Part shown: in pieces, positions 1 through 64,000 of the stretch | Numbering within the stretch: position 1 is the first letter of the stretch | Layout: each line of letters begins with the position of its first letter | Origin: Neobacillus sp. PS2-9 | GTDB taxonomy: Bacteria; Bacillota; Bacilli; Bacillales; Cytobacillaceae | DNA: 64,000 bases | NCBI RefSeq assembly: GCF_030915525.1 | Contig: NZ_CP133269.1 | Span: forward strand, 4,755,001 to 4,819,000 | Direction: 5' to 3' | Program-made: the position numbers and the translations under genes | Notes under the pieces: model-generated | What the model was told of the DNA's origin: nothing | Databases searched by the model: none | What the model saw: only the letters and a program-made list of their open reading frames with translations

Positions 1-480
1 GTAGATGATGCTAGTGTAGCTGTGAAGAGATACGAAGCAGATGAATTTGATTTAGGAATTTGTATTGGATCCACTCACGCTTTAGGTGGGTTTGAACCTA
101 CTCTTAAAACGATGAAACGCCTCATTAAAAAAGATGGTTACATTTTAATCGGAGAGGGCTATTGGAAGAAGACACCTAGCAAGGAATACTTAGAGGCATT
201 GGGAGGCGCAGAAGAATCTGAATTGAAAAGTCATGCACGGAATGTAATGACCGCGGAAGAACTTGGACTCATTCCTCTTTGGTCTTACGTCGCAAACGAA
301 GATGAATGGGATGACTATGAGTGGCTTTATTCCTCTACCATTGAAAACTATTGTCATGAAAATCCTGATGATCCAGATAAGGCAGCCATGCTTGAGAGAA
401 TTAGAAAATGGCGGAGAACTTATTTAAGTTGGGGCCGTGACACACTTGGTTTTGGTTTATATTTGTTTCGAAACGACTAA
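1..480 (+). CDS. Class I SAM-dependent methyltransferase, C-terminal part (5' end outside window)
   Basis: The frame is open from the first base of the window, so the N-terminus with the SAM-binding glycine loop lies outside. The visible ~159 residues have the second half of a Rossmann methyltransferase: an acidic strand then a GSTHALGG turn (LGICIGSTHALGG, like the motif IV region), a helix with LIKKDGYILIGEGYW, and a C-terminal WGRDTLGFGLYLFR strand. The GTG at 22 is an internal codon rather than a convincing start, since no ribosome binding site precedes it. Small Bacillus methyltransferases of this type are mostly uncharacterised, and the substrate cannot be read from this fragment. It ends at TAA just before a long repeat-filled gap and is convergent with the chromate transporter genes. 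Confidence 0.75.
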   Translation, partial: VDDASVAVKRYEADEFDLGICIGSTHALGGFEPTLKTMKRLIKKDGYILIGEGYWKKTPSKEYLEALGGAEESELKSHARNVMTAEELGLIPLWSYVANEDEWDDYEWLYSSTIENYCHENPDDPDKAAMLERIRKWRRTYLSWGRDTLGFGLYLFRND

Positions 481-549
481 ATTGACTTATTCGCAAACCC
501 ATCGCTGTTACCAACAGAATAATATCGAATTCCAAGGTAACTTCTTTAT

Positions 550-880
550 GGGACTTTGAACCTCTCACAGTGACCATACAATCCTCTTACTTCCTACTAT
601 GGGAACTGTGAAATCTTCACAGTTCCCATACTTAACTCTTTTTCTCTATATCGGGCACTGTGAACCCTTCACAATTCCCACCATCACCTCTTTTACCCTC
701 GAACTGGCACTGTAACCTCTTCACAATTCCCATGTACACCTCTTTTACTCTCTAACGGGCACTGTAACCCCTTCACAATTCCCACCATCACCTCTTTTTC
801 CCTCTAACAGGCATTGTGACCTCTTTATAATTCCCACCCTCACCTCTTTTTCACTCTAACGGTCACTTTGAATCTCCCCT
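550..880. repeat. Tandem array A, ~52-bp units with inverted repeats
   Basis: This fills most of the 470-bp gene-free gap 481-950. Units begin near 550, 601, 653, 705, 757, 809 and 861, so the period is 51-53 bp. Each unit is a GGGCAC-type start, an inverted repeat, then a pyrimidine-rich spacer close to ACCTCTTTTTCCCTCTAAC. In the unit at 601 the arms are perfect over 12 bp (GGGAACTGTGAA paired with TTCACAGTTCCC). Later units keep GTGAA/TTCAC with decay. There is no open frame with coding character. It lies between convergent genes. Arrays with the same period and layout recur at 23.0, 35.7, 42.4, 44.9, 51.8-52.1 and 60.5 kb. Confidence 0.85.
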
Positions 881-911
881 GCTTCCTTTTACAACAAGAA
901 TTTCACTACAA

Positions 912-947
912 CAAAAAACTCAAGCCCCATTCAGCTTGAGTTTTTTT
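912..947 (-). terminator. Rho-independent terminator after the chromate transporter pair
   Basis: Arms AACTCAAGC (917-925) and GCTTGAGTT (934-942) form a 9-bp stem with A-runs on the left and T-runs on the right, so it can end transcripts from either side. It sits a few bases past the stop of the minus-strand transporter gene. Confidence 0.8.
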
Positions 948-950
948 CTT

Positions 951-1478
951 CTATAAGAATATCCCACCATATATTAACGACCCCATGATAACGTAAGCTG
1001 GGTGTACCTTTAATTTTTCAAGCAGGAAAAAGCTTACCCCTACCAGAATCACCGTTTGAAGCACACCTGAATCCGAGTAAGAAGTAGAAAAGAAGCTAAA
1101 TGCCATCACACCTAGCATTACCGCGATAGTCGGTCGGATATAATTGGTCATCCGCTTCACCTTAGGAGAATCTTTATATTTGTATAGAAGACCTAAAAGA
1201 ACAATCATTAATAGAAGCGAAGGAGCAACAGTCGCAAAAATCCCAACGATTGAGCCTAGAACTCCACCCTGCTCATATCCAATGTAGCCGGCCATTTTTG
1301 TCGCAATGGGACCGGGCAGTGAATTTCCTAAGGCTAATACCTCACTAAATTCGGGTACCGTCATCCACCCGTAATGATCGACAACTTCGTTTTCAACAAG
1401 CGGAATCGAAGCAGGTCCTCCGCCATAACCAACAATTCCTGGAATGAAAAAAGCAAGAAAGATATGCCAATAAAGCAT
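951..1478 (-). CDS. Short-chain chromate transporter (CHR family), second subunit
   Basis: A 175-residue hydrophobic protein of the CHR family, equal to half of a full-length ChrA. The signature FxxGxxGYGGGPASIPL near residues 11-26 and the later SLPGPIATKMAGYIGYEQGG are diagnostic of CHR domains, with about six membrane segments. Its ATG overlaps the stop of the upstream paralogue by one base (TAATG), which implies translational coupling and a heterodimer. B. subtilis has the same arrangement in YwrA/YwrB, where both halves are needed for chromate resistance. The family exports chromate, and some members may carry other oxyanions. The terminator at 912-947 closes the unit. Specificity is inferred from family only. 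Confidence 0.9.
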   Translation of the reverse strand: MLYWHIFLAFFIPGIVGYGGGPASIPLVENEVVDHYGWMTVPEFSEVLALGNSLPGPIATKMAGYIGYEQGGVLGSIVGIFATVAPSLLLMIVLLGLLYKYKDSPKVKRMTNYIRPTIAVMLGVMAFSFFSTSYSDSGVLQTVILVGVSFFLLEKLKVHPAYVIMGSLIYGGIFL

Positions 1479-2050
1479 TATCCCACCTCTCTTTCACTAT
1501 TTTTTTCAACCTTAGCAGCCTTATCACGCTTCACTAAGGCAAATAATAATATGGCCACGATTAAAATGGCAGGATGCACATGCAAGACCTCTAATAATAG
1601 TAAACTCCCAACAACCGTTACACCTGCACTAATATGGCCTAGCGTTTGATACGACTTCTTATAAAAATCCCAGGTTAATGTGGCCATCATTACACCTACA
1701 ACTGGTACGACTGCTTTAGTCATGCCTGCTACCCATGGCAGATCCTTGAACGATGCCAATGAGGTTAGCAGGATAATCATTAATATAATAGTAGGAACGA
1801 TGGAGGAAAAAATGGCATTTAGCATACCTACATATCCGCCCACTCGATAGCCGATATACCCTGCCATTTTTGTGTTAATAGGGCCGGGAAGGGTATTTGC
1901 TAACGCCAAAACATCTGCAAATTCATCATCGGTCATCCATTTGTAGGTTCCAACTACCTCTTTATGAACGAGCGGAATCGATGATGGTCCCCCTCCGTAC
2001 CCTAATATTCCGGAACGGAAAAAAGCGATAGATATATCCCTCTGTTTCAT
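1478..2050 (-). CDS. Short-chain chromate transporter (CHR family), first subunit
   Basis: A 190-residue paralogue of the next gene, with the same CHR signatures (SGILGYGGGPSSIPLV near residue 13 and NTLPGPINTKMAGYIGYRVGG near 53) and about six hydrophobic helices. The C-terminal tail is charged and cytoplasmic. It starts 25 bp after the stop of the gamma-glutamyltransferase gene and overlaps its partner by one base, so ggt and both chr genes may form one transcript. Two different half-size CHR proteins side by side are typical of Bacillus, where they form a two-polypeptide transporter with inverted topologies. The link to a gamma-glutamyltransferase repeats the ywr neighbourhood of B. subtilis. 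Confidence 0.9.
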   Translation of the reverse strand: MKQRDISIAFFRSGILGYGGGPSSIPLVHKEVVGTYKWMTDDEFADVLALANTLPGPINTKMAGYIGYRVGGYVGMLNAIFSSIVPTIILMIILLTSLASFKDLPWVAGMTKAVVPVVGVMMATLTWDFYKKSYQTLGHISAGVTVVGSLLLLEVLHVHPAILIVAILLFALVKRDKAAKVEKNSEREVG

Positions 2051-2075
2051 TATTTATTCAACACCTTTTATTAAT

Positions 2076-3686
2076 TTACCATGCCGCAATGGTTCCATCC
2101 GTTCTTGATTCTGTTCCGCCTGAAAGCACACCGGTACTTGGGTCTCTCCAAATGATTTGTCCTCTTCCGAATCCTCCACCATCTAAGGCTACTTCAATCT
2201 CATGACCTTTCCTTGCTAAGGCCGCGGCAATATGTGCTGGGAATGAATGTTCAACTTGAACTTTCTTTCCCTCCATCCATTGCCATCTTGGCGAGTCTAG
2301 AGCTGCTTGCGGATTTAGGTGGAAGTCAACTGTGTTCATGATGACTTGAGCATGGCCTTGAGGCTGCATATACCCACCCATCACTCCAAACGGTCCAACG
2401 GCTTCATTATCTTTTGTTAAAAATCCAGGGATAATCGTATGGTACGTTCTTTTTCCAGGCTCCAAACGATTCTCATGGGATGGATCTAACGAGAAATCAG
2501 CACCTCGGTTTTGCAAGGCGATTCCTGTTCCAGGGATAACGATTCCAGAACCAAAGCCCATATAGTTACTTTGAATGAAGGAAACCATATTGCCCTCGCC
2601 ATCTGCCGTTGCCAAGTAAACAGTACCGCCTTTAGGCGGTGTGCCCGGCTCTGGAGTAAGAGCAACATCCCCAATTAAGCTTCTTCTCGCTTCTGCAAAT
2701 TCTTCCGACAATAACTGTTCAGCTGTAACGGACATTTTTTCTGGGTCTGTTACATATTTTTTGGCATCAGCAAAAGCTAGCTTCATCGCTTCAATCTGCT
2801 TATGATACGTATCCACTGATTCCTTTTCTTTCAAGTCAAAGCCCTTGAGCATGTTAAGGGCCATTAAGGCAACGATTCCCTGGCCATTCGGCGGAATCTC
2901 CCACACATCATAGCCTTTGTAATTAACCTTAATCGGCTGTACCCACTCAGGCTTGTATGCAGCTAAATCCTCTTTTGAAAGGAATCCACCGTGCTGCTTT
3001 GAGAACTCGTCGATTTGATCGGCCAATTCTCCGCGATAAAAGCTTTCCGCATTGCTTTCCGCAATCTTGCGTAATGTGTTGGCATGACCTTTGGAGCTCC
3101 AGATTTCCCCTGTTTGAGGAGCCTTTCCATTTGGAGCAAAGGTTTCAAACCAACCTTTATATTCATCGCCAGTAAATAAATCTTTGAATCTATTAAAAGC
3201 GATATTCCAGTACTTCCCTAAAATTGGGCTTAACGGGTAGCCATTTTCCGCATACTCTATGGCCGGCTGTAATACTTCCGTTAATGGAAGCTTACCGAAA
3301 CGACGGGACAACTCCGCCCATGCCGCAGGTACACCGGGAACCGTAACGGGTACAAGGCCAAAGGTTGGCATCTTTTCATGCCCCATTTCCTTAACCGCAT
3401 CAATCGAGATGCTTTTTGGAGAAGGGCCGCTTGAGTTTAGACCATGCAGTTCGCCTTTTGTCCATACAAGCGCAAAGGCATCTCCACCGATCCCATTGGA
3501 GGTTGGTTCGACTACCGTTAAACAAGCAGCAGTTGCAATCGCCGCATCAATGGCATTCCCGCCCTTTTTTAATATATCTAGACCTGCTTGTGCCGCTAAG
3601 GGCTGAGATGTTGCCACCATGCCATTTTTAGCGATTGTCGTCATTCTTTGTGATGGATATGGATAGTTCAAGTAATCAAAGTTCAT
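2076..3686 (-). CDS. Gamma-glutamyltransferase, YwrD-like, cytoplasmic
   Basis: A 536-residue Ntn hydrolase of the gamma-glutamyltranspeptidase family (peptidase T3). It cleaves or transfers the gamma-glutamyl group of glutathione and related peptides. The expected autoprocessing nucleophile is Thr355, in GGTVYLATADGEGN. The conserved start (NGMVATSQPLAAQAG, then GGNAIDAAIA near 42-51) and the C-terminal glycine-rich loop (ALDGGGFGRGQ) are present. There is no signal peptide, unlike secreted GGT but like B. subtilis YwrD, so it probably works inside the cell. The neighbouring oligopeptide importer suggests that gamma-glutamyl peptides are taken up and cleaved internally; that is inference. 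Length is normal for the short YwrD-type branch. Confidence 0.92.
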   Translation of the reverse strand: MNFDYLNYPYPSQRMTTIAKNGMVATSQPLAAQAGLDILKKGGNAIDAAIATAACLTVVEPTSNGIGGDAFALVWTKGELHGLNSSGPSPKSISIDAVKEMGHEKMPTFGLVPVTVPGVPAAWAELSRRFGKLPLTEVLQPAIEYAENGYPLSPILGKYWNIAFNRFKDLFTGDEYKGWFETFAPNGKAPQTGEIWSSKGHANTLRKIAESNAESFYRGELADQIDEFSKQHGGFLSKEDLAAYKPEWVQPIKVNYKGYDVWEIPPNGQGIVALMALNMLKGFDLKEKESVDTYHKQIEAMKLAFADAKKYVTDPEKMSVTAEQLLSEEFAEARRSLIGDVALTPEPGTPPKGGTVYLATADGEGNMVSFIQSNYMGFGSGIVIPGTGIALQNRGADFSLDPSHENRLEPGKRTYHTIIPGFLTKDNEAVGPFGVMGGYMQPQGHAQVIMNTVDFHLNPQAALDSPRWQWMEGKKVQVEHSFPAHIAAALARKGHEIEVALDGGGFGRGQIIWRDPSTGVLSGGTESRTDGTIAAW

Positions 3687-3830
3687 GAATCGTTCTCCCC
3701 TTATACATACATTTCATGATTGTTGCTCTTTAACTTTCCTTTGTTAATCATTTTATACTATTAAACTTACAAACGGAATATTCATTTCGAAAAAAATAAC
3801 AAAAAGAATTGTACGATTTTTGATTTTAGC

Positions 3831-3904
3831 TATGTTAAACTTGCCTGTTGATTTCCGCTCCAATCAACAGGGTGTAAAAATCAACAATGCTCTTTAACAC
3901 AGCC
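3831..3904. repeat. Short form of a dispersed Bacillus-type repeat (internal deletion)
   Basis: The sequence runs from TGTTAAAC (3833) to TTTAACA (3893-3899) and carries CTGTTGATTTCCGCTCCA joined directly to ATCAACAGGG. It matches both ends of the 176-bp element at 35447-35622 but lacks its 105-bp GC-rich interior. The junction is the single 10-bp TTCCGCTCCA (3853-3862), which occurs twice in the long copy. It sits between the oligopeptide operon terminator and the ggt promoter. Confidence 0.85.
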
Positions 3905-3914
3905 TTGATTTTAA

Positions 3915-3954
3915 CAAAAAAGAGGCGCCCTCAAAGTGAAGGGATCAGCCTCTT
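3915..3954 (-). terminator. Terminator of the oligopeptide transporter operon
   Basis: On the minus strand AAGAGGC (3954-3948) pairs with GCCTCTT (3926-3920) and a T-run follows. It lies immediately after the stop of the last ABC gene. Confidence 0.8.
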
Positions 3955-3960
3955 GCAAAT

Positions 3961-4953
3961 TTAGGCGTAATGACATGCAACAAAATGATTCCCGCTTACT
4001 TCAGTAAATGCTGGCTCTTCAGCCCTACATTTATCCGTTGCTAATGGACATCTTGTATGAAACCGACAGCCGCTTGGAACATTAATTGGACTTGGCACAT
4101 CCCCAGTTAATATAACTCTTTCCCTTTTCTTCTCTTCATTTGTAGAAGGGATTGCAGATAGCAAGGCTCTTGTATACGGATGAAGCGGATTGTCATACAG
4201 TTCCTTTTTATCAGCAAGCTCCACCATTTTCCCCAAGTACATCACTGCTACCCGGTCGCTGACGTGCTTGACAACACTTAAGTCATGAGAAATAAATAAA
4301 TAGGTTAATTGATGTTCCTTTTTTAATCGCTGTAATAAATTTAGAATTTGTGATTGTACCGATACATCAAGCGCAGATACCGCTTCATCACAAACGATTA
4401 ATTTTGGATTCGTACATAACGCACGGGCAATGCTGACCCGTTGACGCTGACCACCAGAGAATTCATGTGGGAAACGATGATAATATTGCTCGTTTAACCC
4501 GACTTCTACTAATAAATTGCAAACATAATCGTACACATCTTTTTTAGGAACAATCTTATGTGTCTCCACAATTTCAGACAGCATGGTTCCTACTGTCATC
4601 CGTGGATTCAGCGAGCCATATGGATCCTGGAAAACGATTTGCAGATCCTTACGGTTATCTCTCATTTCCTTCTTTTTTACACGAGTAATATCTTTTCCTT
4701 CATATATAATAGTTCCAGAGCTTGGCTCATGGAGTCTGAGGATCGCACGTCCCATAGTGGATTTGCCACAGCCTGATTCTCCAACGATCCCCAACGTTTC
4801 TCCTTTTTTTAAAGAAAAGCTGATTCCATCCAATGCTTTGACAACCTGTTTTTCTTTAGAAAAGAACCCTTGGTCACCAACAGGAAAGTGTTTGGTTAAA
4901 TTTTGAACCTCAAGAAGATTTTGTTGCTGCGATTTCTCTAATTGAAGACTCAT
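3961..4953 (-). CDS. Oligopeptide ABC transporter ATP-binding protein, OppF/DppF type
   Basis: The second ATPase of a peptide importer, 330 residues from the chosen start. It has Walker [13 protein letters not shown] near 56-67, ABC signature FSGGQRQR, and Walker B LIVCDEAVSALD. The C-terminal oligo_HPY region carries cysteines (GCRFHTRCPLATDKC) that in this family can hold an iron-sulphur cluster. The ATG at 4953 was preferred over the one at 4974 because AAGGAAGGTGAG lies right in front of it. It overlaps the end of the OppD gene by 44 bp, so the two are translationally coupled. It is the last gene of the A-B-C-D-F operon and drives uptake with OppD. Confidence 0.93.
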   Translation of the reverse strand: MSLQLEKSQQQNLLEVQNLTKHFPVGDQGFFSKEKQVVKALDGISFSLKKGETLGIVGESGCGKSTMGRAILRLHEPSSGTIIYEGKDITRVKKKEMRDNRKDLQIVFQDPYGSLNPRMTVGTMLSEIVETHKIVPKKDVYDYVCNLLVEVGLNEQYYHRFPHEFSGGQRQRVSIARALCTNPKLIVCDEAVSALDVSVQSQILNLLQRLKKEHQLTYLFISHDLSVVKHVSDRVAVMYLGKMVELADKKELYDNPLHPYTRALLSAIPSTNEEKKRERVILTGDVPSPINVPSGCRFHTRCPLATDKCRAEEPAFTEVSGNHFVACHYA

Positions 4954-5950
4954 TAAGCTCACCTTCCTTTTCATTCCATTTATCTGTATATTTCCAACAG
5001 CTTACAGTATGCTGTTCCTCTATCGATGTAATATCCGGAGCATGACTTCTACAAATCTCTTGTGCGTATGGACATCGATCAACAAATCGGCATCCTTTTG
5101 GCATGGCATCCGGTGATGGGACAGACCCTTTTATGACAAAAAGCTCTTCCACATTATCTTCTGCATCGACATCCGGGATGCACCTCAATAAACCTTGCGT
5201 GTATGGGTGAAGCGGATTGTTAAAGACGGTTTTCCTACTTCCGTATTCAACAGCTTTTCCTGCGTACATCACCAGAACCGTGTCAGCCATTTCAGAGACA
5301 ACAGCTAAATCATGGGTAATCATAATAATTCCCATATCCAAGTCTTTTTGCAAATTCTTCATTAAATCCAATATTTGCGCTTGAATCGTAACATCCAATG
5401 CAGTGGTTGGTTCATCCGCAATAAGAAGTTCTGGATTACAGCTTAGCGCGATCGCAATCATCACACGCTGTCTCATTCCTCCGCTCAATTCATGCGGATA
5501 GGCATCGATCCTTTTTTCAGGTGATGGAATGCCCACCAGTTTTAACATTTCAATCGCCTTAAGCTTTGCTTCTTTTTTATTTAAATTCTGATGAATAATG
5601 ATCGTTTCAGCTATTTGTTTACCGACCGTCTGAACAGGATTAAGCGAGGTCATTGGTTCTTGGAAAATCATTGAGACCTGGTTGCCGCGAATTTTACTCA
5701 TTTGTTTCATTGATTTACCAGCTAAATTTTCTCCCTTTAACAGGATTTCTCCTTCGATTTGTCCTGTCTCAGGCAATAAACCCATTACAGAAAGGGAGGT
5801 CATACTTTTTCCACAACCCGATTCACCTACAATGCACAGGGTTTTTCCCTTTTCAACCGTAAACGATAACCCGGCAACAATATTCGTTGTCCTCTTCTTG
5901 CCAACAAAGCTGACTTTTAAATCCTTAACCTCTAATAATGAATTTGACAT
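4910..5950 (-). CDS. Oligopeptide ABC transporter ATP-binding protein, OppD/DppD type
   Basis: A 346-residue ATPase that powers peptide uptake. Walker A is [10 protein letters not shown] at 41-50, the signature is LSGGMRQR, and Walker B is [12 protein letters not shown]. The C-terminal oligo_HPY extension with [18 protein letters not shown] is present, typical of peptide or nickel importers. GAGGGG stands before the ATG. It begins 10 bp after the permease gene and overlaps OppF. The Walker A ends in Met where many relatives have Thr, as is usual for OppD/DppD proteins, so this is not a defect. Confidence 0.93.
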
Positions 5951-5960
5951 ATTATTCCCC

Positions 5961-6851
5961 TCACTTCAGCTTAGGATCGAGTGCATCACGTAATCCATCA
6001 CCAAATAAGTTGATTGATAGAACCGTTAAAAAGATAAATAATCCTGGGAACAATGAAATCCACGGAGCATCTTTCAGATATCCTTGTCCCATCGATAACA
6101 TCGCACCCCAGCTCGGTGTTGGCGGTTGAGTACCTAATCCTAAGTAGCTAAGTGATGCTTCAGAAATGATAGCTGCAGCAATGGATAAAGTCGCTTGAAC
6201 AAGAATTGGTGGTAAGCAGTTTGGAAAAATGTGACGGAACATAATTTTTATATCGCTAATACCTGATGCTTTAGCCGCCGTGACATATTCTCTTTCCCTT
6301 TGACTCAATACTTCTCCCCTTACTAGACGAATAAAGTTAGGTGTAAAAATAATTCCAATTGCAATCATCGCGTTTTGTAATCCCGCACCAAGTACAGCTG
6401 CAAGGGAAAGGGCTAATACTAGTGGTGGGAATGAAAGCAACGCGTCTGTGAAACGCATGACTACATATTCATCAAGGACTCCTCTGTAATATCCTGAAAA
6501 TAATCCAATAGGAATTCCGATTACAAGAGCTATACCAACAGAGATAATACCAGCTTGGATGGAAACTCGTGCTCCATAAATAATCCGGCTGAAAATATCG
6601 CGGCCCAGTTCATCCGTACCCATGATATTGGCTGCACTTGGACTTTGAAGGAATTTCGCATAATCCTGCTCGCTTGGGCTATGCGGTGCAACAATTGGAG
6701 CAAACACAGCCATCAAGATGAGAAGAAGAGTAAACACTCCACCAATAACTGCTAATTTATTTTGAAAAAAACGAGAACTCATTTCTTTCCATCTACGTTT
6801 TCTTGGACTTTCCACTTTTACTAGTTGTTCCAACTTAGCTTCCATCGTCAT
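5961..6851 (-). CDS. Oligopeptide ABC transporter permease, OppC/DppC type
   Basis: A 296-residue inner-membrane permease. The N-terminal cytoplasmic stretch (about 1-30) precedes the first membrane helix at 31-52, the OppC N-terminal domain motif NIMGTDELGRDIFSRIIYG and five further helices. The EAA-type coupling loop REYVTAAKASGISDIKIMFRH contacts the ATPases. The ATG is preceded by AGGAGGAC and overlaps the OppB stop by 4 bp (ATGA), so coupling is tight. It forms the channel with OppB. Confidence 0.93.
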   Translation of the reverse strand: MTMEAKLEQLVKVESPRKRRWKEMSSRFFQNKLAVIGGVFTLLLILMAVFAPIVAPHSPSEQDYAKFLQSPSAANIMGTDELGRDIFSRIIYGARVSIQAGIISVGIALVIGIPIGLFSGYYRGVLDEYVVMRFTDALLSFPPLVLALSLAAVLGAGLQNAMIAIGIIFTPNFIRLVRGEVLSQREREYVTAAKASGISDIKIMFRHIFPNCLPPILVQATLSIAAAIISEASLSYLGLGTQPPTPSWGAMLSMGQGYLKDAPWISLFPGLFIFLTVLSINLFGDGLRDALDPKLK

Positions 6852-7801
6852 TGTCCTCCTGTCAGCTTTATTCTTGGATCTAGTACGGAATAAAGGATGT
6901 CGATCAAGAAGTTTACCACTACAACAGCAATAGCCATAAATAGGACGGCTCCTTGTACTACAGGGAAATCTCTTGTTAAAATCGCATCAATTACTAGACG
7001 CCCTAGTCCTGGAACGGCAAAGATGGTTTCCGTTATAACTGCTCCACCTAAGAAGGTGGCCAATTGTAATCCACTTACCGTTACAACAGGAATTAACGCA
7101 TTTTTCAAGGCATGTCCAAGGACAACCCCTTTTTCTAATACCCCTTTTGCATAGGCCGTACGAATATAATCAGCCTGCAAAACTTCAAGCATACTTGAAC
7201 GAAGCATCCTTGTAATTTCAGCACTTAAGCGAACACCTACCGCCAGCGCTGGTAAAATCATTAACATCAAACTCTTTTTAAAATCAACCCATGGTTCCAC
7301 ATATCCAGAAGGTGCGAACCAGCCTAGTGAGATTGAAAAAATAAAGATCAGTAAAATACCTAAGAAAAATGGCGGAATAGATACACCAGACAATGCAAAA
7401 GTCGTTCCAAAGTAATCCCAGAAGCTTCCCTTTCTCGTTGCTGAGATTATACCAGCCGGGATCGCAATGATCATGGCAATTAAAAAGGACATAACAGAAA
7501 GCTGAATGGTTACCGGCAATTTTTGTAGTAATACACTAAGCACCGGTGTATTATCCTTCAATGAATTTCCAAGATCTCCTTGAAGTACGTTTGATACCCA
7601 ATGGATATATTGCATATAAAGAGGATCATTCAATCCCATTTTCTCACGTAAAGCCTGAAGAGCTTCCTGGGTTGCTTCTTGCCCTAAAATCATCCTTGCC
7701 GGGTCACCTGGTGTCACATGGACTAATGAAAAAACGATAATACTTACTAAAAAAAGAATGACCACCATAAGACCTAATCTTCGAATTAAAAACTTTGCCA
7801 C
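6848..7801 (-). CDS. Oligopeptide ABC transporter permease, OppB/DppB type (GTG start)
   Basis: A 317-residue permease. A longer frame reaches 7879, but its first 26 residues would run through an intercistronic hairpin and lack family similarity. GTG at 7801 has AAAGGGAGGGG in front and gives the usual beginning (xAKFLIRRLGLMVVILFLVS). Features are the first helix at about 8-30, the HVTPGDPARMILGQEA loop, the EAA loop ADYIRTAYAKGVLEKGVV and six membrane spans. It pairs with OppC in the peptide channel. The gap to the binding-protein gene is filled by the hairpin at 7846-7875. Confidence 0.92.
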   Translation of the reverse strand: MAKFLIRRLGLMVVILFLVSIIVFSLVHVTPGDPARMILGQEATQEALQALREKMGLNDPLYMQYIHWVSNVLQGDLGNSLKDNTPVLSVLLQKLPVTIQLSVMSFLIAMIIAIPAGIISATRKGSFWDYFGTTFALSGVSIPPFFLGILLIFIFSISLGWFAPSGYVEPWVDFKKSLMLMILPALAVGVRLSAEITRMLRSSMLEVLQADYIRTAYAKGVLEKGVVLGHALKNALIPVVTVSGLQLATFLGGAVITETIFAVPGLGRLVIDAILTRDFPVVQGAVLFMAIAVVVVNFLIDILYSVLDPRIKLTGGQ

Positions 7802-7845
7802 GTATGCCCCTCCCTTTCTAAGGCGTTCAGCTGTGATGAAATATG

Positions 7846-7875
7846 ATCGGCTTGGAGTATTTTCCCCAAGCCGAT
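7846..7875 (-). terminator. Intercistronic hairpin between binding protein and permease genes
   Basis: Perfect 10-bp arms ATCGGCTTGG (7846-7855) and CCAAGCCGAT (7866-7875). No clean T-run follows on the minus strand, so partial read-through or protection of the upstream mRNA end is more likely than full termination. That would fit the usual excess of binding protein over permeases. Confidence 0.65.
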
Positions 7876-7889
7876 TCAAAGCTTATTGC

Positions 7890-9455
7890 TTATTTAAACG
7901 AAACGTCATGGAAGCGCATCATTTGATCCGGGATGTGCTTAAAGCCTTGTAAATTGTTTTTATATGCTTTGTAATCTAGTTCGTGATAAAGGAAGATGTA
8001 TGGTACTTCTTCTTGTCCTAGTTTAGTAGCTTCCGAATAAATCTCTTTACGCTTAGCTTGGTCTGTTTCTACACGGGCTTTCTGTAAAAGCTCGTCCATT
8101 TTCGGATTAGAATATCCGTAGTTAATAGAGCCAGTAGAATGATAGAGTGCGAAGATATTTCCATCTGGATCTGTTCTTCCGCTCCATCCTAGACGAACCG
8201 CATCAAATTTGAAATTATCCATGTTATCTAGCATGGTTCCAAACTCGACGATTTCAAGTTTCACCTTGATTCCTGCTTCTGCTGCCATCGATTGAATCAT
8301 TTGTGACATTTGTTCTTCCACTGGTTTAGGAGAAAGCTGAAGCGTAAATTCAAATCCGTTAGGGAAACCGGCATCAGCCATGATTTTCTTTGCTTTTTCC
8401 ACATTTTTCTTTGTTGGTTTGATGCTCTTATCAAACGCCCATGAATCTGGAGGAATAGCCCCTGCAGAAGGTACGCCTGTATTACGAAGCGCAACCTTGA
8501 TAATCGCATCACGATCGATAACTAGATCTAATGCCTGACGAAGTGCTTTGTTATTAAATGGTGCTTTTTTGTGATTCAAATATAATCCTTGGAATCCAAG
8601 TGCCCCGACTTCTGAAAGCTTGATGTTAGAGTCCGTTTTTAGTTTTTCAACATCTTTTGGCGGCACCTTGCTAATGATATCCAGTTCACCTGAAGTTAAG
8701 TTGGTTAAACGTACGTTTTCATCTGAATATGGACGATAAACGATTTTTTCAAACTTTGGCGCTCCGCCCCAGTAATCCGCATTTTTTTCCACTTCAATCT
8801 TGTCCTGCTTTACTCTTGAAACAAATTTGAATGGCCCTGTTCCTACAGGAGAATTAGCGAAGTCCGCTCCTTTTTCTTTTACTGCTGTAGGAGAAACCAT
8901 CATCCCAGCACGGTCAGATAAAGCTGCCAAGAACGGGCTGTATGGTTCTTTAAGCTGTACTTTAAGTGTATTTTCATCAACCACTTCAATTGTTTGAATA
9001 GAAGATAATTCAGATGCACGTGGTGACCCAGCATTTGGATCTAACATGCGTTCAAAGTTGAATTTAACTGCTTCTGCGTTAAATGGTGTTCCATCGTGAA
9101 ACTTTACATTTTCTTGTAGGTAGAACGTATAGGTTTTTCCATCTTCAGAAATGTCCCATTTCTTCGCTAGTTGTGGAACGAAGTTTAGCTTTTCATCCAC
9201 GTCAATCAGCTTGTCATAGATACTATGAAATACTTGTCTATCAACTGCTGCCGTTGAAAAATGCGGGTCTAATTGTGGTGGGTCATCATCAAGACCGACA
9301 GTTAATGTGGTCTTATCCCCACTATCCTTTACTGGTGCACTTGCCTTTTGTGAATCCTTCGCCCCTGAACTGGATGAATTATTATTGCCACATCCAGTTA
9401 AAAGCAACAAGAGACTCATAAATAATGCTGCGAAAACTTTTGTCTTGTTAGCCAT
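7890..9455 (-). CDS. Oligopeptide-binding lipoprotein, OppA/DppA type
   Basis: An extracellular solute-binding protein of family 5 (SBP_bac_5), 521 residues from ATG 9455. The lipoprotein signal is MANKTKVFAALFMSLLLLLTGC, with Cys22 as lipidation site, followed by a Ser/Asn/Lys-rich linker. The family core begins with TLTVGLDDDPPQLDPHFSTA and includes ENVKFHDGTPFNAEAVKFNFERM. An upstream ATG (9488) would add an 11-residue charged extension before the signal peptide and has no good ribosome site. AAGGGGAAAAGAG precedes 9455. It is the first gene of the operon. The ligand is unknown; the adjacent gamma-glutamyltransferase suggests glutathione-like or gamma-glutamyl peptides. Confidence 0.93.
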   Translation of the reverse strand: MANKTKVFAALFMSLLLLLTGCGNNNSSSSGAKDSQKASAPVKDSGDKTTLTVGLDDDPPQLDPHFSTAAVDRQVFHSIYDKLIDVDEKLNFVPQLAKKWDISEDGKTYTFYLQENVKFHDGTPFNAEAVKFNFERMLDPNAGSPRASELSSIQTIEVVDENTLKVQLKEPYSPFLAALSDRAGMMVSPTAVKEKGADFANSPVGTGPFKFVSRVKQDKIEVEKNADYWGGAPKFEKIVYRPYSDENVRLTNLTSGELDIISKVPPKDVEKLKTDSNIKLSEVGALGFQGLYLNHKKAPFNNKALRQALDLVIDRDAIIKVALRNTGVPSAGAIPPDSWAFDKSIKPTKKNVEKAKKIMADAGFPNGFEFTLQLSPKPVEEQMSQMIQSMAAEAGIKVKLEIVEFGTMLDNMDNFKFDAVRLGWSGRTDPDGNIFALYHSTGSINYGYSNPKMDELLQKARVETDQAKRKEIYSEATKLGQEEVPYIFLYHELDYKAYKNNLQGFKHIPDQMMRFHDVSFK

Positions 9456-9528
9456 CTTTCTCTTTTCCCCTTTCGCATAACGAAACATCTATCTTTAAGT
9501 ATAAAAAGTTTACTTATTGACTACTTTT

Positions 9529-9542
9529 TGAAAGCGTTTCGT
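9529..9542. promoter_or_regulatory. Catabolite-responsive (cre)-like site upstream of the peptide operon
   Basis: TGAAAGCGTTTCGT matches the TGWAARCGYTWNCW form of the CcpA site at 13 of 14 positions. It lies 74 bp before the oppA start and inside the divergent region shared with the Lrp regulator. A TATAAT-like box near 9573-9578 on the minus strand would place it downstream of the operon promoter, a repressing position. This is a pattern match only. Confidence 0.4.
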
Positions 9543-9736
9543 TATTTTTTATTACTTTTTGTAATTTTGCTTTATTATAATACAGTGATTTTTAAAAATC
9601 TATATAATATTCGGAAAATATTAAAATTTTTTTCTAGTATAATTTTTCCAATAACTTTCAATATCCATTTGATTAAAACTAGGATTGTACGTTAATATAA
9701 ATTTACAAATGCTTAGGGAATGTAGGAGGACGACGT

Positions 9737-10186
9737 ATGAAAATTGATGAAATCGATCGCAGGATACTCGAATTGCTTGCCGAAAACGGCAGAATGTCCT
9801 ATGTAGATATTGGGAAAGAGTTAAATTTATCTAGGGTATCGATTCGTGAGCGGGTAAACCAATTACAAGAGAACGGCATAATAGAGAAATTCACTGTTGT
9901 TATCAATTCTGATAAAGTGGGGAAATCCGTTTCTGCTTTCTTCGAGGTGGACTGTGAGCCAGCATCACTTGTCAGCGTCGCGGAAACATTAGCTAATAAC
10001 CCTAGCGTTGCAAGCTGCTACCAAATGACTGGCCCGAGTACCTTACATATGCACGTCCTTGTTGAGGACTTTTTACGATTAGAGAAGTTCATTAATGAGG
10101 AATTATATAGTTTAGAAGGAATAACAAGAGTGGCGAGCCATATCTTATTACGAAGATTTAAGAGTAGGACTGGATTAAAGCTTTAA
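9737..10186 (+). CDS. Lrp/AsnC family regulator, YwrC-like
   Basis: A 149-residue Lrp-type regulator: an N-terminal winged HTH (RRILELLAENGRMSYVDIGK then LSRVSIRERVNQLQENGII, residues about 7-50) and a C-terminal RAM ligand-binding domain (about 65-145). AGGAGGACGACGT precedes the ATG. A TTGATT/TAATAT pair at 9669-9698 is a possible promoter. It is divergent from the peptide importer operon and only one operon away from ggt and the chr pair. In B. subtilis an Lrp-type gene (ywrC) sits among the same chr and ggt genes and controls the chromate transporter. Control of all three units here is inference from position. Confidence 0.88.
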   Translation: MKIDEIDRRILELLAENGRMSYVDIGKELNLSRVSIRERVNQLQENGIIEKFTVVINSDKVGKSVSAFFEVDCEPASLVSVAETLANNPSVASCYQMTGPSTLHMHVLVEDFLRLEKFINEELYSLEGITRVASHILLRRFKSRTGLKL

Positions 10187-10255
10187 AATGTATAACCTAG
10201 AGGTAATTGGCTGTCGGGCTGACCTCGTTCTTTCAGCCCTTTGACTGCACAAATA

Positions 10256-10282
10256 GAAAAAGACATGAACCAAATGTTCATG
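10256..10282 (-). terminator. Terminator after the truncated response regulator gene
   Basis: On the minus strand CATGAAC (10282-10276) pairs with GTTCATG (10270-10264) and TCTTTTT follows, 12 bp past the stop. On the plus strand GGGCTGA...TCAGCCC at 10217-10238 is a weaker candidate end for the Lrp gene. Confidence 0.65.
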
Positions 10283-10294
10283 CCTTTCAATCTT

Positions 10295-10813
10295 TTATCC
10301 AGTTGGCTGTTTCATTTTATCCAAAATGGAGGAAAAGTATTTTCTCACCAGCCCTGTTTTGTCACTCGGTGGACTTGTTAATGGACCATCCTCCCACCGC
10401 TGTAAAACATCTAGTTTCGAATCGGGGTCCATAAGTTCTGAAGAATACACTCTCTTCCCGCTCATTATGCAACGAATCGAACACGCTAACTCTTCGCTCG
10501 GGCTGTCCTTCAATAAATATCCTCTGACATCAGCCATTAATGCTCGTGCCTGATACCCATTCCTTGCAAAGGTAGTTAAAATAATGACCTTGCATCCAAG
10601 CGACTTCATAGCCTCGGCTGCATCCAGACCGCTCATTTTTGGCATCTCTATATCCATCAAACAAACATCAGGCTGCCATTGGCGAACAAGTGTAAGTGCC
10701 TCTTCCCCATTGCGGGCTTGCCCAACCACTTCCATATCCTCTTCCAAATTAAGCAGGGAACCCATGGCTGCTAGCAGCATTTCCTGATCCTCTGCGATGA
10801 CAATTCGAATCAT
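10295..10813 (-). CDS. DesR-like response regulator with degenerate, truncated DNA-binding domain
   Basis: 172 residues. The receiver domain (1-120) is intact: acidic pair ED at 8-9, phospho-acceptor Asp in CLMDIEMPKMSG near 53, TT in VIILTTFARNG, and Lys in YLLKDSPSEE. Family members have about 200 residues and end in a LuxR-type HTH. Here the tail reads LDVLQRWEDGPLTSPPSDKTGLVRKYFSSILDKMK then stops. It keeps pieces of that domain (LDVLQ, GLVRKYFSSILDKM) but has lost the middle helix and the last helix, so DNA binding is doubtful. It lies downstream of the desaturase, where desK-desR would be expected, but no desK is present. It may be a decaying gene or a phosphate sink. Confidence 0.75.
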   Translation of the reverse strand: MIRIVIAEDQEMLLAAMGSLLNLEEDMEVVGQARNGEEALTLVRQWQPDVCLMDIEMPKMSGLDAAEAMKSLGCKVIILTTFARNGYQARALMADVRGYLLKDSPSEELACSIRCIMSGKRVYSSELMDPDSKLDVLQRWEDGPLTSPPSDKTGLVRKYFSSILDKMKQPTG

Positions 10814-10856
10814 TCGGTCCTCTCCTTATCTGGGGCTCATTACATTTATGCGAAAA

Positions 10857-10876
10857 CCCCCAATGAGGGGGCTTTT
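10857..10876 (-). terminator. Terminator between desaturase and regulator genes
   Basis: CCCCC (10857-10861) and GGGGG (10867-10871) pair around a short loop, with T-runs in both directions. It separates des from the regulator, so the latter is probably not expressed efficiently from the des promoter. Confidence 0.75.
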
Positions 10877-10878
10877 TG

Positions 10879-11910
10879 TTATACTTCGGGTTTGGCATGA
10901 ACAGAAATACGTTTTTTCGCTACTGCTTTCACTTCTTTAAAGCTGACAAAATTCTTGTTTTTCTCATCCCATAAGCGGAATCGGAGTGACTTTAAGCTTG
11001 TAGCAAGGGTGATTGTTGGTACGTTTTGTAGTGGAGCTGTATTATTATGTGCCTCTTCAAGCTTATAGTTAGGAACCCTTGGGCTTAAATGGTGGACATG
11101 GTGATAACCAATATTACCAGTCAGAAATTGCATGATTTTCGGAAGCTTATAAAAAGAACTACCCTCGACTGCTGCTTTTACATACTCCCACTCTTTATCT
11201 TCTTCAAAATAAGAATCCTCAAAAGTGTGCTGTACGTAAAACAACCAAATACCCGCTGCACCTGAAATCATGAAAATGGAACCCTGTACTAAAAGGAACG
11301 ACTGCCAGCCGATGGCCCAGCAAAGTAATGCATACAATGCAACGATTAAAACATTCGTTAAATACGTATTGTTGCGTTCCTTCTTTTTCGCACCTTTTCG
11401 GTTAAATCTATTTTTTAAAAGGAAAACGTAAATCGGACCTAAACCAAGCATTACCAATGGATTACGATAAAAACGGTAGGCTAATCGAAGGCTTAACGGT
11501 GCTGCCAAATATTCATCTACCGTAAGTGTCCATATATCGCCTGTACCACGTTTATCTAAGTTACCACTTGTCGCGTGATGCACAGAATGCTCATGTCCCC
11601 ACTGATCAAAAGGGAAAATAGTTAAAACACCCATACATGTCCCAACAATACGGTTAGCACGACGGCTTTTAAAGAAAGAATGATGGGTACAATCATGGAA
11701 AATGATGAAAATCCTTGTTAGAAACCCACCGGCTATAACAATAGGAACTAATGCAAGCCAATAAGAAACAGAAAGGCTGATATACGCTAAAAACCATAAA
11801 ATCACAAACGGAACGACCGTGTTAATGATTTGCCAAATACTCTCTTTAGTTGTTGATTTTTCAAATGGAGCCACTTGGTTTCGCAAAGTTTTTGTAGATT
11901 GTAAGGTCAT
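10879..11910 (-). CDS. des: Membrane acyl-lipid desaturase, Des type
   Basis: 343 residues. A membrane di-iron desaturase that introduces double bonds into phospholipid acyl chains and raises fluidity in the cold. All three histidine clusters are present: HDCTHH at 72-77, HEHSVHH at 106-112 and HHVHH at 270-274. Hydrophobic pairs at about 30-70 and 185-225 place the active site on the cytoplasmic face. Length and motifs match the B. subtilis delta-5 desaturase. The upstream region holds three ATGAC motifs (11971-12016), candidate regulator sites. The usual partner kinase gene is missing next door, but a different NarL-type system lies 190 bp upstream. Confidence 0.93.
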   Translation of the reverse strand: MTLQSTKTLRNQVAPFEKSTTKESIWQIINTVVPFVILWFLAYISLSVSYWLALVPIVIAGGFLTRIFIIFHDCTHHSFFKSRRANRIVGTCMGVLTIFPFDQWGHEHSVHHATSGNLDKRGTGDIWTLTVDEYLAAPLSLRLAYRFYRNPLVMLGLGPIYVFLLKNRFNRKGAKKKERNNTYLTNVLIVALYALLCWAIGWQSFLLVQGSIFMISGAAGIWLFYVQHTFEDSYFEEDKEWEYVKAAVEGSSFYKLPKIMQFLTGNIGYHHVHHLSPRVPNYKLEEAHNNTAPLQNVPTITLATSLKSLRFRLWDEKNKNFVSFKEVKAVAKKRISVHAKPEV

Positions 11911-11970
11911 TTTTTTGAATTCCCTTCCTTTAATTGTGTTGTTATTTCAAAGTATAGTGCAATATTGTTA

Positions 11971-12016
11971 GTCATGTTAGTATCAGGTGTCATGTGTAGA
12001 CCATGATAAATGTCAT
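11971..12016 (-). promoter_or_regulatory. Repeated ATGAC motifs upstream of des
   Basis: ATGAC on the minus strand (GTCAT on plus) occurs at 11971, 11989 and 12012, 18 and 23 bp apart, 60-105 bp before the desaturase start and upstream of a TATACT box. The des promoter of B. subtilis lacks a good -35 and needs an activator bound in this area. The same pentamer makes a perfect palindrome in front of the nearby kinase/protease pair (14012-14023). Confidence 0.4.
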
Positions 12017-12034
12017 ATACAAGGTGAAAATAAT

Positions 12035-12083
12035 GAAAAAAGTGCCTGACACCAGCACTTTAACGCACTGGGGGTCAGGCACC
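12035..12083 (-). terminator. REP-like hairpin ending the NarL-type two-component operon
   Basis: GTGCCTGAC (12042-12050) and GTCAGGCAC (12074-12082) form the stem; TTTTTT follows on the minus strand. It belongs to the family of GGTGTCAGGCACC elements found at several other gene ends here. Confidence 0.8.
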
Positions 12084-12095
12084 TTTTTTTATTTT

Positions 12096-12755
12096 TTACT
12101 TTGGGTGAATAATTCCTGCTTCTTTCGCCTTAAAGACGGCTTTATGTCGTCCTGTGACTTCTAATTTCGAATAAATGTTTGAGATATAGTTTTTTACTGT
12201 TCCTTCTGTTAAGAATAGTTTTCGAGCGATTTCACGATTAGTTGCTCCTTTTGACAGCTCCTCAAGCACCTCTATTTCTCTTTCTGTAAGGCCATAGCTA
12301 GCTTTTTTACTTTTTTCCGTTTTCAATCGTTCCGACGGCGTAATCCAGTCTGCAATTAGCTGTTTGGCAATCTCCTGAGTAATGAGAGTTCCACCGTGAT
12401 GAACAAGTCTAATCCCTGCCGCAAGGTCTCTTGGATGGATGGCTTTAAGTAAATAACCTTCGGCTCCTGTGGCTAACGCTTCTCTAACGTATTCTAATTC
12501 CTGAAATGTGGTTAAAATAATCACCTTTACTGATGGAAACTGACTTTTAATTTGCCGTGTTGCTTCCACTCCGTCCATTAGAGGCATATGAATGTCCATT
12601 AGAATAAGATCAGGTGAAAGCCTTTTTGTAAGCTCTATCGCCATCTGTCCATGTTCCGCTACTCCCACTATGTCAAAATCCTCTTCTCCATCTAATACAA
12701 TTGAAAGGCTTTCACGGATGAGTTCTTGGTCATCCACAATCAATACTTTTATCAT
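12096..12755 (-). CDS. NarL/FixJ family response regulator
   Basis: 219 residues. Receiver domain with acidic pair DD at 8-9, phospho-Asp54 in LILMDIHMPLMDG, TT at VIILTTFQEL and Lys in GYLLKAIHP. The C-terminal LuxR HTH (about 150-210) is complete: LTEREIEVLEELSKGATNRE, IARKLFLTEGTVKNYISNI. It overlaps the kinase gene by 26 bp and is its cognate partner. Because the DesR-like protein nearby has no functional HTH, this regulator is a candidate controller of des. ATGAC motifs before des and before the kinase support that idea. It resembles DesR, LiaR and YvfU equally, so no symbol is given. Confidence 0.9.
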   Translation of the reverse strand: MIKVLIVDDQELIRESLSIVLDGEEDFDIVGVAEHGQMAIELTKRLSPDLILMDIHMPLMDGVEATRQIKSQFPSVKVIILTTFQELEYVREALATGAEGYLLKAIHPRDLAAGIRLVHHGGTLITQEIAKQLIADWITPSERLKTEKSKKASYGLTEREIEVLEELSKGATNREIARKLFLTEGTVKNYISNIYSKLEVTGRHKAVFKAKEAGIIHPK

Positions 12756-13926
12756 CTTGTAGGTTTTCTCCCCTCATTCGCTCAACTCTTACAGGAAAAA
12801 AGCAAGTAACAACGGTTCCCACCTGATTACCCGACTTTATGGTCAAACTGCCTTGGAGGGATTCCAGACGTTCTTTCATTCCGATAAGGCCAAAACCAAA
12901 TTTCTCCTCTTTTATCCCAATCCCATTATCCATAATCACTAAAATAACTTGTGATACTTCCTGGTTTAGAGTGACAACGATTTCGTTTGCTTGACCATGG
13001 CGGACAGCATTCGTTAAAGCTTCTTGAAGGCAACGGGTTAGTGCAATCGCTCCTTGGAAAGAAATAGCTACTGGTGCACCGTTACTTTTAAAAATTATTT
13101 CCGTTTTTGTGTGTGTAGCAAATTCATTGGCTACCTTCCTCAATTGGGAAGACAATTCCTCTTTATCGTCATTAGGGGAAATTTGATGAATATACGTTCT
13201 TGTTTCCTCTAGCGATCTCCTCATCACGTCTCTAAGCCTTCCCACTTGTTCCTTTGCTTTTTGTGGAGATGCATCCATCAGGAAAGATACTGCATCAAGC
13301 CCCATAATGACGGATGTAAATGTGTGCCCTACTGTATCATGCAAATCTCTTGCAAGCCGATTCCGTTCTTCCAATAACGTAATGCTTTCAATCTGTTTGG
13401 CGTATTCCTGTAAAAGTTGATTTTGCCTACGATTTTCTTCTAGTAGAACTTTAGTCTTTTTCTCTGCTTCAAGAACCTTTGAAATGGCCATGCCGACACC
13501 GAAAAAAAAGAGTCCATCAATGACCCCCATCCCCAGCTGATCTAAGCCTACAGCCAGAATCGCTAGAAAAGGAACAATCGTAAAACCCGCCCATAGGAGC
13601 CATCTCTCTTTACCAGGACGACTATAAATTCCTGCACATAACGATGGAATGGCTAAAAAGGAGGAATATTTGCCTAATAAGTAACAACCTACAATTAGAA
13701 ACAAACCGCTAAAGAATAATTCAAGCAGCGGATAGTTTTTTCTCCCTGAGCTATTCGTCCATTGAGGAATTAGAAATGCTGCAAAAAGCAATGTCATGTT
13801 GAGCCAAGCTAGGGGGATAGGGTTTAGAAACAAAACTAAAATCAATAAATGTAAAATAAACCAACCAATTCTGGTGAGTTGCGCAATTTTATAAACCCAG
13901 TGGGTTTCATTTTGGAATGGTACCAT
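12730..13926 (-). CDS. Sensor histidine kinase, NarL-partner type (HisKA_3)
   Basis: 398 residues. The N-terminal ~150 residues form about five or six short membrane helices with no large outer loop, so the signal is probably sensed in the membrane. A coiled-coil-like linker (150-185) leads to the HisKA_3 dimerisation segment with phospho-acceptor His196 in ERNRLARDLHDTVGH. The HATPase domain has DNGIGI, GFGLIGMKERL and a final QVGTVVTCFFP strand. This architecture is shared by DesK (thermosensor) and LiaS-like kinases. GGGAGAG precedes the ATG. It shares a 190-bp divergent promoter region with the CPBP protease gene. Confidence 0.9.
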   Translation of the reverse strand: MVPFQNETHWVYKIAQLTRIGWFILHLLILVLFLNPIPLAWLNMTLLFAAFLIPQWTNSSGRKNYPLLELFFSGLFLIVGCYLLGKYSSFLAIPSLCAGIYSRPGKERWLLWAGFTIVPFLAILAVGLDQLGMGVIDGLFFFGVGMAISKVLEAEKKTKVLLEENRRQNQLLQEYAKQIESITLLEERNRLARDLHDTVGHTFTSVIMGLDAVSFLMDASPQKAKEQVGRLRDVMRRSLEETRTYIHQISPNDDKEELSSQLRKVANEFATHTKTEIIFKSNGAPVAISFQGAIALTRCLQEALTNAVRHGQANEIVVTLNQEVSQVILVIMDNGIGIKEEKFGFGLIGMKERLESLQGSLTIKSGNQVGTVVTCFFPVRVERMRGENLQDDKSIDCG

Positions 13927-14011
13927 TCAACTCTCCCTCATGCTTTCGAATAGGAATCGTTTTACTAATTCAACACGTACTTCCTTTTTACCTTTTTTCA
14001 AAAGTCACATA

Positions 14012-14023
14012 AGTCATATGACT
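14012..14023. promoter_or_regulatory. Perfect 12-bp palindrome AGTCATATGACT in a divergent promoter
   Basis: It lies between the kinase gene (left) and the CPBP protease gene (right), with further GTCAC, ATGAT and ATGAC copies up to 14043. The half-site equals the ATGAC motif repeated before des. It is a candidate binding site of the NarL-type regulator, which would then autoregulate and control both the desaturase and the protease. TTGAAT (14054) and TAATAA are a possible protease promoter. Confidence 0.4.
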
Positions 14024-14115
14024 GCACATGATGATGTTATGACAAAGCACACTATTGAATCTGACCTCTTCTATTTCATAATAAAGATACAAATGAGAAC
14101 AAAGGGGAGCTAGTA

Positions 14116-14886
14116 ATGAGAAATTTTCTATATCGTCATGGATTAGTATTATTTTTAGTGGTTATGTTTGGAAGAGGAATTCTTGGGATGCTAACAGTTA
14201 AGGGTCTTCAAGTATTCAATCCTGCACTTACTATTCAGAAGGATTTAGGTTGGTTAGTTATGCTATTATATGCGGTCTGTGCGTTTTTAGCGGTAAAATG
14301 GGTAAAGGTTGATAAGGAAATCGGATTAATTAAAGCAACCGTCAAGGATTATTTTGTATGGTTACCAGCTCTTGCGATTCCGTTCACTTTGGCACTTCAT
14401 TTAGGTTTTCACTCTACATGGAGCCATGTTCCTTTATTAATGATCGCCGCCATTGGGGTAGCTGTAAACGAAGAAATTCTATTTAGAGGTATACTTTTAC
14501 GTGCCATGTTGCCATTCGGAAAAGCTGTCGCCATAATCGTTCCTTCACTTCTTTTTGGAGTAGCACACCTTGGTAATATTCTTGTCGGAGGGGATGTAAT
14601 CTTTAGTCTCTTCCAGTTTGCCTGGACTTTCATCGCTGGCATGGCGCTAACCGCTATGCGTTTACAAAGTAAGAGCTTACTACCTGCCATCGGATTTCAT
14701 TTTATTTTAGATGCTGTTGAGTATGCAGCCACTGGTGAATACGGCGTTCATAGTACCAACTTTTCACTTGGATGGTTATCCATATTTGTTCTGTTAAACC
14801 TGCTCTTTCTTGTTTATGCACTTTATCTATTAAAAAAGAAAAACAACAGTGTAAATGTTGGAATGGTTGCTTTTACTGCAAAATAA
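14116..14886 (+). CDS. CPBP family intramembrane glutamic endopeptidase
   Basis: 256 residues with about seven to eight hydrophobic helices. The three catalytic motifs of the CPBP (CAAX protease/bacteriocin-processing) family are present: Glu119-Glu120 with Arg124 in NEEILFRGILLR, FGVAHL with His151, and HFILDA with His195. Family members include immunity proteins for bacteriocins and processing proteases; the substrate here is unknown. AAAGGGGAG precedes the ATG. It is divergent from the NarL-type kinase and shares its regulatory region, which suggests control by that system. A strong terminator follows at 14903. Confidence 0.88.
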   Translation: MRNFLYRHGLVLFLVVMFGRGILGMLTVKGLQVFNPALTIQKDLGWLVMLLYAVCAFLAVKWVKVDKEIGLIKATVKDYFVWLPALAIPFTLALHLGFHSTWSHVPLLMIAAIGVAVNEEILFRGILLRAMLPFGKAVAIIVPSLLFGVAHLGNILVGGDVIFSLFQFAWTFIAGMALTAMRLQSKSLLPAIGFHFILDAVEYAATGEYGVHSTNFSLGWLSIFVLLNLLFLVYALYLLKKKNNSVNVGMVAFTAK

Positions 14887-14902
14887 TAGGGCTTCAAATG
14901 GG

Positions 14903-14930
14903 CGAACAGTGCGAGTCACTGTTCGTTTTT
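14903..14930 (+). terminator. Terminator of the CPBP protease gene
   Basis: CGAACAGTG pairs with CACTGTTCG over 9 bp and TTTTT follows. The same stem arms occur again at 16500-16529, so copies of one hairpin flank the dbpA gene. Confidence 0.85.
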
Positions 14931-15034
14931 CTCTGTCTTTCAAGTATAATAACCGTATTCAGCTTTTGCATATGATAGATCTTTGAGAGAAATCTTATAT
15001 ATAAGTCGGATAATACAAAAAAAGAGGTTACTAC

Positions 15035-16486
15035 ATGAGTGAGAGAAGTTTTGAGGAATATAATTTAAGTGAAGAAATAAAAAGAGCACTAGCTGTTTTA
15101 AAATACGAAGAGCCTACAGAGGTGCAGGGTGAAGTGATCCCGCTGGCTTTGAAAAACCAGGACCTTGTCGTCAAATCACAGACTGGCAGTGGCAAGACAG
15201 CCTCCTTTGCTATCCCTATTTGTGAACGGATTGACTGGGAAGAAAGAAAGCCTCAGGCCTTGATTCTTACGCCAACTAGAGAGCTAGCTGTTCAGGTTCG
15301 CGAAGATATTACAAATATAGGACGGTTTAAACGAATTAAGGCGCTCGCTGTTTATGGAAAAGAGCCTTTTTCCAAACAAAGAGAAGAATTGAAGCAGAAA
15401 ACACATGTTGTTGTTGGTACACCTGGCCGTGTCATGGACCATATCGACAGGGAAACCTTGGTACTTGATGAAATAAAGTATCTTATTATTGATGAAGCAG
15501 ATGAAATGCTAAATATGGGCTTTATTGATGAGGTAGAGGCGATTATTAAGGAACTACCACGGGATAGAGTAACAATGGTATTTTCCGCTACTTTGCCAAA
15601 AGATGTTGAAGCTCTTTGCCATAAGTATATGAAGGATCCTGTTAATATTGAGATTGAGTCTACAGGAATCACAACGGATACAATTGAACATCGTGTAATC
15701 GAAGTGAAGAATGAAGATAAGCTTTCGCTACTTAAGGACGTAACTGTTGTTGAAAACCCAGACAGCTGTCTTATTTTTTGCAGAACGAAAGAACATGTCG
15801 ATACCGTATATAGCGAATTGGAAGAAGCAAATTATTCATGTGAAAGACTCCATGGAGGACTAGAACAACAAGATCGGTTTGCCGTAATGGATGGATTTAA
15901 ACTGGGCAATTTCCGTTATCTTGTTGCCACCGATGTAGCGGCACGAGGGATTGATGTTGATAATGTTTCACTAGTGTTTAACTACGATGTTCCTATGGAA
16001 AAAGAGAGCTATGTCCATCGCACAGGAAGAACGGGTCGTGCTGGCAAGCAAGGAAAAGCCATTACATTTGTGACTCCGTATGAGGAGAAATTCCTTCGAG
16101 CCATTGAACGGTATGTTGGTTTTGAAATACCTCGAATGGACGCACCTAGCCAAGGCGAGGTTGCTAAAGGAAAAGCAGCTTTTGAGGAAAAAATCAGTGG
16201 CCGTCGCGTGGTAAGAAATAATAAAACCGCTCGAATCAACCAAGGAATCACGAAGCTCCACTTCAATGGCGGCAAAAAGAAGAAGCTTCGCGCTGTCGAT
16301 TTCGTTGGAACCATTGCCAAAATTCCTGGAGTGACAGCTGATGATATCGGCATCATCATCATCACGATCCATGACCAGATGTCTTATGTGGACATTCTTA
16401 ACGGAAAAGGTTCACTCGTCATTCAGGCGATGGAGAACACACCTGTTAAAGGCAAGAAGCTGAGAGTGAGTAAAGCGGTTAAATAA
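15035..16486 (+). CDS. dbpA: DEAD-box RNA helicase DbpA (YxiN-like)
   Basis: 483 residues. ATP-dependent RNA helicase acting on 23S rRNA during large-subunit assembly. Domain 1 has Walker A SQTGSGKT (48-55), PTRELAVQ (80-87), DEAD (153-156) and SAT (184-186). Domain 2 has the arginine-finger motif [11 protein letters not shown] (328-338). The C-terminal ~80 residues (about 400-483) form the RRM-like DbpA domain that in this family recognises hairpin 92 of 23S rRNA. Length and order match B. subtilis YxiN/DbpA, not the cold-shock helicases CshA or CshB. It is monocistronic, with an AAGAGG site before the ATG and hairpins on both sides. Confidence 0.93.
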
Positions 16487-16496
16487 TGCAATTTAT

Positions 16497-16531
16497 AATA
16501 GCGAACAGTGCTGCTGACACTGTTCGCTATT
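16497..16531. terminator. Bidirectional hairpin between dbpA and add
   Basis: Perfect 13-14-bp arms AATAGCGAACAGTG and CACTGTTCGCTATT surround a 7-base loop, between the convergent stops of dbpA (16486) and add (16536). The T-tracts are interrupted, so efficiency is uncertain. The inner arms equal those of the terminator at 14903. Confidence 0.7.
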
Positions 16532-16535
16532 ATAT

Positions 16536-17528
16536 TTAGATATATTTCCTCAACTTCAACTTGGTTTTTTCATCCGCAAAGCACGCTTCCACACTATCGA
16601 GATAAATCTTCTTATAATCCTCTTCATTCATGTCGAATTCATCAAAGACAATCGTACATTCCTTCGCCATCGTTGTATCGGACACCGTTCTGTTATCGGT
16701 ATTAACCGTTACTTTGATACCATCCTTATGAAAATCATAGATAGGGTGATCACTATATTGGTTCACTGCTTTTGTTTGGACATTACTGGTTGGGCACATT
16801 TCGAGGACTACCTGTTTTTCCTTTACTACATCATAGGCCTCTGCACAGTCTTTAATAAAGACACCATGCCCAATTCTTTCTGCCCCTAACATCTCAACGG
16901 CTTCAAGGACATTTTTTCCTACACCTGTTTCGCCGGCGTGAATCGTTACTCTATAGCCGTACTCTCTTGCTAATGCAATCGGCTCAACGAAGTCCCCACA
17001 GAACCCTTCCTCTTCCGATGCACATAAGTCGATGGCCACAACTCCTTTGCCAAGGAATGGCTTTCCTTTTTCCACAACCTCAAAAGCACTTTCAGCTGAC
17101 ATCGTTCGCATGCAGGAGAGAATGATATTGCCATTAATATCGAATTGTTTTTCAGCTTCTCTCATTCCATCAATGACGCTTTGGATGATTTCTTCGACAG
17201 ATAACCCCTGAGCCGTGTGAAGCAATGGAGCAAATCGAACCTCCATGTATTTCACATTCTCTTTTGCAGCATCTTCAAACAGTTCAAAGGTAATTCTCTT
17301 TAAATTCTCCTGTGACTGCATTACTAAATTCGGAAGAGCAAAACGCTTCAAATACTCATCAAGAGATTCACAATCTAGTGGAGCAATGAGCTCTTGTTGG
17401 ATCTCGTCCCTATCCAACGTAGGCAAACTAATGTCCTCTCTTTTTGCTATATCAATAATTGTTTCCGCTCTAAGGCTTCCATCAAGATGGCAGTGTAATT
17501 CAATTTTAGGTAAGGTAGTAAAATTCAT
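16536..17528 (-). CDS. add: Adenosine deaminase
   Basis: 330 residues. It hydrolyses adenosine (or deoxyadenosine) to inosine plus ammonia in purine salvage. Zinc ligands and catalytic residues are visible: HCH at 12-14 (KIELHCHLDGSLR), TIHAGETG with the zinc His and following Glu, ERIGHGV, and TVNTDNRTVS with the metal-binding Asp. The ATG at 17528 has GGGGGT about ten bases upstream. The 200-bp leader carries an adenine-type purine riboswitch with a terminator and a strong promoter. Expression should therefore rise when adenine is abundant. It is transcribed alone and is convergent with dbpA. Confidence 0.95.
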   Translation of the reverse strand: MNFTTLPKIELHCHLDGSLRAETIIDIAKREDISLPTLDRDEIQQELIAPLDCESLDEYLKRFALPNLVMQSQENLKRITFELFEDAAKENVKYMEVRFAPLLHTAQGLSVEEIIQSVIDGMREAEKQFDINGNIILSCMRTMSAESAFEVVEKGKPFLGKGVVAIDLCASEEEGFCGDFVEPIALAREYGYRVTIHAGETGVGKNVLEAVEMLGAERIGHGVFIKDCAEAYDVVKEKQVVLEMCPTSNVQTKAVNQYSDHPIYDFHKDGIKVTVNTDNRTVSDTTMAKECTIVFDEFDMNEEDYKKIYLDSVEACFADEKTKLKLRKYI

Positions 17529-17553
17529 AAGATGTGACCCCCGTCATTTTTTT

Positions 17554-17618
17554 ATAAAAAAAAATTCCTGATTACGAAGAAAATACACATACATGTACAT
17601 TCTTCGTAATCAGGAATT
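17554..17618 (-). terminator. Riboswitch expression platform: intrinsic terminator before add
   Basis: Perfect 19-bp arms (17563-17581 with 17600-17618) enclose an 18-base loop and are followed on the minus strand by a run of T. The 5' arm (17600-17618) contains the 3' side of the aptamer P1 helix and part of P3. Ligand-bound aptamer and terminator therefore exclude each other. Ligand should prevent termination, making this an ON switch. Confidence 0.9.
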
Positions 17619-17667
17619 ATTGGTTCCTGGTAGAGACCCCCAAACCATATCTTTGGAGTTATACGAA
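17603..17667 (-). promoter_or_regulatory. Purine riboswitch aptamer, adenine-specific type
   Basis: Reading the minus strand, the 65-nt segment has P1 arms TTCGTA (17667) and TACGAA, the J1/2 and P2 core AGATATGGTTT, the conserved TCTCTACC of L3/J region, and a GATTA before the closing P1 strand. The base just before the P1 3' strand is T (position 74 in xpt numbering). Guanine aptamers have C there and adenine aptamers U, so this one should bind adenine. L2 and L3 keep the GG and CC pairs needed for loop contact. The downstream gene, adenosine deaminase, matches that specificity. Confidence 0.9.
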
Positions 17668-17689
17668 CTTTGCTTATTTCATTGAGTCA

Positions 17690-17718
17690 AGATTAATAGA
17701 GATTGTTTTGGTTGTCAA
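17690..17718 (-). promoter_or_regulatory. SigA-type promoter of the riboswitch-add transcript
   Basis: TTGACA (17718-17713), a 17-bp spacer and TAATCT (17695-17690). The aptamer starts about 23 bp past the -10 box, which fits a short 5' end. The -35 lies just outside the stop of the upstream ABC gene. Confidence 0.75.
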
Positions 17719-17732
17719 GACTATTCCTCACA

Positions 17733-19496
17733 TTACCCTGTGGCCAATTGCCATTCTTTTACGTTCTGCTTGGAATAGAGTTCATTGTAGTAGCCGCTCT
17801 TTTTCAATAGACTTTGGTGGTTCCCACTTTCTATGATTTCCCCATTTTTTATCACAAAAATCATATCTGCATTTAGAATCGTAGAAAGTCTATGAGCAAT
17901 CATAATAATGGTTTTGTCGTGATCGAATTGGTTAATGGATTCTTGGACCAGTTTTTCACTTTCATTATCTAGAGCACTTGTGGCTTCGTCTAAAATAATA
18001 AGGGACGGATTTTTCAGGAATACACGCGCTAGTGCTACTCTTTGTTTTTGCCCGCCGGAAAGCTTTACTCCTCTTTCACCTATTTCTGTATCGTAGCCAT
18101 TCGGCAGTGCGGAAATAAACTCATGAGCGAAGGCCTTCTTGGCAGCGGCAAAAATCTCTTCATCGGACGCATCCAGCTTTGCCATTTTTATATTATCTTT
18201 AATCGAGGTGCTATAAAGAAAGTTATCCTGAGTGACAATCCCCATCTGCTCCCTCAAACTTGCGATGGAATAATCCTTAATGTTGAAACCATCAATTAAT
18301 ACCTCACCCTTTGTAGCATCATACATTCTCAAAAGCAGCTGAAGGATGGTACTCTTACCACCTCCGCTCTCACCGACAAACGCATATGTCTTCCCTTTTT
18401 CAAGCGTCAATGACACATTTTTAATGATGTTGTTTTTACCGTCATACGAGAAAGATACGTTATTAAACTTAATAGATTGTGTGAACTGGTTTAGTTCAAC
18501 TGGGTTTGCTTTTTCTATAATCGTGGATGGTGTGTGGAAGAAATCAAAGATCCGCCCCAGTGCAACGCTTCCCTCTGTAATGGCCGGGTAGGCATTGACT
18601 AAAGCTGCCACCGGGCTTCTCATTTTATCAACATAAGCAAAAAAGGCAATTAAACTGCCAATAGTTATACTTCCATCGATGACAAAAAAACTCGCCACAA
18701 TCGCCACGATAAACGGAGTCATATCACTGAGCACATTGACGAGAGCTAACATGACCGCATTTATCTTCGCATGTTTATCTGTCAGTCTATCAAAATGGTG
18801 TAAATGCTGATTTAGCTCTTCTTTGTCTCGTTTTTCTGCGGCAAATAGTTTGGAGAGAAAAGCCCCTTGAATTTTTTCAAAAATAAATCCGCTCATCACC
18901 GATCGGTACTTCATCATGTTTCTGGTGGACTGTTTAAACCTTTTTGATAGAAAGTGGGCCAGAATAAATTGGACTCCCACCAACACCACCGACAGAATCG
19001 CTAACTTCACATTTAGGGTAAGCATTACTACGATGACACACAGCAACACGATCATTTCAATCCAAATGTTTCCGAAAACTGCGGTTAGAAAGCCACGGAC
19101 CTTCTCAATATCATCGAAAAAGCGAGTTCCAATTTCTCCACTTTTGTTCTCTACAAAATATTTGGCATCCAAAGAATGGACCTTTTGAAAAGCGTCCTTG
19201 CGCAGCTGTTTGATAATGTTATTGTTGGCTTTTTGAATACAAAACTGCCTAACATATTCCATAGGTGTTCGGATGAGAAGGAATACCAGAATCATACTTG
19301 CAGCAATGTACAAAAGTTGTTCTAGCATTTCCGCTCGCGACAAGGATTCATTTTGAAGCAGTTGATCGAAGATATATTTTAAAATCAAGGGAACAAACAG
19401 CGGAATCAGGAAACGAAATAAACTCCCAACAAATCCAATGAGATAAAAGCGGCTTACTTGTTTTACATAGGGTAAGAATAACTTGAAATCTTTCAT
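17733..19496 (-). CDS. ABC exporter, fused membrane and ATPase domains (multidrug/lipid type)
   Basis: 587 residues, a half-transporter that would act as homodimer. The transmembrane domain covers about 1-310 with six helices. The nucleotide-binding domain begins near 340: Walker A VGESGGGKST at 374-382, Q-loop DNFLY, signature LSGGQKQR, Walker B SLIILDEATSALD and switch His in MIAHRLS. This is the MsbA/LmrA/BmrA-type layout. No transporter-specific partner is adjacent and the cargo cannot be told. AAAGGAG precedes the ATG. The 329-bp upstream gap to the divergent MFS gene holds 21-bp repeats. Confidence 0.9.
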   Translation of the reverse strand: MKDFKLFLPYVKQVSRFYLIGFVGSLFRFLIPLFVPLILKYIFDQLLQNESLSRAEMLEQLLYIAASMILVFLLIRTPMEYVRQFCIQKANNNIIKQLRKDAFQKVHSLDAKYFVENKSGEIGTRFFDDIEKVRGFLTAVFGNIWIEMIVLLCVIVVMLTLNVKLAILSVVLVGVQFILAHFLSKRFKQSTRNMMKYRSVMSGFIFEKIQGAFLSKLFAAEKRDKEELNQHLHHFDRLTDKHAKINAVMLALVNVLSDMTPFIVAIVASFFVIDGSITIGSLIAFFAYVDKMRSPVAALVNAYPAITEGSVALGRIFDFFHTPSTIIEKANPVELNQFTQSIKFNNVSFSYDGKNNIIKNVSLTLEKGKTYAFVGESGGGKSTILQLLLRMYDATKGEVLIDGFNIKDYSIASLREQMGIVTQDNFLYSTSIKDNIKMAKLDASDEEIFAAAKKAFAHEFISALPNGYDTEIGERGVKLSGGQKQRVALARVFLKNPSLIILDEATSALDNESEKLVQESINQFDHDKTIIMIAHRLSTILNADMIFVIKNGEIIESGNHQSLLKKSGYYNELYSKQNVKEWQLATG

Positions 19497-19545
19497 GCGA
19501 TAAAACTCCTTTCATCAGCCAAATTTAGCTGGCAATTCGCCATAC

Positions 19546-19645
19546 GACAGTAAGCAGTGGTTATCTGACAGTTAACTAGCTCTATGCGACAGTTAAATAA
19601 CGCTATCCGACAGTTAACCAATGCTATCCGACAGTTAACTAGCTT
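19546..19645. repeat. Array B, five 21-bp units with GACAGTTAA core
   Basis: GACAGT starts at 19546, 19567, 19588, 19609 and 19630, exactly 21 bp apart. The consensus is CTATCCGACAGTTAA plus six variable bases. It lies between the divergent ABC exporter and MFS genes, in a 329-bp gene-free gap. Confidence 0.85.
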
Positions 19646-19646
19646 T

Positions 19647-19769
19647 ATGATTTCATTGTACGGTTGGATGTTACCTTACAAACCGCATAACTTTGGTATC
19701 AACCCCGCATGATTTACGAGTTTTACCGCATGATTTTGGCGGAATCAGTGCTGCATCTTTGCGGTTTTT
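19647..19769. repeat. Dispersed element: 17-bp core plus CCGCA units at 21-22 bp
   Basis: ATGATTTCATTGTACGG (19647-19663) is followed after 16 bp by AAACCGCATAACTTTGG, and CCGCA recurs at 19683, 19705 and 19726. The same 17-mer and a similar AAACCGCA tail occur at 27002-27085. ACCGCA (19725) can pair with TGCGGT (19760) before TTTTT, a possible leader terminator of the MFS gene, though the loop is long. Confidence 0.7.
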
Positions 19770-19825
19770 GAATCCTTCCACTGTCGTAAGATGATTTCAT
19801 ACCAAATGAAAGGATGTTGTTTTTC

Positions 19826-21082
19826 ATGAATAACCATACACAAGCACAGGCTCCATCCATGAGTTCTTTATTTTCTAACCGCTTCGTTCAAGCTATTTTA
19901 CTATCCGGACTGTTCCTACAACTGGGAATCTGGGTACGTAATTTTGCAATTTTACTATTTGTAACAGAACAAACCAACAAAGATCCATTTGCCATTTCCA
20001 TGATTTCTGTGGCAGAATTTGCTCCGATTTTCCTTTTCTCCTTTATAGGAGGAACATTTGCAGATAGATGGAGACCCAAACTCACGATGGTTCTTTGCGA
20101 CCTACTGAGTGCCTTATCGGTGTTTGCCGTTTTACTAGCTCTTGTATTTGGAGGGTGGAAAGCGATCTTCTTCGCAACCCTTGTTTCGTCCATTTTGTCT
20201 CAGTTTTCGCAGCCTTCAAGTATGAAATTATTTAAGCTCCACGTTCCTGAATCACTTATTCAGATGGGGATGTCTATGAACCAGACGATTCAGGCTATCT
20301 TTATGATCCTAGGTCCTATGATTGGTACGTTGATTTACTTCCGATTTGGCATCAACGTTGCCATTGCAGTCATGGGTACATGTTTCCTGCTCTCTGCTCT
20401 TGTTCTTACCTTCTTACCTGCTGATAAAAAGGTTGAGGTGATCGCAGCCACAAATGTGTCTAAGGAAATGAAAATGGGCTTTCGTTATGTAATGTCTAAT
20501 AAGCTTTTTCTTTACATGGGTAGTTTCTTCTTAGCAGCTGGAATGGGAATGGGTCTTATCAACCCACTTGGTATCTTTTTGGTGACGGAACATCTTGGCT
20601 TAACGGCTCAGAATCTGCAATGGTTTACAGCAGTGAATGGGGTGGGGATGATTTTAGGGGGCGTTGGCGCAATGGCTCTCGCAAAGAAAATTACGCCACA
20701 AACCATGCTATTAATCGGCTTTGTCACAAGTGCCACTTCTGTTGCGATTATGGGGTCGGTAAACATCATATGGGTTGCGCTTTTAACCCAGTTTATTGCT
20801 GGACTAATGGCTCCCCTTATTCATATTTCCTGTAATACTCTCATTCTCACCAATGCTGAGGAATCCTTCGTGGGTAGGGTGAACGGTATCTTAAATCCTC
20901 TTTTCATGGGAGGAATGGTGTTGAATATGAGTTTAGTCGGCATTCTTAAGGTGCAATTTCCTTTAACGAGTCTCTATTTAATCGCATCAGGCTTATTCCT
21001 AATAGGAGCATTAGCCATGCTTCCAATGCTTCGAATGAAACAGACTAAGCAAATGAAAGTAGCCAATATGCAGCATCATTGA
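19826..21082 (+). CDS. Major facilitator superfamily transporter, drug-efflux type
   Basis: 418 residues with 12 predicted membrane helices. The loop after helix 2 reads GGTFADRWRPKLTM, a form of MFS motif A. The profile resembles MFS_3/EntS-like exporters (LFSNRFVQAILLSGLFLQLGIWVRNFA start) that export drugs or siderophores. The ATG at 19826 was preferred over 19814 because AAAGGA is then about 11 bp upstream. The substrate is unknown. It is divergent from an ABC exporter, with a terminator shared with the next, convergent gene. Confidence 0.87.
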   Translation: MNNHTQAQAPSMSSLFSNRFVQAILLSGLFLQLGIWVRNFAILLFVTEQTNKDPFAISMISVAEFAPIFLFSFIGGTFADRWRPKLTMVLCDLLSALSVFAVLLALVFGGWKAIFFATLVSSILSQFSQPSSMKLFKLHVPESLIQMGMSMNQTIQAIFMILGPMIGTLIYFRFGINVAIAVMGTCFLLSALVLTFLPADKKVEVIAATNVSKEMKMGFRYVMSNKLFLYMGSFFLAAGMGMGLINPLGIFLVTEHLGLTAQNLQWFTAVNGVGMILGGVGAMALAKKITPQTMLLIGFVTSATSVAIMGSVNIIWVALLTQFIAGLMAPLIHISCNTLILTNAEESFVGRVNGILNPLFMGGMVLNMSLVGILKVQFPLTSLYLIASGLFLIGALAMLPMLRMKQTKQMKVANMQHH

Positions 21083-21098
21083 TTGGATTTCCACAATA

Positions 21099-21140
21099 GA
21101 TAAGAGGCTGACTCATAATGAGTCAGCCTCTTATCCTTTT
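21099..21140. terminator. Bidirectional terminator between MFS and flavoprotein genes
   Basis: An almost perfect palindrome: GATAAGAGGCTGACTCAT (21099-21116) is followed by its complement ending at 21135 and then CTTTT. It can serve both convergent genes. Confidence 0.85.
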
Positions 21141-22176
21141 ACAAGACGATCTGTCGATACAAAAATTCCGCATCCTGTCCTACCCCTAAAAGAAGAGCTG
21201 ATCCTCTATGGTGCTGCCATGGCAATCCGAGGAAGTAAAGTCCTTCAATTTCTGTTACGCCTCGCTTATGTTTGAGTTTGCCGCTATTATCTAAAAGGTT
21301 TGGTATATCTATCCAAGAGTAATCCGCAACGAAACCAGTTGCCCAAATAACATTCTGCACGTTAATCGTTGAAAGGTCCTCAAATTGAATCTCATTTTGC
21401 TGGATGCTCTTGGTTCGTGCTTTAAGCGTTATTTTCTTTTCTCTTAATTTTTCTTTTAGCTCAAAACCGAATATCGGATCTGGTTGGCTTTGAACTTTTT
21501 TTCCAATAAAGGAATCCCGATTCGCCTGTAAAATACCAAGTTTGTCAAACCACCAAAAGATACTTTTACCAGCTATGCTTAAAGGGAGGAAACGTATTCT
21601 TTGCCCGACCGATAAATAAGTTTCGTGATAGTTTGATAGTTCTATTGCTATTTGTGCGCCGGAATTGCCTCCACCGACCACTAACACGGAACCCTCGGTT
21701 AGCTGTGCAGGGTTTTTATATTCAGAAGAATGGACTTGAACCACTTGTTGTGGAAGCTCTTGTGCAAATGATGGAATTCTAGGGGTGTGAAAGGGCCCTG
21801 TAGCTATGACGATTTTCTTTGTTTTTATAATGGAGTTTGTTGTTGATATGATATATGTATCGTTCTCTTTAAGAATCCTGTGAACTTGACATAAAAATTG
21901 AATAGGCAAATCAAATGTTTGTGCATACCGCTCTAGGTAATCAGCAATTTCATCCTTGGTTGGAAAACCGGTTGGATCACCATTTACTACCAAGCCGGGC
22001 AATGCACTGTAAGACCTCGGTGTAAACAATACAAGTGAATCATAACGTTTCCGCCAAACATCACCCACCGTTTTATTGTTATCCAATATAATAAAAGATA
22101 AAGAGGTTTGTTTTAAAAAATACCCCATCGATAATCCGGCTTGGCCAGCACCGATTATGACTACATCGTAAATCAT
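21139..22176 (-). CDS. FAD/NAD(P)-dependent oxidoreductase, CzcO/flavin monooxygenase-like
   Basis: 345 residues. The FAD-binding GxGxxG is at 9-14 (VIIGAGQAGLSMGYFL). The second, NADPH-type Rossmann motif VVGGGNSG is at 166-173. A later ATGFVADYSWI is typical of flavin-containing monooxygenases, and VWRKRYDSLVLFTPRSY at about 40-56 matches the FMO-like family often named CzcO or TrkA. Members oxidise small organic or sulphur compounds; the substrate is not known here. CAAAGGAGTGAG precedes the ATG. It is a single-gene unit that shares a terminator with the MFS gene. Confidence 0.82.
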   Translation of the reverse strand: MIYDVVIIGAGQAGLSMGYFLKQTSLSFIILDNNKTVGDVWRKRYDSLVLFTPRSYSALPGLVVNGDPTGFPTKDEIADYLERYAQTFDLPIQFLCQVHRILKENDTYIISTTNSIIKTKKIVIATGPFHTPRIPSFAQELPQQVVQVHSSEYKNPAQLTEGSVLVVGGGNSGAQIAIELSNYHETYLSVGQRIRFLPLSIAGKSIFWWFDKLGILQANRDSFIGKKVQSQPDPIFGFELKEKLREKKITLKARTKSIQQNEIQFEDLSTINVQNVIWATGFVADYSWIDIPNLLDNSGKLKHKRGVTEIEGLYFLGLPWQHHRGSALLLGVGQDAEFLYRQIVL

Positions 22177-22235
22177 CTATCTCACTCCTTTGTAGAACTA
22201 TTTAATTATACTAGTTTTTTCCATTTATAAGCCAT

Positions 22236-22264
22236 AAAAACTACTGGGAGTTCCCAGTAGTTTT
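22236..22264 (-). terminator. Terminator after the DJ-1/PfpI gene
   Basis: AACTACTGGGA and TCCCAGTAGTT form an 11-bp stem followed by TTTTT on the minus strand, 30 bp past the stop at 22294. Confidence 0.85.
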
Positions 22265-22293
22265 CTATAAAAGTTTACATGTTCTTTACACTC

Positions 22294-22956
22294 TTACACT
22301 GATTTCAAATCCAACTCACTTGTAAAGTATGGATATACCAATGTAGCAGCGGTTGTTCTTGCTGCTTCTTCTCCCAATAGCTTCCCTACGAGATGGATCG
22401 ACATATCGATTCCGGCTGATACTCCCCCAGAGGTAATTACCTGCCCATTATCTACGAACCGTACGTCCCGCACTACTTTAATATTTCGATAGGTTTTTTC
22501 CATATAATCATAGGCAAAAGGATGAGTGGTCGCTTTTTTATCAGCGAGAATACCGGCCTCAGCCAGCAATAGGGACCCTGAACAAACGGAAGCGATGGTT
22601 CTACCAGATTGACTGAATGTGGATATCCAATTTATTAATTCTCGGTCCTGAATACAGGTGTCAATGGCATGAAATGGCCCGCCTGGAACGATAAGAATGT
22701 CTAGGTGTTGGCTGATATTCTCAAGACTAAAGTCCGGAGTAATCTTAAGCCCATTATTCGATTTAACAATGCTGGCATTTTTGGATATCGTCCAGACCTT
22801 AAATGGCTTTCTTTCAACAGGTATACCTTTCGTTAACAATTGTGGTACTTCGTTAGCTGAATTAGTAGTTAACGAATATACCTCAAACGGTCCTGAATAG
22901 TCTAAAACATCCACGTTATCAAATAATAAGATTCCTACATTCCATTGTTTTTGCAT
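22294..22956 (-). CDS. DJ-1/PfpI superfamily protein, isonitrile hydratase-like
   Basis: 220 residues with a class I glutamine amidotransferase-like fold. The nucleophile elbow is IASVCSGSLLLAEAG, with Cys125. The N-terminal VGILLFDNVDVLDYSGPFEVY has the conserved Asp and Glu seen in isonitrile hydratase and in the N-terminal domain of AraC-type GATase regulators. No HTH follows, so it is an enzyme-like single domain. ATG 22956 was chosen over a start five codons earlier because GGGAGTGG lies directly before it. The role is unknown. It is a single gene with terminator, its upstream side occupied by array C. Confidence 0.82.
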   Translation of the reverse strand: MQKQWNVGILLFDNVDVLDYSGPFEVYSLTTNSANEVPQLLTKGIPVERKPFKVWTISKNASIVKSNNGLKITPDFSLENISQHLDILIVPGGPFHAIDTCIQDRELINWISTFSQSGRTIASVCSGSLLLAEAGILADKKATTHPFAYDYMEKTYRNIKVVRDVRFVDNGQVITSGGVSAGIDMSIHLVGKLLGEEAARTTAATLVYPYFTSELDLKSV

Positions 22957-23047
22957 ATTATCCACTCCCATTGTTAATTATTAAAATCATCAAAGCCGCT
23001 TTCAACGGGGTTATAATGGTTTTTCATTGGTTTTTAGCTATAATGAC

Positions 23048-23275
23048 TTTCATCCGCTTTATGAAGGACAGTTCTACCTCAATTTCCATCAAAACTGTCT
23101 TTCATCCACTTTATGAAGGACAGTTCTACCTTAATTTCCATCAAAACTGTCTTTCATCCACCTTATGAAGGACAGTTCTACCTTGATTTCCATCAAAACT
23201 GTCTTTCATCCACTTTATGAAGGACAGTTCTACCCTGATTTCTATCAAAACTATCTTTCATCCATATTGTTAGCA
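23048..23275. repeat. Tandem array C, 52-bp units
   Basis: TTTCATCC starts at 23048, 23100, 23152, 23204 and 23256, exactly 52 bp apart. Each unit holds two nested inverted repeats: CTTTCAT with ATGAAGG, and GGACAGTT with AACTGTC. The gap 22957-23306 (350 bp) contains nothing else recognisable apart from the divergent leaders. Units are over 90% identical, so this array is younger than array A. Confidence 0.9.
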
Positions 23276-23306
23276 TCTGCTCCTCTTAGGGTGTGATTGG
23301 TTATGC

Positions 23307-24167
23307 TCATTCTTTTATCTCAATTACGAACGGGAACGCTCTTACGGTTCCATTTTGTTTAAACTCGGCCCAAATCTTATAGATACCCGGCTTTTCAAAG
23401 GTGGTTTCAAAGATTGGCTCTTTCTCATTTGACGGATGAACATGAAGAAACTCTTTCCCATATTCGTCAAGAATCACAACATGCCCCATTGCCCCTAAAT
23501 AGGGAGTTAAATTAGTCTGGTCCAATTCGAAGGATAACGTTACAGGGTCTCCGACCTTAAATGTACTAACCTTTAATGTGACCGTTTCTCCATCTACCTT
23601 TTTGCTAAAGGTCGTGTCTGGGATCAGTTCATGGCCGTGTGTCGAAGAGCTTGGATTCCCCACGATAAAGGAAACAGGCTCTACTTTATATGCGAAATTC
23701 TTCGGTTTTATATCAATAAACGCTTTATAAAAACCTTCTGGGAGGGTATTCTCAATCGTAAATTCGCCTTTACCAGTTCTCTCTGGGTGCACATGGTAAT
23801 ATTTCTGCAGCTGTTCATCCACAATGATGAGATGGAACTCTTTCTCATGATTGACTTCTAGCTCGTCAACCGGGTTGCCCGCTTTATCTTTCAAGAAAAT
23901 CTTTATGTTCTTATCATCATTTTGTACAAATGCATTCACTTCACTGTCATCATGGGTGGTTCCAGAAGCGGATTCATGGGCATGGCCACCGCTTTCACCA
24001 CTTTCTCCAGTTTCATCATGACCATTATCCATTTTCATTTCTTGATTGCTGTGGTCCTCTGTTTGAGCCGCGGTATTTTTATCCTCTGCAAACCATTTAT
24101 CATAAGCCTCAAATCCAAGGATAACCACCGTCACATATAGAATCCCAGCTAATGCCCACTTGATCAT
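23307..24167 (-). CDS. Membrane-anchored, His-rich extracellular protein with two HVHP domains
   Basis: 286 residues. One membrane helix (about 3-20) anchors the protein, then a His/Asp/Glu/Gly-rich linker (35-85) with HGH-like clusters that could bind metal. Two similar beta-rich halves follow, each with a YHVHP or LHVHP motif (near 123 and 245) and ending PEGFYKAFIDI or KPGIYKIWAEF. This resembles the YtkA-like/FixH-like domains linked to copper or haem-copper oxidase handling. The function is inferred only. ATG 24167 has AGGAG eight bases ahead; the GTG at 24176 is weaker. It is 38 bp downstream of the YknXYZ-like operon. Confidence 0.7.
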   Translation of the reverse strand: MIKWALAGILYVTVVILGFEAYDKWFAEDKNTAAQTEDHSNQEMKMDNGHDETGESGESGGHAHESASGTTHDDSEVNAFVQNDDKNIKIFLKDKAGNPVDELEVNHEKEFHLIIVDEQLQKYYHVHPERTGKGEFTIENTLPEGFYKAFIDIKPKNFAYKVEPVSFIVGNPSSSTHGHELIPDTTFSKKVDGETVTLKVSTFKVGDPVTLSFELDQTNLTPYLGAMGHVVILDEYGKEFLHVHPSNEKEPIFETTFEKPGIYKIWAEFKQNGTVRAFPFVIEIKE

Positions 24168-24183
24168 GCCATCCACTCCTATT

Positions 24184-24202
24184 TTTGGGGACTGTCCCCA
24201 AG
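24184..24202 (-). terminator. Short inverted repeat after the exporter operon
   Basis: TTGGGGAC and GTCCCCAA arms share a central base. There is no T-run on the minus strand, so it may be a REP-like or processing hairpin rather than a full terminator. The His-rich protein may be co-transcribed. Confidence 0.4.
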
Positions 24203-24205
24203 TTT

Positions 24206-25378
24206 TTATACACTTCTTAATGCGTCAATCGGGTTCAGCCTTGACGCTTTCCGTGCTGGTGCAATGCCGAAGATAATCCCTATTGCAGCAGAGAATCCCA
24301 GCGCCAATAATACCGTTGCTGTTGAAAGGGCGAAGTTTGCTCCAATTAACGCACATACCCCCCATGCAATTAACGCGCCAAGTAAGAAGCCGATTGCTCC
24401 ACCAAAGAGTGACAAGAATACGGCTTCTAGTAAAAACTGCTGCTGAATCCGCTTTGGTTCTGCCCCGAGAGCCTTCCTTAGCCCAATTTCTGTGGTTCTT
24501 TCCGTTACTGACACCAGCATCATGTTCATAATCCCAATTCCACCCACAATAAGTGAAATGGATGCAATACCTCCCAGCATAAGAGATAGCATTGTAGTCA
24601 TCCTATTAAACGATGCGAGCATATCCTGCATATTCATCACTGTAAAACTATTACCTTTGTAGTTGAACGCCTGTTTTAAAACCGCTTCAATATCAGCTGT
24701 TATTTTTTCAGAATGATTGGAGTCACCCATATACACATCCACACTAGAAATATAACCAGTACTAAGAATGCTCATTGAAGTGGTATAAGGAATGATAACT
24801 GCATCGTTATTAGAGGAATCAGAAAAACTGTTAGATTTCTCTAAGGTACCAACCACCGTATAAGTTACCCCAGAGATAAGAAGCTTCTTGCCAACAGGAT
24901 CTTCTCCCCAAAACAATTCGTTTGCTATATTTGCGCCAATAAGGCAAACGTTATTTTTATTCTCGATATCAAGAATCGTCAGGCCTCTACCGGTTTCAAC
25001 CAAGTCCTTATTTTTAGAAAAATACACATCATTTTTCCCTTGAACGGACACATCTGTTTTCTCGTTACCCTTATAAACCACCGTTGTGTTTCCAGAAAGG
25101 GTAGGTGAAACGCCAGCAACATCCTCGATTTCGGCAAGCTTTTGAATGTCACTATCAATTAACCCCTGCTTCAGTGGTGTTCCCATAGCTTGAACGGATA
25201 TTTTATCTGCACCAAAGGAGGAAAACTCACTTGTCATTCCATTCATTGCACCTTTAACTATGGTAATCAATGCAATTATGGATGCGACCCCAATCACAAT
25301 TCCGAGCATGGTTAGGAAGGAGCGCATTTTGTTATGGATGAGGTTCATCCAGGACATCTTCAGATTTTCCTTAAACAT
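24206..25378 (-). CDS. MacB/FtsX-type ABC permease, YknZ-like
   Basis: 390 residues. The layout is that of MacB-type permeases: helix 1 at about 18-45 (MRSFLTMLGIVIGVASIIALITIVKG), a ~220-residue extracellular domain, and three C-terminal helices. The conserved GGIGIMNMMLVSVTERTTEIGLRKALGA precedes helix 3, and the end APARKASRLNPIDALR is typical. It overlaps the ATPase gene by 8 bp. Such complexes couple ATP hydrolysis in the cytoplasm to mechanical work outside, exporting or expelling peptides. B. subtilis YknXYZ protects against the SDP toxin. No yknW homologue was recognised here. Confidence 0.88.
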   Translation of the reverse strand: MFKENLKMSWMNLIHNKMRSFLTMLGIVIGVASIIALITIVKGAMNGMTSEFSSFGADKISVQAMGTPLKQGLIDSDIQKLAEIEDVAGVSPTLSGNTTVVYKGNEKTDVSVQGKNDVYFSKNKDLVETGRGLTILDIENKNNVCLIGANIANELFWGEDPVGKKLLISGVTYTVVGTLEKSNSFSDSSNNDAVIIPYTTSMSILSTGYISSVDVYMGDSNHSEKITADIEAVLKQAFNYKGNSFTVMNMQDMLASFNRMTTMLSLMLGGIASISLIVGGIGIMNMMLVSVTERTTEIGLRKALGAEPKRIQQQFLLEAVFLSLFGGAIGFLLGALIAWGVCALIGANFALSTATVLLALGFSAAIGIIFGIAPARKASRLNPIDALRSV

Positions 25379-26060
25379 ATACAGGCTCCTCTCTCAGTTT
25401 GCCGTCTAAAATGTGAACAATCCTGCTGGCATTTTTGGCAATCTCCATATCATGAGTTATCATAATGATGGTTTTTCCTTCTTGATGAAGCTCATGAAAA
25501 AGCTCCATTATTTGCTGACCTGTTTTTTGATCTAGTGCTCCAGTGGGTTCATCTGCTAGTAATATTGTGGGCTCCGTTACCATCGCTCTCGCAATGGCCA
25601 CCCTCTGCTGTTGTCCTCCAGAAAGCTGATTCGGCCGGTTTTGTAATTTTTCACCGAGCCCCACTCTAATGAGCATTTCCCTAGCTCTCCGTCTGCGTTC
25701 CTTTTCAGCCACCCCCGCATATACAAGAGGCAGTTCCACATTTTGAATGGCACTCAGTCTAGGCAGGAGTTGGAATTGTTGAAACACAAATCCAACCTCT
25801 TTGTTTCGAATCGCTGCCAGCTCAGATTCATCAAGCTCATCAACCTTTTGATTCGATAAAAAATAATCTCCGTTTGTCGGTGAATCGAGACAACCAATCA
25901 GGTTCATCAGTGTAGATTTGCCTGAACCAGAAGGTCCTAATATCGCAACAAAGTCTCCTCTATTCACTGTTAAATTGATATGATTTAAGACGACTTGTTC
26001 TTCCTCGCCCATTACATATGTTTTGGTTATTTGATTCATGTTGAGAATTTGCTCACTCAT
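25371..26060 (-). CDS. MacB-type ABC ATPase, YknY-like
   Basis: 229 residues, a LolD/MacB-family ATPase. Walker A GPSGSGKST at about 41-49, Q-loop FQQFQLLPRLSAIQN, signature LSGGQQQR, Walker B ILLADEPTGALD and switch His in MITHDME. It overlaps the adaptor gene by 8 bp and the permease by 8 bp, so the three form a coupled operon in the order adaptor, ATPase, permease. The short size and the PTGALD motif are those of MacB-type rather than importer ATPases. Confidence 0.92.
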   Translation of the reverse strand: MSEQILNMNQITKTYVMGEEEQVVLNHINLTVNRGDFVAILGPSGSGKSTLMNLIGCLDSPTNGDYFLSNQKVDELDESELAAIRNKEVGFVFQQFQLLPRLSAIQNVELPLVYAGVAEKERRRRAREMLIRVGLGEKLQNRPNQLSGGQQQRVAIARAMVTEPTILLADEPTGALDQKTGQQIMELFHELHQEGKTIIMITHDMEIAKNASRIVHILDGKLREEPVYV

Positions 26061-26934
26061 TATTGGTTCCTCCCTGCATCATATCTGCATGAGAAACCTC
26101 TTTATTATCAGATGAAATGATGACCTCTTCACCAGCACTCACACCGTCTTTAATTTCAATCGTCGTTCCATCGTTAATGCCTGGTTGAATATAGTTTTTG
26201 GTTGTCATCCCTTTTTCTGTTGGAATCAAAACATAAGGTTTATTATTGCTATCAAATTGAATGGCTTTCATGGATAAAGTCACTACACCCTTTGCCTGTT
26301 GTTTCAATATTTTAGCTTCTGTACTCATTCCCACTTTGATTCCTTCATCTTTAACCAGATCAATAGTTGCAGTAAAATAAGACACTCCGTTTTCATTAGT
26401 TGCTTCCTTAGAAATCTCAGTAACCGTTCCTTTTATTTCTTTTTCAAGTGCATTGATTGTTACATTGACCTCTTGACCTACCTTTAAATATTTCAGGTCA
26501 TATTCGTCGACCTTTACGGTGGTTTGTAACACGGAATAGTTAACGATATCGATGAGCTGCTCCCCAGACATTAGCTCCGCGTTTTTCTCTACATGGATTT
26601 TCGAAATCTCCCCGTCTAATGTAGACTTTATTTTGTCTCCCTGTTTCGTTACCATCAAGACATCTCCGTTTTTCACTTGGTCTCCAACTTTAACCTTAAT
26701 TTCTTTTATTTGCATGGCCTCTTCACTCGTAATTGTCTTCCTGTTTTTCGCTTCTACTGCACCCGAAAAGCTGTAATAGGTAGTAATGTCCCCGGTTTGT
26801 GCTTTTTCTTTCTCAACGTTTCCTAATCCCTTCGGCGTCAATAACACCGCTGAAATCAGCGAGGCAACGATTAGCCCTACAATCGACCAAATCACGATCT
26901 TCTTCTTACTCTTCTTTTTTTGCTTTGTATTCAT
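26053..26934 (-). CDS. HlyD/RND-type adaptor subunit, YknX-like
   Basis: 293 residues from ATG 26934, which has GGAGGG in front. An upstream extension in the same frame would run through repeat DNA and is rejected. A Lys-rich start and one membrane helix (about 13-31) place the rest outside the cell. The barrel/lipoyl region contains EIKVKVGDQVKNGDVL and a second half KVGQEVNVTINALEKEIKG. In Gram-positive bacteria such adaptors form a cap on the MacB-type permease. No outer-membrane channel exists, so it likely guides substrate across the wall. Confidence 0.88.
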   Translation of the reverse strand: MNTKQKKKSKKKIVIWSIVGLIVASLISAVLLTPKGLGNVEKEKAQTGDITTYYSFSGAVEAKNRKTITSEEAMQIKEIKVKVGDQVKNGDVLMVTKQGDKIKSTLDGEISKIHVEKNAELMSGEQLIDIVNYSVLQTTVKVDEYDLKYLKVGQEVNVTINALEKEIKGTVTEISKEATNENGVSYFTATIDLVKDEGIKVGMSTEAKILKQQAKGVVTLSMKAIQFDSNNKPYVLIPTEKGMTTKNYIQPGINDGTTIEIKDGVSAGEEVIISSDNKEVSHADMMQGGTNNE

Positions 26935-27001
26935 CTTAATTCCCTCCGCTATTTTTATTTTGAAAAATGTTATTCTGACTAGGTTTTTTCTATTGTATTG
27001 G

Positions 27002-27085
27002 ATGATTTCATTGTACGGAGTTTCTATTGGCTCAAAACCGCAGACTTTAGGAGAGCCCCCGCAGAATTTTGTGGTACCACCACAT
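27002..27085. repeat. Second copy of the ATGATTTCATTGTACGG element
   Basis: ATGATTTCATTGTACGG (27002-27018), 15-16 bp, then AAACCGCAGACTTTAGG. CCGCA recurs at 27038 and 27059, 21 bp apart. It parallels 19647-19745 and occupies the 200-bp leader of the adaptor gene. Confidence 0.7.
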
Positions 27086-27121
27086 GTCTTTTGCAAAAAT
27101 TGGTATTCCTCTCGCAAGCGT

Positions 27122-27151
27122 AAAAAAACCTTAACTCGACAAGTTAAGGTT
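27122..27151 (-). terminator. Terminator of the small membrane-protein gene
   Basis: CCTTAACT and AGTTAAGG pair over 8 bp with TTTTTTT following on the minus strand. It separates the membrane protein from the exporter operon. Confidence 0.85.
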
Positions 27152-27152
27152 C

Positions 27153-27644
27153 CTACATATGGACTGTATTTTTCTTCTGAACTTGTTGAGACCATAACAC
27201 TGCGCCACCAACAATTATTACGATAATTAACACGATGATTAAATAGGTTGGTAAAAACAATACCGCTATGGCAAACCAACCAAACAAAAGCAAAAGCGGA
27301 CTGGTTGCTCTAAGAAACATATAAGTAAATCTCGACCATCCAGATCGAATAAAAGGTGTGGCTTCTAATAATAAAATGGTCGGGTTCATAATGATTCCAT
27401 AAATAAGCGGCAGCGCGATATACTTCGGAAACTCCATATCCATACAAATGCCAATGAGATAGACTAAACCCGAACTCAAGGCTTGCATAAAGTAATCAAT
27501 GTGCGCAGATTTTAGTTTTTTAGGGTTGGTAAACGTTTGCCTCATTAATGGATTCTTTTGATAGTGAACAGCTGCTAAAGGCAGCGACAATACCAACCCA
27601 ATCATAAAGGAAAATAACCCCCATTGTAGTATCACAACATTCAT
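27153..27644 (-). CDS. Unrecognised integral membrane protein, four to five helices
   Basis: 163 residues, very hydrophobic, with helices near 5-27, 52-68, 73-95, 108-128 and 130-152 and a short charged C-terminus (QQVQKKNTVHM). A conserved-looking cytoplasmic loop reads NPKKLKSAHIDYFMQA. This is faintly like the NPxxxLSAHxEG segment of hydroxylaminobenzene mutase-type membrane proteins, but not enough for a name. AAAGGATGATACAAG precedes the ATG. It lies between the exporter and the ComA-like regulator, and its promoter region shares an ACACGCAAAAA motif with the kinase promoter, which suggests control by that system. Confidence 0.6.
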   Translation of the reverse strand: MNVVILQWGLFSFMIGLVLSLPLAAVHYQKNPLMRQTFTNPKKLKSAHIDYFMQALSSGLVYLIGICMDMEFPKYIALPLIYGIIMNPTILLLEATPFIRSGWSRFTYMFLRATSPLLLLFGWFAIAVLFLPTYLIIVLIIVIIVGGAVLWSQQVQKKNTVHM

Positions 27645-27728
27645 CTTGTATCATCCTTTCGTTTCTGACGATTTTAATAAAATTATATTCCAGGAGAAGC
27701 CATCGCTTCGCGCAAACAATGATGTTAA

Positions 27729-27747
27729 ACACGCAAAAAATTGTGGG
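27729..27747 (-). promoter_or_regulatory. Motif shared with the PAS-kinase promoter (ComA-box-like)
   Basis: On plus, ACACGCAAAAAATTGTGGG at 27729-27747 resembles ACACGCAAAAATATGGG at 30741-30757. Further GCGCAAA half-sites lie at 27708-27716 and 27771-27778. ComA of B. subtilis binds TTGCGG-N4-CCGCAA; on minus this region offers TTCGG...CCCACAA, with one good half. Confidence 0.35.
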
Positions 27748-27776
27748 AACACCGAACACTCCACTTCATTTTTGCG

Positions 27777-27804
27777 CAAAAAAATAACCGGTGGTTACCG
27801 GTTA
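27777..27804 (-). terminator. Terminator of the ComA-like/PAS-kinase operon
   Basis: ATAACCGGT (27784-27792) pairs with ACCGGTTAT (27796-27804), followed by T-run on minus, nine bases past the stop. Confidence 0.85.
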
Positions 27805-27812
27805 TCTTCAAG

Positions 27813-28460
27813 TTAATATAAATCTTCATTTGGTAAAATACCTAGGCTTTTAGATTTTTTGATGGCTTCCACCCTGGAGTTCACATTTAGTTTTTGAAAC
27901 AGTTCCGTTAGACTGTATTCTAATGAACGTTGACTGATTAATAGTGTCTTAGAAATTTCTTTGTTACTGTGCCCTTTTGCTAATTCCCGAAGAAGTGTTT
28001 CTTCTTTTTTTCCAATCGTAGTCTTTTCATTTGCCTTATCCCCTTGGACCACGATTTCCTGACGTCTAAGCTGCTTTAACAGATGCATAGGAACGATGGC
28101 TTCTTTCCTCGCAGCACTTCGAATCGCCTGAACCAATTGCTCGCGGGTTGACGTTTTCGCTACAAAGCCCGAAACCCCTGAATCCATCAGCAAATTAAAA
28201 TGCGGGGCAATATCAAATCCGGAATAAATTAAAATTACGGCATCAGGAACATCCTCGAGCACCTTCCGTGCCAAATCGGCCCCATTGATATTGGGCATAT
28301 ATAGGTCAAATAGAATCACATCAAATGTCTTCAGACGAACTAAGTCAGGGACACAATATACGTCCGTTTCAATCGTGACATTCATTTCCGGCTCTGCTTC
28401 TATCAACATTTTTGTTCCTTCGACGACTGATCGATGATCATCAACCAACAATATTTCCAT
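27813..28460 (-). CDS. ComA-like response regulator
   Basis: 215 residues from ATG 28460 (AAAAAGGTGAT upstream; a GTG three codons earlier is less likely). Receiver domain: DD at 7-8, phospho-Asp52 in VILFDLYMPNINGADLA, Lys in FVAKTST. The C-terminal LuxR HTH has NKEISKTLLISQRSLEYSL and TELFQKLNVNSRVEAI, very close to the ComA recognition helix region (SKRSIEYSLT...KLNVGSR). It overlaps the kinase gene by 20 bp. ComA normally partners ComP, a polytopic membrane kinase with comQX beside it; neither is seen here. Targets may include the genes with CGCAA motifs nearby. Confidence 0.85.
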   Translation of the reverse strand: MEILLVDDHRSVVEGTKMLIEAEPEMNVTIETDVYCVPDLVRLKTFDVILFDLYMPNINGADLARKVLEDVPDAVILIYSGFDIAPHFNLLMDSGVSGFVAKTSTREQLVQAIRSAARKEAIVPMHLLKQLRRQEIVVQGDKANEKTTIGKKEETLLRELAKGHSNKEISKTLLISQRSLEYSLTELFQKLNVNSRVEAIKKSKSLGILPNEDLY

Positions 28461-30660
28461 AGTAATCACCTTTTTGCTTTGTTGTAGTTGGCAGGGTAAT
28501 GTTCATCTGAAAACCTTTCCCCGCAGCGGAATGTACCTTTACTTCTCCTTCTAAACTTAGAACTCTATTTTCAATACCAGCAATACCCATATGTTTATAT
28601 GAACCTTCCATACCAGATAATTCTACCCCAACTCCATTATCATCATAAGAAAAGTAAACCTGTTCTTGATTGCTTGCCAGCTTCATCGTTACTTTAGTTG
28701 CCTTAGAATGTTTTGAGGCATTATTTAGTAGTTCCTGTACGATTCGATACATTCCTAAAATTTGATCTTCATTGAGAGGGATTTGCATGTTTTCTGCATC
28801 AAATTCTATCTCGTAATTAGAGAACATTCTGGCATAGGAAAAGAGGCTTTTCAACGATTCTACTAATCCCATTTTTAAAAGAAATGGCGGCCGCAATTCA
28901 TTACAGGTAATCCGGATTTGGTGGATAGCATCGAGTAATCCTTCCTCAATTTCCATCAATTCTTCTTTTATCTCCTTATTAAATAAAGTGGTGGAACGAA
29001 GTGATTCCAGCTTGCGATACCAAATAATGAGATCCTGTAAAACGGTATCATGAAGGTCGCTTGATAGAGCGGCTCTTTCTTTTTCTGACAATCTGAATAA
29101 AAGGCGTAACATCCATTTCGGCGTTTCATTGTAAACTGCCATGTCCTCCATGCGCCTCATCAGGTCTTCAATGAATTGAAGGTTATCATAAAGAATGGTG
29201 ACATAATGGACAGCAGTCTCCAGCCACTCCTCTTCGATTTTAAGCAGGGCATCTTTGAAATGAATCCGTAAGTATATGAGCTGATCCCTCTCACCAATTT
29301 TGATCCACTTATCCTTCCGAACCCCGTCATTCGGTTCCTGACCCCGTGGTATTTCTTCAATGGAAGCATCCGTCACGGATAACACACTCTTCACCTCATC
29401 GATTAGCCTAGTTTCTAACTCAGATACTTTCATGACATTCGCAAGGTCATTAGAAAAACGATTAATACTTTGTTGGAGCGTTTTGTACCTTTCTTCACTT
29501 AAGATGAGTTCCCGCTCCTCCCGTTTCCGATCCGTAATATCCTTCACGATTCCATGTACACCATTTAATTTTCCAAATAGAAAAATCGGTACGAAGGTAA
29601 TATGAACAATTCGCTCACCTATGCTAGAACGAACGATACGACACTCCACATCTCTTGATTCTTTCCTCTCGATGACTTCAGAAAGAACTTGGAATACAGG
29701 AAGGTGGTCTTCATCATGAATTAAACCGATAAAACAACGGTCCGGTAACTGCTCCATTTTAATACCTGTTATTTTCTCAAAGGCATGATTCGCATTGACA
29801 AAGTTGGCATGTAAGTCAATTGAAAATACACCATCTAAGTTGTTTTCAAATAAAGACTTATACCTTTGTTCGCTCTCCTCAACCACCAGCTCAGAACGTT
29901 TTTTCTCCGTGATATCTAACATCATGCTATCAAGTCGTTCCACTGCTCCTGTCTTATCCAAGTACGGTTGGATAATCAGCTGGCCCCATTTAGTTTCATT
30001 TTCATTATGGATAAAACGAATGAGTTTGTTCACTGGTAATCCCTTATCTAACGTTTCCTTAACTGACCCCATGAGCATAAGATTATCGTCAGGGTGGATA
30101 TGGTCATGCATGCGAATCGGTTTATGCATGAGTTCATGCCTTGGAATACCTGAGATTTTTTCAATACTTTCCGAACAAAAGGTTAAAAAGCTAAAATCCT
30201 TATCTGTTGACCAAACCGCTGCATTCACGCTTTCCAGGATATTTTCCAGTAACTGCTCTGTCATTTTGCGCTCCGTAATATCTCTTACGACAGCTACCAC
30301 ATACTTTACATTCCCAAAGCTATCCAGCACCGGTTTTACTTTTGTTTCAGCATATAGCGTGGATCCCTGTGAATGGATCACGCGGTATTCCAAACTGACT
30401 TGCCTCTTTGTTTCAACCACCTGAAGATGTTTGGAGCGAACATAGTCTCTGTCTTCTGGATGAATGATATCAAATGCATCCATCCCTTCGTATTGATCAA
30501 TGGTGTAACCTATTAACGGTTCGATGGATGGTGAAACATAACGGACAATTGATTTATTATCAACCATGACGATTGCATCTGTCATGTTATCGGCGATAAT
30601 TTTGTACTTTACACCCTCACTTAGAACATCATCACAACTGTAATTCAGACCTCTTTCCAT
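28441..30660 (-). CDS. Cytoplasmic multi-PAS sensor histidine kinase (HisKA_3)
   Basis: 739 residues with no membrane helix. Three PAS/PAC modules are visible (about 20-135, 140-260 and 265-385), each ending in DITERK-like text. A fourth, GAF-like or degenerate sensor segment (about 390-515) follows. The HisKA_3 box SEKERAALSSDLHDTVLQDL carries the phospho-acceptor His (about 537), then HATPase with DDNGVGVEL and MGIAGIENRVLSLEG. ATG 30660 is preceded by AAAGGGGAAG. It forms an operon with the ComA-like regulator. Soluble PAS kinases of this type sense redox, ligands or metabolites inside the cell; the signal is unknown. Confidence 0.9.
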   Translation of the reverse strand: MERGLNYSCDDVLSEGVKYKIIADNMTDAIVMVDNKSIVRYVSPSIEPLIGYTIDQYEGMDAFDIIHPEDRDYVRSKHLQVVETKRQVSLEYRVIHSQGSTLYAETKVKPVLDSFGNVKYVVAVVRDITERKMTEQLLENILESVNAAVWSTDKDFSFLTFCSESIEKISGIPRHELMHKPIRMHDHIHPDDNLMLMGSVKETLDKGLPVNKLIRFIHNENETKWGQLIIQPYLDKTGAVERLDSMMLDITEKKRSELVVEESEQRYKSLFENNLDGVFSIDLHANFVNANHAFEKITGIKMEQLPDRCFIGLIHDEDHLPVFQVLSEVIERKESRDVECRIVRSSIGERIVHITFVPIFLFGKLNGVHGIVKDITDRKREERELILSEERYKTLQQSINRFSNDLANVMKVSELETRLIDEVKSVLSVTDASIEEIPRGQEPNDGVRKDKWIKIGERDQLIYLRIHFKDALLKIEEEWLETAVHYVTILYDNLQFIEDLMRRMEDMAVYNETPKWMLRLLFRLSEKERAALSSDLHDTVLQDLIIWYRKLESLRSTTLFNKEIKEELMEIEEGLLDAIHQIRITCNELRPPFLLKMGLVESLKSLFSYARMFSNYEIEFDAENMQIPLNEDQILGMYRIVQELLNNASKHSKATKVTMKLASNQEQVYFSYDDNGVGVELSGMEGSYKHMGIAGIENRVLSLEGEVKVHSAAGKGFQMNITLPTTTKQKGDYYGNIVG

Positions 30661-30740
30661 CGCCACTTCCCCTTTCAACGCAGCACACTTTCCAATATCA
30701 TCCTATTTATCCTCATTATAATCGAGGATGAATCTATCAC

Positions 30741-30769
30741 ACACGCAAAAATATGGGTAAAGTCCGCAA
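30741..30769 (-). promoter_or_regulatory. ComA-box-like half-sites before the PAS kinase gene
   Basis: ACACGCAAAAATATGGG is followed by AAAGTCCGCAA. On minus this gives TTGCGG (a perfect ComA half-site) then ATTTTTGCGTGT. It lies 80-110 bp before the kinase start and 215 bp before the divergent secreted-protein gene. A TATAAT on minus near 30717 is a possible -10 for the kinase gene. Confidence 0.35.
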
Positions 30770-30863
30770 TTTATGTATAGACACAACTCCCACTCCATCA
30801 GAATTATCGATTTCCTCATGCACTAGGGATTGCATTACAGCACATTTTATTAATTGCCTGAGT

Positions 30864-30928
30864 ACCTAATAATTAGGTTATTGCTATTATATTTTTTCCT
30901 TTTTTTTGAAAAAAAGGAAAAAATATAA
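30864..30928. repeat. Two palindromes upstream of the secreted-protein gene
   Basis: ACCTAATAATTAGGT (30864-30878) is a 15-base palindrome. At 30887-30928 there is a 20-bp perfect inverted repeat made of TTATA, six T, CC and seven T against its complement, with a two-base centre. Together they sit 55-120 bp before the start of the secreted protein. They are the main features of the 323-bp gap 30661-30983. The second can form a long A/T hairpin or cruciform, or end transcripts in either direction. Confidence 0.8.
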
Positions 30929-30983
30929 AGGGGTATATCATTATTTGTAGAATTTAATAACTCAAACGAGAGGAGGAAATAAA

Positions 30984-31979
30984 ATGATAAAAAAGTTATT
31001 TAATCTTTTAATGATTTTGGTAGCTTTAAGTTTAACTGTATTGCCTATTTCAGGAAATGCAGAAACAGATTATGATGATCTCAACCAGCCACCTTATGAT
31101 GAATCAGCAGCTCCGCCTGATGGAGAAACACCAACATATGATATTGTTGAGGAGGATTTATTAACTACGGAAATAATTAGGTCTTGTAGCGGCGGCGGCG
31201 GGGGTGCTGCTCTTGCGGCATCTATATCTACAACACAATCCGATTCTAAAAGTATGGATACTATAGATCCGGATGCAGTGTGTCCTAACGGTTATACTAC
31301 TAGTACAGTTACTTATTCTGGAACGCCTAAGATAAATGAATATATCTCAATTACTTCCTATAGTAGAAACAGTAGTGGAGAAATTTCTGTTTCTTATAAA
31401 ATTAAGAAGAATTATAGTACGAATGAATATATACAAATTGGATATGATTGGCCTGCACAATATAGGGGAGCTATTCCTAATAAATATGTATCAGTATCCC
31501 GTTCGACCGGAACATACACAATTAAAATATCAAAACCTTCTACCTATGTTGGAAGGTTGACACTAAAAGTTAAGTATGGAGCCGGAGGTGGAAGATACTC
31601 AGAAAGCAAAACTTTCGGATCTGTTTTTCATGCTCCAACAGGTCAAAAAGTAACATACCATACTGTAACCAAAGCTGAAGTATTTGGTGACTTTTTTGTT
31701 TATTATGCTGTTCCAGGTGTTTACTTTAATTTTGCTCCAGGAGGTAGATGGGTTAAAATTATAGGAACATCATACTTAGGTTGGAGTCTTTGGGATAACT
31801 TTTCTACTCGAACAACATATTCTTCAAACTTTCCGCATCCAGTAGAGGGGCAATATTATAGAATAACGAACTGGTATAATAACTTTAATTTATATACTAA
31901 AACCGAAGTATGGAGTTCAAAAGAGTCTTATAACAAAGGTGTAACACCCAGCACATATATTACCTATTATTCATTTTAA
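30984..31979 (+). CDS. Unrecognised secreted protein with Gly-rich segment
   Basis: 331 residues, no family recognised. A clear signal peptide (1-26, cleavage after SGNA) is followed by an acidic, Pro-rich stretch (28-60: QPPYDESAAPPDGETP). Next comes a distinctive RSCSGGGGGAALAAS at 66-80; the only two cysteines are at 68 and about 100. The rest (about 105-331) is rich in Ser, Thr, Tyr and Gly, with alternating hydrophobic strands suggesting a beta-sandwich, and ends YITYYSF. AGAGGAGG precedes the ATG. Codon use is more AT-rich than the neighbours, and a strong terminator follows. It could be a surface or antagonistic protein; that is speculation. Confidence 0.75.
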   Translation: MIKKLFNLLMILVALSLTVLPISGNAETDYDDLNQPPYDESAAPPDGETPTYDIVEEDLLTTEIIRSCSGGGGGAALAASISTTQSDSKSMDTIDPDAVCPNGYTTSTVTYSGTPKINEYISITSYSRNSSGEISVSYKIKKNYSTNEYIQIGYDWPAQYRGAIPNKYVSVSRSTGTYTIKISKPSTYVGRLTLKVKYGAGGGRYSESKTFGSVFHAPTGQKVTYHTVTKAEVFGDFFVYYAVPGVYFNFAPGGRWVKIIGTSYLGWSLWDNFSTRTTYSSNFPHPVEGQYYRITNWYNNFNLYTKTEVWSSKESYNKGVTPSTYITYYSF

Positions 31980-31987
31980 GATAAAAG

Positions 31988-32024
31988 AAAACCAAAGTTG
32001 TGAATAACAGCTTTGGTTTTTTTT
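31988..32024 (+). terminator. Terminator of the secreted-protein gene
   Basis: AAACCAAAG (to 31997) and CTTTGGTTT (from 32011) pair and are followed by an eight-base T-run. It may also serve the convergent small gene. Confidence 0.9.
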
Positions 32025-32028
32025 ATAA

Positions 32029-32196
32029 TTATTTTTCTTTCAAAACAAAGTTCGAGATAATTAAAATTATTAACCCAAAAATACCAATTGTTAAAATAAA
32101 TGGAGAATGATTTCCTTTAAGAAAAAAAATAGATAATAAAATCAAAATAAGGCCAACAGTTCTAACAATAATATTTGTATTTTTGGCAACTTTCAC
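32029..32196 (-). CDS. Small two-helix membrane protein (GTG start)
   Basis: 55 residues from GTG 32196, chosen because AGGAGGGA stands five bases before it; the longer frame to 32262 lacks a ribosome site. Sequence features are a short basic start (KVAKNTN), helix 1 (about 10-27, VRTVGLILILLSIFFLK), a turn with GNHSP, helix 2 (about 32-50) and a charged VLKEK end. No family recognised. It is convergent with the secreted-protein gene in the same AT-rich stretch and might be its partner or immunity protein, which is only a positional guess. Confidence 0.6.
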   Translation of the reverse strand: MKVAKNTNIIVRTVGLILILLSIFFLKGNHSPFILTIGIFGLIILIISNFVLKEK

Positions 32197-32575
32197 GTTA
32201 TCCCTCCTGCACATTTCTATTTCATAATACCTTAATGGAATAAATAAATTTAGTCCACACAAAATGGAAGATTATTTACTATTTTTAGTTAACTATACAA
32301 TAGTAATATTCCTTCAGCAACAATAATCGCAATAGTCGTTAAACAGTAGCAGCCGGCAAAAGAAAATAAATATATCATGAATAAGGATGCTTTAATTGTT
32401 ACTTCAAGGTTTAAGAAGGGAGTGTTCTCCGATGAGACAGCAGTAGAACATCTTGAAAATGAAATGCATACCATAACCGTTTTTCTTTAGCTAAGTTTAG
32501 TCTTCTTAACATAAATAAAGTCATTTTTGTAGGGAATACTACTCCTATTTAGTTAAAAAGTGGGAGGATTTTCAA
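32197..32575. other. AT-rich gap without a convincing gene
   Basis: A 379-bp stretch. The only plus-strand reading frame with any character is 37 codons at 32377-32490 (begins MNKDALIVTSRFKKG), but it lacks a ribosome site and may be a remnant. A minus-strand frame over the same bases looks hydrophobic but has no ribosome site either. The last 40 bp are the leader of the RNase J gene, with GGGAGGA at 32562. Confidence 0.5.
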
Positions 32576-34246
32576 TTGACTAATCAAAATACCCTATCCA
32601 TTTTCGCTTTAGGCGGAATCAATGAAATCGGAAAAAACATGTATGTAGTTCAATATGCAGATGATATTATCATTATCGACTGCGGTGGTAAGTTTCCCGA
32701 TGAGAGTCTATTAGGGATTGACTTGATTATCCCCGATATAACCTATTTAGAAGAAAATAGAGAAAAGATACGCGCTTTAGTGGTCACTCATGGACACGAG
32801 GATCATATCGGCGGCGTTCCTTACTTTTTAAAAAAATTAAATGTACCGATCTATGCCACCAATTTCACCTTAGGGCTAATCGAATTAAAGTTAGAGGAGC
32901 ACCGGCTGATGAGGGATACGAAGCTCATCCCTGTTAACGCTGATTCAAAACTTGAGTTCGGGCAAGTTCAGGTTTCATTTTTTAAAGTAAGCCACAGCAT
33001 CCCTGACTGTCTTGGGATTGTGCTTCACACACCTGAAGGAAATGTCGTTCATACAGGCGACTTCAAATTTGACCTGACACCTGCTAATAACCAATATGCG
33101 GATATTCATAAAATGGCTGAGATTGGTCGAAAGGGTGTGTTGGCCTTGATATCAGAAAGTACCAATGCCGAGCGAACTGGACTCACCCCTTCTGAACGAA
33201 TGGTAGGCAGTCATATGGACGAAGCTTTTATGAAGGCAGAAGGGAAAATTATAGTTTCTACGTTTGCTTCGAATGTGAATCGGGTACAGCAGGTTGTTGA
33301 TTCGGCCATCAAGACGAACCGCAAGCTTGCCTTACTTGGCCGGAGCATGGTAAATGTCGTAGATGTGGCGATCGAACGAGGGTATTTAAATGTTCCAGAG
33401 GGAATGCTGATTGAGCCGCGTGAGGTCGACCGATTAGCTCCAGAAAAAGTAGCGATCCTTTGTACAGGGAGTCAAGGAGAACCACTGGCTGCACTTTCAC
33501 GACTTTCTAGCGGCAACTACCGGGATGTCGCCATTTACCCTGGGGATACGGTCGTTTTAGCTGCCTCTCCGATACCGGGTAATGAAAAGGATGTATCACG
33601 AATTATCGACAACCTGTTTCAACTTGGGGCTAAAGTCATTTATGGCTCTGGCAGCACCACAGGTATGCATGTGTCCGGCCATGGCTATCAGGAAGACTTG
33701 AAGCTGATGCTCACCTTAATGCAGCCTACGTATTTCATTCCGATCCACGGTGAATATCGCATGCTGCATCATCATCGCATGTTAGCCGAATCGATTGGAG
33801 TAGAGAAAAACAATACCTTTATTATTAAAAATGGCGATGTGGTCGATATCGAAAACGGAGCGGCACGCCAGACTCGAAAGGTGCCATCAGGAGATACGTA
33901 TGTAGATGGCATAAGCGTCGGCGATGTTGGTGCGATTGTATTACGCGACCGAAAGCAGCTATCTGAGGATGGAATGCTGGTCGTTGTTTTAACATTAAGT
34001 AAGGCCGAGCGAAAAATCATTTCTGGGCCTGATACGATAACTCGTGGGTTCGTATTTGTAAAAAATTCCGAGGATCTAATCAAGGAAGTGAACCAGCTCG
34101 TTCGAAAAACAGTCAATGATCTACAAGATGAAAATGTCCGCCAATGGAATATCATCAAACAAAACATTAAGAAATCCGTTGGCCAATACCTATTCGCTCA
34201 AACCAAAAGAAAACCAATGATATTACCTATCATCATTGAAATATAA
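32576..34246 (+). CDS. RNase J family ribonuclease paralogue (TTG start)
   Basis: 556 residues. A metallo-beta-lactamase/beta-CASP enzyme with 5'-exonuclease and endonuclease activity on mRNA and rRNA precursors in this family. The zinc motif is HGHEDHIGG (72-80), with more ligands in FFKVSHSIPD and VVHTGDFKFD. The beta-CASP part has TFASNVNRVQQV, the later HVSGHGYQEDLK and PIHGEYRM, and the C-terminal domain ends KRKPMILPIIIEI as in RnjA and RnjB. GGGAGGA supports TTG 32576. In B. subtilis rnjA follows rpoY; no rpoY-like gene is upstream here, and the sequence is intermediate between RnjA and RnjB. It may be an extra paralogue. Confidence 0.88.
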   Translation: MTNQNTLSIFALGGINEIGKNMYVVQYADDIIIIDCGGKFPDESLLGIDLIIPDITYLEENREKIRALVVTHGHEDHIGGVPYFLKKLNVPIYATNFTLGLIELKLEEHRLMRDTKLIPVNADSKLEFGQVQVSFFKVSHSIPDCLGIVLHTPEGNVVHTGDFKFDLTPANNQYADIHKMAEIGRKGVLALISESTNAERTGLTPSERMVGSHMDEAFMKAEGKIIVSTFASNVNRVQQVVDSAIKTNRKLALLGRSMVNVVDVAIERGYLNVPEGMLIEPREVDRLAPEKVAILCTGSQGEPLAALSRLSSGNYRDVAIYPGDTVVLAASPIPGNEKDVSRIIDNLFQLGAKVIYGSGSTTGMHVSGHGYQEDLKLMLTLMQPTYFIPIHGEYRMLHHHRMLAESIGVEKNNTFIIKNGDVVDIENGAARQTRKVPSGDTYVDGISVGDVGAIVLRDRKQLSEDGMLVVVLTLSKAERKIISGPDTITRGFVFVKNSEDLIKEVNQLVRKTVNDLQDENVRQWNIIKQNIKKSVGQYLFAQTKRKPMILPIIIEI

Positions 34247-34249
34247 AAA

Positions 34250-34293
34250 GGTGTCAGGCACCATTGTGAAAATTTCACATGGTGCCTGACACC
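34250..34293. terminator. REP-like GGTGTCAGGCACC hairpin between convergent genes
   Basis: GGTGTCAGGCACCAT and ATGGTGCCTGACACC pair over about 21 bp including GTGAAA/TTTCAC in the middle. It exactly fills the gap between the RNase J and MscS genes and probably ends both transcripts. Confidence 0.8.
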
Positions 34294-35409
34294 CTAATCT
34301 AGAGAACCCACGGTTTGAAATACTTCATTTGCTTCTGGCTTGACGTAAATTGTTCGGCTTGGGAAGGCAACTTCTACGCCCTCTTCCTCTAAAATTCCCA
34401 TAATCTCTAAATTGATATCATGTTTGATTCTCACGTGTTCGGCCCAAACAATCGTATTGGTGAAGAAATAGATAAGAATATCGAGACTGCTATCATTATA
34501 ATGATCAAATGCAACCATGATCGTATCCGGATGAATGTCTTCATGCTCCTTTAACATGTCTTCGATCCTCTGAACCACTCTGACAATTTGGTCTTTCGTC
34601 GTTTTATAGTTAATGCCTAGGTGGAAATTGATCCGCCGTTTTCCCATTCGACTCCAGTTGGTAATCGGTTCGTTTGCAAGGGTTGAATTGGGAACGGTAA
34701 CGAGTGCTTGACTAAATGTTCTCACTTTCGTACTTCGGAAATTTATATCTTCTACTGTCCCCTCCACGCTAGGGGTTAAAATCCATTCTCCAATTGAAAA
34801 AGGTTTCTCTGTGACAATGACGATTCCACCAATTAGGTTTCCTACCGCTTCTTTTGCAGCTAAAGCAAAAGCCAGCCCCCCTAAACCAAGACCTGCTACC
34901 AATCCATTTACATCATAATTAAATTCCTGACCAATAATCGTGATACTAATCGCAATCAGGATGACACGGATGGTTCTTGAAATAAACGGGAGCAGAATTA
35001 AATCTATTTTATTGTTGATTTTCTGATTCACACTGATTAAGATCCCCGAAGTAGGTGAGGACAAATTAAACAATCCCCAAGTAATCAACACAATAACCAT
35101 TGATCGTAAAAATTTTAAAAACAACGCATTATGTTGTTCGACAAACGGGAAGTAATCCATTGCCACATACAAACCTACGATGATAAAAGCCCATCCTAAA
35201 GGACGTTCAAAACTTAAAAAGATTTGTGTAAAGAAGTCAGTTGGTGTTTTTCTAGACAGCTTTAGAATCAACTGAAACACATACTTAGTAAATAGGTTTC
35301 TAAATAGGATAAACACCAGCAAAATCCCGATAGAAATCCCCAAATCTTTTAACATATCATAGTCTAATGCCGACATTGAAAAAGCCAGTACAAATGAATC
35401 CATAGACAT
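34294..35409 (-). CDS. Small-conductance mechanosensitive channel, MscS family
   Basis: 371 residues. Four hydrophobic helices lie in the N-terminal half (about 20-40, 65-85, 95-120, 145-165). The pore helix has GLGGLAFALAAKEAVGNLIGG, matching the Gly/Ala-packed TM3 of MscS. It is followed by the beta domain motif FSIGEWILTPSVEGTVEDINFRSTKVRT and the C-terminal mixed domain. Such channels open under membrane tension and release solutes during osmotic downshock. Similar in size to B. subtilis YhdY/YkuT-type proteins. AGAGAGGT lies about 10 bp before the ATG. Confidence 0.9.
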   Translation of the reverse strand: MSMDSFVLAFSMSALDYDMLKDLGISIGILLVFILFRNLFTKYVFQLILKLSRKTPTDFFTQIFLSFERPLGWAFIIVGLYVAMDYFPFVEQHNALFLKFLRSMVIVLITWGLFNLSSPTSGILISVNQKINNKIDLILLPFISRTIRVILIAISITIIGQEFNYDVNGLVAGLGLGGLAFALAAKEAVGNLIGGIVIVTEKPFSIGEWILTPSVEGTVEDINFRSTKVRTFSQALVTVPNSTLANEPITNWSRMGKRRINFHLGINYKTTKDQIVRVVQRIEDMLKEHEDIHPDTIMVAFDHYNDSSLDILIYFFTNTIVWAEHVRIKHDINLEIMGILEEEGVEVAFPSRTIYVKPEANEVFQTVGSLD

Positions 35410-35446
35410 TCTAAAGATACCTCTCTTTTATTACATTTTTAAAGGA

Positions 35447-35622
35447 TCTGTTAAACTTGTCTGTTGATTTCCGCTCCAGGTGCGAGCGGTTCGTGGGCGT
35501 TTCGGCGAGCCTCCTCGGCGCTTGCGCCTGCGGGGTCTCCCCTGAACCGTACTCCCACAGGAGTCTTCGCACCTTCCGCTCCAATCAACAGGGTATAAAA
35601 ATCAACATTATTCTTTAACAGA
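35447..35622. repeat. Long form of the dispersed Bacillus-type repeat
   Basis: A 176-bp element with terminal inverted repeats TCTGTTAAA and TTTAACAGA, and inner inverted repeats CTGTTGAT/ATCAACAG and GGTGCGA/TCGCACC. The interior is far more GC-rich than the surroundings (for example TCGGCGAGCCTCCTCGGCGC). TTCCGCTCCA occurs at 35469-35478 and 35574-35583. The copy at 3831-3904 equals this element minus the DNA between those repeats. It encodes no transposase, so it is a MITE-like or structured-RNA repeat. Confidence 0.85.
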
Positions 35623-35710
35623 GCTTTTTTAAAACAATACATCCACATATCTTAAATCTTAAAACTAAATATTTGAATACGGCAAAAGTCATGGATTTAT
35701 TCATAGAGCA

Positions 35711-35845
35711 TGGGCTTATTAACCCTTCTAAATCAGACTGGCTAGCTCTTTTTCCATCGGCTTTGGGAGTTATAAACCTCTCTTATCGACCGGTTAACTG
35801 TTTTTCTAACGGTTTCGGGAGATTAAACGTCCCTATTTACCCTTA
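35711..35845. repeat. Array H, three diverged ~52-bp units
   Basis: Units start near 35711, 35764 and 35817. Each has a GGG...CCC inverted repeat (GGGCTTATTAACCC, GGGAG/CTC, GGGA/TCCC) and a spacer like GTTTTTCTAACGG. It is weak as a repeat, but period and layout match arrays A, E and F. With the element at 35447-35622 it accounts for the 514-bp gap 35410-35923. Confidence 0.55.
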
Positions 35846-35923
35846 ATTTTTTCTAATTATTTATACTATTCTAGCAAATGCTGTAATATGAAATTATAAA
35901 TAGAGTTGATGGGGGATGTTTCT

Positions 35924-37384
35924 ATGAAAAAGAGAAAGCTGGCTTCACTTATAATCGTTGGTTTATTACTTTTATTTTTTATTGTAACCGGTTTCAATGC
36001 ACTAACTTTAAAATCAAAGCAACCCTCTCCTATGCCAGTCAAAACAGTGATTAACCAGGATGAAGCAGTCGCGCATCTATCAAAAGCCATCACGTTCAAA
36101 ACCGTTTCCTACCAAGACCGCAGTAAATTTGATTTCAGTGAGTTTACTAAGTTTATTGATTTTTTACAGGAAACCTTTCCTGCCGTTTACAAAAACTTAG
36201 AATTTGAAAAAGTGAATGATTATGCCCTGGTCTATAAATGGAAAGGCAGTGATTCTAGCAAACTTCCCATCGGATTAACAAGCCATTATGATGTGGTCCC
36301 CGTGTTAACAGGAACCGAAGCCAATTGGGAGCAGGACCCTTTTAGCGGTAAGGTGGTCGACGAAAAGATTTGGGGCCGGGGGACATTGGATGACAAGATT
36401 GGCGTCATTGGTATTTTACAAGCAGTCGATTATCTATTAGCAGAGGGCTTCAAGCCGGACCGCGACATGTATTTCATGTTTGGGTTTGATGAGGAGATCG
36501 GCGGGGATGAAGGAGCGAGTGCTATTGTAAACACCTTAAAAGAGAGAGGAATTACGTTTGACTATGTGTTAGACGAAGGTGGGGCGATTGTCGAAAACAT
36601 GGTGCCTGGTGTTAAGCAGCCAGTCGGCGTTGTCGGCATCTCAGAAAAAGGCTCTGCCACTGCAGAATTAACCATTGAAGGCAGTGGTGGACACTCGTCG
36701 CAGCCGAAGGATCATACCAATATCGGACGAATCTCCAGTGCCATCAGCAAATTAGAAGATACCCAGTTTAAAGGTGACCTGAGGGGTCCTGGAGAAGACA
36801 TGTTTGAGTTTGTAGCACCCGAAATGAGCTTTGGAATGAAATATGTATTTGCCAACAAAGGAATTTTTGAACCGGTGATTGAAAAAATCTTATTGCAGCA
36901 GCCAGCATCCGCTGCCTTAATTCGAACCACCATTGCCCCCACCATTTTTCAAGCGGGTGAACAATACAATGCCTTGCCAGAAAAGGCTTCCGCCATTATT
37001 AACCTTCGGGTGATGCCTGGTGATTCTTTAGCCGCAGTGAAAAAATTCATTGAAGATACGATTGATGATGAAGATATTAAAGTGACGATCACTGGCACTG
37101 AAGCCTCCAAGGTATCATCAGTGGACGGCTGGCAATTTAAGTCGATACAGCAGGCAGCGAGAAATGTTTATCAAGATGCAGTGGTTGCGCCTTACTTAAT
37201 GTTTGCGGGATCAGATGCACGGCAATATGACTCAATCTCAAAAAACACCTATCGTTTCTTGCCTGTACAAATTACTTCTGAGGATCTCAACCGGATGCAT
37301 GGCACTAACGAGCATGTCAGCATCGAAAACTACATGAACGCCATTAAGTTTTATGTGGAAGTGATGAAAGAGGCAAATAAATAA
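35924..37384 (+). CDS. M20 family metallopeptidase with N-terminal membrane anchor
   Basis: 486 residues from ATG 35924, which has GGGGGAT in front (an ATG six codons earlier is weaker). One membrane helix (about 7-25) or uncleaved signal places the enzyme outside the membrane. Zinc ligands fit the M20 family: His121 in GLTSHYDVVP, Asp156 in GRGTLDDK, Glu190/Glu191 in GFDEEIGGDEGA, and a later His in TNEHVSIENY. The dimerisation domain is inserted near 240-360. Close in layout to carboxypeptidase S-type M20 enzymes that remove C-terminal residues from peptides. It is a single gene ended by the hairpin at 37391. Confidence 0.88.
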   Translation: MKKRKLASLIIVGLLLLFFIVTGFNALTLKSKQPSPMPVKTVINQDEAVAHLSKAITFKTVSYQDRSKFDFSEFTKFIDFLQETFPAVYKNLEFEKVNDYALVYKWKGSDSSKLPIGLTSHYDVVPVLTGTEANWEQDPFSGKVVDEKIWGRGTLDDKIGVIGILQAVDYLLAEGFKPDRDMYFMFGFDEEIGGDEGASAIVNTLKERGITFDYVLDEGGAIVENMVPGVKQPVGVVGISEKGSATAELTIEGSGGHSSQPKDHTNIGRISSAISKLEDTQFKGDLRGPGEDMFEFVAPEMSFGMKYVFANKGIFEPVIEKILLQQPASAALIRTTIAPTIFQAGEQYNALPEKASAIINLRVMPGDSLAAVKKFIEDTIDDEDIKVTITGTEASKVSSVDGWQFKSIQQAARNVYQDAVVAPYLMFAGSDARQYDSISKNTYRFLPVQITSEDLNRMHGTNEHVSIENYMNAIKFYVEVMKEANK

Positions 37385-37390
37385 TGTGTT

Positions 37391-37427
37391 AAGAGGTGCC
37401 TGACCTTGAAATGGCACCTCTTTTTTA
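37391..37427 (+). terminator. Terminator of the M20 peptidase gene
   Basis: AAGAGGTGCC and GGCACCTCTT form a 10-bp stem followed by TTTT. It contains GGTGCCTGAC, so it is related to the REP-like family. Confidence 0.85.
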
Positions 37428-37528
37428 TTCATCACTACTCACCTTGGCCTCCTGTCTCCCCTTTTCCTGTAAACTTAGCTATAATAACAAAAATGATGAA
37501 AAGCACCAGGAATAGGAGTTGGTTGCTT

Positions 37529-38494
37529 ATGACAAACATTAGGGATCTCGCCAAAATGGCTGGCGTTTCTGTGACTACTGTGTCACGCGTGTTAAATCAG
37601 CACCCATATGTAAGTGAAGAAAAGCGAAAAGCGGTGTTAGAAGCCATCGAACAAACGAATTATCAGCAAAATATCAATGCGGTCCATTTAAGCATGGGGA
37701 AGACCTTTCTTGTAGGTGTCGTTGTTCCTTATATTGACCATCCCTATTTCTCTTTGCTGGTGAAGGGAATGGCAAGTGAGGCCTTGGAGAATAACTACAA
37801 ACTTGTTCTCTTTCAAACGAACTACGTGGAGGCGAAGGAATTAGAGGCCTTACAAATGTTGAAACAAAAACAAATTGATGCACTAATCATTTGTTCTCGA
37901 AAATCCAACTGGACAACTATCTCAGAGCACCTTCCCTATGGACCCATTATTTTATGTGAAGATACGAGGGGAAAGCAAATTTCATCCACCTTTGTGGACC
38001 ACTATAAAAGCTTCACGACTGCACTAAACTATTTGTTTGAAAAAGGGCATCACAAAATCGGGTATTGTATTGGTCGTAAATCGGGTACAAACAGTAGACA
38101 CAGAGAAAACGCATTTAAAGATTTTGTAGCTAATCACAAGTTACCTTATAATCCAGCCTATATTTTTGACCACTGTTTGCATTTTGAGGATGGGGAACGA
38201 GTCATAGAGAAGATGACTGAGATGCCGGACCCGCCGTCCGCTCTGTTGGTGACCAGTGATGAGGTCGCAGCAGGTATTGTTACCTGTGCTCAGACTCGTG
38301 AAATATCTATACCTGGGGACCTGGCCCTTATCGGCTTCAACAACCAGCCGATTGCGAAAATGATGAAGATCACGACAATGGAAATACCGCTTGTGGATAT
38401 TGGCAGAAAACTATTTCTTCAAGGTATAGACCACAATGACCAAGTTTCCTATCAAGAAATACCTGTTACCTTAATTGAACGTAAGACGGTTTAA
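37529..38494 (+). CDS. LacI family transcriptional regulator
   Basis: 321 residues from ATG 37529 (TAGGAGTTG upstream; the frame extends back to 37406 through the preceding terminator and is rejected there). The HTH is at about 4-25 (IRDLAKMAGVSVTTVSRVLN) with the hinge VHLSMGKT, followed by a periplasmic-binding-protein-like effector domain of two lobes (60-315). The effector is unknown; the Phe/Tyr/His-rich pocket gives no clear sugar signature. Just downstream lies a perfect palindrome inside the promoter of a HAD phosphatase gene, so the regulator probably controls that gene and perhaps senses its substrate. Confidence 0.88.
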   Translation: MTNIRDLAKMAGVSVTTVSRVLNQHPYVSEEKRKAVLEAIEQTNYQQNINAVHLSMGKTFLVGVVVPYIDHPYFSLLVKGMASEALENNYKLVLFQTNYVEAKELEALQMLKQKQIDALIICSRKSNWTTISEHLPYGPIILCEDTRGKQISSTFVDHYKSFTTALNYLFEKGHHKIGYCIGRKSGTNSRHRENAFKDFVANHKLPYNPAYIFDHCLHFEDGERVIEKMTEMPDPPSALLVTSDEVAAGIVTCAQTREISIPGDLALIGFNNQPIAKMMKITTMEIPLVDIGRKLFLQGIDHNDQVSYQEIPVTLIERKTV

Positions 38495-38512
38495 TTATTT
38501 TTCTAAAATCTC

Positions 38513-38538
38513 TTGACCTGAAACGCGTTTCATACAAT
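38513..38538 (+). promoter_or_regulatory. Promoter with embedded 14-bp operator before the HAD gene
   Basis: TTGACC (38513-38518) and TACAAT (38533-38538) flank the perfect palindrome TGAAACGCGTTTCA (38519-38532). The 14-bp spacing is short for SigA, so the true -10 may be shifted. A palindrome in this place is where a LacI-type repressor would bind. It is not a standard cre, because its centre is GC rather than CG. Confidence 0.5.
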
Positions 38539-38630
38539 ATTCTGTTTTTGCAAAGCCTTCAGCACCTGGTCCGCGTGATCGGGCAACCGAGCGTTAGGGC
38601 TGGTGCTGTAGTACTCTCGGAGGTGTTACC

Positions 38631-39425
38631 ATGCAAAAAACCATTGTATTTTTCGATATTGATGGAACGATTTTAAATGAAGATAAAGTGATTCCAGAGT
38701 CCACGAAGACTGCCATTCGTCTGCTTCAGGAAAAAGGAATTCATACGGCGATTGCTACTGGGCGGGTTCCCAAAATGTTTTATTGGATTCTGAAGGAATT
38801 AAATATTGATTCCTATGTAGCGATGAATGGACAGTATGTTGTGTTTGAGGGACAGGAGATTTACTCGAATCCTATTGATTCAGATATTCTGCAATCTTTA
38901 TCGGCCATGACTTCAAGCAACGGTCATGCCTTAGCGTATTGCAGCCACCTGGACTACAAGGTAAGTGAACCAAACCATCCGTTTATAGAATCTAGCTTTG
39001 ATTCTTTGATGATGGCATACCCTGAAGTGGATCCAAAGTATTTTAAGCGGTGGTCTATTTATCAAGGACATCTATACTGTGAAGCCCAATATGAACAAAT
39101 GTATGCGGAACGTTTCCCGGAATTTAGTTTCGTGAAATGGCATGATTATGCGTACGACATCCTTCCAAAAGGAGCTTCCAAGGCCGTTGGTATTCAGAAG
39201 ATGCTTGAGGCATTAGAGATGAAAATGGAGCATAGCTATGCCTTTGGAGATGGATTGAACGACTTGGAGATGCTTTCTACTGTGGGAACCGGAGTTGCTA
39301 TGGGGAATGCCGTTCCTGAGGCAAAAGCAATTGCGAATTTAGTGACAACCTCTAATTGTAATGATGGCATCCTCCATGGATTGATTCAGCTTGGACTTTT
39401 AGAGGAAGAGCTTGCGGTCAATTAG
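38631..39425 (+). CDS. HAD superfamily phosphatase, Cof type
   Basis: 264 residues. Cof-type (class IIB) haloacid dehalogenase hydrolase that removes phosphate from sugar phosphates or similar small molecules. Motif I FFDIDGT (nucleophile Asp9, acid Asp11), motif II near ATGR (TAIATGRVPKM), the C2 cap at about 85-185, and motif IV YAFGDGLNDLEML. GGAGGTG precedes the ATG. Its 130-bp leader has an operator-like palindrome and a GC-rich stem (CAGCACC at 38561 with GGTGCTG at 38598). It follows the LacI regulator, and the gene end abuts a dispersed repeat. Confidence 0.9.
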   Translation: MQKTIVFFDIDGTILNEDKVIPESTKTAIRLLQEKGIHTAIATGRVPKMFYWILKELNIDSYVAMNGQYVVFEGQEIYSNPIDSDILQSLSAMTSSNGHALAYCSHLDYKVSEPNHPFIESSFDSLMMAYPEVDPKYFKRWSIYQGHLYCEAQYEQMYAERFPEFSFVKWHDYAYDILPKGASKAVGIQKMLEALEMKMEHSYAFGDGLNDLEMLSTVGTGVAMGNAVPEAKAIANLVTTSNCNDGILHGLIQLGLLEEELAVN

Positions 39426-39426
39426 A

Positions 39427-39542
39427 AAAGCGCAAGCGCCTTGGTCAGCCCCGACAGACAAATGTTCTTCGGCAAGAAAAGTCCGCCTTTTGACTTTTAT
39501 TGCCGAAGGTTATTTGACCCGAGGGGCTAGGCGCTGGAGCTG
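39427..39542. repeat. Dispersed cruciform-type repeat abutting the HAD gene
   Basis: Begins one base after the HAD stop. The outer arms AGCGCC and GCCCC pair with GGGGC and GGCGCT; the inner arms CTTCGGCAA and TTGCCGAAG enclose AAAAGTC/GACTTTT. The unit GCGCAAGCGCC...GGCGCTGGAGC is typical of non-coding repeats scattered through Bacillaceae genomes. Part of it (GCGCC...CAGCCC...GGGCTG...GGCGC) is echoed at 54933-55025. Confidence 0.75.
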
Positions 39543-39592
39543 GACAATTCTCGAAGTCGATTTTTATACTTCTTATAATGTAAAATTCAAGT

Positions 39593-39618
39593 GCCCCTTC
39601 TGTCTGAAGGAGCCCTTT
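39593..39618 (+). terminator. Possible terminator
   Basis: GCCCCTTC and GAAGGAGC pair with one mismatch, followed by CCTTTT. A GGTGTCAGGCACC half element follows at 39621-39633. It could end transcripts from the HAD gene, opposite the phosphatase gene at 39643. Confidence 0.45.
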
Positions 39619-39642
39619 TGTGGTGTCAGGCACCATTTTCCA

Positions 39643-40266
39643 TTAATTTACTGAAGGAACAAAAATCTTTTCATACTCGTAGTCGCCTTTGTTTTCGTTT
39701 ATTTTGATAACCGACGCATTTTCTACGGGCTTAAAGCCAGTTAATTCCTCTATTGGCCAATTCATCAGGAAGGTTAGGAGCATCTGAATAAAAGCTGCGT
39801 GCGTGACGATGACAACATTTTCATACCGTTGCTGCCGCTTTACACGCTCTATGACGGTGTGCATGAACATCGTTGCGCGTAAGTACACATCGGCCAGTGA
39901 CTCCCCATTTTCATAGCGAAAATAAAATTGGCCTGCTGCTTTGAATTCCTTCTTTTTCTCTGGTGGGCGATTGCTAAAGTCATAAAGATTCCCTAATTCC
40001 CACTCTCTTATTAAAGGATTCTCGAAAAAAGGAACCTGTTCTGGCAAGTGAGTATGAACTGCTTGCGCTGTTTGAATCGTCCGTAAGTAAGGAGAACTGT
40101 ATACCACTGTCTTTTCATTTAGTAGGGATTTCATAAATTCAGCCGTTTTTCGAACTTGATGAAACCCTAGATCCGTCAACGAATGCTGTGAATCATGGGT
40201 ATGCGCCATCACTGTTCGATCAATATTATGTTCAGACTCCCCATGCCGGATTACGTATAAATTCAA
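39643..40266 (-). CDS. Histidine phosphatase family protein (TTG start)
   Basis: 207 residues. Branch 1 of the histidine phosphatase (phosphoglycerate mutase-like) superfamily: the catalytic motif YVIRHGESEHN has Arg7-His8, the second motif is VYSSPYLRTIQTAQ, a Glu lies in REWELGNLYD, and the C-terminal VVIVTHAAFIQML has the second catalytic His. Substrates in this family are broad and cannot be read here. The start is TTG with GGGGTGG six bases upstream. It is convergent with the HAD gene. Confidence 0.88.
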   Translation of the reverse strand: MNLYVIRHGESEHNIDRTVMAHTHDSQHSLTDLGFHQVRKTAEFMKSLLNEKTVVYSSPYLRTIQTAQAVHTHLPEQVPFFENPLIREWELGNLYDFSNRPPEKKKEFKAAGQFYFRYENGESLADVYLRATMFMHTVIERVKRQQRYENVVIVTHAAFIQMLLTFLMNWPIEELTGFKPVENASVIKINENKGDYEYEKIFVPSVN

Positions 40267-40327
40267 CTCTCTCCACCCCTTAACAATTTGTCCCTATAAA
40301 ATACTACTACCTAATAAACTATTAAAT

Positions 40328-40873
40328 TCATCTTTTTACAGAAGGAAGTAATTTAGGGGCTATTCTATGCCCGATGAATACGATAAAAATCGTGACTAAA
40401 CCGTAAGGAGCATTTAAAACGATATCCCTAAAATTAATAATCTCATCCTGAAGAAGCCGGTAAAATAGATATAGTGAGTAAGGTACGGTGATCAAAATGG
40501 CCGTCCCCACACCTAATGCATATGTTCGAAAAAAGAGAGACTGCCCAATATGCGTGAATACATGAAGAAACAAGAGAACATTAAATCCGACCACTAACCC
40601 ATATAATTGCTGCTCCACTGCCAAATAAGCTGCGATTATATACATGACAAGTTGCAATACAACAGGGATGGAAAATCTGGCTGCCGTTGTGTGTGACATT
40701 CCCTCAAATAAGCCTCTTGCCCTTAATGGTACCCGTTTGATTACCTTAGCATAGTTTTTCTGAAACCAAGCTTCTACAAAAATGATTTCTTCAAAATCAT
40801 GTAGTAAAAATGTAAGCGGAAATAACCAAATGACCGTTTCTATACTTAGATTCGTATTAAGCCATTCCAACAT
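40328..40873 (-). CDS. HXXEE-motif integral membrane protein
   Basis: 181 residues, about five membrane helices. The diagnostic HDFEE (His25, Glu28-Glu29) in LTFLLHDFEEIIFVEAWF matches the HXXEE membrane-protein family of unknown function. A later HVFTHIGQSLFFR supplies more helix-embedded His. The motif suggests a metal site or membrane enzyme, but none has been shown to my knowledge. It is 33 bp downstream of the metallo-hydrolase gene and probably co-transcribed. Confidence 0.75.
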   Translation of the reverse strand: MLEWLNTNLSIETVIWLFPLTFLLHDFEEIIFVEAWFQKNYAKVIKRVPLRARGLFEGMSHTTAARFSIPVVLQLVMYIIAAYLAVEQQLYGLVVGFNVLLFLHVFTHIGQSLFFRTYALGVGTAILITVPYSLYLFYRLLQDEIINFRDIVLNAPYGLVTIFIVFIGHRIAPKLLPSVKR

Positions 40874-40906
40874 GCTCTCACATCTCCACTTTCTTCAACT
40901 TAAAAA

Positions 40907-41704
40907 CTATCGATTCTCTATATATTCGATAATCTTTTGAAAATCCCCTTTTGTTCCAACTGTTCCATGTCCAGGAATGGCTGTTTCAATATCCATTTCT
41001 TCTAACTTCCTCAAAATCTGAATCCAGTTCTCGGGATTTGACTCCTCAAACAGGGATGGCTGTGAATTCACAAATAACAAATCACCCATGAATGCTACTT
41101 TTTCCTCTGGAATATAAAGGACGGAATCACAGTGGGAATGACCGCCACCCAATGTAAATAGACGAGCGCTTCTTTCGCTTCCTGTAAAAGTGATTTCATC
41201 TGTAAATGTCTGATGAGGTAACACTAATTCCAATGTGGGTAAAGACACTTCCATTTCGCGTAAAAAATGAATCTGCTGCTGTAATTTTTCATCGTGTGCC
41301 TCTCCTAATTTAAGCTTTAGTGACTGGATATAATTTTTAAGACCTTGGATATCACTTTTCTGTTTATCAATTCTCGCAGGATGAAGGTCCTTCATTTTTC
41401 CATAGGTGGATTGACTCGAAATAATGGTACTTTCCTTGAAAACCTGGTTCCCTCGGATGTGGTCTCCATGCCAATGACTATTAATCACCCATGTGACAGG
41501 CCGCTTCGTTACTTGTATAGCCATTTTCTTTAAGTCTTCCGCTGCTTGTTGGGTGTTAAAGGTATCAAACACAAGGGTCTGACCCCCTAAATCCACAAAC
41601 CCGGCGTTTCCGACTGCACCACCGCCTTCTTTTGCGATGGCCGCATATATTCCGTTCCGGACTTTTTCGAGAGTAAAATGTTTGCTATGAAATTTTTCTA
41701 GCAT
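40907..41704 (-). CDS. Metallo-beta-lactamase fold hydrolase
   Basis: 265 residues, no signal peptide. Zinc-binding HWHGDH (His77, His79, Asp81, His82) lies in VINSHWHGDHIRGNQVF; further ligands are in GGGHSHCDSVLY, VAFMGDLLFV and AIPGHGTVG. A coiled-coil-like helix (about 110-150) interrupts the fold between strands. Closest in pattern to class B-like hydrolases and the QuiP/SoxH type; the substrate is unknown. AAGGAGAAG lies about ten bases before the ATG. It forms a probable two-gene unit with the HXXEE protein. Confidence 0.85.
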   Translation of the reverse strand: MLEKFHSKHFTLEKVRNGIYAAIAKEGGGAVGNAGFVDLGGQTLVFDTFNTQQAAEDLKKMAIQVTKRPVTWVINSHWHGDHIRGNQVFKESTIISSQSTYGKMKDLHPARIDKQKSDIQGLKNYIQSLKLKLGEAHDEKLQQQIHFLREMEVSLPTLELVLPHQTFTDEITFTGSERSARLFTLGGGHSHCDSVLYIPEEKVAFMGDLLFVNSQPSLFEESNPENWIQILRKLEEMDIETAIPGHGTVGTKGDFQKIIEYIENR

Positions 41705-41854
41705 ATTTTTCTTACTTCTCCTTCATTGAGTTATTGTTAACATATAAGCTTTTCTTACATTATTTTTTATAATTGGTGAAAAATAATATAGGAAAGTGTA
41801 TTTTAATAAGTATGTAAATATGTTGTGGCAGACAATTAGTAGGGATGTGTAATA

Positions 41855-42448
41855 GTGCAATCTTTGAATCATCTCATTGGACATTATGGATATTTTGGTA
41901 TCATTATTGCTTTAATTGGTGGGATTGTAGGACTCCCCATACCGGATGAGGTTTTGCTTACTTTTGTTGGCTATAATGTTTTTCAGGAGAAAATGTCATA
42001 TTTCCCCTCCCTTTTATGTGCTTTTATCGGTGCATTCGGCGGTATTACGCTAAGTTATCTTTTAGGGATTAAATTAGGTCTCCCATTCTTACACAGGTTT
42101 GGACCAAAGCTTCATATAACGGAAGAAAGAGTGAATAAAACTAGGAAATTATTTATGAAGTTCGGGCCCTTTCTGCTGATCATCGGCTACTTTATTCCTG
42201 GTGTAAGGCATGTGACGGCCTATCTTGCGGGGATTAATAATTACTCTTATAAAAAGTTTGCCATATTTGCTTATTTAGGTGCCATGACCTGGTGCTTTAC
42301 GTTTATTACTCTTGGAAGAGTGTTAGGCGAAAATTGGATTCATGTCGGCGCCTATTTTTCTAAATATAGTTTCTATTTATTCTTCCTTTTCCTTCTTGGA
42401 TGTATTTTATTTTTTACCTTTCGGAGGAAGAAAAGAGTTTTGAGCTAA
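41855..42448 (+). CDS. DedA family membrane protein (GTG start)
   Basis: 197 residues of the DedA/VTT superfamily. Typical features: GYFGIIIALIGGIVGLPIPDEVLLTFVGY at the N-terminus with re-entrant Pro and acidic residues, and later KFGPFLLIIGYFIPGVRHVTAYLAG with the conserved Arg and Gly. Some DedA proteins flip undecaprenyl phosphate or phosphatidylethanolamine back across the membrane. The GTG start has GGGATG in front. It is a single gene followed directly by the 54-bp palindrome array. Confidence 0.88.
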   Translation: MQSLNHLIGHYGYFGIIIALIGGIVGLPIPDEVLLTFVGYNVFQEKMSYFPSLLCAFIGAFGGITLSYLLGIKLGLPFLHRFGPKLHITEERVNKTRKLFMKFGPFLLIIGYFIPGVRHVTAYLAGINNYSYKKFAIFAYLGAMTWCFTFITLGRVLGENWIHVGAYFSKYSFYLFFLFLLGCILFFTFRRKKRVLS

Positions 42449-42453
42449 ATAAT

Positions 42454-42740
42454 AATCAAACGTTTGATTAGTTTTTCTAAACTCACCATCTTGTATAGGC
42501 AACTTTTAATCAAACGTTTGATTAGTTTTTCTAAACCCACCATTTTGTATAGGCAATATTTAATCAAACGTTTGATTAGTTTTTCGAATCCCGCCTTCTT
42601 GTATAGACAACTTTTAATCAAACGTTTGATTAGTTTTTCGAATCCCGCCTTCTTGTATAGACAACTTTTAATCAAACGTTTGATTAGTTTTTCGAATCCC
42701 GCCTTCTTGTATAGACAACTTTTAATCAAACGTTTGATTA
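42454..42740. repeat. Array D, six 54-bp units each with palindrome AATCAAACGTTTGATT
   Basis: The palindrome starts at 42454, 42508, 42562, 42616, 42670 and 42724, exactly 54 bp apart. The last three complete units are nearly identical; the first two differ in the spacer. Because 54 is divisible by three, it yields long but meaningless frames of 18-residue repeats on both strands. It fills the gap between the convergent DedA and NRDE genes. A single ATCAAACGTTTGAT also stands before tcyP (47441). Confidence 0.95.
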
Positions 42741-42745
42741 GTTTT

Positions 42746-43501
42746 TTAAAGGTCCACCTTATAGCTCCGTTCACTTACCTCTCCATCAGAAAATACCCGC
42801 TCCACATATTCCATTTCTTTTACCGATAATAATAAAACGGTTGAACTCCGTGTCCCATAGTGTTCGCTTTGAATAAACAATGGAGAAAGTAACCTTTCCC
42901 ACTCTAACGATACGCCTGTGTTTGGAAGAGATTCATCTAGGGCAGGATCTGCATGTTGAAGAAGCAACATTAACTCCTCAACCAGGTTTTCTCGAGCCCC
43001 TGTGATGATTTGGGACAGACCTTCCTTTCCTCTTTCCACCTTCGGCCATTCCGTATTTAACAAATGGTTACTGACACCATAGATGCCAGGCTCCAGCTTT
43101 TGAAGCTCCTGCCCATTATTTGAATAATAATAGAGCTCTTTCGCATCACCCGCTAATAAGTTATAACCTGGATACTGCTGTTTACGATTATCTAACCCCT
43201 GCATGTACTCCTTCAAATCGCCATTATATTTTAAAGCATTTGCCACTAATTCCCCGCGGGATTGCTTACCTGTGGTTACTTCCTTTGGATTGCGATAATT
43301 AGTTAACGCTGCAAATCTTCCAGAAGTGGTAACTCCCATCCACGTACCCATCTTCTCTAAATCCCGGCCTGCAAGGATGGTAGGATCGTCCTCCCAGTAG
43401 TGAATGGGTGCAGTAGGACGCCGATAAAATTCATCACGGTTAGCGGCGACAATCAATGGACATTGTGGATGAATCTTGTAAGCAAATAATATTAAACACA
43501 T
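42746..43501 (-). CDS. NRDE family (TANGO2-like) protein
   Basis: 251 residues. It starts MCLILFAY, where Cys2 is expected to become the N-terminal nucleophile of an Ntn-hydrolase fold, and has the family name motif NRDE at 21-24 in LIVAANRDEFYRRPT. Further conserved parts are ILAGRDLEKMGTWMGV and ALTNYRNP. Eukaryotic TANGO2 and bacterial relatives have been linked to haem handling; the bacterial role is little known. No signal peptide. It is convergent with dedA across array D. Confidence 0.88.
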   Translation of the reverse strand: MCLILFAYKIHPQCPLIVAANRDEFYRRPTAPIHYWEDDPTILAGRDLEKMGTWMGVTTSGRFAALTNYRNPKEVTTGKQSRGELVANALKYNGDLKEYMQGLDNRKQQYPGYNLLAGDAKELYYYSNNGQELQKLEPGIYGVSNHLLNTEWPKVERGKEGLSQIITGARENLVEELMLLLQHADPALDESLPNTGVSLEWERLLSPLFIQSEHYGTRSSTVLLLSVKEMEYVERVFSDGEVSERSYKVDL

Positions 43502-43544
43502 GGACGATCACTGCCCTTTTTGAAAAATAAATTACTTTGTACTT

Positions 43545-44093
43545 CTATTTAATTGATTCCTTACGCTTCCGAAACATCTTTGTAATCAGGCGTATTTGCC
43601 CTCTGTGACTCAGTTCATCCTCAAACACATGAAACCACTTAAAGTAATTATTAGCAGGACGATCCCACCAAAACGGCGCTTGTTCAAATAGCCATTCGTC
43701 TGGCAGCGTTTTAAATGTTGCAATCGTCTCGTTTCTCACCTGTTCTAATTTTTTAAGGTAGTATTCAAGCGGGTTTCCTTTAATCTGATCTCTAGCATTT
43801 TTTCCTAAATCTAATGCAGGATTAAGAGCACTTTCCTCTTCATCTGTTAGGTCCCGGTTTTCAAACGTTACAATCTGGTACGTTCTTTCAACCGAAGCCA
43901 GGTGTGCTAATAGCATTCCAATGGAATTAGCTTCTTCATCAAAGAGAAAGTCTAGCTCTTCTACGGTTAAGTTTTTTACTGCATCTAAGGTTGTTTGCCT
44001 GGTATAGTTCATCATGGATACCAATTTACTAAATTCCAAACCTAAGCCGTCTTTTTTGTCGATTACATATAAAGTTTTATTATCAAAATTCAA
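43545..44093 (-). CDS. DinB family protein (DUF664-type)
   Basis: 182 residues, a four-helix bundle with three metal-binding His expected. The first is in IGMLLAHLASVERTYQ (about 61) and the other two in FKWFHVFEDELSHRGQIRLI near the C-terminus. The family includes bacillithiol and mycothiol S-transferases and DNA-damage-induced proteins; the FEDELSHRGQI pattern is that of the DUF664/DinB_2 branch. The thiol substrate is unknown. It lies 43 bp upstream of the NRDE gene on the same strand. Confidence 0.82.
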   Translation of the reverse strand: MNFDNKTLYVIDKKDGLGLEFSKLVSMMNYTRQTTLDAVKNLTVEELDFLFDEEANSIGMLLAHLASVERTYQIVTFENRDLTDEEESALNPALDLGKNARDQIKGNPLEYYLKKLEQVRNETIATFKTLPDEWLFEQAPFWWDRPANNYFKWFHVFEDELSHRGQIRLITKMFRKRKESIK

Positions 44094-44246
44094 TCCTACC
44101 CCTCCAATTGGGAAAATAATGCAATACTACTATTCGACTTTTTTGAAGAAAAACCTTTAATTACGGTGTAATTATGTATTCACGCTAAATCGTGTTAAAC
44201 TAACCAACGACATATATAAATTTTATTTAAAAAATGGAGTGGTTAG

Positions 44247-44420
44247 ATGAGTAAAGCAAAAGCAAAAGCGAAAAGTGGAATAGGTAGGGGTACAGGTAAG
44301 AAAGGCTGGAACCGTTGGCAAACTAGCGCTAATAAAGCAAAAAACGCCAAGCCTTATGTCAGCAAAGGGACTAAAAGAGCAGCGGATGCAAAAAATGCTG
44401 ATCAAACTTCCGATAAATAG
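44247..44420 (+). CDS. Small basic protein, DUF3934-like
   Basis: 57 residues, very basic: MSKAKAKAKSG, then GRGTGKKGWNRWQTSANKAKNAK, and an Asp-rich tail. TGGAGTGG lies six bases before the ATG. Composition and the RGTGKKGW core recall short Bacillus proteins of the DUF3934 type, but the match is from memory and should be searched. Its nucleic-acid-like charge suggests binding to RNA, DNA or spore components. The opposite strand has an open frame of similar length that is a shadow. Confidence 0.65.
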   Translation: MSKAKAKAKSGIGRGTGKKGWNRWQTSANKAKNAKPYVSKGTKRAADAKNADQTSDK

Positions 44421-44552
44421 TTGTCTTAACCTTTTTAGTTGGTAGTCGTTGTGATCAGTACGTGCCAGTAATTCTCATTTGAATCCTTTGATGAATACTT
44501 ACCGTATTGGAAATGCTAATGAACGATATAACCAACTTAGGGGGTATTTGTA

Positions 44553-44786
44553 ATGTCAGAACTAGAGCCTTTGGAATACGAAACAGGCACCGCGATCCGT
44601 GATTATGACATCATCGATATTACATCAACTGCAACTGGCTATGATGTACTGCTTGATATTAACTTAGATAGTGGGTATTCATTAACAAGAACCAAATTAG
44701 AAATTACCCATGAGGATTTACAAGGATATGAAACAAGTGAGATTGAAGAAGGTATTAAATATGCTTTAGGATTTTTTGGACAATAG
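44553..44786 (+). CDS. Small acidic protein of unknown function
   Basis: 77 residues, acidic, no membrane segment. It begins MSELEPLEYETGTAIRDY and continues as alternating beta strands (YDIIDITSTATGYDVLLDI) and a C-terminal helix (SEIEEGIKYALGFFG). AGGGGGTAT precedes the ATG. I recognise no family. It lies between the small basic gene and array E and appears to be a single gene. Confidence 0.6.
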   Translation: MSELEPLEYETGTAIRDYDIIDITSTATGYDVLLDINLDSGYSLTRTKLEITHEDLQGYETSEIEEGIKYALGFFGQ

Positions 44787-44883
44787 GATTGTGTCCTTTC
44801 TAACCTTTTTACTGTTTCTTTGTTAACGGTTGGTGTTGTTTTAGGAATACCTGATTTAGCTCTTTACATTCTTTCATCACATT

Positions 44884-45225
44884 GGTCACGTATGGCCTTT
44901 TCCTTCGTGACCCTTTATTCGGTTCTATTACTGTTTGAGTAACGTAAAACCTTCCTACGTTACCCTCTGCCTCTTCTTTTTTCTGTTTGGGGCACGTAAA
45001 ACCTTCCTACGTTACCCTCTGCCTCTTCTTTTTTCTGTTTGGGGCACGTAAAACCTTCCTACGTTACCCTCTGCCTCTTCTTTTTCTGTTTGGGGCACGT
45101 AGACCCTTTCTACGTTACCGTCTACCTCTTCTTTTTCTGTTTGGGGCACGTAGACTCTTTCTATGTTACCCATCGCCTCTTCTTTTTTCTGGTTCGGGCA
45201 CGTAGAACCTTCTTACGGACCGTTT
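44884..45225. repeat. Array E, seven ~52-bp units with changing stem arms
   Basis: ACGTA occurs at 44888, 44942, 44994, 45046, 45097, 45148 and 45200 (spacings 54, 52, 52, 51, 51, 52). The spacer is close to CTGCCTCTTCTTTTTCTGTTT. The first unit has arms GGTCACG with CGTGACC, the next GTAACGTA with TACGTTAC, later ones only ACGTA/TACGT with base changes. It occupies most of the 555-bp gap 44787-45341; the remainder is the PAP2 leader with a GGGGGGCGG ribosome site. Confidence 0.9.
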
Positions 45226-45341
45226 ATAGCATTGCTGTATAACCTAGCTTTAACTATATATAATCTTTACACGCTCTTAACATAAGGTTAAGAAATCCCC
45301 TCTTTATTTTTAATACAATTAAAGTAAAGGGGGGCGGAAAA

Positions 45342-45875
45342 ATGACTAGAGAACTACTTGAATTGTTTTATGGCTTTGATTGTCGAGTGCTGCAGAAGGT
45401 AAATCACCATTTTGATAAAAAGCTATTAAATCTCTTTTTTCGTTTGGTCACACGTTTAGGAGGAGCAGATCTTACAATCGCTTCAACATTGATTCTCATT
45501 CTTTTATCATCAGGAGAGGCCAAATTAACGGCTATCAGCAGCGCACTGGCATTATCAGCGAGTCATATACCTGTCCATATTTTGAAAGAGGTACTCCCGC
45601 GGAGAAGACCATATGTAAAGATTGAAAAAACAAAAACTCATGAAAATCCATTACAAGACCCTTCTTTTCCTTCGGGGCATACAACAGCTATTTTATCCGT
45701 TGTAACACCCTACATCTTATTTGTACCCAACCTATCCTTTATCTTAATCCCTATTGCAGTCCTTGAGGGCATATCAAGAATTTACCTCGGCTTACACTAC
45801 CCATCAGACGTCCTAGCAGGTGCCTTCCTCGGAACACTAACTGGAGTTATCACCTTTTGCATTTTATGTATCTAA
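45342..45875 (+). CDS. PAP2 superfamily phosphatase (membrane)
   Basis: 177 residues with about five membrane helices. The acid phosphatase signature is complete: KEVLPRRRPY (C1), PSFPSGHTT (C2, catalytic His) and SRIYLGLHYPSDV (C3). Membrane PAP2 enzymes of this size in Bacillus hydrolyse undecaprenyl pyrophosphate or phosphatidylglycerol phosphate on the outer face of the membrane. Which of these it does cannot be decided. GGGGGGCGG precedes the ATG. It is a single gene ending at a REP-like hairpin. Confidence 0.88.
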   Translation: MTRELLELFYGFDCRVLQKVNHHFDKKLLNLFFRLVTRLGGADLTIASTLILILLSSGEAKLTAISSALALSASHIPVHILKEVLPRRRPYVKIEKTKTHENPLQDPSFPSGHTTAILSVVTPYILFVPNLSFILIPIAVLEGISRIYLGLHYPSDVLAGAFLGTLTGVITFCILCI

Positions 45876-45889
45876 AAAATACAATGTAT

Positions 45890-45957
45890 GGTGTCAGGCA
45901 CCACGAAAAGACATTTGTCCTCATACAACGTACATTTGTGGTGCCTGACACCTTTTT
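45890..45957. terminator. REP-like hairpin between PAP2 and tcyP
   Basis: GGTGTCAGGCACCAC (45890-45904) pairs with GTGGTGCCTGACACC (45938-45952), followed by TTTTT. The central ~33 bases include ACATTTGT. It lies between two convergent genes. Confidence 0.85.
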
Positions 45958-45961
45958 ATTT

Positions 45962-47344
45962 TTATGCTTCTACAATGTTTGGTTGTTGGTAGGTCTCTTG
46001 GTCGAATTCGCCTGTTGCTTTGCTTGTTAGGACGCCTGCAGTCATGGCTCCGCTGACGTTTAGTGCTGTACGGCCCATGTCAATGAGTGGCTCTACTGAG
46101 ATAAGTAAACCGACTATGGCAATTGGCAGGTTCATAATAGAAAGTACGATCAGGGCTGCAAAGGTAGCACCACCGCCAACACCTGCAACACCAAAGGAGC
46201 TAATCGCTACGACCAAGATGAGCGTAAGAATAAAGGAGAGACTGGTTGGGTCGACCCCTGCTGCTGGAGCAACCATAACGGCAAGCATGGCTGGGTAAAT
46301 CCCCGCACAGCCATTTTGACCAATGGAAAGTCCAAATGAGCCTGCAAAGTTTGCTATCCCTTCAGAAACGCCCAAGTCTTTTGTCTGTGTTTTAATCGTC
46401 ATTGGTAACGTTCCCGCACTTGTACGTGAAGTAAAGGCAAAGGTTAAGGTAGGAAGGCCCTTTTTCACATAATTTCTTGGGTTTAGTTTAACAAACGATA
46501 ACAGTAATAGATGGACAATAAACATAACGATAAGCGCCACATAGGAAGCAATGACAAACTTTCCTAATTTAGCAATAGCTTCATAATCACTTGTGGCGGT
46601 GACCCTTGTAATAATTGCTAAAATGCCATACGGTGTGAGGCGAAGAATCAATGTTACTACCCTCATGACAATCGAATACGCCGTATCTATGATCCGCGCG
46701 AAAAACTCGCCGTGTTCAGATTCCTTTCGTTTGACTCCAAGATAGGCAACCCCAATAAAGACAGCGAAGATAACAACGGCAATCGTAGAAGTTGGCCGTG
46801 CTCCTGTTAAATCCTGAAATGGATTACTCGGAATTAACTCAATAATCTGCTGTGGCAATGTCATACTTTCCACACCGGCCACTCTTTCCTCAAGTTGAGC
46901 ATTTCTAGCTTTCTCGGCATCTCCCGCGTTTAACTGAATCCCGTCAAGACCAAACCCTAATGCAGATCCAATTCCAACGGCTGCAGAAATAGCTGTCGTA
47001 CCAAGCAAAATTCCAATCACAAGAAAGCTAATCTTCCCGATATTTTTGGTTAATTTTAATTTAGTAAAAGCGGCAACGATACTAATGAAAACCAGCGGCA
47101 TAACTACCATTTGCAGTAGCTTAACATAACCATTTCCTACAATGTTAAACCAATCGATGGACCCTGTTGTCACCTCATGTGTGGTGCCATAGATCAGATG
47201 GATGATAAAACCAAAAATAATACCTAAGCCTAATGCTGTAAAAACACGTTTAGAAAAAGAGACATGTTTTTTTTGCATCATGAAAAGACCAAACATGAGC
47301 GCAAACAAAACAAGGATATTAACAATGATAAGAAGGGCGTTCAT
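45962..47344 (-). CDS. tcyP: L-cystine:cation symporter TcyP (DAACS family)
   Basis: 460 residues with ten to eleven hydrophobic segments. It aligns closely in remembered sequence with B. subtilis TcyP: MQKKHVSFSKRVFTALGLGIIFG at the start, LLQMVVMPLVFISIVAAFTKL, LTGARPTSTIAVVIF, TFAFTSRTSAGTLPM (Ser-rich loop), SIGQNGCAGIYPAMLA and GVAGVGGGATFAALIVLS. Takes up cystine with Na+ or H+. The upstream region has ATTCC-N13-GGAAT (47386-47408), a possible sulphur-regulator (CymR-like) site, and the palindrome at 47441. It is a single gene. Confidence 0.9.
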   Translation of the reverse strand: MNALLIIVNILVLFALMFGLFMMQKKHVSFSKRVFTALGLGIIFGFIIHLIYGTTHEVTTGSIDWFNIVGNGYVKLLQMVVMPLVFISIVAAFTKLKLTKNIGKISFLVIGILLGTTAISAAVGIGSALGFGLDGIQLNAGDAEKARNAQLEERVAGVESMTLPQQIIELIPSNPFQDLTGARPTSTIAVVIFAVFIGVAYLGVKRKESEHGEFFARIIDTAYSIVMRVVTLILRLTPYGILAIITRVTATSDYEAIAKLGKFVIASYVALIVMFIVHLLLLSFVKLNPRNYVKKGLPTLTFAFTSRTSAGTLPMTIKTQTKDLGVSEGIANFAGSFGLSIGQNGCAGIYPAMLAVMVAPAAGVDPTSLSFILTLILVVAISSFGVAGVGGGATFAALIVLSIMNLPIAIVGLLISVEPLIDMGRTALNVSGAMTAGVLTSKATGEFDQETYQQPNIVEA

Positions 47345-47440
47345 TTTACTCCTCCTCTGTAATTGTAAATTTTTCCATCACTTACATTCCAATGAGTCAA
47401 GTCGGAATTACAAATGAACAATCCACCAACCATTAAAACC

Positions 47441-47454
47441 ATCAAACGTTTGAT
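47441..47454. promoter_or_regulatory. Palindrome ATCAAACGTTTGAT upstream of tcyP
   Basis: A perfect 14-bp palindrome, with central CG, 97 bp before the tcyP start. The same sequence forms the core of the six 54-bp units of array D 4.7 kb away. It has the shape of a LacI- or TetR-type operator; the cognate regulator is not known. Confidence 0.45.
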
Positions 47455-47499
47455 ATTACATACATATGTACTGTCGGGACATTAAATACCATCGAAGAA

Positions 47500-47553
47500 A
47501 AAAGGTGTCAGGCACCGGCCTTGGACATTTGTCCACGAGCGGTGCCTGACACC
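47500..47553 (-). terminator. REP-like terminator of the sigma-54 activator gene
   Basis: GGTGTCAGGCACCG (47504) pairs with CGGTGCCTGACACC (to 47553), with an inner TGGACATTTGTCCA hairpin; T-run on minus. The 50-mer is nearly the same as that at 52177-52226. Confidence 0.85.
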
Positions 47554-47556
47554 CTG

Positions 47557-48978
47557 CTATTTTATCTCATATATTTTGCATTTTTCGTAGAAGCTGGTTT
47601 TTCCTATTTCCAGGAGTTTGGCGGCTTCTTGCTTATTTCCGTTGGTTACATTGAGCGCATTTAGTATGGCCTTTTTTTCTGCATGAGCCAGTGTTTCTTT
47701 TAAAGGAACCACCGGTAAGGAAATTTCCTCCAAAGGCTGATTGCTTTCCGTACGGCTCTCGATCTCAGAGGGGCTCTCCGGTTCCAATTCACGTAAATAT
47801 AATGGCAGGTGAACCAATTCAATGGTTTTCCCATCTAGAACATTGATCGTTCGCTCCAACACATTCTCAAGCTCACGAATGTTTCCCGGCCAGGCATGCT
47901 GCATTAATCTTTCTTTTACCCCAGCTGACAACTCTATCCCTTTACGATAAAATCTCCTCTCCAGTTTTTTCAATAAACTGATAGAGATTTGTGGGATATC
48001 CTCTTTTCTTTTTCTAAGAGGAGGAATTTCAATTTTTATGACATTCAATCGGTAATATAAGTCCTGACGAAACTTCCCTTCCTCCACCAGCTTCTCTAAA
48101 TCCCGATGGGTTGCCGCGATGATTCGAACATCAACAGGAATGGACTTTGGAGCTCCGACCCGCTGCACCTCTTTTTCCTGTAAGACTCGCAAAAGCTTGC
48201 TTTGCATCGAGAGGGGCATGTCCCCAATTTCATCCAGAAAAAGGGTCCCATTATTGGCAATTTCAAACTGTCCCTTCTTCCCCCCTTTTTTTGCTCCTGT
48301 AAAGGCACCTTCTTCATACCCAAACAACTCCGATTCTAGTAAATGTTCAGGAATCGATGCGCAGTTGATGGCCACAAAAGGCAATGATTCTCGCATACTA
48401 TTATTATGTATGGCGTGGGCAAATAACTCTTTACCCGTCCCAGATTCACCGATTAATAAGACTGATGAGTTACTCTCAGATATTCTTTCTGCTAGTTTTT
48501 TCGCTGCTAAAAAAGACTGGCTATTCCCAATTAAGTCGGAGAATTGATACTTACTTTTCAATTCCTTTTCAACTTTTGTTTTATAATATTTCAGTTCTTC
48601 TACAAGTCTTTGTATTTTCGTTTTATACATCCGCCATTCCTCTGGTGTACGGAACATGACGGTTCCCAAGGCTCCGACCCTTTCTCCATCCACGATGAGA
48701 GGATAGCGGTTAGCAATCATTTCACTACCATTGATGGGGTGCAACGAAGCAAGCTCTTTTTGTCCTGTATTGGCAACGATATGCATGCGGGTATTTTCAA
48801 TTACCTCTTCCACAGGCCGGTTAATGGCATCCTCCACTGTCGTCCCCAAAAACTCGCAATAAGCCTCATTAATATAAAGAATAATACCCTCTCGATCCAC
48901 CACTACAATTCGTTCCGCTAATAGATTAATAATTTGCTCATGCCAATTATAGGGGATATTCTCAAATCCTTGGTACAT
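47557..48978 (-). CDS. Sigma-54-dependent activator (PAS-AAA-Fis HTH)
   Basis: 473 residues. The N-terminal PAS domain (about 15-110) is followed by a coiled-coil linker (115-145). The AAA+ domain has Walker [12 protein letters not shown] (174-184), the sigma-54 contact loop GAFTGA (224-229), Walker [11 protein letters not shown] (244-253) and the R-finger region. The Fis-type HTH is at the C-terminus (about 440-470, [20 protein letters not shown]). There is no receiver domain, so the PAS domain probably senses a small ligand. It lies downstream of the bdh-gntP operon, which has a -24/-12 promoter and three enhancer-like sites, so it is almost certainly the activator of that operon. Confidence 0.93.
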
Positions 48979-49032
48979 TCTTTTCCCACCCTTACCACAC
49001 TAGATATATTAATTATACCAAATATACTGACA

Positions 49033-49075
49033 AAGGGGTCAGACCCCACAATTATGTGGTTCCTGACCCCTTTTT
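49033..49075 (-). terminator. Terminator of the hydroxybutyrate operon
   Basis: AAAGGGGTCAG pairs with CTGACCCCTTT, with CCACA/TGTGG inside. It lies four bases past the dehydrogenase stop and is a GGGTCAGACCCC variant of the REP-like elements. Confidence 0.8.
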
Positions 49076-49078
49076 ACA

Positions 49079-49864
49079 TTATTGGGCTGTATAGCCACCA
49101 TCCAGGATGACTGCCTGACCGGTTATTCCTCTTCCTTTATCACTTGCTAAAAAGACGGCATAATCGGCAATTTCCGTAACAGATAATAGCCTTCTTTGAG
49201 GAACAAGCGGGAAAATCACTTCTTCAAGTACACGATCTAAGCTGACATTCCTAGTTTTCGCCAAATCCCCTAGTTGGTTTCTCACAAGCGGGGTATCAAC
49301 ATAGCCAGGACATAATGCATTTACAGTGATTCCGTCAGCTGCGCCTTCTAGTGCTGCCACTTTCGTTAAACCAATGACTCCATGTTTGGCACTATTGTAA
49401 GCAGCTTTCCCAGCAAAGCCGATGACACCGTTAATGGAAGCCATATTGATGACTCTTCCAAATCCTTGTTTTTTCATAAGTGGAAAAACATGTTTGATAC
49501 CAACAAACGGTGCAGTTAACATGATTTTGACAAGTAACTCAAATTTTTCAGTTGGGAACTCCTCAATTGGAGACACATACTGCATTCCGGCATTATTGAC
49601 TAAAATATCAAGGCTTCCAAATGTCTGGTAGGCTAGCTCTAGGCTATTTTTAAAAGCTTCCTCATTTGTTACATCACAAGGGGCAGCTAGCGCTTCAAAT
49701 CCTTGCTCCCTTAACTCAGCGGCCACTTCTTCGCTCTTGACCGCGTTTAAATCCGAAATAACTACCTTTGCGCCTTCCTGTGCAAAGGTCTTTGCGAGTT
49801 CTAATCCAATTCCACTTGCAGATCCAGTAATAAATGCTGTTTTCCCTTCTAATGACTGTTTCAT
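49079..49864 (-). CDS. 3-hydroxybutyrate dehydrogenase (SDR), YxjF-like
   Basis: 261 residues. NAD-dependent oxidation of 3-hydroxybutyrate to acetoacetate. Short-chain dehydrogenase motifs: cofactor loop TGSASGIG (14-21), NNAGMQ (about 89-94), active site Ser-Ile-Asn and YNSAKHG with catalytic Tyr and Lys, and PGYVDTPLV. The Gln after NNAGM and the ASINGVIGFAGKAAY text match B. subtilis YxjF. It is 37 bp after a GntP permease gene, which probably imports the substrate. Both are read from the sigma-54 promoter at 51420. Confidence 0.9.
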   Translation of the reverse strand: MKQSLEGKTAFITGSASGIGLELAKTFAQEGAKVVISDLNAVKSEEVAAELREQGFEALAAPCDVTNEEAFKNSLELAYQTFGSLDILVNNAGMQYVSPIEEFPTEKFELLVKIMLTAPFVGIKHVFPLMKKQGFGRVINMASINGVIGFAGKAAYNSAKHGVIGLTKVAALEGAADGITVNALCPGYVDTPLVRNQLGDLAKTRNVSLDRVLEEVIFPLVPQRRLLSVTEIADYAVFLASDKGRGITGQAVILDGGYTAQ

Positions 49865-49901
49865 ACGAGATCCTCCTTTAAATCTAGTACATTATGAATC
49901 A

Positions 49902-51338
49902 TTAAATGATGTTAAACATAGAGTAAATCGCAATGACAAAGAATACAGCTACTGTTTTAATCACTGTTACAGCGAAGATGTCACGGTAAGACTGCTTGTG
50001 AGTCAATCCTGTTACTGCAAGCAGGGTAATAACCGCTCCATTATGCGGCAGAGTATCCATCCCCCCGGATGCCATCGCTACCACACGGTGCATAACTTCA
50101 GGAGGGATATGTGCTGCAGCAATCGCTTGATTGTATTTTTCCGCCATCGCGCCTAGCGCAATCCCCATTCCCCCAGATGCAGAACCTGTAATACCGGCAA
50201 GGGAACTGGTAGTTACAGCACCGTTAACAAGCGGATTGGTAAACGTACTAGAAATCGCATCACTGATTTTCGTAAACCCTGGAAGAGAAGAAATAACCCC
50301 TCCAAAACCGTATTCCGCACCTGTATTCATGGTCGCAAGCAATGCCCCAGCAATACTTAGGTTTAAACCTTCTTTAAAGTTTACGGTTACTCGTTTCCAA
50401 TCAAACGCAAGGGATGTGACGATCCCGACTACTAGCGCCAGTTCAACTGCCCAAATAGAAGCAACTGCTTTTACATCTACCGTGTATGCATTTAAGCCGA
50501 TAGCAGAAAAATCAAACCCATTCGGATACCATTCTGGAATGTAGGTAATGAATAGTTTATTTGTTACTCCTACAAGCACTAGAGGCACAAACGCCATGAT
50601 TTGGCGTAAAACAGATTGTTGTGACTTTAAATCCGGTACCATTTCATTTTCCTCTGATTTGGCCAGCTCCAAAGCCGAAGCATTTTCTGTGCCAAAGCCA
50701 TAGTAGCCTTCCCCTGCTTTTTCTGCTTTTTTCCTTCTTGTTTCTAGATAGAGAAGACCGAGTCCTAAGACAAAGATAGCACCGATAATTCCCAGTGTTG
50801 GTGCTGCGTAGATATCTGTTTTAAAGAAGTTAATTGGTATAACGTTCTGGATTTGCGGTGTTCCTGGTAATGCATCCATCGTGAAGGTAAAAGCACCGAG
50901 AGCGATGGTTCCAGGAATCAACCGTTTTGGAATGTTTGCTTCTCTAAACATTTGAGCGGCAAATGGATAAATGGCGAATACAGCTACGAATAAGCTTACG
51001 CCGCTATAGGTTAAGATAGCACCTAGTAAAATGATGGTGAGCATCGCACGTTTCGCACCGACCCAACGGACAATTGTTTTTGCAATTGATTCTGCGATGC
51101 CTGACATTTCAACTACTTTTCCAAAAATCGCTCCTAGTAAAAAGACAGGAAAATAAGATTTAATGAATCCGACCATTTTTTCCATAAATACACCGGAGAA
51201 AAACGGTAAAACATGGCTTGGGTCAACGAGTAGTACGGCTAAAAGTGCGCAGAGTGGTGCAAATAAAATAACAGAGAAACCACGGTACGCTACGAACATT
51301 AATAGCCCAAGCGACAAAAGAATAATAAATAATTGCAT
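49902..51338 (-). CDS. GntP family permease, YxjC-like
   Basis: 478 residues with about twelve to fourteen membrane helices and conserved GntP text such as LGAILTYSGVSLFVAVFAIYPFA, GALLATMNTGAEYGFGGVISSLPGF and GITGSASGGMGIALGA near the C-terminus. The family carries gluconate, glycerate and hydroxy acids. With the dehydrogenase next door, 3-hydroxybutyrate is the likely substrate (inference). AAGGGGGATTTTC precedes the ATG. It is the first gene of the sigma-54-dependent unit; a CcpA-like AAAGCGTTTACA lies at 51386-51397, which may add glucose repression. Confidence 0.9.
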   Translation of the reverse strand: MQLFIILLSLGLLMFVAYRGFSVILFAPLCALLAVLLVDPSHVLPFFSGVFMEKMVGFIKSYFPVFLLGAIFGKVVEMSGIAESIAKTIVRWVGAKRAMLTIILLGAILTYSGVSLFVAVFAIYPFAAQMFREANIPKRLIPGTIALGAFTFTMDALPGTPQIQNVIPINFFKTDIYAAPTLGIIGAIFVLGLGLLYLETRRKKAEKAGEGYYGFGTENASALELAKSEENEMVPDLKSQQSVLRQIMAFVPLVLVGVTNKLFITYIPEWYPNGFDFSAIGLNAYTVDVKAVASIWAVELALVVGIVTSLAFDWKRVTVNFKEGLNLSIAGALLATMNTGAEYGFGGVISSLPGFTKISDAISSTFTNPLVNGAVTTSSLAGITGSASGGMGIALGAMAEKYNQAIAAAHIPPEVMHRVVAMASGGMDTLPHNGAVITLLAVTGLTHKQSYRDIFAVTVIKTVAVFFVIAIYSMFNII

Positions 51339-51419
51339 GAAAATCCCCCTTTGGATAATTTGGATAAGCTTCTATCTCTTGTTGGAAAGCGTTTACATCA
51401 TGAAGCTCGCTTATATATT

Positions 51420-51435
51420 TGCAAGTTTTGTGCCA
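51420..51435 (-). promoter_or_regulatory. Sigma-54 (-24/-12) promoter of the gntP-bdh operon
   Basis: On the minus strand TGGCAC (51435-51430), five bases, TTGCA (51424-51420), a full match to TGGCAC-N5-TTGCW. It is 82 bp before the permease start. The activator is encoded downstream of the operon. Confidence 0.88.
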
Positions 51436-51531
51436 AAATTATAAATTTTTAGATAAATTACTCAGTTCTCCTAGTTTAACACTTTCACATGTTATTTATA
51501 AGATTAACACTCTTAATCTCTCTTACTATTC

Positions 51532-51598
51532 TTCCGGAATTACGGAATTTTCACTAGAAAGAGTTTCCGTTAATGCGGAATTTTCCGTTTCTCCGGAA
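51532..51598 (-). promoter_or_regulatory. Three TTCCG-N6-CGGAA sites, putative enhancer for the sigma-54 activator
   Basis: Perfect inverted repeats at 51532-51547, 51565-51580 and 51583-51598. Centres are about 112, 145 and 163 bp upstream of the -12 element, the usual range for enhancer-binding proteins that loop DNA. Half-sites continue to about 51690. Confidence 0.75.
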
Positions 51599-51702
51599 TG
51601 TTATTCTGTGCTTTCAGTTCTTTTCTTTTGGCTCTGTTATTACTGAATGTTGATTTCATAGTGTTTGAAAAATAAACGGAATAATTCCGCTTAAATTGGG
51701 AA

Positions 51703-51738
51703 ATACCCTTATTCCCTTAAAAATAAGGGTATTTTTTC
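51703..51738 (+). terminator. Orphan plus-strand terminator
   Basis: ATACCCTTATT (51703-51713) pairs with AATAAGGGTAT (51722-51732), followed by six T on the plus strand. No plus-strand gene precedes it; the nearest upstream region is the sigma-54 enhancer. A small RNA may end here. Confidence 0.7.
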
Positions 51739-51787
51739 CGTTTATTTGTTCCAAATCGTTAAATTTTGACTTATTTAGAGCAGTTAA

Positions 51788-52160
51788 CCGGAATATCTCC
51801 GCTTATTTCCGCTTCATAAGCGTCCTCTATATACAATAGCCGGAAATTCTCCGCTTATTAATTCTCATACCTACACGAAAATCAACAATGAATGATAACA
51901 GAACCTTTCTTTTAAGAATTTGATTTTTAGTTATTGAGTTTAGATTTCTAACAAGTTATCTTTCTTTATCAGCTTATTTTGGATGTTTATCAGCGAATCT
52001 GAGGTATTTATCAGCGAATCAACTTTTTCATTAAACTGAACAGGCGTTAGTCACTTGGACTAGTTACCTTTTCAGCCTTTTTTCTTCCTGAACGGGCACT
52101 AGTCACCTTGACTAGTTACCCTTCCACCTCTTTTCCCCCGTAAACGGACACTAGTCGCTG
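51788..52160. repeat. Repeat cluster: 52-bp arrays F0 and F, and a 21-bp array
   Basis: F0: CCGGAA...CTCCGCTTAT at 51788 and 51840 (52 bp). Three TTATCAGC units at 51966, 51987 and 52008 (21 bp). F: units at 52039, 52091 and 52143 (52 bp) with arms ACTAGTCA and TGACTAGT and spacer CCACCTCTTTTCCCCC. With the sigma-54 region and the REP element at 52177 this explains the 945-bp gap 51339-52283. Confidence 0.8.
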
Positions 52161-52176
52161 CCCTCCCAAACAAAAA

Positions 52177-52226
52177 GGTGTCAGGCACCGCCCGTGGACA
52201 TTTATCCACGAGTGGTGCCTGACACC
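52177..52226. repeat. REP-like element, near-copy of 47504-47553
   Basis: GGTGTCAGGCACC and GGTGCCTGACACC ends, with inner GTGGACATTTATCCAC. The two copies differ at few positions over 50 bp. Confidence 0.85.
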
Positions 52227-52241
52227 AAAAGATGCCCCCAC

Positions 52242-52272
52242 AAAAAGAGCAGCCCCTAAATAGGACTGCCCT
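52242..52272 (-). terminator. Terminator of the mglBAC operon
   Basis: GAGCAGCCCC (52247-52256) pairs with GGACTGCCCT (52263-52272) with mismatches, followed by TTTTT on the minus strand. Confidence 0.7.
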
Positions 52273-52283
52273 AAAAAACTCTC

Positions 52284-53306
52284 TTATTTCTTCTTCGCAT
52301 GTTTTCTCATGTCAAAGGCAACCGCTACGACGATAATTAAGCCTTTAACAATGAATTGGATGTATGGACTTACCCCAAGGAAGGCTAGACCGTAGTTGAT
52401 GATTTGGAATATAAGAACACCAGTGACAACGCCTGGTACCGTTCCAATACCACCTGATAAAGATACCCCACCGACCACGCAGGCTGCGATGGCATCTAAT
52501 TCGTACATATTACCTGTATTATTTGTCGCACTACCTACACGGCCTGCTTCAAGCGTACCAGAGAAGCCATATAATAGACCTGCGATCATATAGATAATAA
52601 TAATATTTCTTGCTACGTTAACACCGGAAACCTTTGCAGCTTCAGGATTTCCGCCGATGGCGTACATGTTTTTCCCCAATTGCGTTTTATTCCAAATTAC
52701 CCAAATAACAATAGTAGCTATAATAGCATAAATAACAAGATAAGGAATTTCATAGGAACCAATTGGAATCCCACGTTGGGCAAAAGTTGTAAACTTTTCG
52801 CTTAATCCACCAATCGGCTGTGCGCCATATGGCGGGCGGTCAAAATAAATGGAAGTTAAACCATACACACCAATCATCATACCTAAGGTAGCAATGAACG
52901 GTGGAACGTGTAATTTTGATACAATGACACCATTCACTGTTGCAATAAGACCAGTTGCAATCATTGCAATAATAATCGGAACAATCAACGGTAATTCCGG
53001 TAAATTCGGATACATTTTATACGCGTAATCGCCCGCTTGCAGCATAGATGCTGAGATAACGGCTGCGAGTCCGACCATCCGTCCAGCAGATAAGTCCGTG
53101 CCGGCTGTAATCAGGATTCCTGCCATCCCTAGTGCAATGATGATACGGGACGAGGATTGACTTAAAATATTGATTAAGTTTGTAACTGAAAGAAAGTCAG
53201 GAGAAGCGATTACGATTCCAATAACGAGTAGGATTAAAAAGACATAAATCACATTATCAAAGAGCAGTTTGGTTATACTGCCTTTTTGTGTAGCTGAATT
53301 TTTCAT
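52284..53306 (-). CDS. mglC: Galactose/methyl-galactoside ABC permease MglC
   Basis: 340 residues. Branched/ribose-type sugar permease with about ten hydrophobic segments, TDLSAGRMVGLAAVI near 70, AIGGNPEAAKVSGVNV in the coupling loop, and ACVVGGVSLSGGIGTV near the C-terminus. The ATG at 53306 has AGGAGG eight bases ahead; the one at 53312 overlaps the ribosome site and is less likely. It is the third gene of mglB-mglA-mglC, 12 bp after mglA. Confidence 0.9.
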   Translation of the reverse strand: MKNSATQKGSITKLLFDNVIYVFLILLVIGIVIASPDFLSVTNLINILSQSSSRIIIALGMAGILITAGTDLSAGRMVGLAAVISASMLQAGDYAYKMYPNLPELPLIVPIIIAMIATGLIATVNGVIVSKLHVPPFIATLGMMIGVYGLTSIYFDRPPYGAQPIGGLSEKFTTFAQRGIPIGSYEIPYLVIYAIIATIVIWVIWNKTQLGKNMYAIGGNPEAAKVSGVNVARNIIIIYMIAGLLYGFSGTLEAGRVGSATNNTGNMYELDAIAACVVGGVSLSGGIGTVPGVVTGVLIFQIINYGLAFLGVSPYIQFIVKGLIIVVAVAFDMRKHAKKK

Positions 53307-53318
53307 TTGCATCTCCTC

Positions 53319-54824
53319 CTAATACAAAGCTGCTAATCGCATGATTTCTTCTTGCGATGTTTTTGCTGTTTCAACGATTCCCGCTGCTTTACCATTACTC
53401 ATGACCAAAATTCGGTCGGTTACCCCTAAAAGCTCTGGCATTTCAGAAGAAATCATAATAATTCCCTTTCCTTCTGCCGCTAACTCATTAATTAACTGGT
53501 AGATTTCAAACTTGGCTCCTACATCGATTCCTCGTGTCGGTTCATCCAGCAATAAAATATCCGGTTTGGTTAAAAGCCAGCGCCCAATAATCACCTTCTG
53601 CTGGTTACCGCCTGAAAGACTGCCAATGGCTGTTTTTTGTGAAGGAGTTTTTACCTTCATTGAATCAATGACCCATTGTGTATCGTGTTCTACTTTCTTA
53701 TCTGACAGAAACCCGCTTTTTGTTTTATATTGTTTCATGTTAGAAATAATCGAGTTAAAGCTAATGCTTAATTCAGGGAAAATTCCTGTTGATCTTCTTT
53801 CTTCTGTTACGAGTGCAAAGCCGTTTTTGATCGCGTGCTGTGGAGAATGATTTTGAATCACCTTTCCGTGTAATTCAATTGTTCCAGATGAGATTCCGCG
53901 AATGCCAAACAGCGCCTCAACCACCTCTGTTCGCTTTGAACCTACTAATCCAGCAATCCCTAAGATTTCACCTTTACGAAGTTCAAAGTTAATATTTGAA
54001 AAAGAAGGCTGTGTTTCCGCTGTAAAATCTGAAACCTTTAAGATCTTTTCTCCCGGTTCGTTTACTTTAGCTGGGAATCGCTGAGATAGGTCACGGCCAA
54101 CCATCAGCTTGATAATCTCATCTGTTGTTAATTCCTTCGCGCTTCTTGTCGCAATATATTGACCGTCACGCATGATCGTCACTTCATCGGAGATCTTCAG
54201 AATTTCCTCCATTTTGTGAGAAATATAGATGATCGCCACATGCTCACTTTGGAGCTTCCGGATGATTCTAAACAGATGATTTACCTCTGTTTCGGTTAGG
54301 GACGAGGTCGGTTCGTCCATTACGATGATTTTTGAATGATAAGAAACGGCTTTAGCAATTTCCACCATTTGCATTTCCGAAACGGATAATGTGCTCACCT
54401 TGCTGCGAGGGTCGATGTTGATATCCAAACTCTTAAAAATAGCTGTTGTATCCTCGTACATTTTCTTCTCATCAACGAAAATGCCTTTTTTCGGATATCG
54501 CCCTAGCCATAAATTATCCATAACATTTTGCTGACGTACCTGGTTTAGTTCTTGGTGCACCATGGAAACGCCGTTTTCAAGTGCCTGCTTTGAATTAGCA
54601 AAGGAAACCTCTTTTCCATCAAACAGAATTTTGCCTTCATCCATCGAGTAAATGCCAAATAGGCATTTCATTAATGTGGATTTTCCTGCACCATTTTCGC
54701 CCATCAAGGCATGTACGGAACCAGGCTTCACTTTCAGGGAAACGTTGTCCAATGCAAGTACTCCAGGGAATCTTTTGGTAATATTAAGCATTTCTAGTAG
54801 ATTGGTAGTACTGGATTCTGACAT
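53319..54824 (-). CDS. mglA: Galactose ABC importer ATPase MglA
   Basis: 501 residues with two ABC domains in tandem, typical of RbsA/MglA/AraG. Domain 1: Walker [10 protein letters not shown] (about 44-52), signature [14 protein letters not shown], Walker [14 protein letters not shown]. Domain 2 (about 265-495) has a degenerate Walker A (GLVGSKRTE), signature [15 protein letters not shown] and [11 protein letters not shown]. Degeneracy of the second site is normal in this family. AAGGAGG precedes the ATG. A 200-bp gap with a structured repeat separates it from mglB. Confidence 0.92.
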
Positions 54825-54932
54825 GAGCGAACCTCCTTACTAACTATTTAAAAAATAAGAGAAGCACCAGCGTTGTGCGTCCCATTTTTGATAAAAATTT
54901 CAGATCCTACGGTGTCCCGCTCCAAATCTTTG

Positions 54933-55025
54933 CAGCAATACCCCGAACGAAAGAAAAGAAGATTCCTTTCCTTCGTTCGAAGAGCGCCAGGGGCTGACCT
55001 TCATCAGCCCTGGACAGGCGCTTCT
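54933..55025. repeat. Structured repeat between mglB and mglA
   Basis: CGAACGAA/TTTCGTTCG arms (54942-54985) are followed by GAGCGCC, AGGGGCTGA, TCAGCCCT and GGCGCTT, forming a long GC-rich stem on the minus strand just after mglB. It may limit read-through, giving excess binding protein. Part of its sequence recalls the repeat at 39427. Confidence 0.6.
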
Positions 55026-55032
55026 ACTTTTC

Positions 55033-56094
55033 TTATTTATACGCGTCTTTACCAACTTGGATGTTGTCTTTTGTTACTTCAACGTAAGGAACACGAACCG
55101 CTTTCTTGTCGTCAAGCTTCCACTCTGTTCCATCTAAAACGTCCTTACCGTTTGCTGCATTTGTAGCAAGTTCAATGGTTGCTTTACCTTGGTTTTTCGC
55201 GTCATTTAACACAGTACCAACCATTTTCCCTTTTTCAATCATTTCTAATGCTTCAGGAATCGCGTCAACACCTACAACTGGCATATACTTGTCGCCAGAG
55301 AAGTATCCACCCTTTTCAAGAGATGCAATCGCACCTAATGCCATACCGTCGTTGTTAGCGATCACGAATTCGATTTTGTCATTGTATTTTGCTAACCAAG
55401 CATCCATTTTTTCAGTTGCTTTTGTTGCATCCCACATAGCTGTATCCATCGCTAATTCTTCAACTTGGATGCCTTTTTCTTTTACAGTATCAACTGCAAA
55501 CTTTGTACGCGCTTCTGCATCTGGGTGTCCTGGTTCACCTTTTAATAGTACGTATTGGATTTTGCCGTCTTTATTCTTATCCCACTTATCTTTGTTCGCT
55601 TCCCAAGCCTTCGCAATCAATTCACCCTGAATCACGCCTGATTCAGAAGATGTTGTTCCTACATAGTAAGCTTTATCATAGCCTGCTAGTACACTTGCAT
55701 CTGGCTCTTTGTTAAAGAAAATAACTGGAATATTCTTTGGTTTTGCTTTATCAATAATTGTTTGAGCTGCTTTTGGATCTACTAGGTTGATAGCTAGGGA
55801 TTTTGCACCCTTTGCAATCAATGTATCTACTTGCTCAATTTGTTTTGCCTGGTCGTTTTGTGAGTCATTTAGCATAAGGTTTACTTTACCCTTTGCTGAA
55901 TCTTCCATTGCACGACGTACATAGGACATGAAGTTGTCATCAAATTTGTAGATGGTTGCACCAACAGCTGGTAGACCGCCGTCCTTACCTTTGCCAGAAT
56001 CAGAACCGCTTGTTGAGCTGCTGCAGCCTGCGGCTAATAGAATACTAGATGCAACTGTTAAAGATAGAACCAACCCTTTTTTCTTCTTAAGCAT
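55033..56094 (-). CDS. mglB: Galactose/glucose-binding lipoprotein MglB
   Basis: 353 residues. Lipoprotein signal with LLAAGC (Cys24), a Ser/Gly linker, then a periplasmic-binding-protein type 1 domain. The hinge and sugar-contact regions read [37 protein letters not shown] and [12 protein letters not shown], as in MglB proteins of Firmicutes. AAAAGGAGAATGATC precedes the ATG. It is first in the operon, with a perfect cre about 150 bp upstream. Confidence 0.92.
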
Positions 56095-56238
56095 GTGATC
56101 ATTCTCCTTTTTCCTTTTGATAAAGACTAACGGTGCTTAACTAGCCTGCGTGTAAGCCCTTACACATATGTTAGCATCAGGAGAACCACTGCAATAGTTC
56201 CAAACTATAGCACATTTTTGTGAATACCTAGACATTTT

Positions 56239-56252
56239 TGCAAACGATTACA
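56239..56252. promoter_or_regulatory. CcpA cre site upstream of mglB
   Basis: TGCAAACGATTACA fits TGNAARCGNWWWCA at every position. It lies 145-158 bp before mglB, in the promoter region downstream of the sensor operon. Glucose repression of galactose uptake is expected. An inverted repeat TGTAAGCCCTTACA at 56141-56154 may be a site for the AraC-type regulator. Confidence 0.65.
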
Positions 56253-56281
56253 ATTTTCTGATAGTTAAATCCTATTTTTAT

Positions 56282-56326
56282 AAAAAAATGTGAGGCGACT
56301 CCTTTGCTTGAAATCAGCCTCACATT
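56282..56326 (-). terminator. Terminator of the three-component sensor operon
   Basis: AATGTGAGGC (56287-56296) pairs with GCCTCACATT (56317-56326), followed by a T-run on the minus strand, nine bases past the regulator stop. Confidence 0.88.
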
Positions 56327-56335
56327 GAAATCTTA

Positions 56336-57925
56336 TTATTGACTAACGGTTGCCTTGCGGAATTCTGACGGTGATAAGCCGGTTTGTTTTTTAAAGACGC
56401 GGCTGAAATAATTAGGGTCTTTGTAGCCAACGGAATAGCATATTTCCTTTAAGCTCTTCCCTGGATCCACCATTTCTGCTTTGGCGTGCTGGATCCTGAT
56501 CTCCGTCAGATAATCAATAAATGTCATCCCAAATCGGTCTTTAAATAATTTGCTTAAATAAAACGGACTCAATTCCACAAATTCCGCCACTGATTCTAAC
56601 GTAATCGAATCAGCAAAATGCTTTTCAATATATTCCTTGGCTTTATGCAGCATACCCTTAGCATGATTATTTCTCCACACCTGCACATGATGGACAACTG
56701 ATAATAAATGAGATTTTCCTTTTTCAAAAATCACATTTCTATCCTCGAATACATCAATAGTCGGTGTTTGTTCATAGCTGATACCTAAATCATGAAGCAT
56801 ACGCGACAGCAGAATAAACAATTCGTCGAATGACTTTTTCACTAGTACTGCTTTTACGTTTTTATCATCTGCATGCTTGGCAACAAACGTATCAAAAATA
56901 TATAAAACTTGATTGACGTCCCCCTGACGGACCGCCTCTAACAATTTTTTCTCTACTTCAAGTACACCATTTTCCGGGTTTTCCTGGGATGACCCTTGTT
57001 TGACCCCAATGATATACTTACGGTTCGGTGTTTTTAATAGCTGTTTTAGGGCCAATACGGCTTCATGATAGGATTGATTTAACTCATGGGCATGATTATA
57101 AGGGAGTCCCACCCCTATTCGTAGTTCAGCCTGGAAAGATTCTTTTTGAAACAAGTGGTGCAGCCTCTCAACGATCACCTGTACACTCGTTTTAAATTTT
57201 GGTTTTTCCTCAGTCTTTTTACATAAAAATAAAACTGGTACTTGTGAGTCGGTTAATTGCCCAATCATCATCTCTTCATTTTTCCCTACTGATTTTTGGA
57301 CTTCCTTCAGCCACATATACCAATTCTGCCTATCGCTGATTGAAAGCTCGGCATTCGCCCTTGGCTGAAGAGAGAGAAGCATAATATATCCCGAGGTAAT
57401 TTCTACCCCTAATAATTGGCCCCACTCATCGAACGTAATATCTCGAACCGAATTAACTAATAGAGAAGATACCCACTCTTTTTGAGCGATAGATACGGCA
57501 CGCTCGAGGTTTTCTCTTAAGCTTTGCTGTTCTTCTCTAAGTTTCCGCTCCTCTAAGATATCACTAGAAACACGTGCAACTGCCTCCAGGATATCTTGTT
57601 TACTGCTCGGTTTGAGGATATATTCTTTGACACCCTGCTGCATCACTTCTTTGGCGTATTCAAATGTATTAAAAGCAGAAACCATAATAAAGCGGATCCC
57701 TGGGTCCATTTTTCTAATTTCCTTAACCGCTTGAACTCCATCCACACCGGGCATTTTAATATCCATAAAAATAATATCAGGCCTGTGTTCTGCAGCCATT
57801 TCTATTGCTTTCCTGCCATTGGGAGCTTCCCCAATGACCCTTACGTCCTTTAAGGAGCTGTTAATAATTTTCGTTAATGCTTTCCGCTCAATCACTTCAT
57901 CATCCACTATAAGAATACTTAACAA
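56336..57925 (-). CDS. AraC-type response regulator, YesN-like (TTG start)
   Basis: 529 residues from TTG 57925, which has AAAAGGGGGAAG in front; the frame opens at another TTG (57949) without a ribosome site. Receiver domain: DDE at 8-10, phospho-Asp55 in [13 protein letters not shown], Lys in [10 protein letters not shown] ~280-residue central region follows, then two AraC HTHs (about 430-525) with [31 protein letters not shown] and [22 protein letters not shown]. It overlaps the kinase gene by 26 bp. As the operon lies just upstream of mglB, it likely activates mglBAC. Confidence 0.9.
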
Positions 57926-59378
57926 GCCCGCTTCCCCCTTTTTCCGCAATAGGAATGGTCAGTCTAAAATTGGTTCCCTTAGATAGCTCTGATTCGATTT
58001 CAACCACATCATTTCGCTGATAAAAAAGCTGCAGTCTTCTTATGACGTTTTTGACGCCAATTCCATTTGAATGATCTTTTGCCTTTTCAGGTGGTTCGTC
58101 AGCTCCCACAGTCCCATCCACATATTGAAGCAGTCTTTTTTTGACCGACTCGTTCATTCCATCTCCGTTATCGATTACTTCTACGTAGATTCGGTCCTGA
58201 TGACGATAAATATGAAGACGGATTTCGCCATTTGCTTCATAGGCTTCGACGCCATGAATAAAGGCGTTTTCGATTAATGGCTGAAGGATTAAACTAGGAA
58301 TTTCAATATCTAGACAATCTTCCTCAATCTCTGTGACAAACTGGATCCGTTCACCAAATCGAGTCTGTTGAATATAAAAATACTCTTTTACAATTCGTAC
58401 TTCATCTCTAAGGGTCGAAGCTTTATCGAAATCACTTAAGTTATAGCGAAGAATAGCAGCAACTGCCTCTATCAAGCGCGAGGTATGCTCTGCTTCCTCT
58501 AAATAGGCCATCTTTGAAACCGTATTCAAAGTATTGAATAAGAAGTGAGGATTAATCTGGTTTTGAAGACTCCTTAACTCTAATTCTTTTAACAGCTTAT
58601 CTAATTCGCCCTTTTGTTTGATTTCCGTTACTAGTTGTCTTAGGTTTGTCCGCATTTGGTTGAACGTTTCGGTTAACGGCTTTAATTCATCCTTTGTTGT
58701 GATTTTTATATCTTCCCCTGATAAGTTCCCTTTTGAGATTTGCTTAGCCGCTTGTGACAACAAACTAATCGGCTTAGTAATCCCCCCCGAAATCCATAAT
58801 GCCAACAAGGTGCTTAGGAAAAAAGCTGCTGCGAAAAGAGAAATCGACATGAGTTTATAATAATGGTTTTGTCTTTCCATCTGATTATAGAATTCTTGAT
58901 AATCAGTGAGTTTATTGTTCAACAGACCAAGTGTACTTTCTTGCAAGAAGGAGGCAATTTTCATCACTTCATTAAAATGATAGGAATATTGGTTAATATC
59001 GTCCTTTTGGAAGGCCAAAATAGTTGCATCACTTTCTTCCAAAAAACTATCGATCATATTTTTATAATTAATAAGTTTGATATCATTCGTATCTAGTTCC
59101 TCATACAGGCTACTTTGATCCTTGAGGAGCTTGGTCTTTTCTCTTTGATAGTCTCTTAGATACGAAACTTCCTTATCTAAAACATACGCATGCAGTTTTT
59201 CCGCCACTAAATTCGTCCTTTTGGAGATATCATTGAGAAGGAGAAAACGCTCAAAGCTATCATCATATTCAACGACGAGATTTTCACTGCTTTTATAAAA
59301 AAAGAAGCCGACTGAGGATAGCAAAACGACCAGTACGATGAAATAAAGAAGCAATTTGGACCGAATTCTAAATAACAT
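57900..59378 (-). CDS. LytS/YesM-type sensor histidine kinase
   Basis: 492 residues. Membrane helices at about 8-28 and 178-197 enclose a ~150-residue extracellular helical domain. A HAMP domain (about 198-250) leads to the His_kinase box [20 protein letters not shown] with His278, then HATPase with VIDNGDGM and [13 protein letters not shown]. Its ATG overlaps the stop of the sugar-binding protein gene (TGATG). It probably senses sugar through contact of its outer domain with that protein, in the manner described for XylFII-LytS pairs. The phosphate passes to the AraC-type regulator downstream. Confidence 0.9.
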
Positions 59379-60379
59379 CAGTTGTTGTCCTCCTTGTTAT
59401 GCATCACACTTACGGGTAAGTCTCCTATTCTCATAATTCTTGTTTCTGTATGGACAACCTGAGAGACTGTTTTTCCTTCAATTATGTCAATCATCATTTT
59501 CACTGCTCTGTACCCCATTTCATAGGGCTGTTGAACAACGGTTGCCTTGATTGTTCCTCTTCGAATATAGTCCAGGGTTTCAGGTAGCGTATCAAATCCA
59601 ATCACGTACACTTCTCTTTGTTTTTTATATTTCTCAATAACCTGCGCAATTCCGATCCCATCGAGGGCACTGGTTCCATAAAAGGCATTGATTTCGGGGT
59701 GGTCTTTTAGGAGTTGATTGGCCTTTTCTGCTGCTTTTACTGTACTGATTTCGGATTGCTGGATGTCAATAATATGTATTCCCGGCGCTTCTTTTACTGC
59801 GTCCTGAAATCCCTTCACACGCTGTTGCTGATGGTTCGCGTAAAAGGTCCCGGTAATAATGGCAACATTGGCTTTCCCGTTTGTATCGGTAATTAAGGCT
59901 TTTCCAGCCAAATATCCTGAGTAATAATTGTCTGTTCCTATATAGGCTAGACGAAGGCTGTTGGCAGCATCCGTGTCTACTGTGATGACTGGAATTCCTC
60001 CAGCGATGACACGGTTAATTAAAGGGGTAAATTGTTCATCACTTAATCCCTGTGTCAAGATTCCATCTACCTTAGAAGCAGCAGACATTTCAATGGTCTT
60101 TAAATGGTCGTCTATATTTGCCTGCTTCGGCCCCGAGTATTCCAGTAGCACACCATATTTTTTGGCGGCATCCTTTGCCCCGCTTTCAACGAGTCTCCAA
60201 TACTCGTTATCTAGCTCTTCCGGAACAAGGACAAAATGATATTTATAGGTGTCAGGTACTTTCTTTTCAACGGGCAAATGATGGGTAACCACCTTATAGC
60301 CATAAAAAACCGACAAGGAGCAACTCACAATAAATAATAAAACACCAAATGTATACGCTACCAAAGATAACTTGCTCAA
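59378..60379 (-). CDS. Membrane-anchored sugar-binding sensor protein (TTG start)
   Basis: 333 residues. One uncleaved N-terminal helix (about 7-27) is followed by a type 1 periplasmic-binding-protein fold: [69 protein letters not shown]. No lipobox. GGGGAG lies six bases before the TTG. It is the first gene of a sensor operon with kinase and regulator and is similar to, but distinct from, MglB. It likely detects galactose or a related sugar for the kinase rather than feeding the importer. Confidence 0.88.
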
Positions 60380-60456
60380 TCTATCTCCCCACTCTCGATG
60401 CCACTCTAACTACCGCTATTATACGGAACATTCCAAAAATCGACAATGAAAAGAAT

Positions 60457-60745
60457 ATGGTGTCAGGCACCATAGTAAGATACTCTACGGATTCGGACCA
60501 TTCTTTGCTTTTTGATGCTTGGTCTGTCCGAATTGCCGCGCCTTCTGACTATGTTTCTGCTTTTTCCGCCTACTCTGTCCGAATGACCCTCGCATTCGGA
60601 CAACTCTTTGCTTTTTCCGCCTACTCTGTCCAAATGAGCCCTGTATTCGGACAACTCTCTGCTTGTTCACGCTTGGTCTGTCCGAATGATCCACGCATTC
60701 GGACAACTCTTTGCTTTTTTACGCTTAGTTTGTCTGAATAATCCC
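60457..60745. repeat. REP-like half element and array G (51-52-bp units)
   Basis: A single ATGGTGTCAGGCACCAT (60457-60473) precedes the array. TGTCCGAAT-like motifs occur at 60525, 60576, 60627, 60679 and 60731 (spacings 51, 51, 52, 52). Arms are TGTCCGAAT with ATTCGGACA, and the spacer is ACTCTTTGCTTTTTCCGCC. The 413-bp gap 60380-60792 holds only this, the galR terminator and the sensor promoter. Confidence 0.9.
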
Positions 60746-60760
60746 CGCATTCGACATAAC

Positions 60761-60786
60761 AAAAAACCCACCACTGGTATGGTGAG
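60761..60786 (-). terminator. Terminator of the galT-galM-galR operon
   Basis: CTCACCA and TGGTGGG pair with one mismatch and TTTTTT follows on the minus strand, seven bases after the galR stop. Confidence 0.75.
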
Positions 60787-60792
60787 TTTCCT

Positions 60793-61788
<996 letters not shown>

Positions 61789-62847
61789 TCAAACTCCTAA
61801 TGTATTAGCAAAAAAACGATACGTCGTTGTAGAATAGTATAAATCTTGCGGCTCCAAGATAACAGTTGGAAATGCTGGATGATGAATAGCATCAGGAAAT
61901 CCTTGTGTTTCCAAGCAAACGCCTAAATAATTTCTAGCACGGACACCTGATATGGAATACGGTGCCTCTAAATGGTTTGCTGTGTAAACAACGACACATG
62001 GCTGATTGGTCGTCACCAGCAATGAGCGTCCACTTTCCTCATCACTTAACATGACCGTATTCTCACCCTCTTTTGTAAAAACAAGCGGATGGTCGTAGCC
62101 TTTTCCAACAAGAACATTTTGTGGATAAGAGGATTGGATCCCCGTACTCAATCTCCGGCCATGCTGGAAGTCAAATGGTGTATTTCGAGAAGCTAGTACT
62201 CTCCCGGTCGGAATCAAATCAGCCCCTAACTCCAAGAAGCGGTCACTTTCTAACTGGAGAATATGCTCAGAACAATCCCTTTTAAGATTTCCGCTTAAAT
62301 TAAAATAGGTATGATTGTTTAAATTAACTAACGTTTTTTGGTCCGTTTTCCCTTTGAAGGTTATACTCAGCTCATTTTTATTATTTAGAAGATAAGTGAC
62401 CGTTGTTTCCAGGTTACCTGGATATCCCTCATCCCCATCTGGACTTAAGTAGAAAAGTTTCAGACCAACTGCATGTTCTTCCACGATTTTTTCCGTTTTC
62501 CAAATCACAGAATTAAAGCCCTTCTTCCCCCCATGTAAATGGTTAGGCGGCTGATTTTCTGCCAGCCGGTATTCCTGTCCATCCAGTTCAAACCGAGCAC
62601 CTTGAATACGCCCCGCAACTCGGCCGACAACCGCTCCAAAGTATGGAGACAAGTCCAAATAATCCTCGAATTCCTCAAAACCGAGGACCACATTCTCAAA
62701 CTTCCCCTGACGGTCAGGAACCATAATCTTCGTAATTACACACCCAAAATTCAAGCAGGAGACCGTCATGCCTGAATCGTTCACAAAGGTATATTCCCTT
62801 ACCATTTCATCCTGATACTGACCAACCCATCTTTCTAGTATTTCCAT
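61789..62847 (-). CDS. galM: Aldose 1-epimerase (galactose mutarotase)
   Basis: 352 residues. Interconverts alpha and beta anomers of galactose. Family motifs: NHLHGGKKGF with a sugar-contact His, VNLNNHTYFNLSG with catalytic His, KGYDHPLVF, and the catalytic Glu in LGVCLETQGFPDAIHHP. No signal peptide. GAGGGAAA precedes the ATG. It lies 18 bp after galT and 3 bp before galR. Confidence 0.92.
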   Translation of the reverse strand: MEILERWVGQYQDEMVREYTFVNDSGMTVSCLNFGCVITKIMVPDRQGKFENVVLGFEEFEDYLDLSPYFGAVVGRVAGRIQGARFELDGQEYRLAENQPPNHLHGGKKGFNSVIWKTEKIVEEHAVGLKLFYLSPDGDEGYPGNLETTVTYLLNNKNELSITFKGKTDQKTLVNLNNHTYFNLSGNLKRDCSEHILQLESDRFLELGADLIPTGRVLASRNTPFDFQHGRRLSTGIQSSYPQNVLVGKGYDHPLVFTKEGENTVMLSDEESGRSLLVTTNQPCVVVYTANHLEAPYSISGVRARNYLGVCLETQGFPDAIHHPAFPTVILEPQDLYYSTTTYRFFANTLGV

Positions 62848-62865
62848 TTTCCCTCACGCACCACT

Positions 62866-64000
62866 CTATAAAGATTGGATAAATCGCTTGAATCCTTCCA
62901 TACCCGCTTCATCGCGCTTAAAGACACCTGCATCCTCTAATGCCTTTAGAAACTTCTTCCCGATTTCTTTTCTAACCAGGGATTCTACATTATTTTCACT
63001 TGCCACTCCATAATAACGTGTCTTCAATTCTTCCGCCCAGCTGTCATGATAGTCCGCAACCGTTTCACCCTTACCGAGAATAAACTGTTCGACTTCTACA
63101 AGCTCATCCTTTAAACGGGCTGGTAAAACAGCGAGTCCCATGACTTCAATCAGACCAATATTTTCTTTTTTAATATGATGAACATCTGCATGTGGATGGA
63201 AAATCCCCATTGGGTGCTCGTCATTCGTCCGATTATTTCGCAGGACCAAATCGAGTTCATAGGTATCGCCTTTTTTACGAGCAATCGGCGTAATGGTATT
63301 GTGCGGTGTCTCACCCGTCCATGCCAAAATTCCGACCTGTTCATCACTGTAATTTTTCCATTTGGCTAAAACATAAGCTCCCGCCTCTACAAGCTCGCTA
63401 ATTTGTGCAGAGCGCAGACGGATGACGGACATTGGCCATTTCACAATAGAGGCCGCCACCTGTGGAAACCCAACCATCTCGAACGTCCAATCATCTTCCG
63501 CCTTTGCCATCGCAAACTCATACTGACCGCCCTGATAGTGATCATGCGACAGAATAGAACCGCCTACAATTGGAATATCTGCATTCGAGCCGACAAAATA
63601 ATGTGGAAATTGATCGACAAAGGTTAATAAACGTAAAAAGGTCTCCCGGCTGATTTTCATATCTGTATGTGTTTCTGACAGCACGATACAATGCTCGTTG
63701 TAATACACATACGGTGAATACTGTAAATACCAGGTCTTATCGAGAAGCTTTAAACGAATCATGCGGTGATTCGAGCGTGCCGGGTGGCCGATCCTGCCGG
63801 CATACCCTTCGTTTTCCACACAAAGTAAGCACTTAGGATAGTCGACTTTTTCCACCATTCTCTCAAGCACGATGCTGCGTGGATCTTTTTCAGGCTTGGA
63901 TAGATTGATCGTAATATCTATATCGCCATATCCCGTCGCTGCCTTATACTCAATGTTGTTACCTATCCGCTTCATCTGGATATAATTACTATTCTTGCTA
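62866..64000 (-). CDS. galT: UTP-hexose-1-phosphate uridylyltransferase, type 2 GalT (5' end outside window)
   Basis: The frame is open to the right edge, so the protein is cut; at least 378 of the usual ~500 residues are visible. An internal ATG (63975) is not the start, since family sequence (SKNSNYIQMKRI) continues upstream of it. It transfers UMP between UDP-glucose and galactose-1-phosphate in the Leloir pathway. The catalytic loop is GGSILSHDHYQGG (His-x-His-x-Gln type), with metal-ligand-like FHPHADVHH further on. Type 2 enzymes are the B. subtilis form. galK and galE are not in the window; they may lie beyond the edge. Confidence 0.92.
   Translation of the reverse strand, partial: SKNSNYIQMKRIGNNIEYKAATGYGDIDITINLSKPEKDPRSIVLERMVEKVDYPKCLLCVENEGYAGRIGHPARSNHRMIRLKLLDKTWYLQYSPYVYYNEHCIVLSETHTDMKISRETFLRLLTFVDQFPHYFVGSNADIPIVGGSILSHDHYQGGQYEFAMAKAEDDWTFEMVGFPQVAASIVKWPMSVIRLRSAQISELVEAGAYVLAKWKNYSDEQVGILAWTGETPHNTITPIARKKGDTYELDLVLRNNRTNDEHPMGIFHPHADVHHIKKENIGLIEVMGLAVLPARLKDELVEVEQFILGKGETVADYHDSWAEELKTRYYGVASENNVESLVRKEIGKKFLKALEDAGVFKRDEAGMEGFKRFIQSL

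Follow-up and report, generated by a model that had tools for sequence, protein, structure and literature searches.

Constant-length 52-bp satellite arrays in Neobacillus share a dyad-plus-spacer frame and may be sites for a dimeric DNA-binding protein

The window, by which we mean the whole 64-kb stretch of DNA analysed here (positions 4,755,001-4,819,000 of the Neobacillus sp. PS2-9 genome, one contig of 5,192,194 bases; window G+C 40 percent), holds eight tandem arrays with a period of about 52 bp. Array A (549..887, plus strand), which sits in a convergent gap according to our script-called ORFs, consists of 27-bp dyads such as GGGCACTGTGAACCCTTCACAATTCCC, each with a 25-bp pyrimidine-rich spacer. 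Arrays C (23044..23275; 4.2 units), E (44884..45225; 5.6 units), F (52036..52165; 2.3 units) and G (60487..60770; 5.2 units), all on the plus strand, carry the dyads TGTCTTTCATCCACTTTATGAAGGACA, GGGCACGTAAAACCTTCCTACGTTACC, GGGCACTAGTCACCTTGACTAGTTACC and TGTCCGAATGAGCCACGCATTCGGACA, respectively. Array H (35715..35845, plus strand) has ~2.5 degenerate units, F0 (51782..51864) has two degenerate copies at a 52-bp distance, and array D (42454..42746) has six AATCAAACGTTTGATT palindromes 54 bp apart. The window also contains an array with a period of 21 and a TATCCGACAG core (19562..19641), from a 20-21-bp period class that an earlier, sequence-only reading of this DNA had left unmentioned. The only Rfam match in the window is a purine riboswitch (17587-17686).

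We measured self-match in each array at lags from 15 to at most 69, with 1000 dinucleotide shuffles per array. Values at lag 52 were 0.76 (A), 0.91 (C), 0.49 (H), 0.63 (E), 0.68 (F0), 0.69 (F) and 0.54 (G), and D reached 0.95 at lag 54; these were the best lags tried, and in none of the eight arrays did any of the 1000 shuffles reach the observed value. Thus, the eight arrays that the sequence-only reading had described are real. Six of them (A, C, D, E, F and G) also appear in the output of Tandem Repeats Finder at score 40, from which H and F0, both short and degenerate, are absent.

The same period recurs well beyond the window. We sampled about one third of the genome, 1.664 Mb in all (80 stretches of 20 kb, two of which had been picked for containing a match, together with the window), counting arrays with a period of at least 15 and a score of at least 60. 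The period was 52-54 in 41 of the 106 arrays (39 at 52, one at 53 and one at 54), 20-21 in 44 and 42 in one; thus, the broad spread of periods that would have spoken against a fixed unit length was not seen in this sampled third. In 80 named loci of relatives (1.56 Mb), 23 of 62 arrays had a period of 51-53, and these were spread over several genera. Four further genomes yielded only five period-52 arrays in 800 kb, so the density of arrays differs much between species. Within our own genome, stretches between 1.5 and 2.5 Mb (300 kb sampled) contained none of the 41 arrays; since one TGTCCTTCAT dyad, described below, lies in this region at 2322677, we claim only an in-sample depletion.

Array D stands apart. 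Its palindrome, AATCAAACGTTTGATT, is perfect, 16 bp long and repeated with a period of 54, but in relatives it adjoins the same TANGO2 gene as a pair of copies, spaced by 33 bp at seven loci and by 35 bp at one; elsewhere in our genome (L164) it recurs at steps of 54, 56, 57, 110 and 165. Because AATCAAACGTTTGATT has other spacings beside the same gene in relatives, we take D, which had been grouped with the other arrays, for a different palindrome family and leave it out of the 52-bp class. The named loci that hold the closest TANGO2 relatives (68-72 percent identity) are mostly labelled Neobacillus or Bacillus sp.

The sequence-only reading knew of no described element with this behaviour, but such elements have been published. 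In the accessible text of their paper, Subirana and Messeguer (2021; PMC8161180) count 4029 tandem repeats across 176 genomes of Bacillus, with main size classes of 20-21 nt (781) and 51-53 nt (1886); the repeats are constant in size, species-specific in sequence and non-coding, with several unrelated families per genome and often a short signal plus its reverse within one repeat, and 'Bacillus' mesonae is among the repeat-rich species of their Table 1. Our arrays agree with these accessible descriptions in constant size (40 of the 106 own arrays at 52-53, one more at 54), in the presence of unrelated families in one genome, in being non-coding (none of 37 own arrays lies inside an ORF >450 bp by our script calls), in having a signal and its reverse in each repeat, here the 27-bp dyad, and in the accompanying 20-21 class. 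Thus, the arrays of the window, D apart, add new members to the class of 52-nt satellites already published for Bacillaceae. What we add is the frame of 27 plus 25 bp, its outer tag, the covariation of its arms and a DNA-level test, none of which appears in the accessible text of PMC8161180.

In most arrays, the unit consists of a dyad of 27 bp and then a spacer of 25 bp, as placed by the best dyad axis of each array consensus; the dyad bears an outer tag, (G/T)G(G/T)C...GAC(C/A), and the spacer is pyrimidine-rich on one strand (mean pyrimidine fraction 0.70 in 58 arrays). The sequence-only reading had recognised a frame common to A, E and F, which holds but also fits G (TGTCCGAATG-N7-CATTCGGACA) and C (TGTCTTTCAT-N7-ATGAAGGACA); its division of the unit into an arm, an ACCTT loop, an arm and CCTCTTTTTC is better replaced by the 27-bp dyad plus 25 bp. 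The dyad scan found no clear tagged dyad in H. Some arms contain GTAG.

Since the axis had been chosen for symmetry, we ran the test again, letting only the outer tag fix the frame. The tag was present at 9 or more of 10 points in 48 of the 58 arrays of unit length 52, the same arrays from which it had been derived (shuffled mean 4.8, maximum 12); four own and two relatives' arrays of other lengths were left out. In the 48 tagged arrays, the inner pairs 5:23 to 11:17 matched at 5.17 of 7 positions, compared to 1.78 with shuffled interiors and 1.35-2.35 when the axis was moved by 1-3. When 3' halves were dealt among arrays, 2.60 of 7 pairs matched, and none of 1000 such deals reached 5.17. Thus, the arms differ between arrays yet stay paired, as the sequence-only reading had proposed. 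Because the tag came from the arrays being scored, we turned for an independent check to the families listed in Table 1 of PMC8161180: the tag was found in 9 of 27 family consensuses (null mean 1.5, maximum 5), and these nine had 5.11 inner pairs, compared to 1.61 under the null, while the tag was missing from the other 18. The pairing is imperfect in places. Of the 48 tagged arrays, 22 have a G/A mismatch at position 3:25, so the dyad is often no perfect stem. In eight relatives' arrays, the tag comes with no more than 2-3 matched inner pairs out of 7; five of these are Mesobacillus-type arrays (L096, L098 at 12942, L100, L103 and L107), and three are further arrays of relatives. Overall, most units are a 27-bp dyad with an outer tag and self-complementary inner arms, joined to a variable 25-bp pyrimidine-rich spacer, and this one common frame makes the function of the 52-base arrays easier to test.

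The length of the unit is far more constant than its sequence. The consensus length was 52 in 37 of 41 own arrays (the remainder being 51 twice, 53 and 54) and in 21 of 23 relatives' arrays, and 323 of 378 steps between neighbouring units were exactly 52, the other 55 being of other lengths. Spacers of 33 own dyad arrays were hardly more alike from array to array than shuffled sequence (identity 0.36 vs 0.31). Thus, spacer sequence has drifted to near saturation and unit length has not, and the idea that unit length is constrained is borne out.

We considered that the arrays might be transcribed, with hairpins acting as small RNAs or sponges, as Subirana and Messeguer proposed; we regard this as rather unlikely. 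In its favour, the inner arms covary between arrays, and RNA-seq reads from 52-nt repeats of B. coagulans are reported in the accessible part of PMC8625621, although such reads by themselves are no proof of function. Against it, no Rfam family reached gathering score at any array in a scan of the window, and changes within arrays show no surplus of G-U relative to A-C, whichever strand is read. For strand, conservation and pair counts, we left out four of 41 own and two of 23 relatives' arrays, in which the best axis falls between bases. Of the remaining 58 arrays, 51 had at least 8 of 13 matched pairs, and 49 of these, with 375 units, also had three units or more. From an RNA hairpin, whichever strand encodes it, one would expect more G-U than A-C changes as read on that strand. 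In the 329 units (46 arrays) that were at least 75 percent identical to their consensus, the 211 one-sided arm changes comprised 62 G-T, 60 A-C and 89 others, and compensated double changes were not in excess (2 vs a permutation mean of 2.5). Mismatches within consensus arms were similarly balanced (14 G-T, 15 A-C). Thus, inside arrays, arms do mutate without compensation, an outcome that the sequence-only reading had named, for related strains, as one that would refute it. If degenerate units are kept (all 375), one-sided changes remain balanced (85 G-T, 89 A-C), and compensated doubles number 10 vs 5.9 expected, a value reached by 47 of 1000 permutations, which is a point for the RNA explanation; however, doubles of every kind are also in excess (21 vs 12.4), which would follow if edge units, being degenerate, had changed at many sites together. 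Since compensated changes are not in excess in the filtered units and G-T equals A-C, we favour dimer sites on duplex DNA over selected RNA hairpins.

The pattern of conservation within the unit is that of a footprint. In 47 selected arrays (318 units with at least 75 percent identity), variation between units was 0.044 per site in the arms, compared to 0.121 in the central loop and 0.116 in the spacer. Conservation is highest in the right arm (about 0.024 per site, vs about 0.064 for the left), and thus the site is not fully symmetric. Hairpin-like arms, T-runs and repeats separated by spacers could also suggest tandem intrinsic terminators or CRISPR-like arrays, but we consider both extremely improbable. 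In the two arrays scanned for terminators (A and E of the eight), there was one call each: that at A is a separate terminator beyond the array (913-946), and that at E is a weak 5-pair stem (44884-44897) in the first, degenerate unit. Unlike CRISPR spacers, those within an array differ from their consensus by only the 0.116 per site given above, and the unit size does not fit.

For the position of arrays relative to genes, we took script-called ORFs of at least 90 codons as genes, rather than an annotation. Convergent gaps held 11 of 36 own arrays, compared to 76 of 623 background gaps (Fisher P = 0.004), and divergent gaps held 3 of 36, compared to 159 of 623 (P = 0.017); of the 22 arrays in codirectional gaps, 15 were closer to the 3' end of the upstream gene. 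The REP/BIME clusters of enterobacteria are likewise extragenic palindromes clustered near gene 3' ends; their copies flank a gene for a RAYT (REP-associated tyrosine transposase), have a GTAG or CGTC tag at one palindrome end and bind gyrase or IHF. Given this likeness and the presence of two RAYT-like genes in the genome (NF047646, 84.0 and 75.2 bits; cut-off 80), RAYT could have mobilised the 52-bp units. Both genes, however, are flanked by a different palindrome, of the GGGGACTGTCCC type, and none of the 29 GGGGACTGTCCC-type elements in the sample lies within 300 bp of a 52-bp array. Moreover, the RAYT model has matches in nearly the whole genus (58 of 61 genomes, 23 of them above the cut-off), with or without the TGTCCTTCAT dyad, and one genome (G136) carries 13 such dyads but lacks any match to the model. 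Unlike REP/BIME elements, then, the 52-bp arrays have a strict period, no single conserved palindrome and no RAYT link that we could find, and we rejected mobilisation by RAYT as very unlikely.

We also rejected replication polarity as a general rule. The pyrimidine-rich strand has the lagging-strand sequence in 35 of 37 own arrays, including all four that lie between codirectional genes oriented against replication. The same holds for 19 of 21 arrays of named relatives, several of which are apparently orthologous copies of one array. In further genomes, the polarity held in 14 arrays and failed in 10 (8/9 in G127, 2/4 in G137, 1/6 in G143, 1/3 in G069, and 1/1 each in G008 and G109).

One dyad recurs across the family. 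Of the 193 genomes of the family, 58 contain an exact TGTCCTTCAT-N7-ATGAAGGACA, and these belong to 10 of its 25 genera; a reversed control had no matches among the genomes listed. We examined 20 sites, picked among the matches listed as apparently single: at 14, the best self-match lag was 51-53 (raw values, several of them low), and 10 lie between convergent ORFs. Many single sites thus look like remnants of short arrays.

We considered a neutral or selfish origin, in which local duplication and functionless spread produced the satellites and 52 bp is the length of an ancestral array, retained since homogenisation seldom fixes indels. Avoidance of divergent gaps and the lean toward gene 3' ends could simply mark tolerated DNA, the sequence of array A matches arrays at 4.32 and 1.07 Mb, which demonstrates dispersal, and the exact TGTCCTTCAT dyad is missing from 135 of the 193 genomes. 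Nevertheless, we think this explanation unlikely, if the least so of the alternatives, as the arms vary less than the loop or the spacer, the length stays at 52 while spacers near saturation, and dyad symmetry is retained while inner arms change.

Our preferred reading, to which we give somewhat less than an even chance, is that arrays of the 52-nt class are predicted DNA sites for a dimeric protein, placed five turns apart, with their length kept by selection. Each dyad would be bound as duplex DNA by a putative dimer of a sequence-specific protein, and the binders might be a set of related proteins that differ in inner specificity or a single protein reading mainly the tag. Since 52 bp is five helical turns, neighbouring dimers would share one helix face and could co-assemble. 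Recombination or slippage would expand, contract and homogenise arrays, while selection on the distance between dyads would hold the unit length. More speculatively, the assemblies might serve an architectural or boundary function at the 3' side of genes, a role ascribed to the REP/BIME clusters of enterobacteria. The common frame with covarying arms, the footprint, the balance of G-T and A-C changes, the constant length beside near-saturated spacers and the position in gaps argue for dimer sites, and the recurrence of TGTCCTTCAT-N7-ATGAAGGACA across genera suggests sequence-specific recognition.

Several observations weigh against dimer sites. The unrelated inner arms within one genome would call for several different proteins or else for loose recognition, covariation between arrays alone fits a hairpin too, and helical phase alone would permit 31, 42, 63 and 73 bp, which are not common classes. 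The single steps other than 52, the published families without the tag, the eight tagged arrays with weak pairing, the less conserved left arm and the slight excess of compensated doubles when degenerate units are kept all count on the same side.

A more specific form of the proposal, which we think rather unlikely, is that the 52-bp satellites are platforms for a putative dimeric protein family that reads (T/G)GTC-N19-GAC(A/C) and polymerises across sites spaced by exactly five turns, with inner arms that diversify between arrays. If this is true, diversified inner-arm specificity would give one genome several orthogonal boundary or anchoring systems. Satellites of constant length and variable sequence were published as an enigma with function unexplained, the roles proposed in the accessible text being proteins that polymerise on the DNA, a part in nucleoid structure, or small RNA (PMC8161180); a common, covarying frame with apparent conservation as DNA and recurrence across genera offers a defined bait for proteins, in which tag, inner arms and spacing can each be tested. 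The 20-21-nt repeats of our genome share with the 52-bp arrays a constant period equal to a whole number of helical turns.

Tandem arrays with a period of 20-21 bp form a second constant-period class, represented in the window at 19562-19641. In the 1.664 Mb sampled from the PS2-9 chromosome, we found 44 arrays of period 20-21 and one of 42, and some of these 45 may lie in coding sequence. Their cores differ (TATCCGACAG, TTTATCAGCGAAT, TGACGAGTAAA, GGCGGAATAAA), while a TTTAT-type edge, judged by eye, is common to them. A 20-21-bp constant-period class had already been reported in PMC8161180. The 300 kb sampled from 1.5-2.5 Mb of the chromosome held one such array and no 52-bp arrays (intergenic repeats, mostly of a 27-bp dyad and a 25-bp spacer); nonetheless, a TGTCCTTCAT dyad is present in that region, at position 2322677.

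The palindrome of array D, AATCAAACGTTTGATT (window 42454-42746), recurs elsewhere in the same genome, at locus L164 (11427-11704 and 16359-16634), where, as in D, its copies follow one another at distances of 54-57 bp or at multiples of these. In relatives (L057, L058, L060, L063, L064, L067, L069 and L077), the copies adjoin the TANGO2 gene and are spaced 33-35 bp apart. This palindrome could be the operator of some regulator.

An extragenic palindrome, GGTGTCAGGCACC...GGTGCCTGACACC, occurs at window 52168-52228 and 60459-60478. Of its 31 elements in the sample, 3 are no more than 300 bp away from a 52-bp array, including those adjoining arrays F and G. The genome also carries two genes for transposases resembling REP-associated tyrosine transposases (435932-436258 and 617144-617473), and one of the two scores above the NCBIfam cut-off. 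These genes come with GGGGACTGTCCC-type palindromes of their own; the sample contains 29 such elements, many of them at 0.53-0.71 Mb. Against Rfam, the whole window gives a single match that reaches the gathering score, a purine riboswitch (RF00167; 17587-17686, minus strand).
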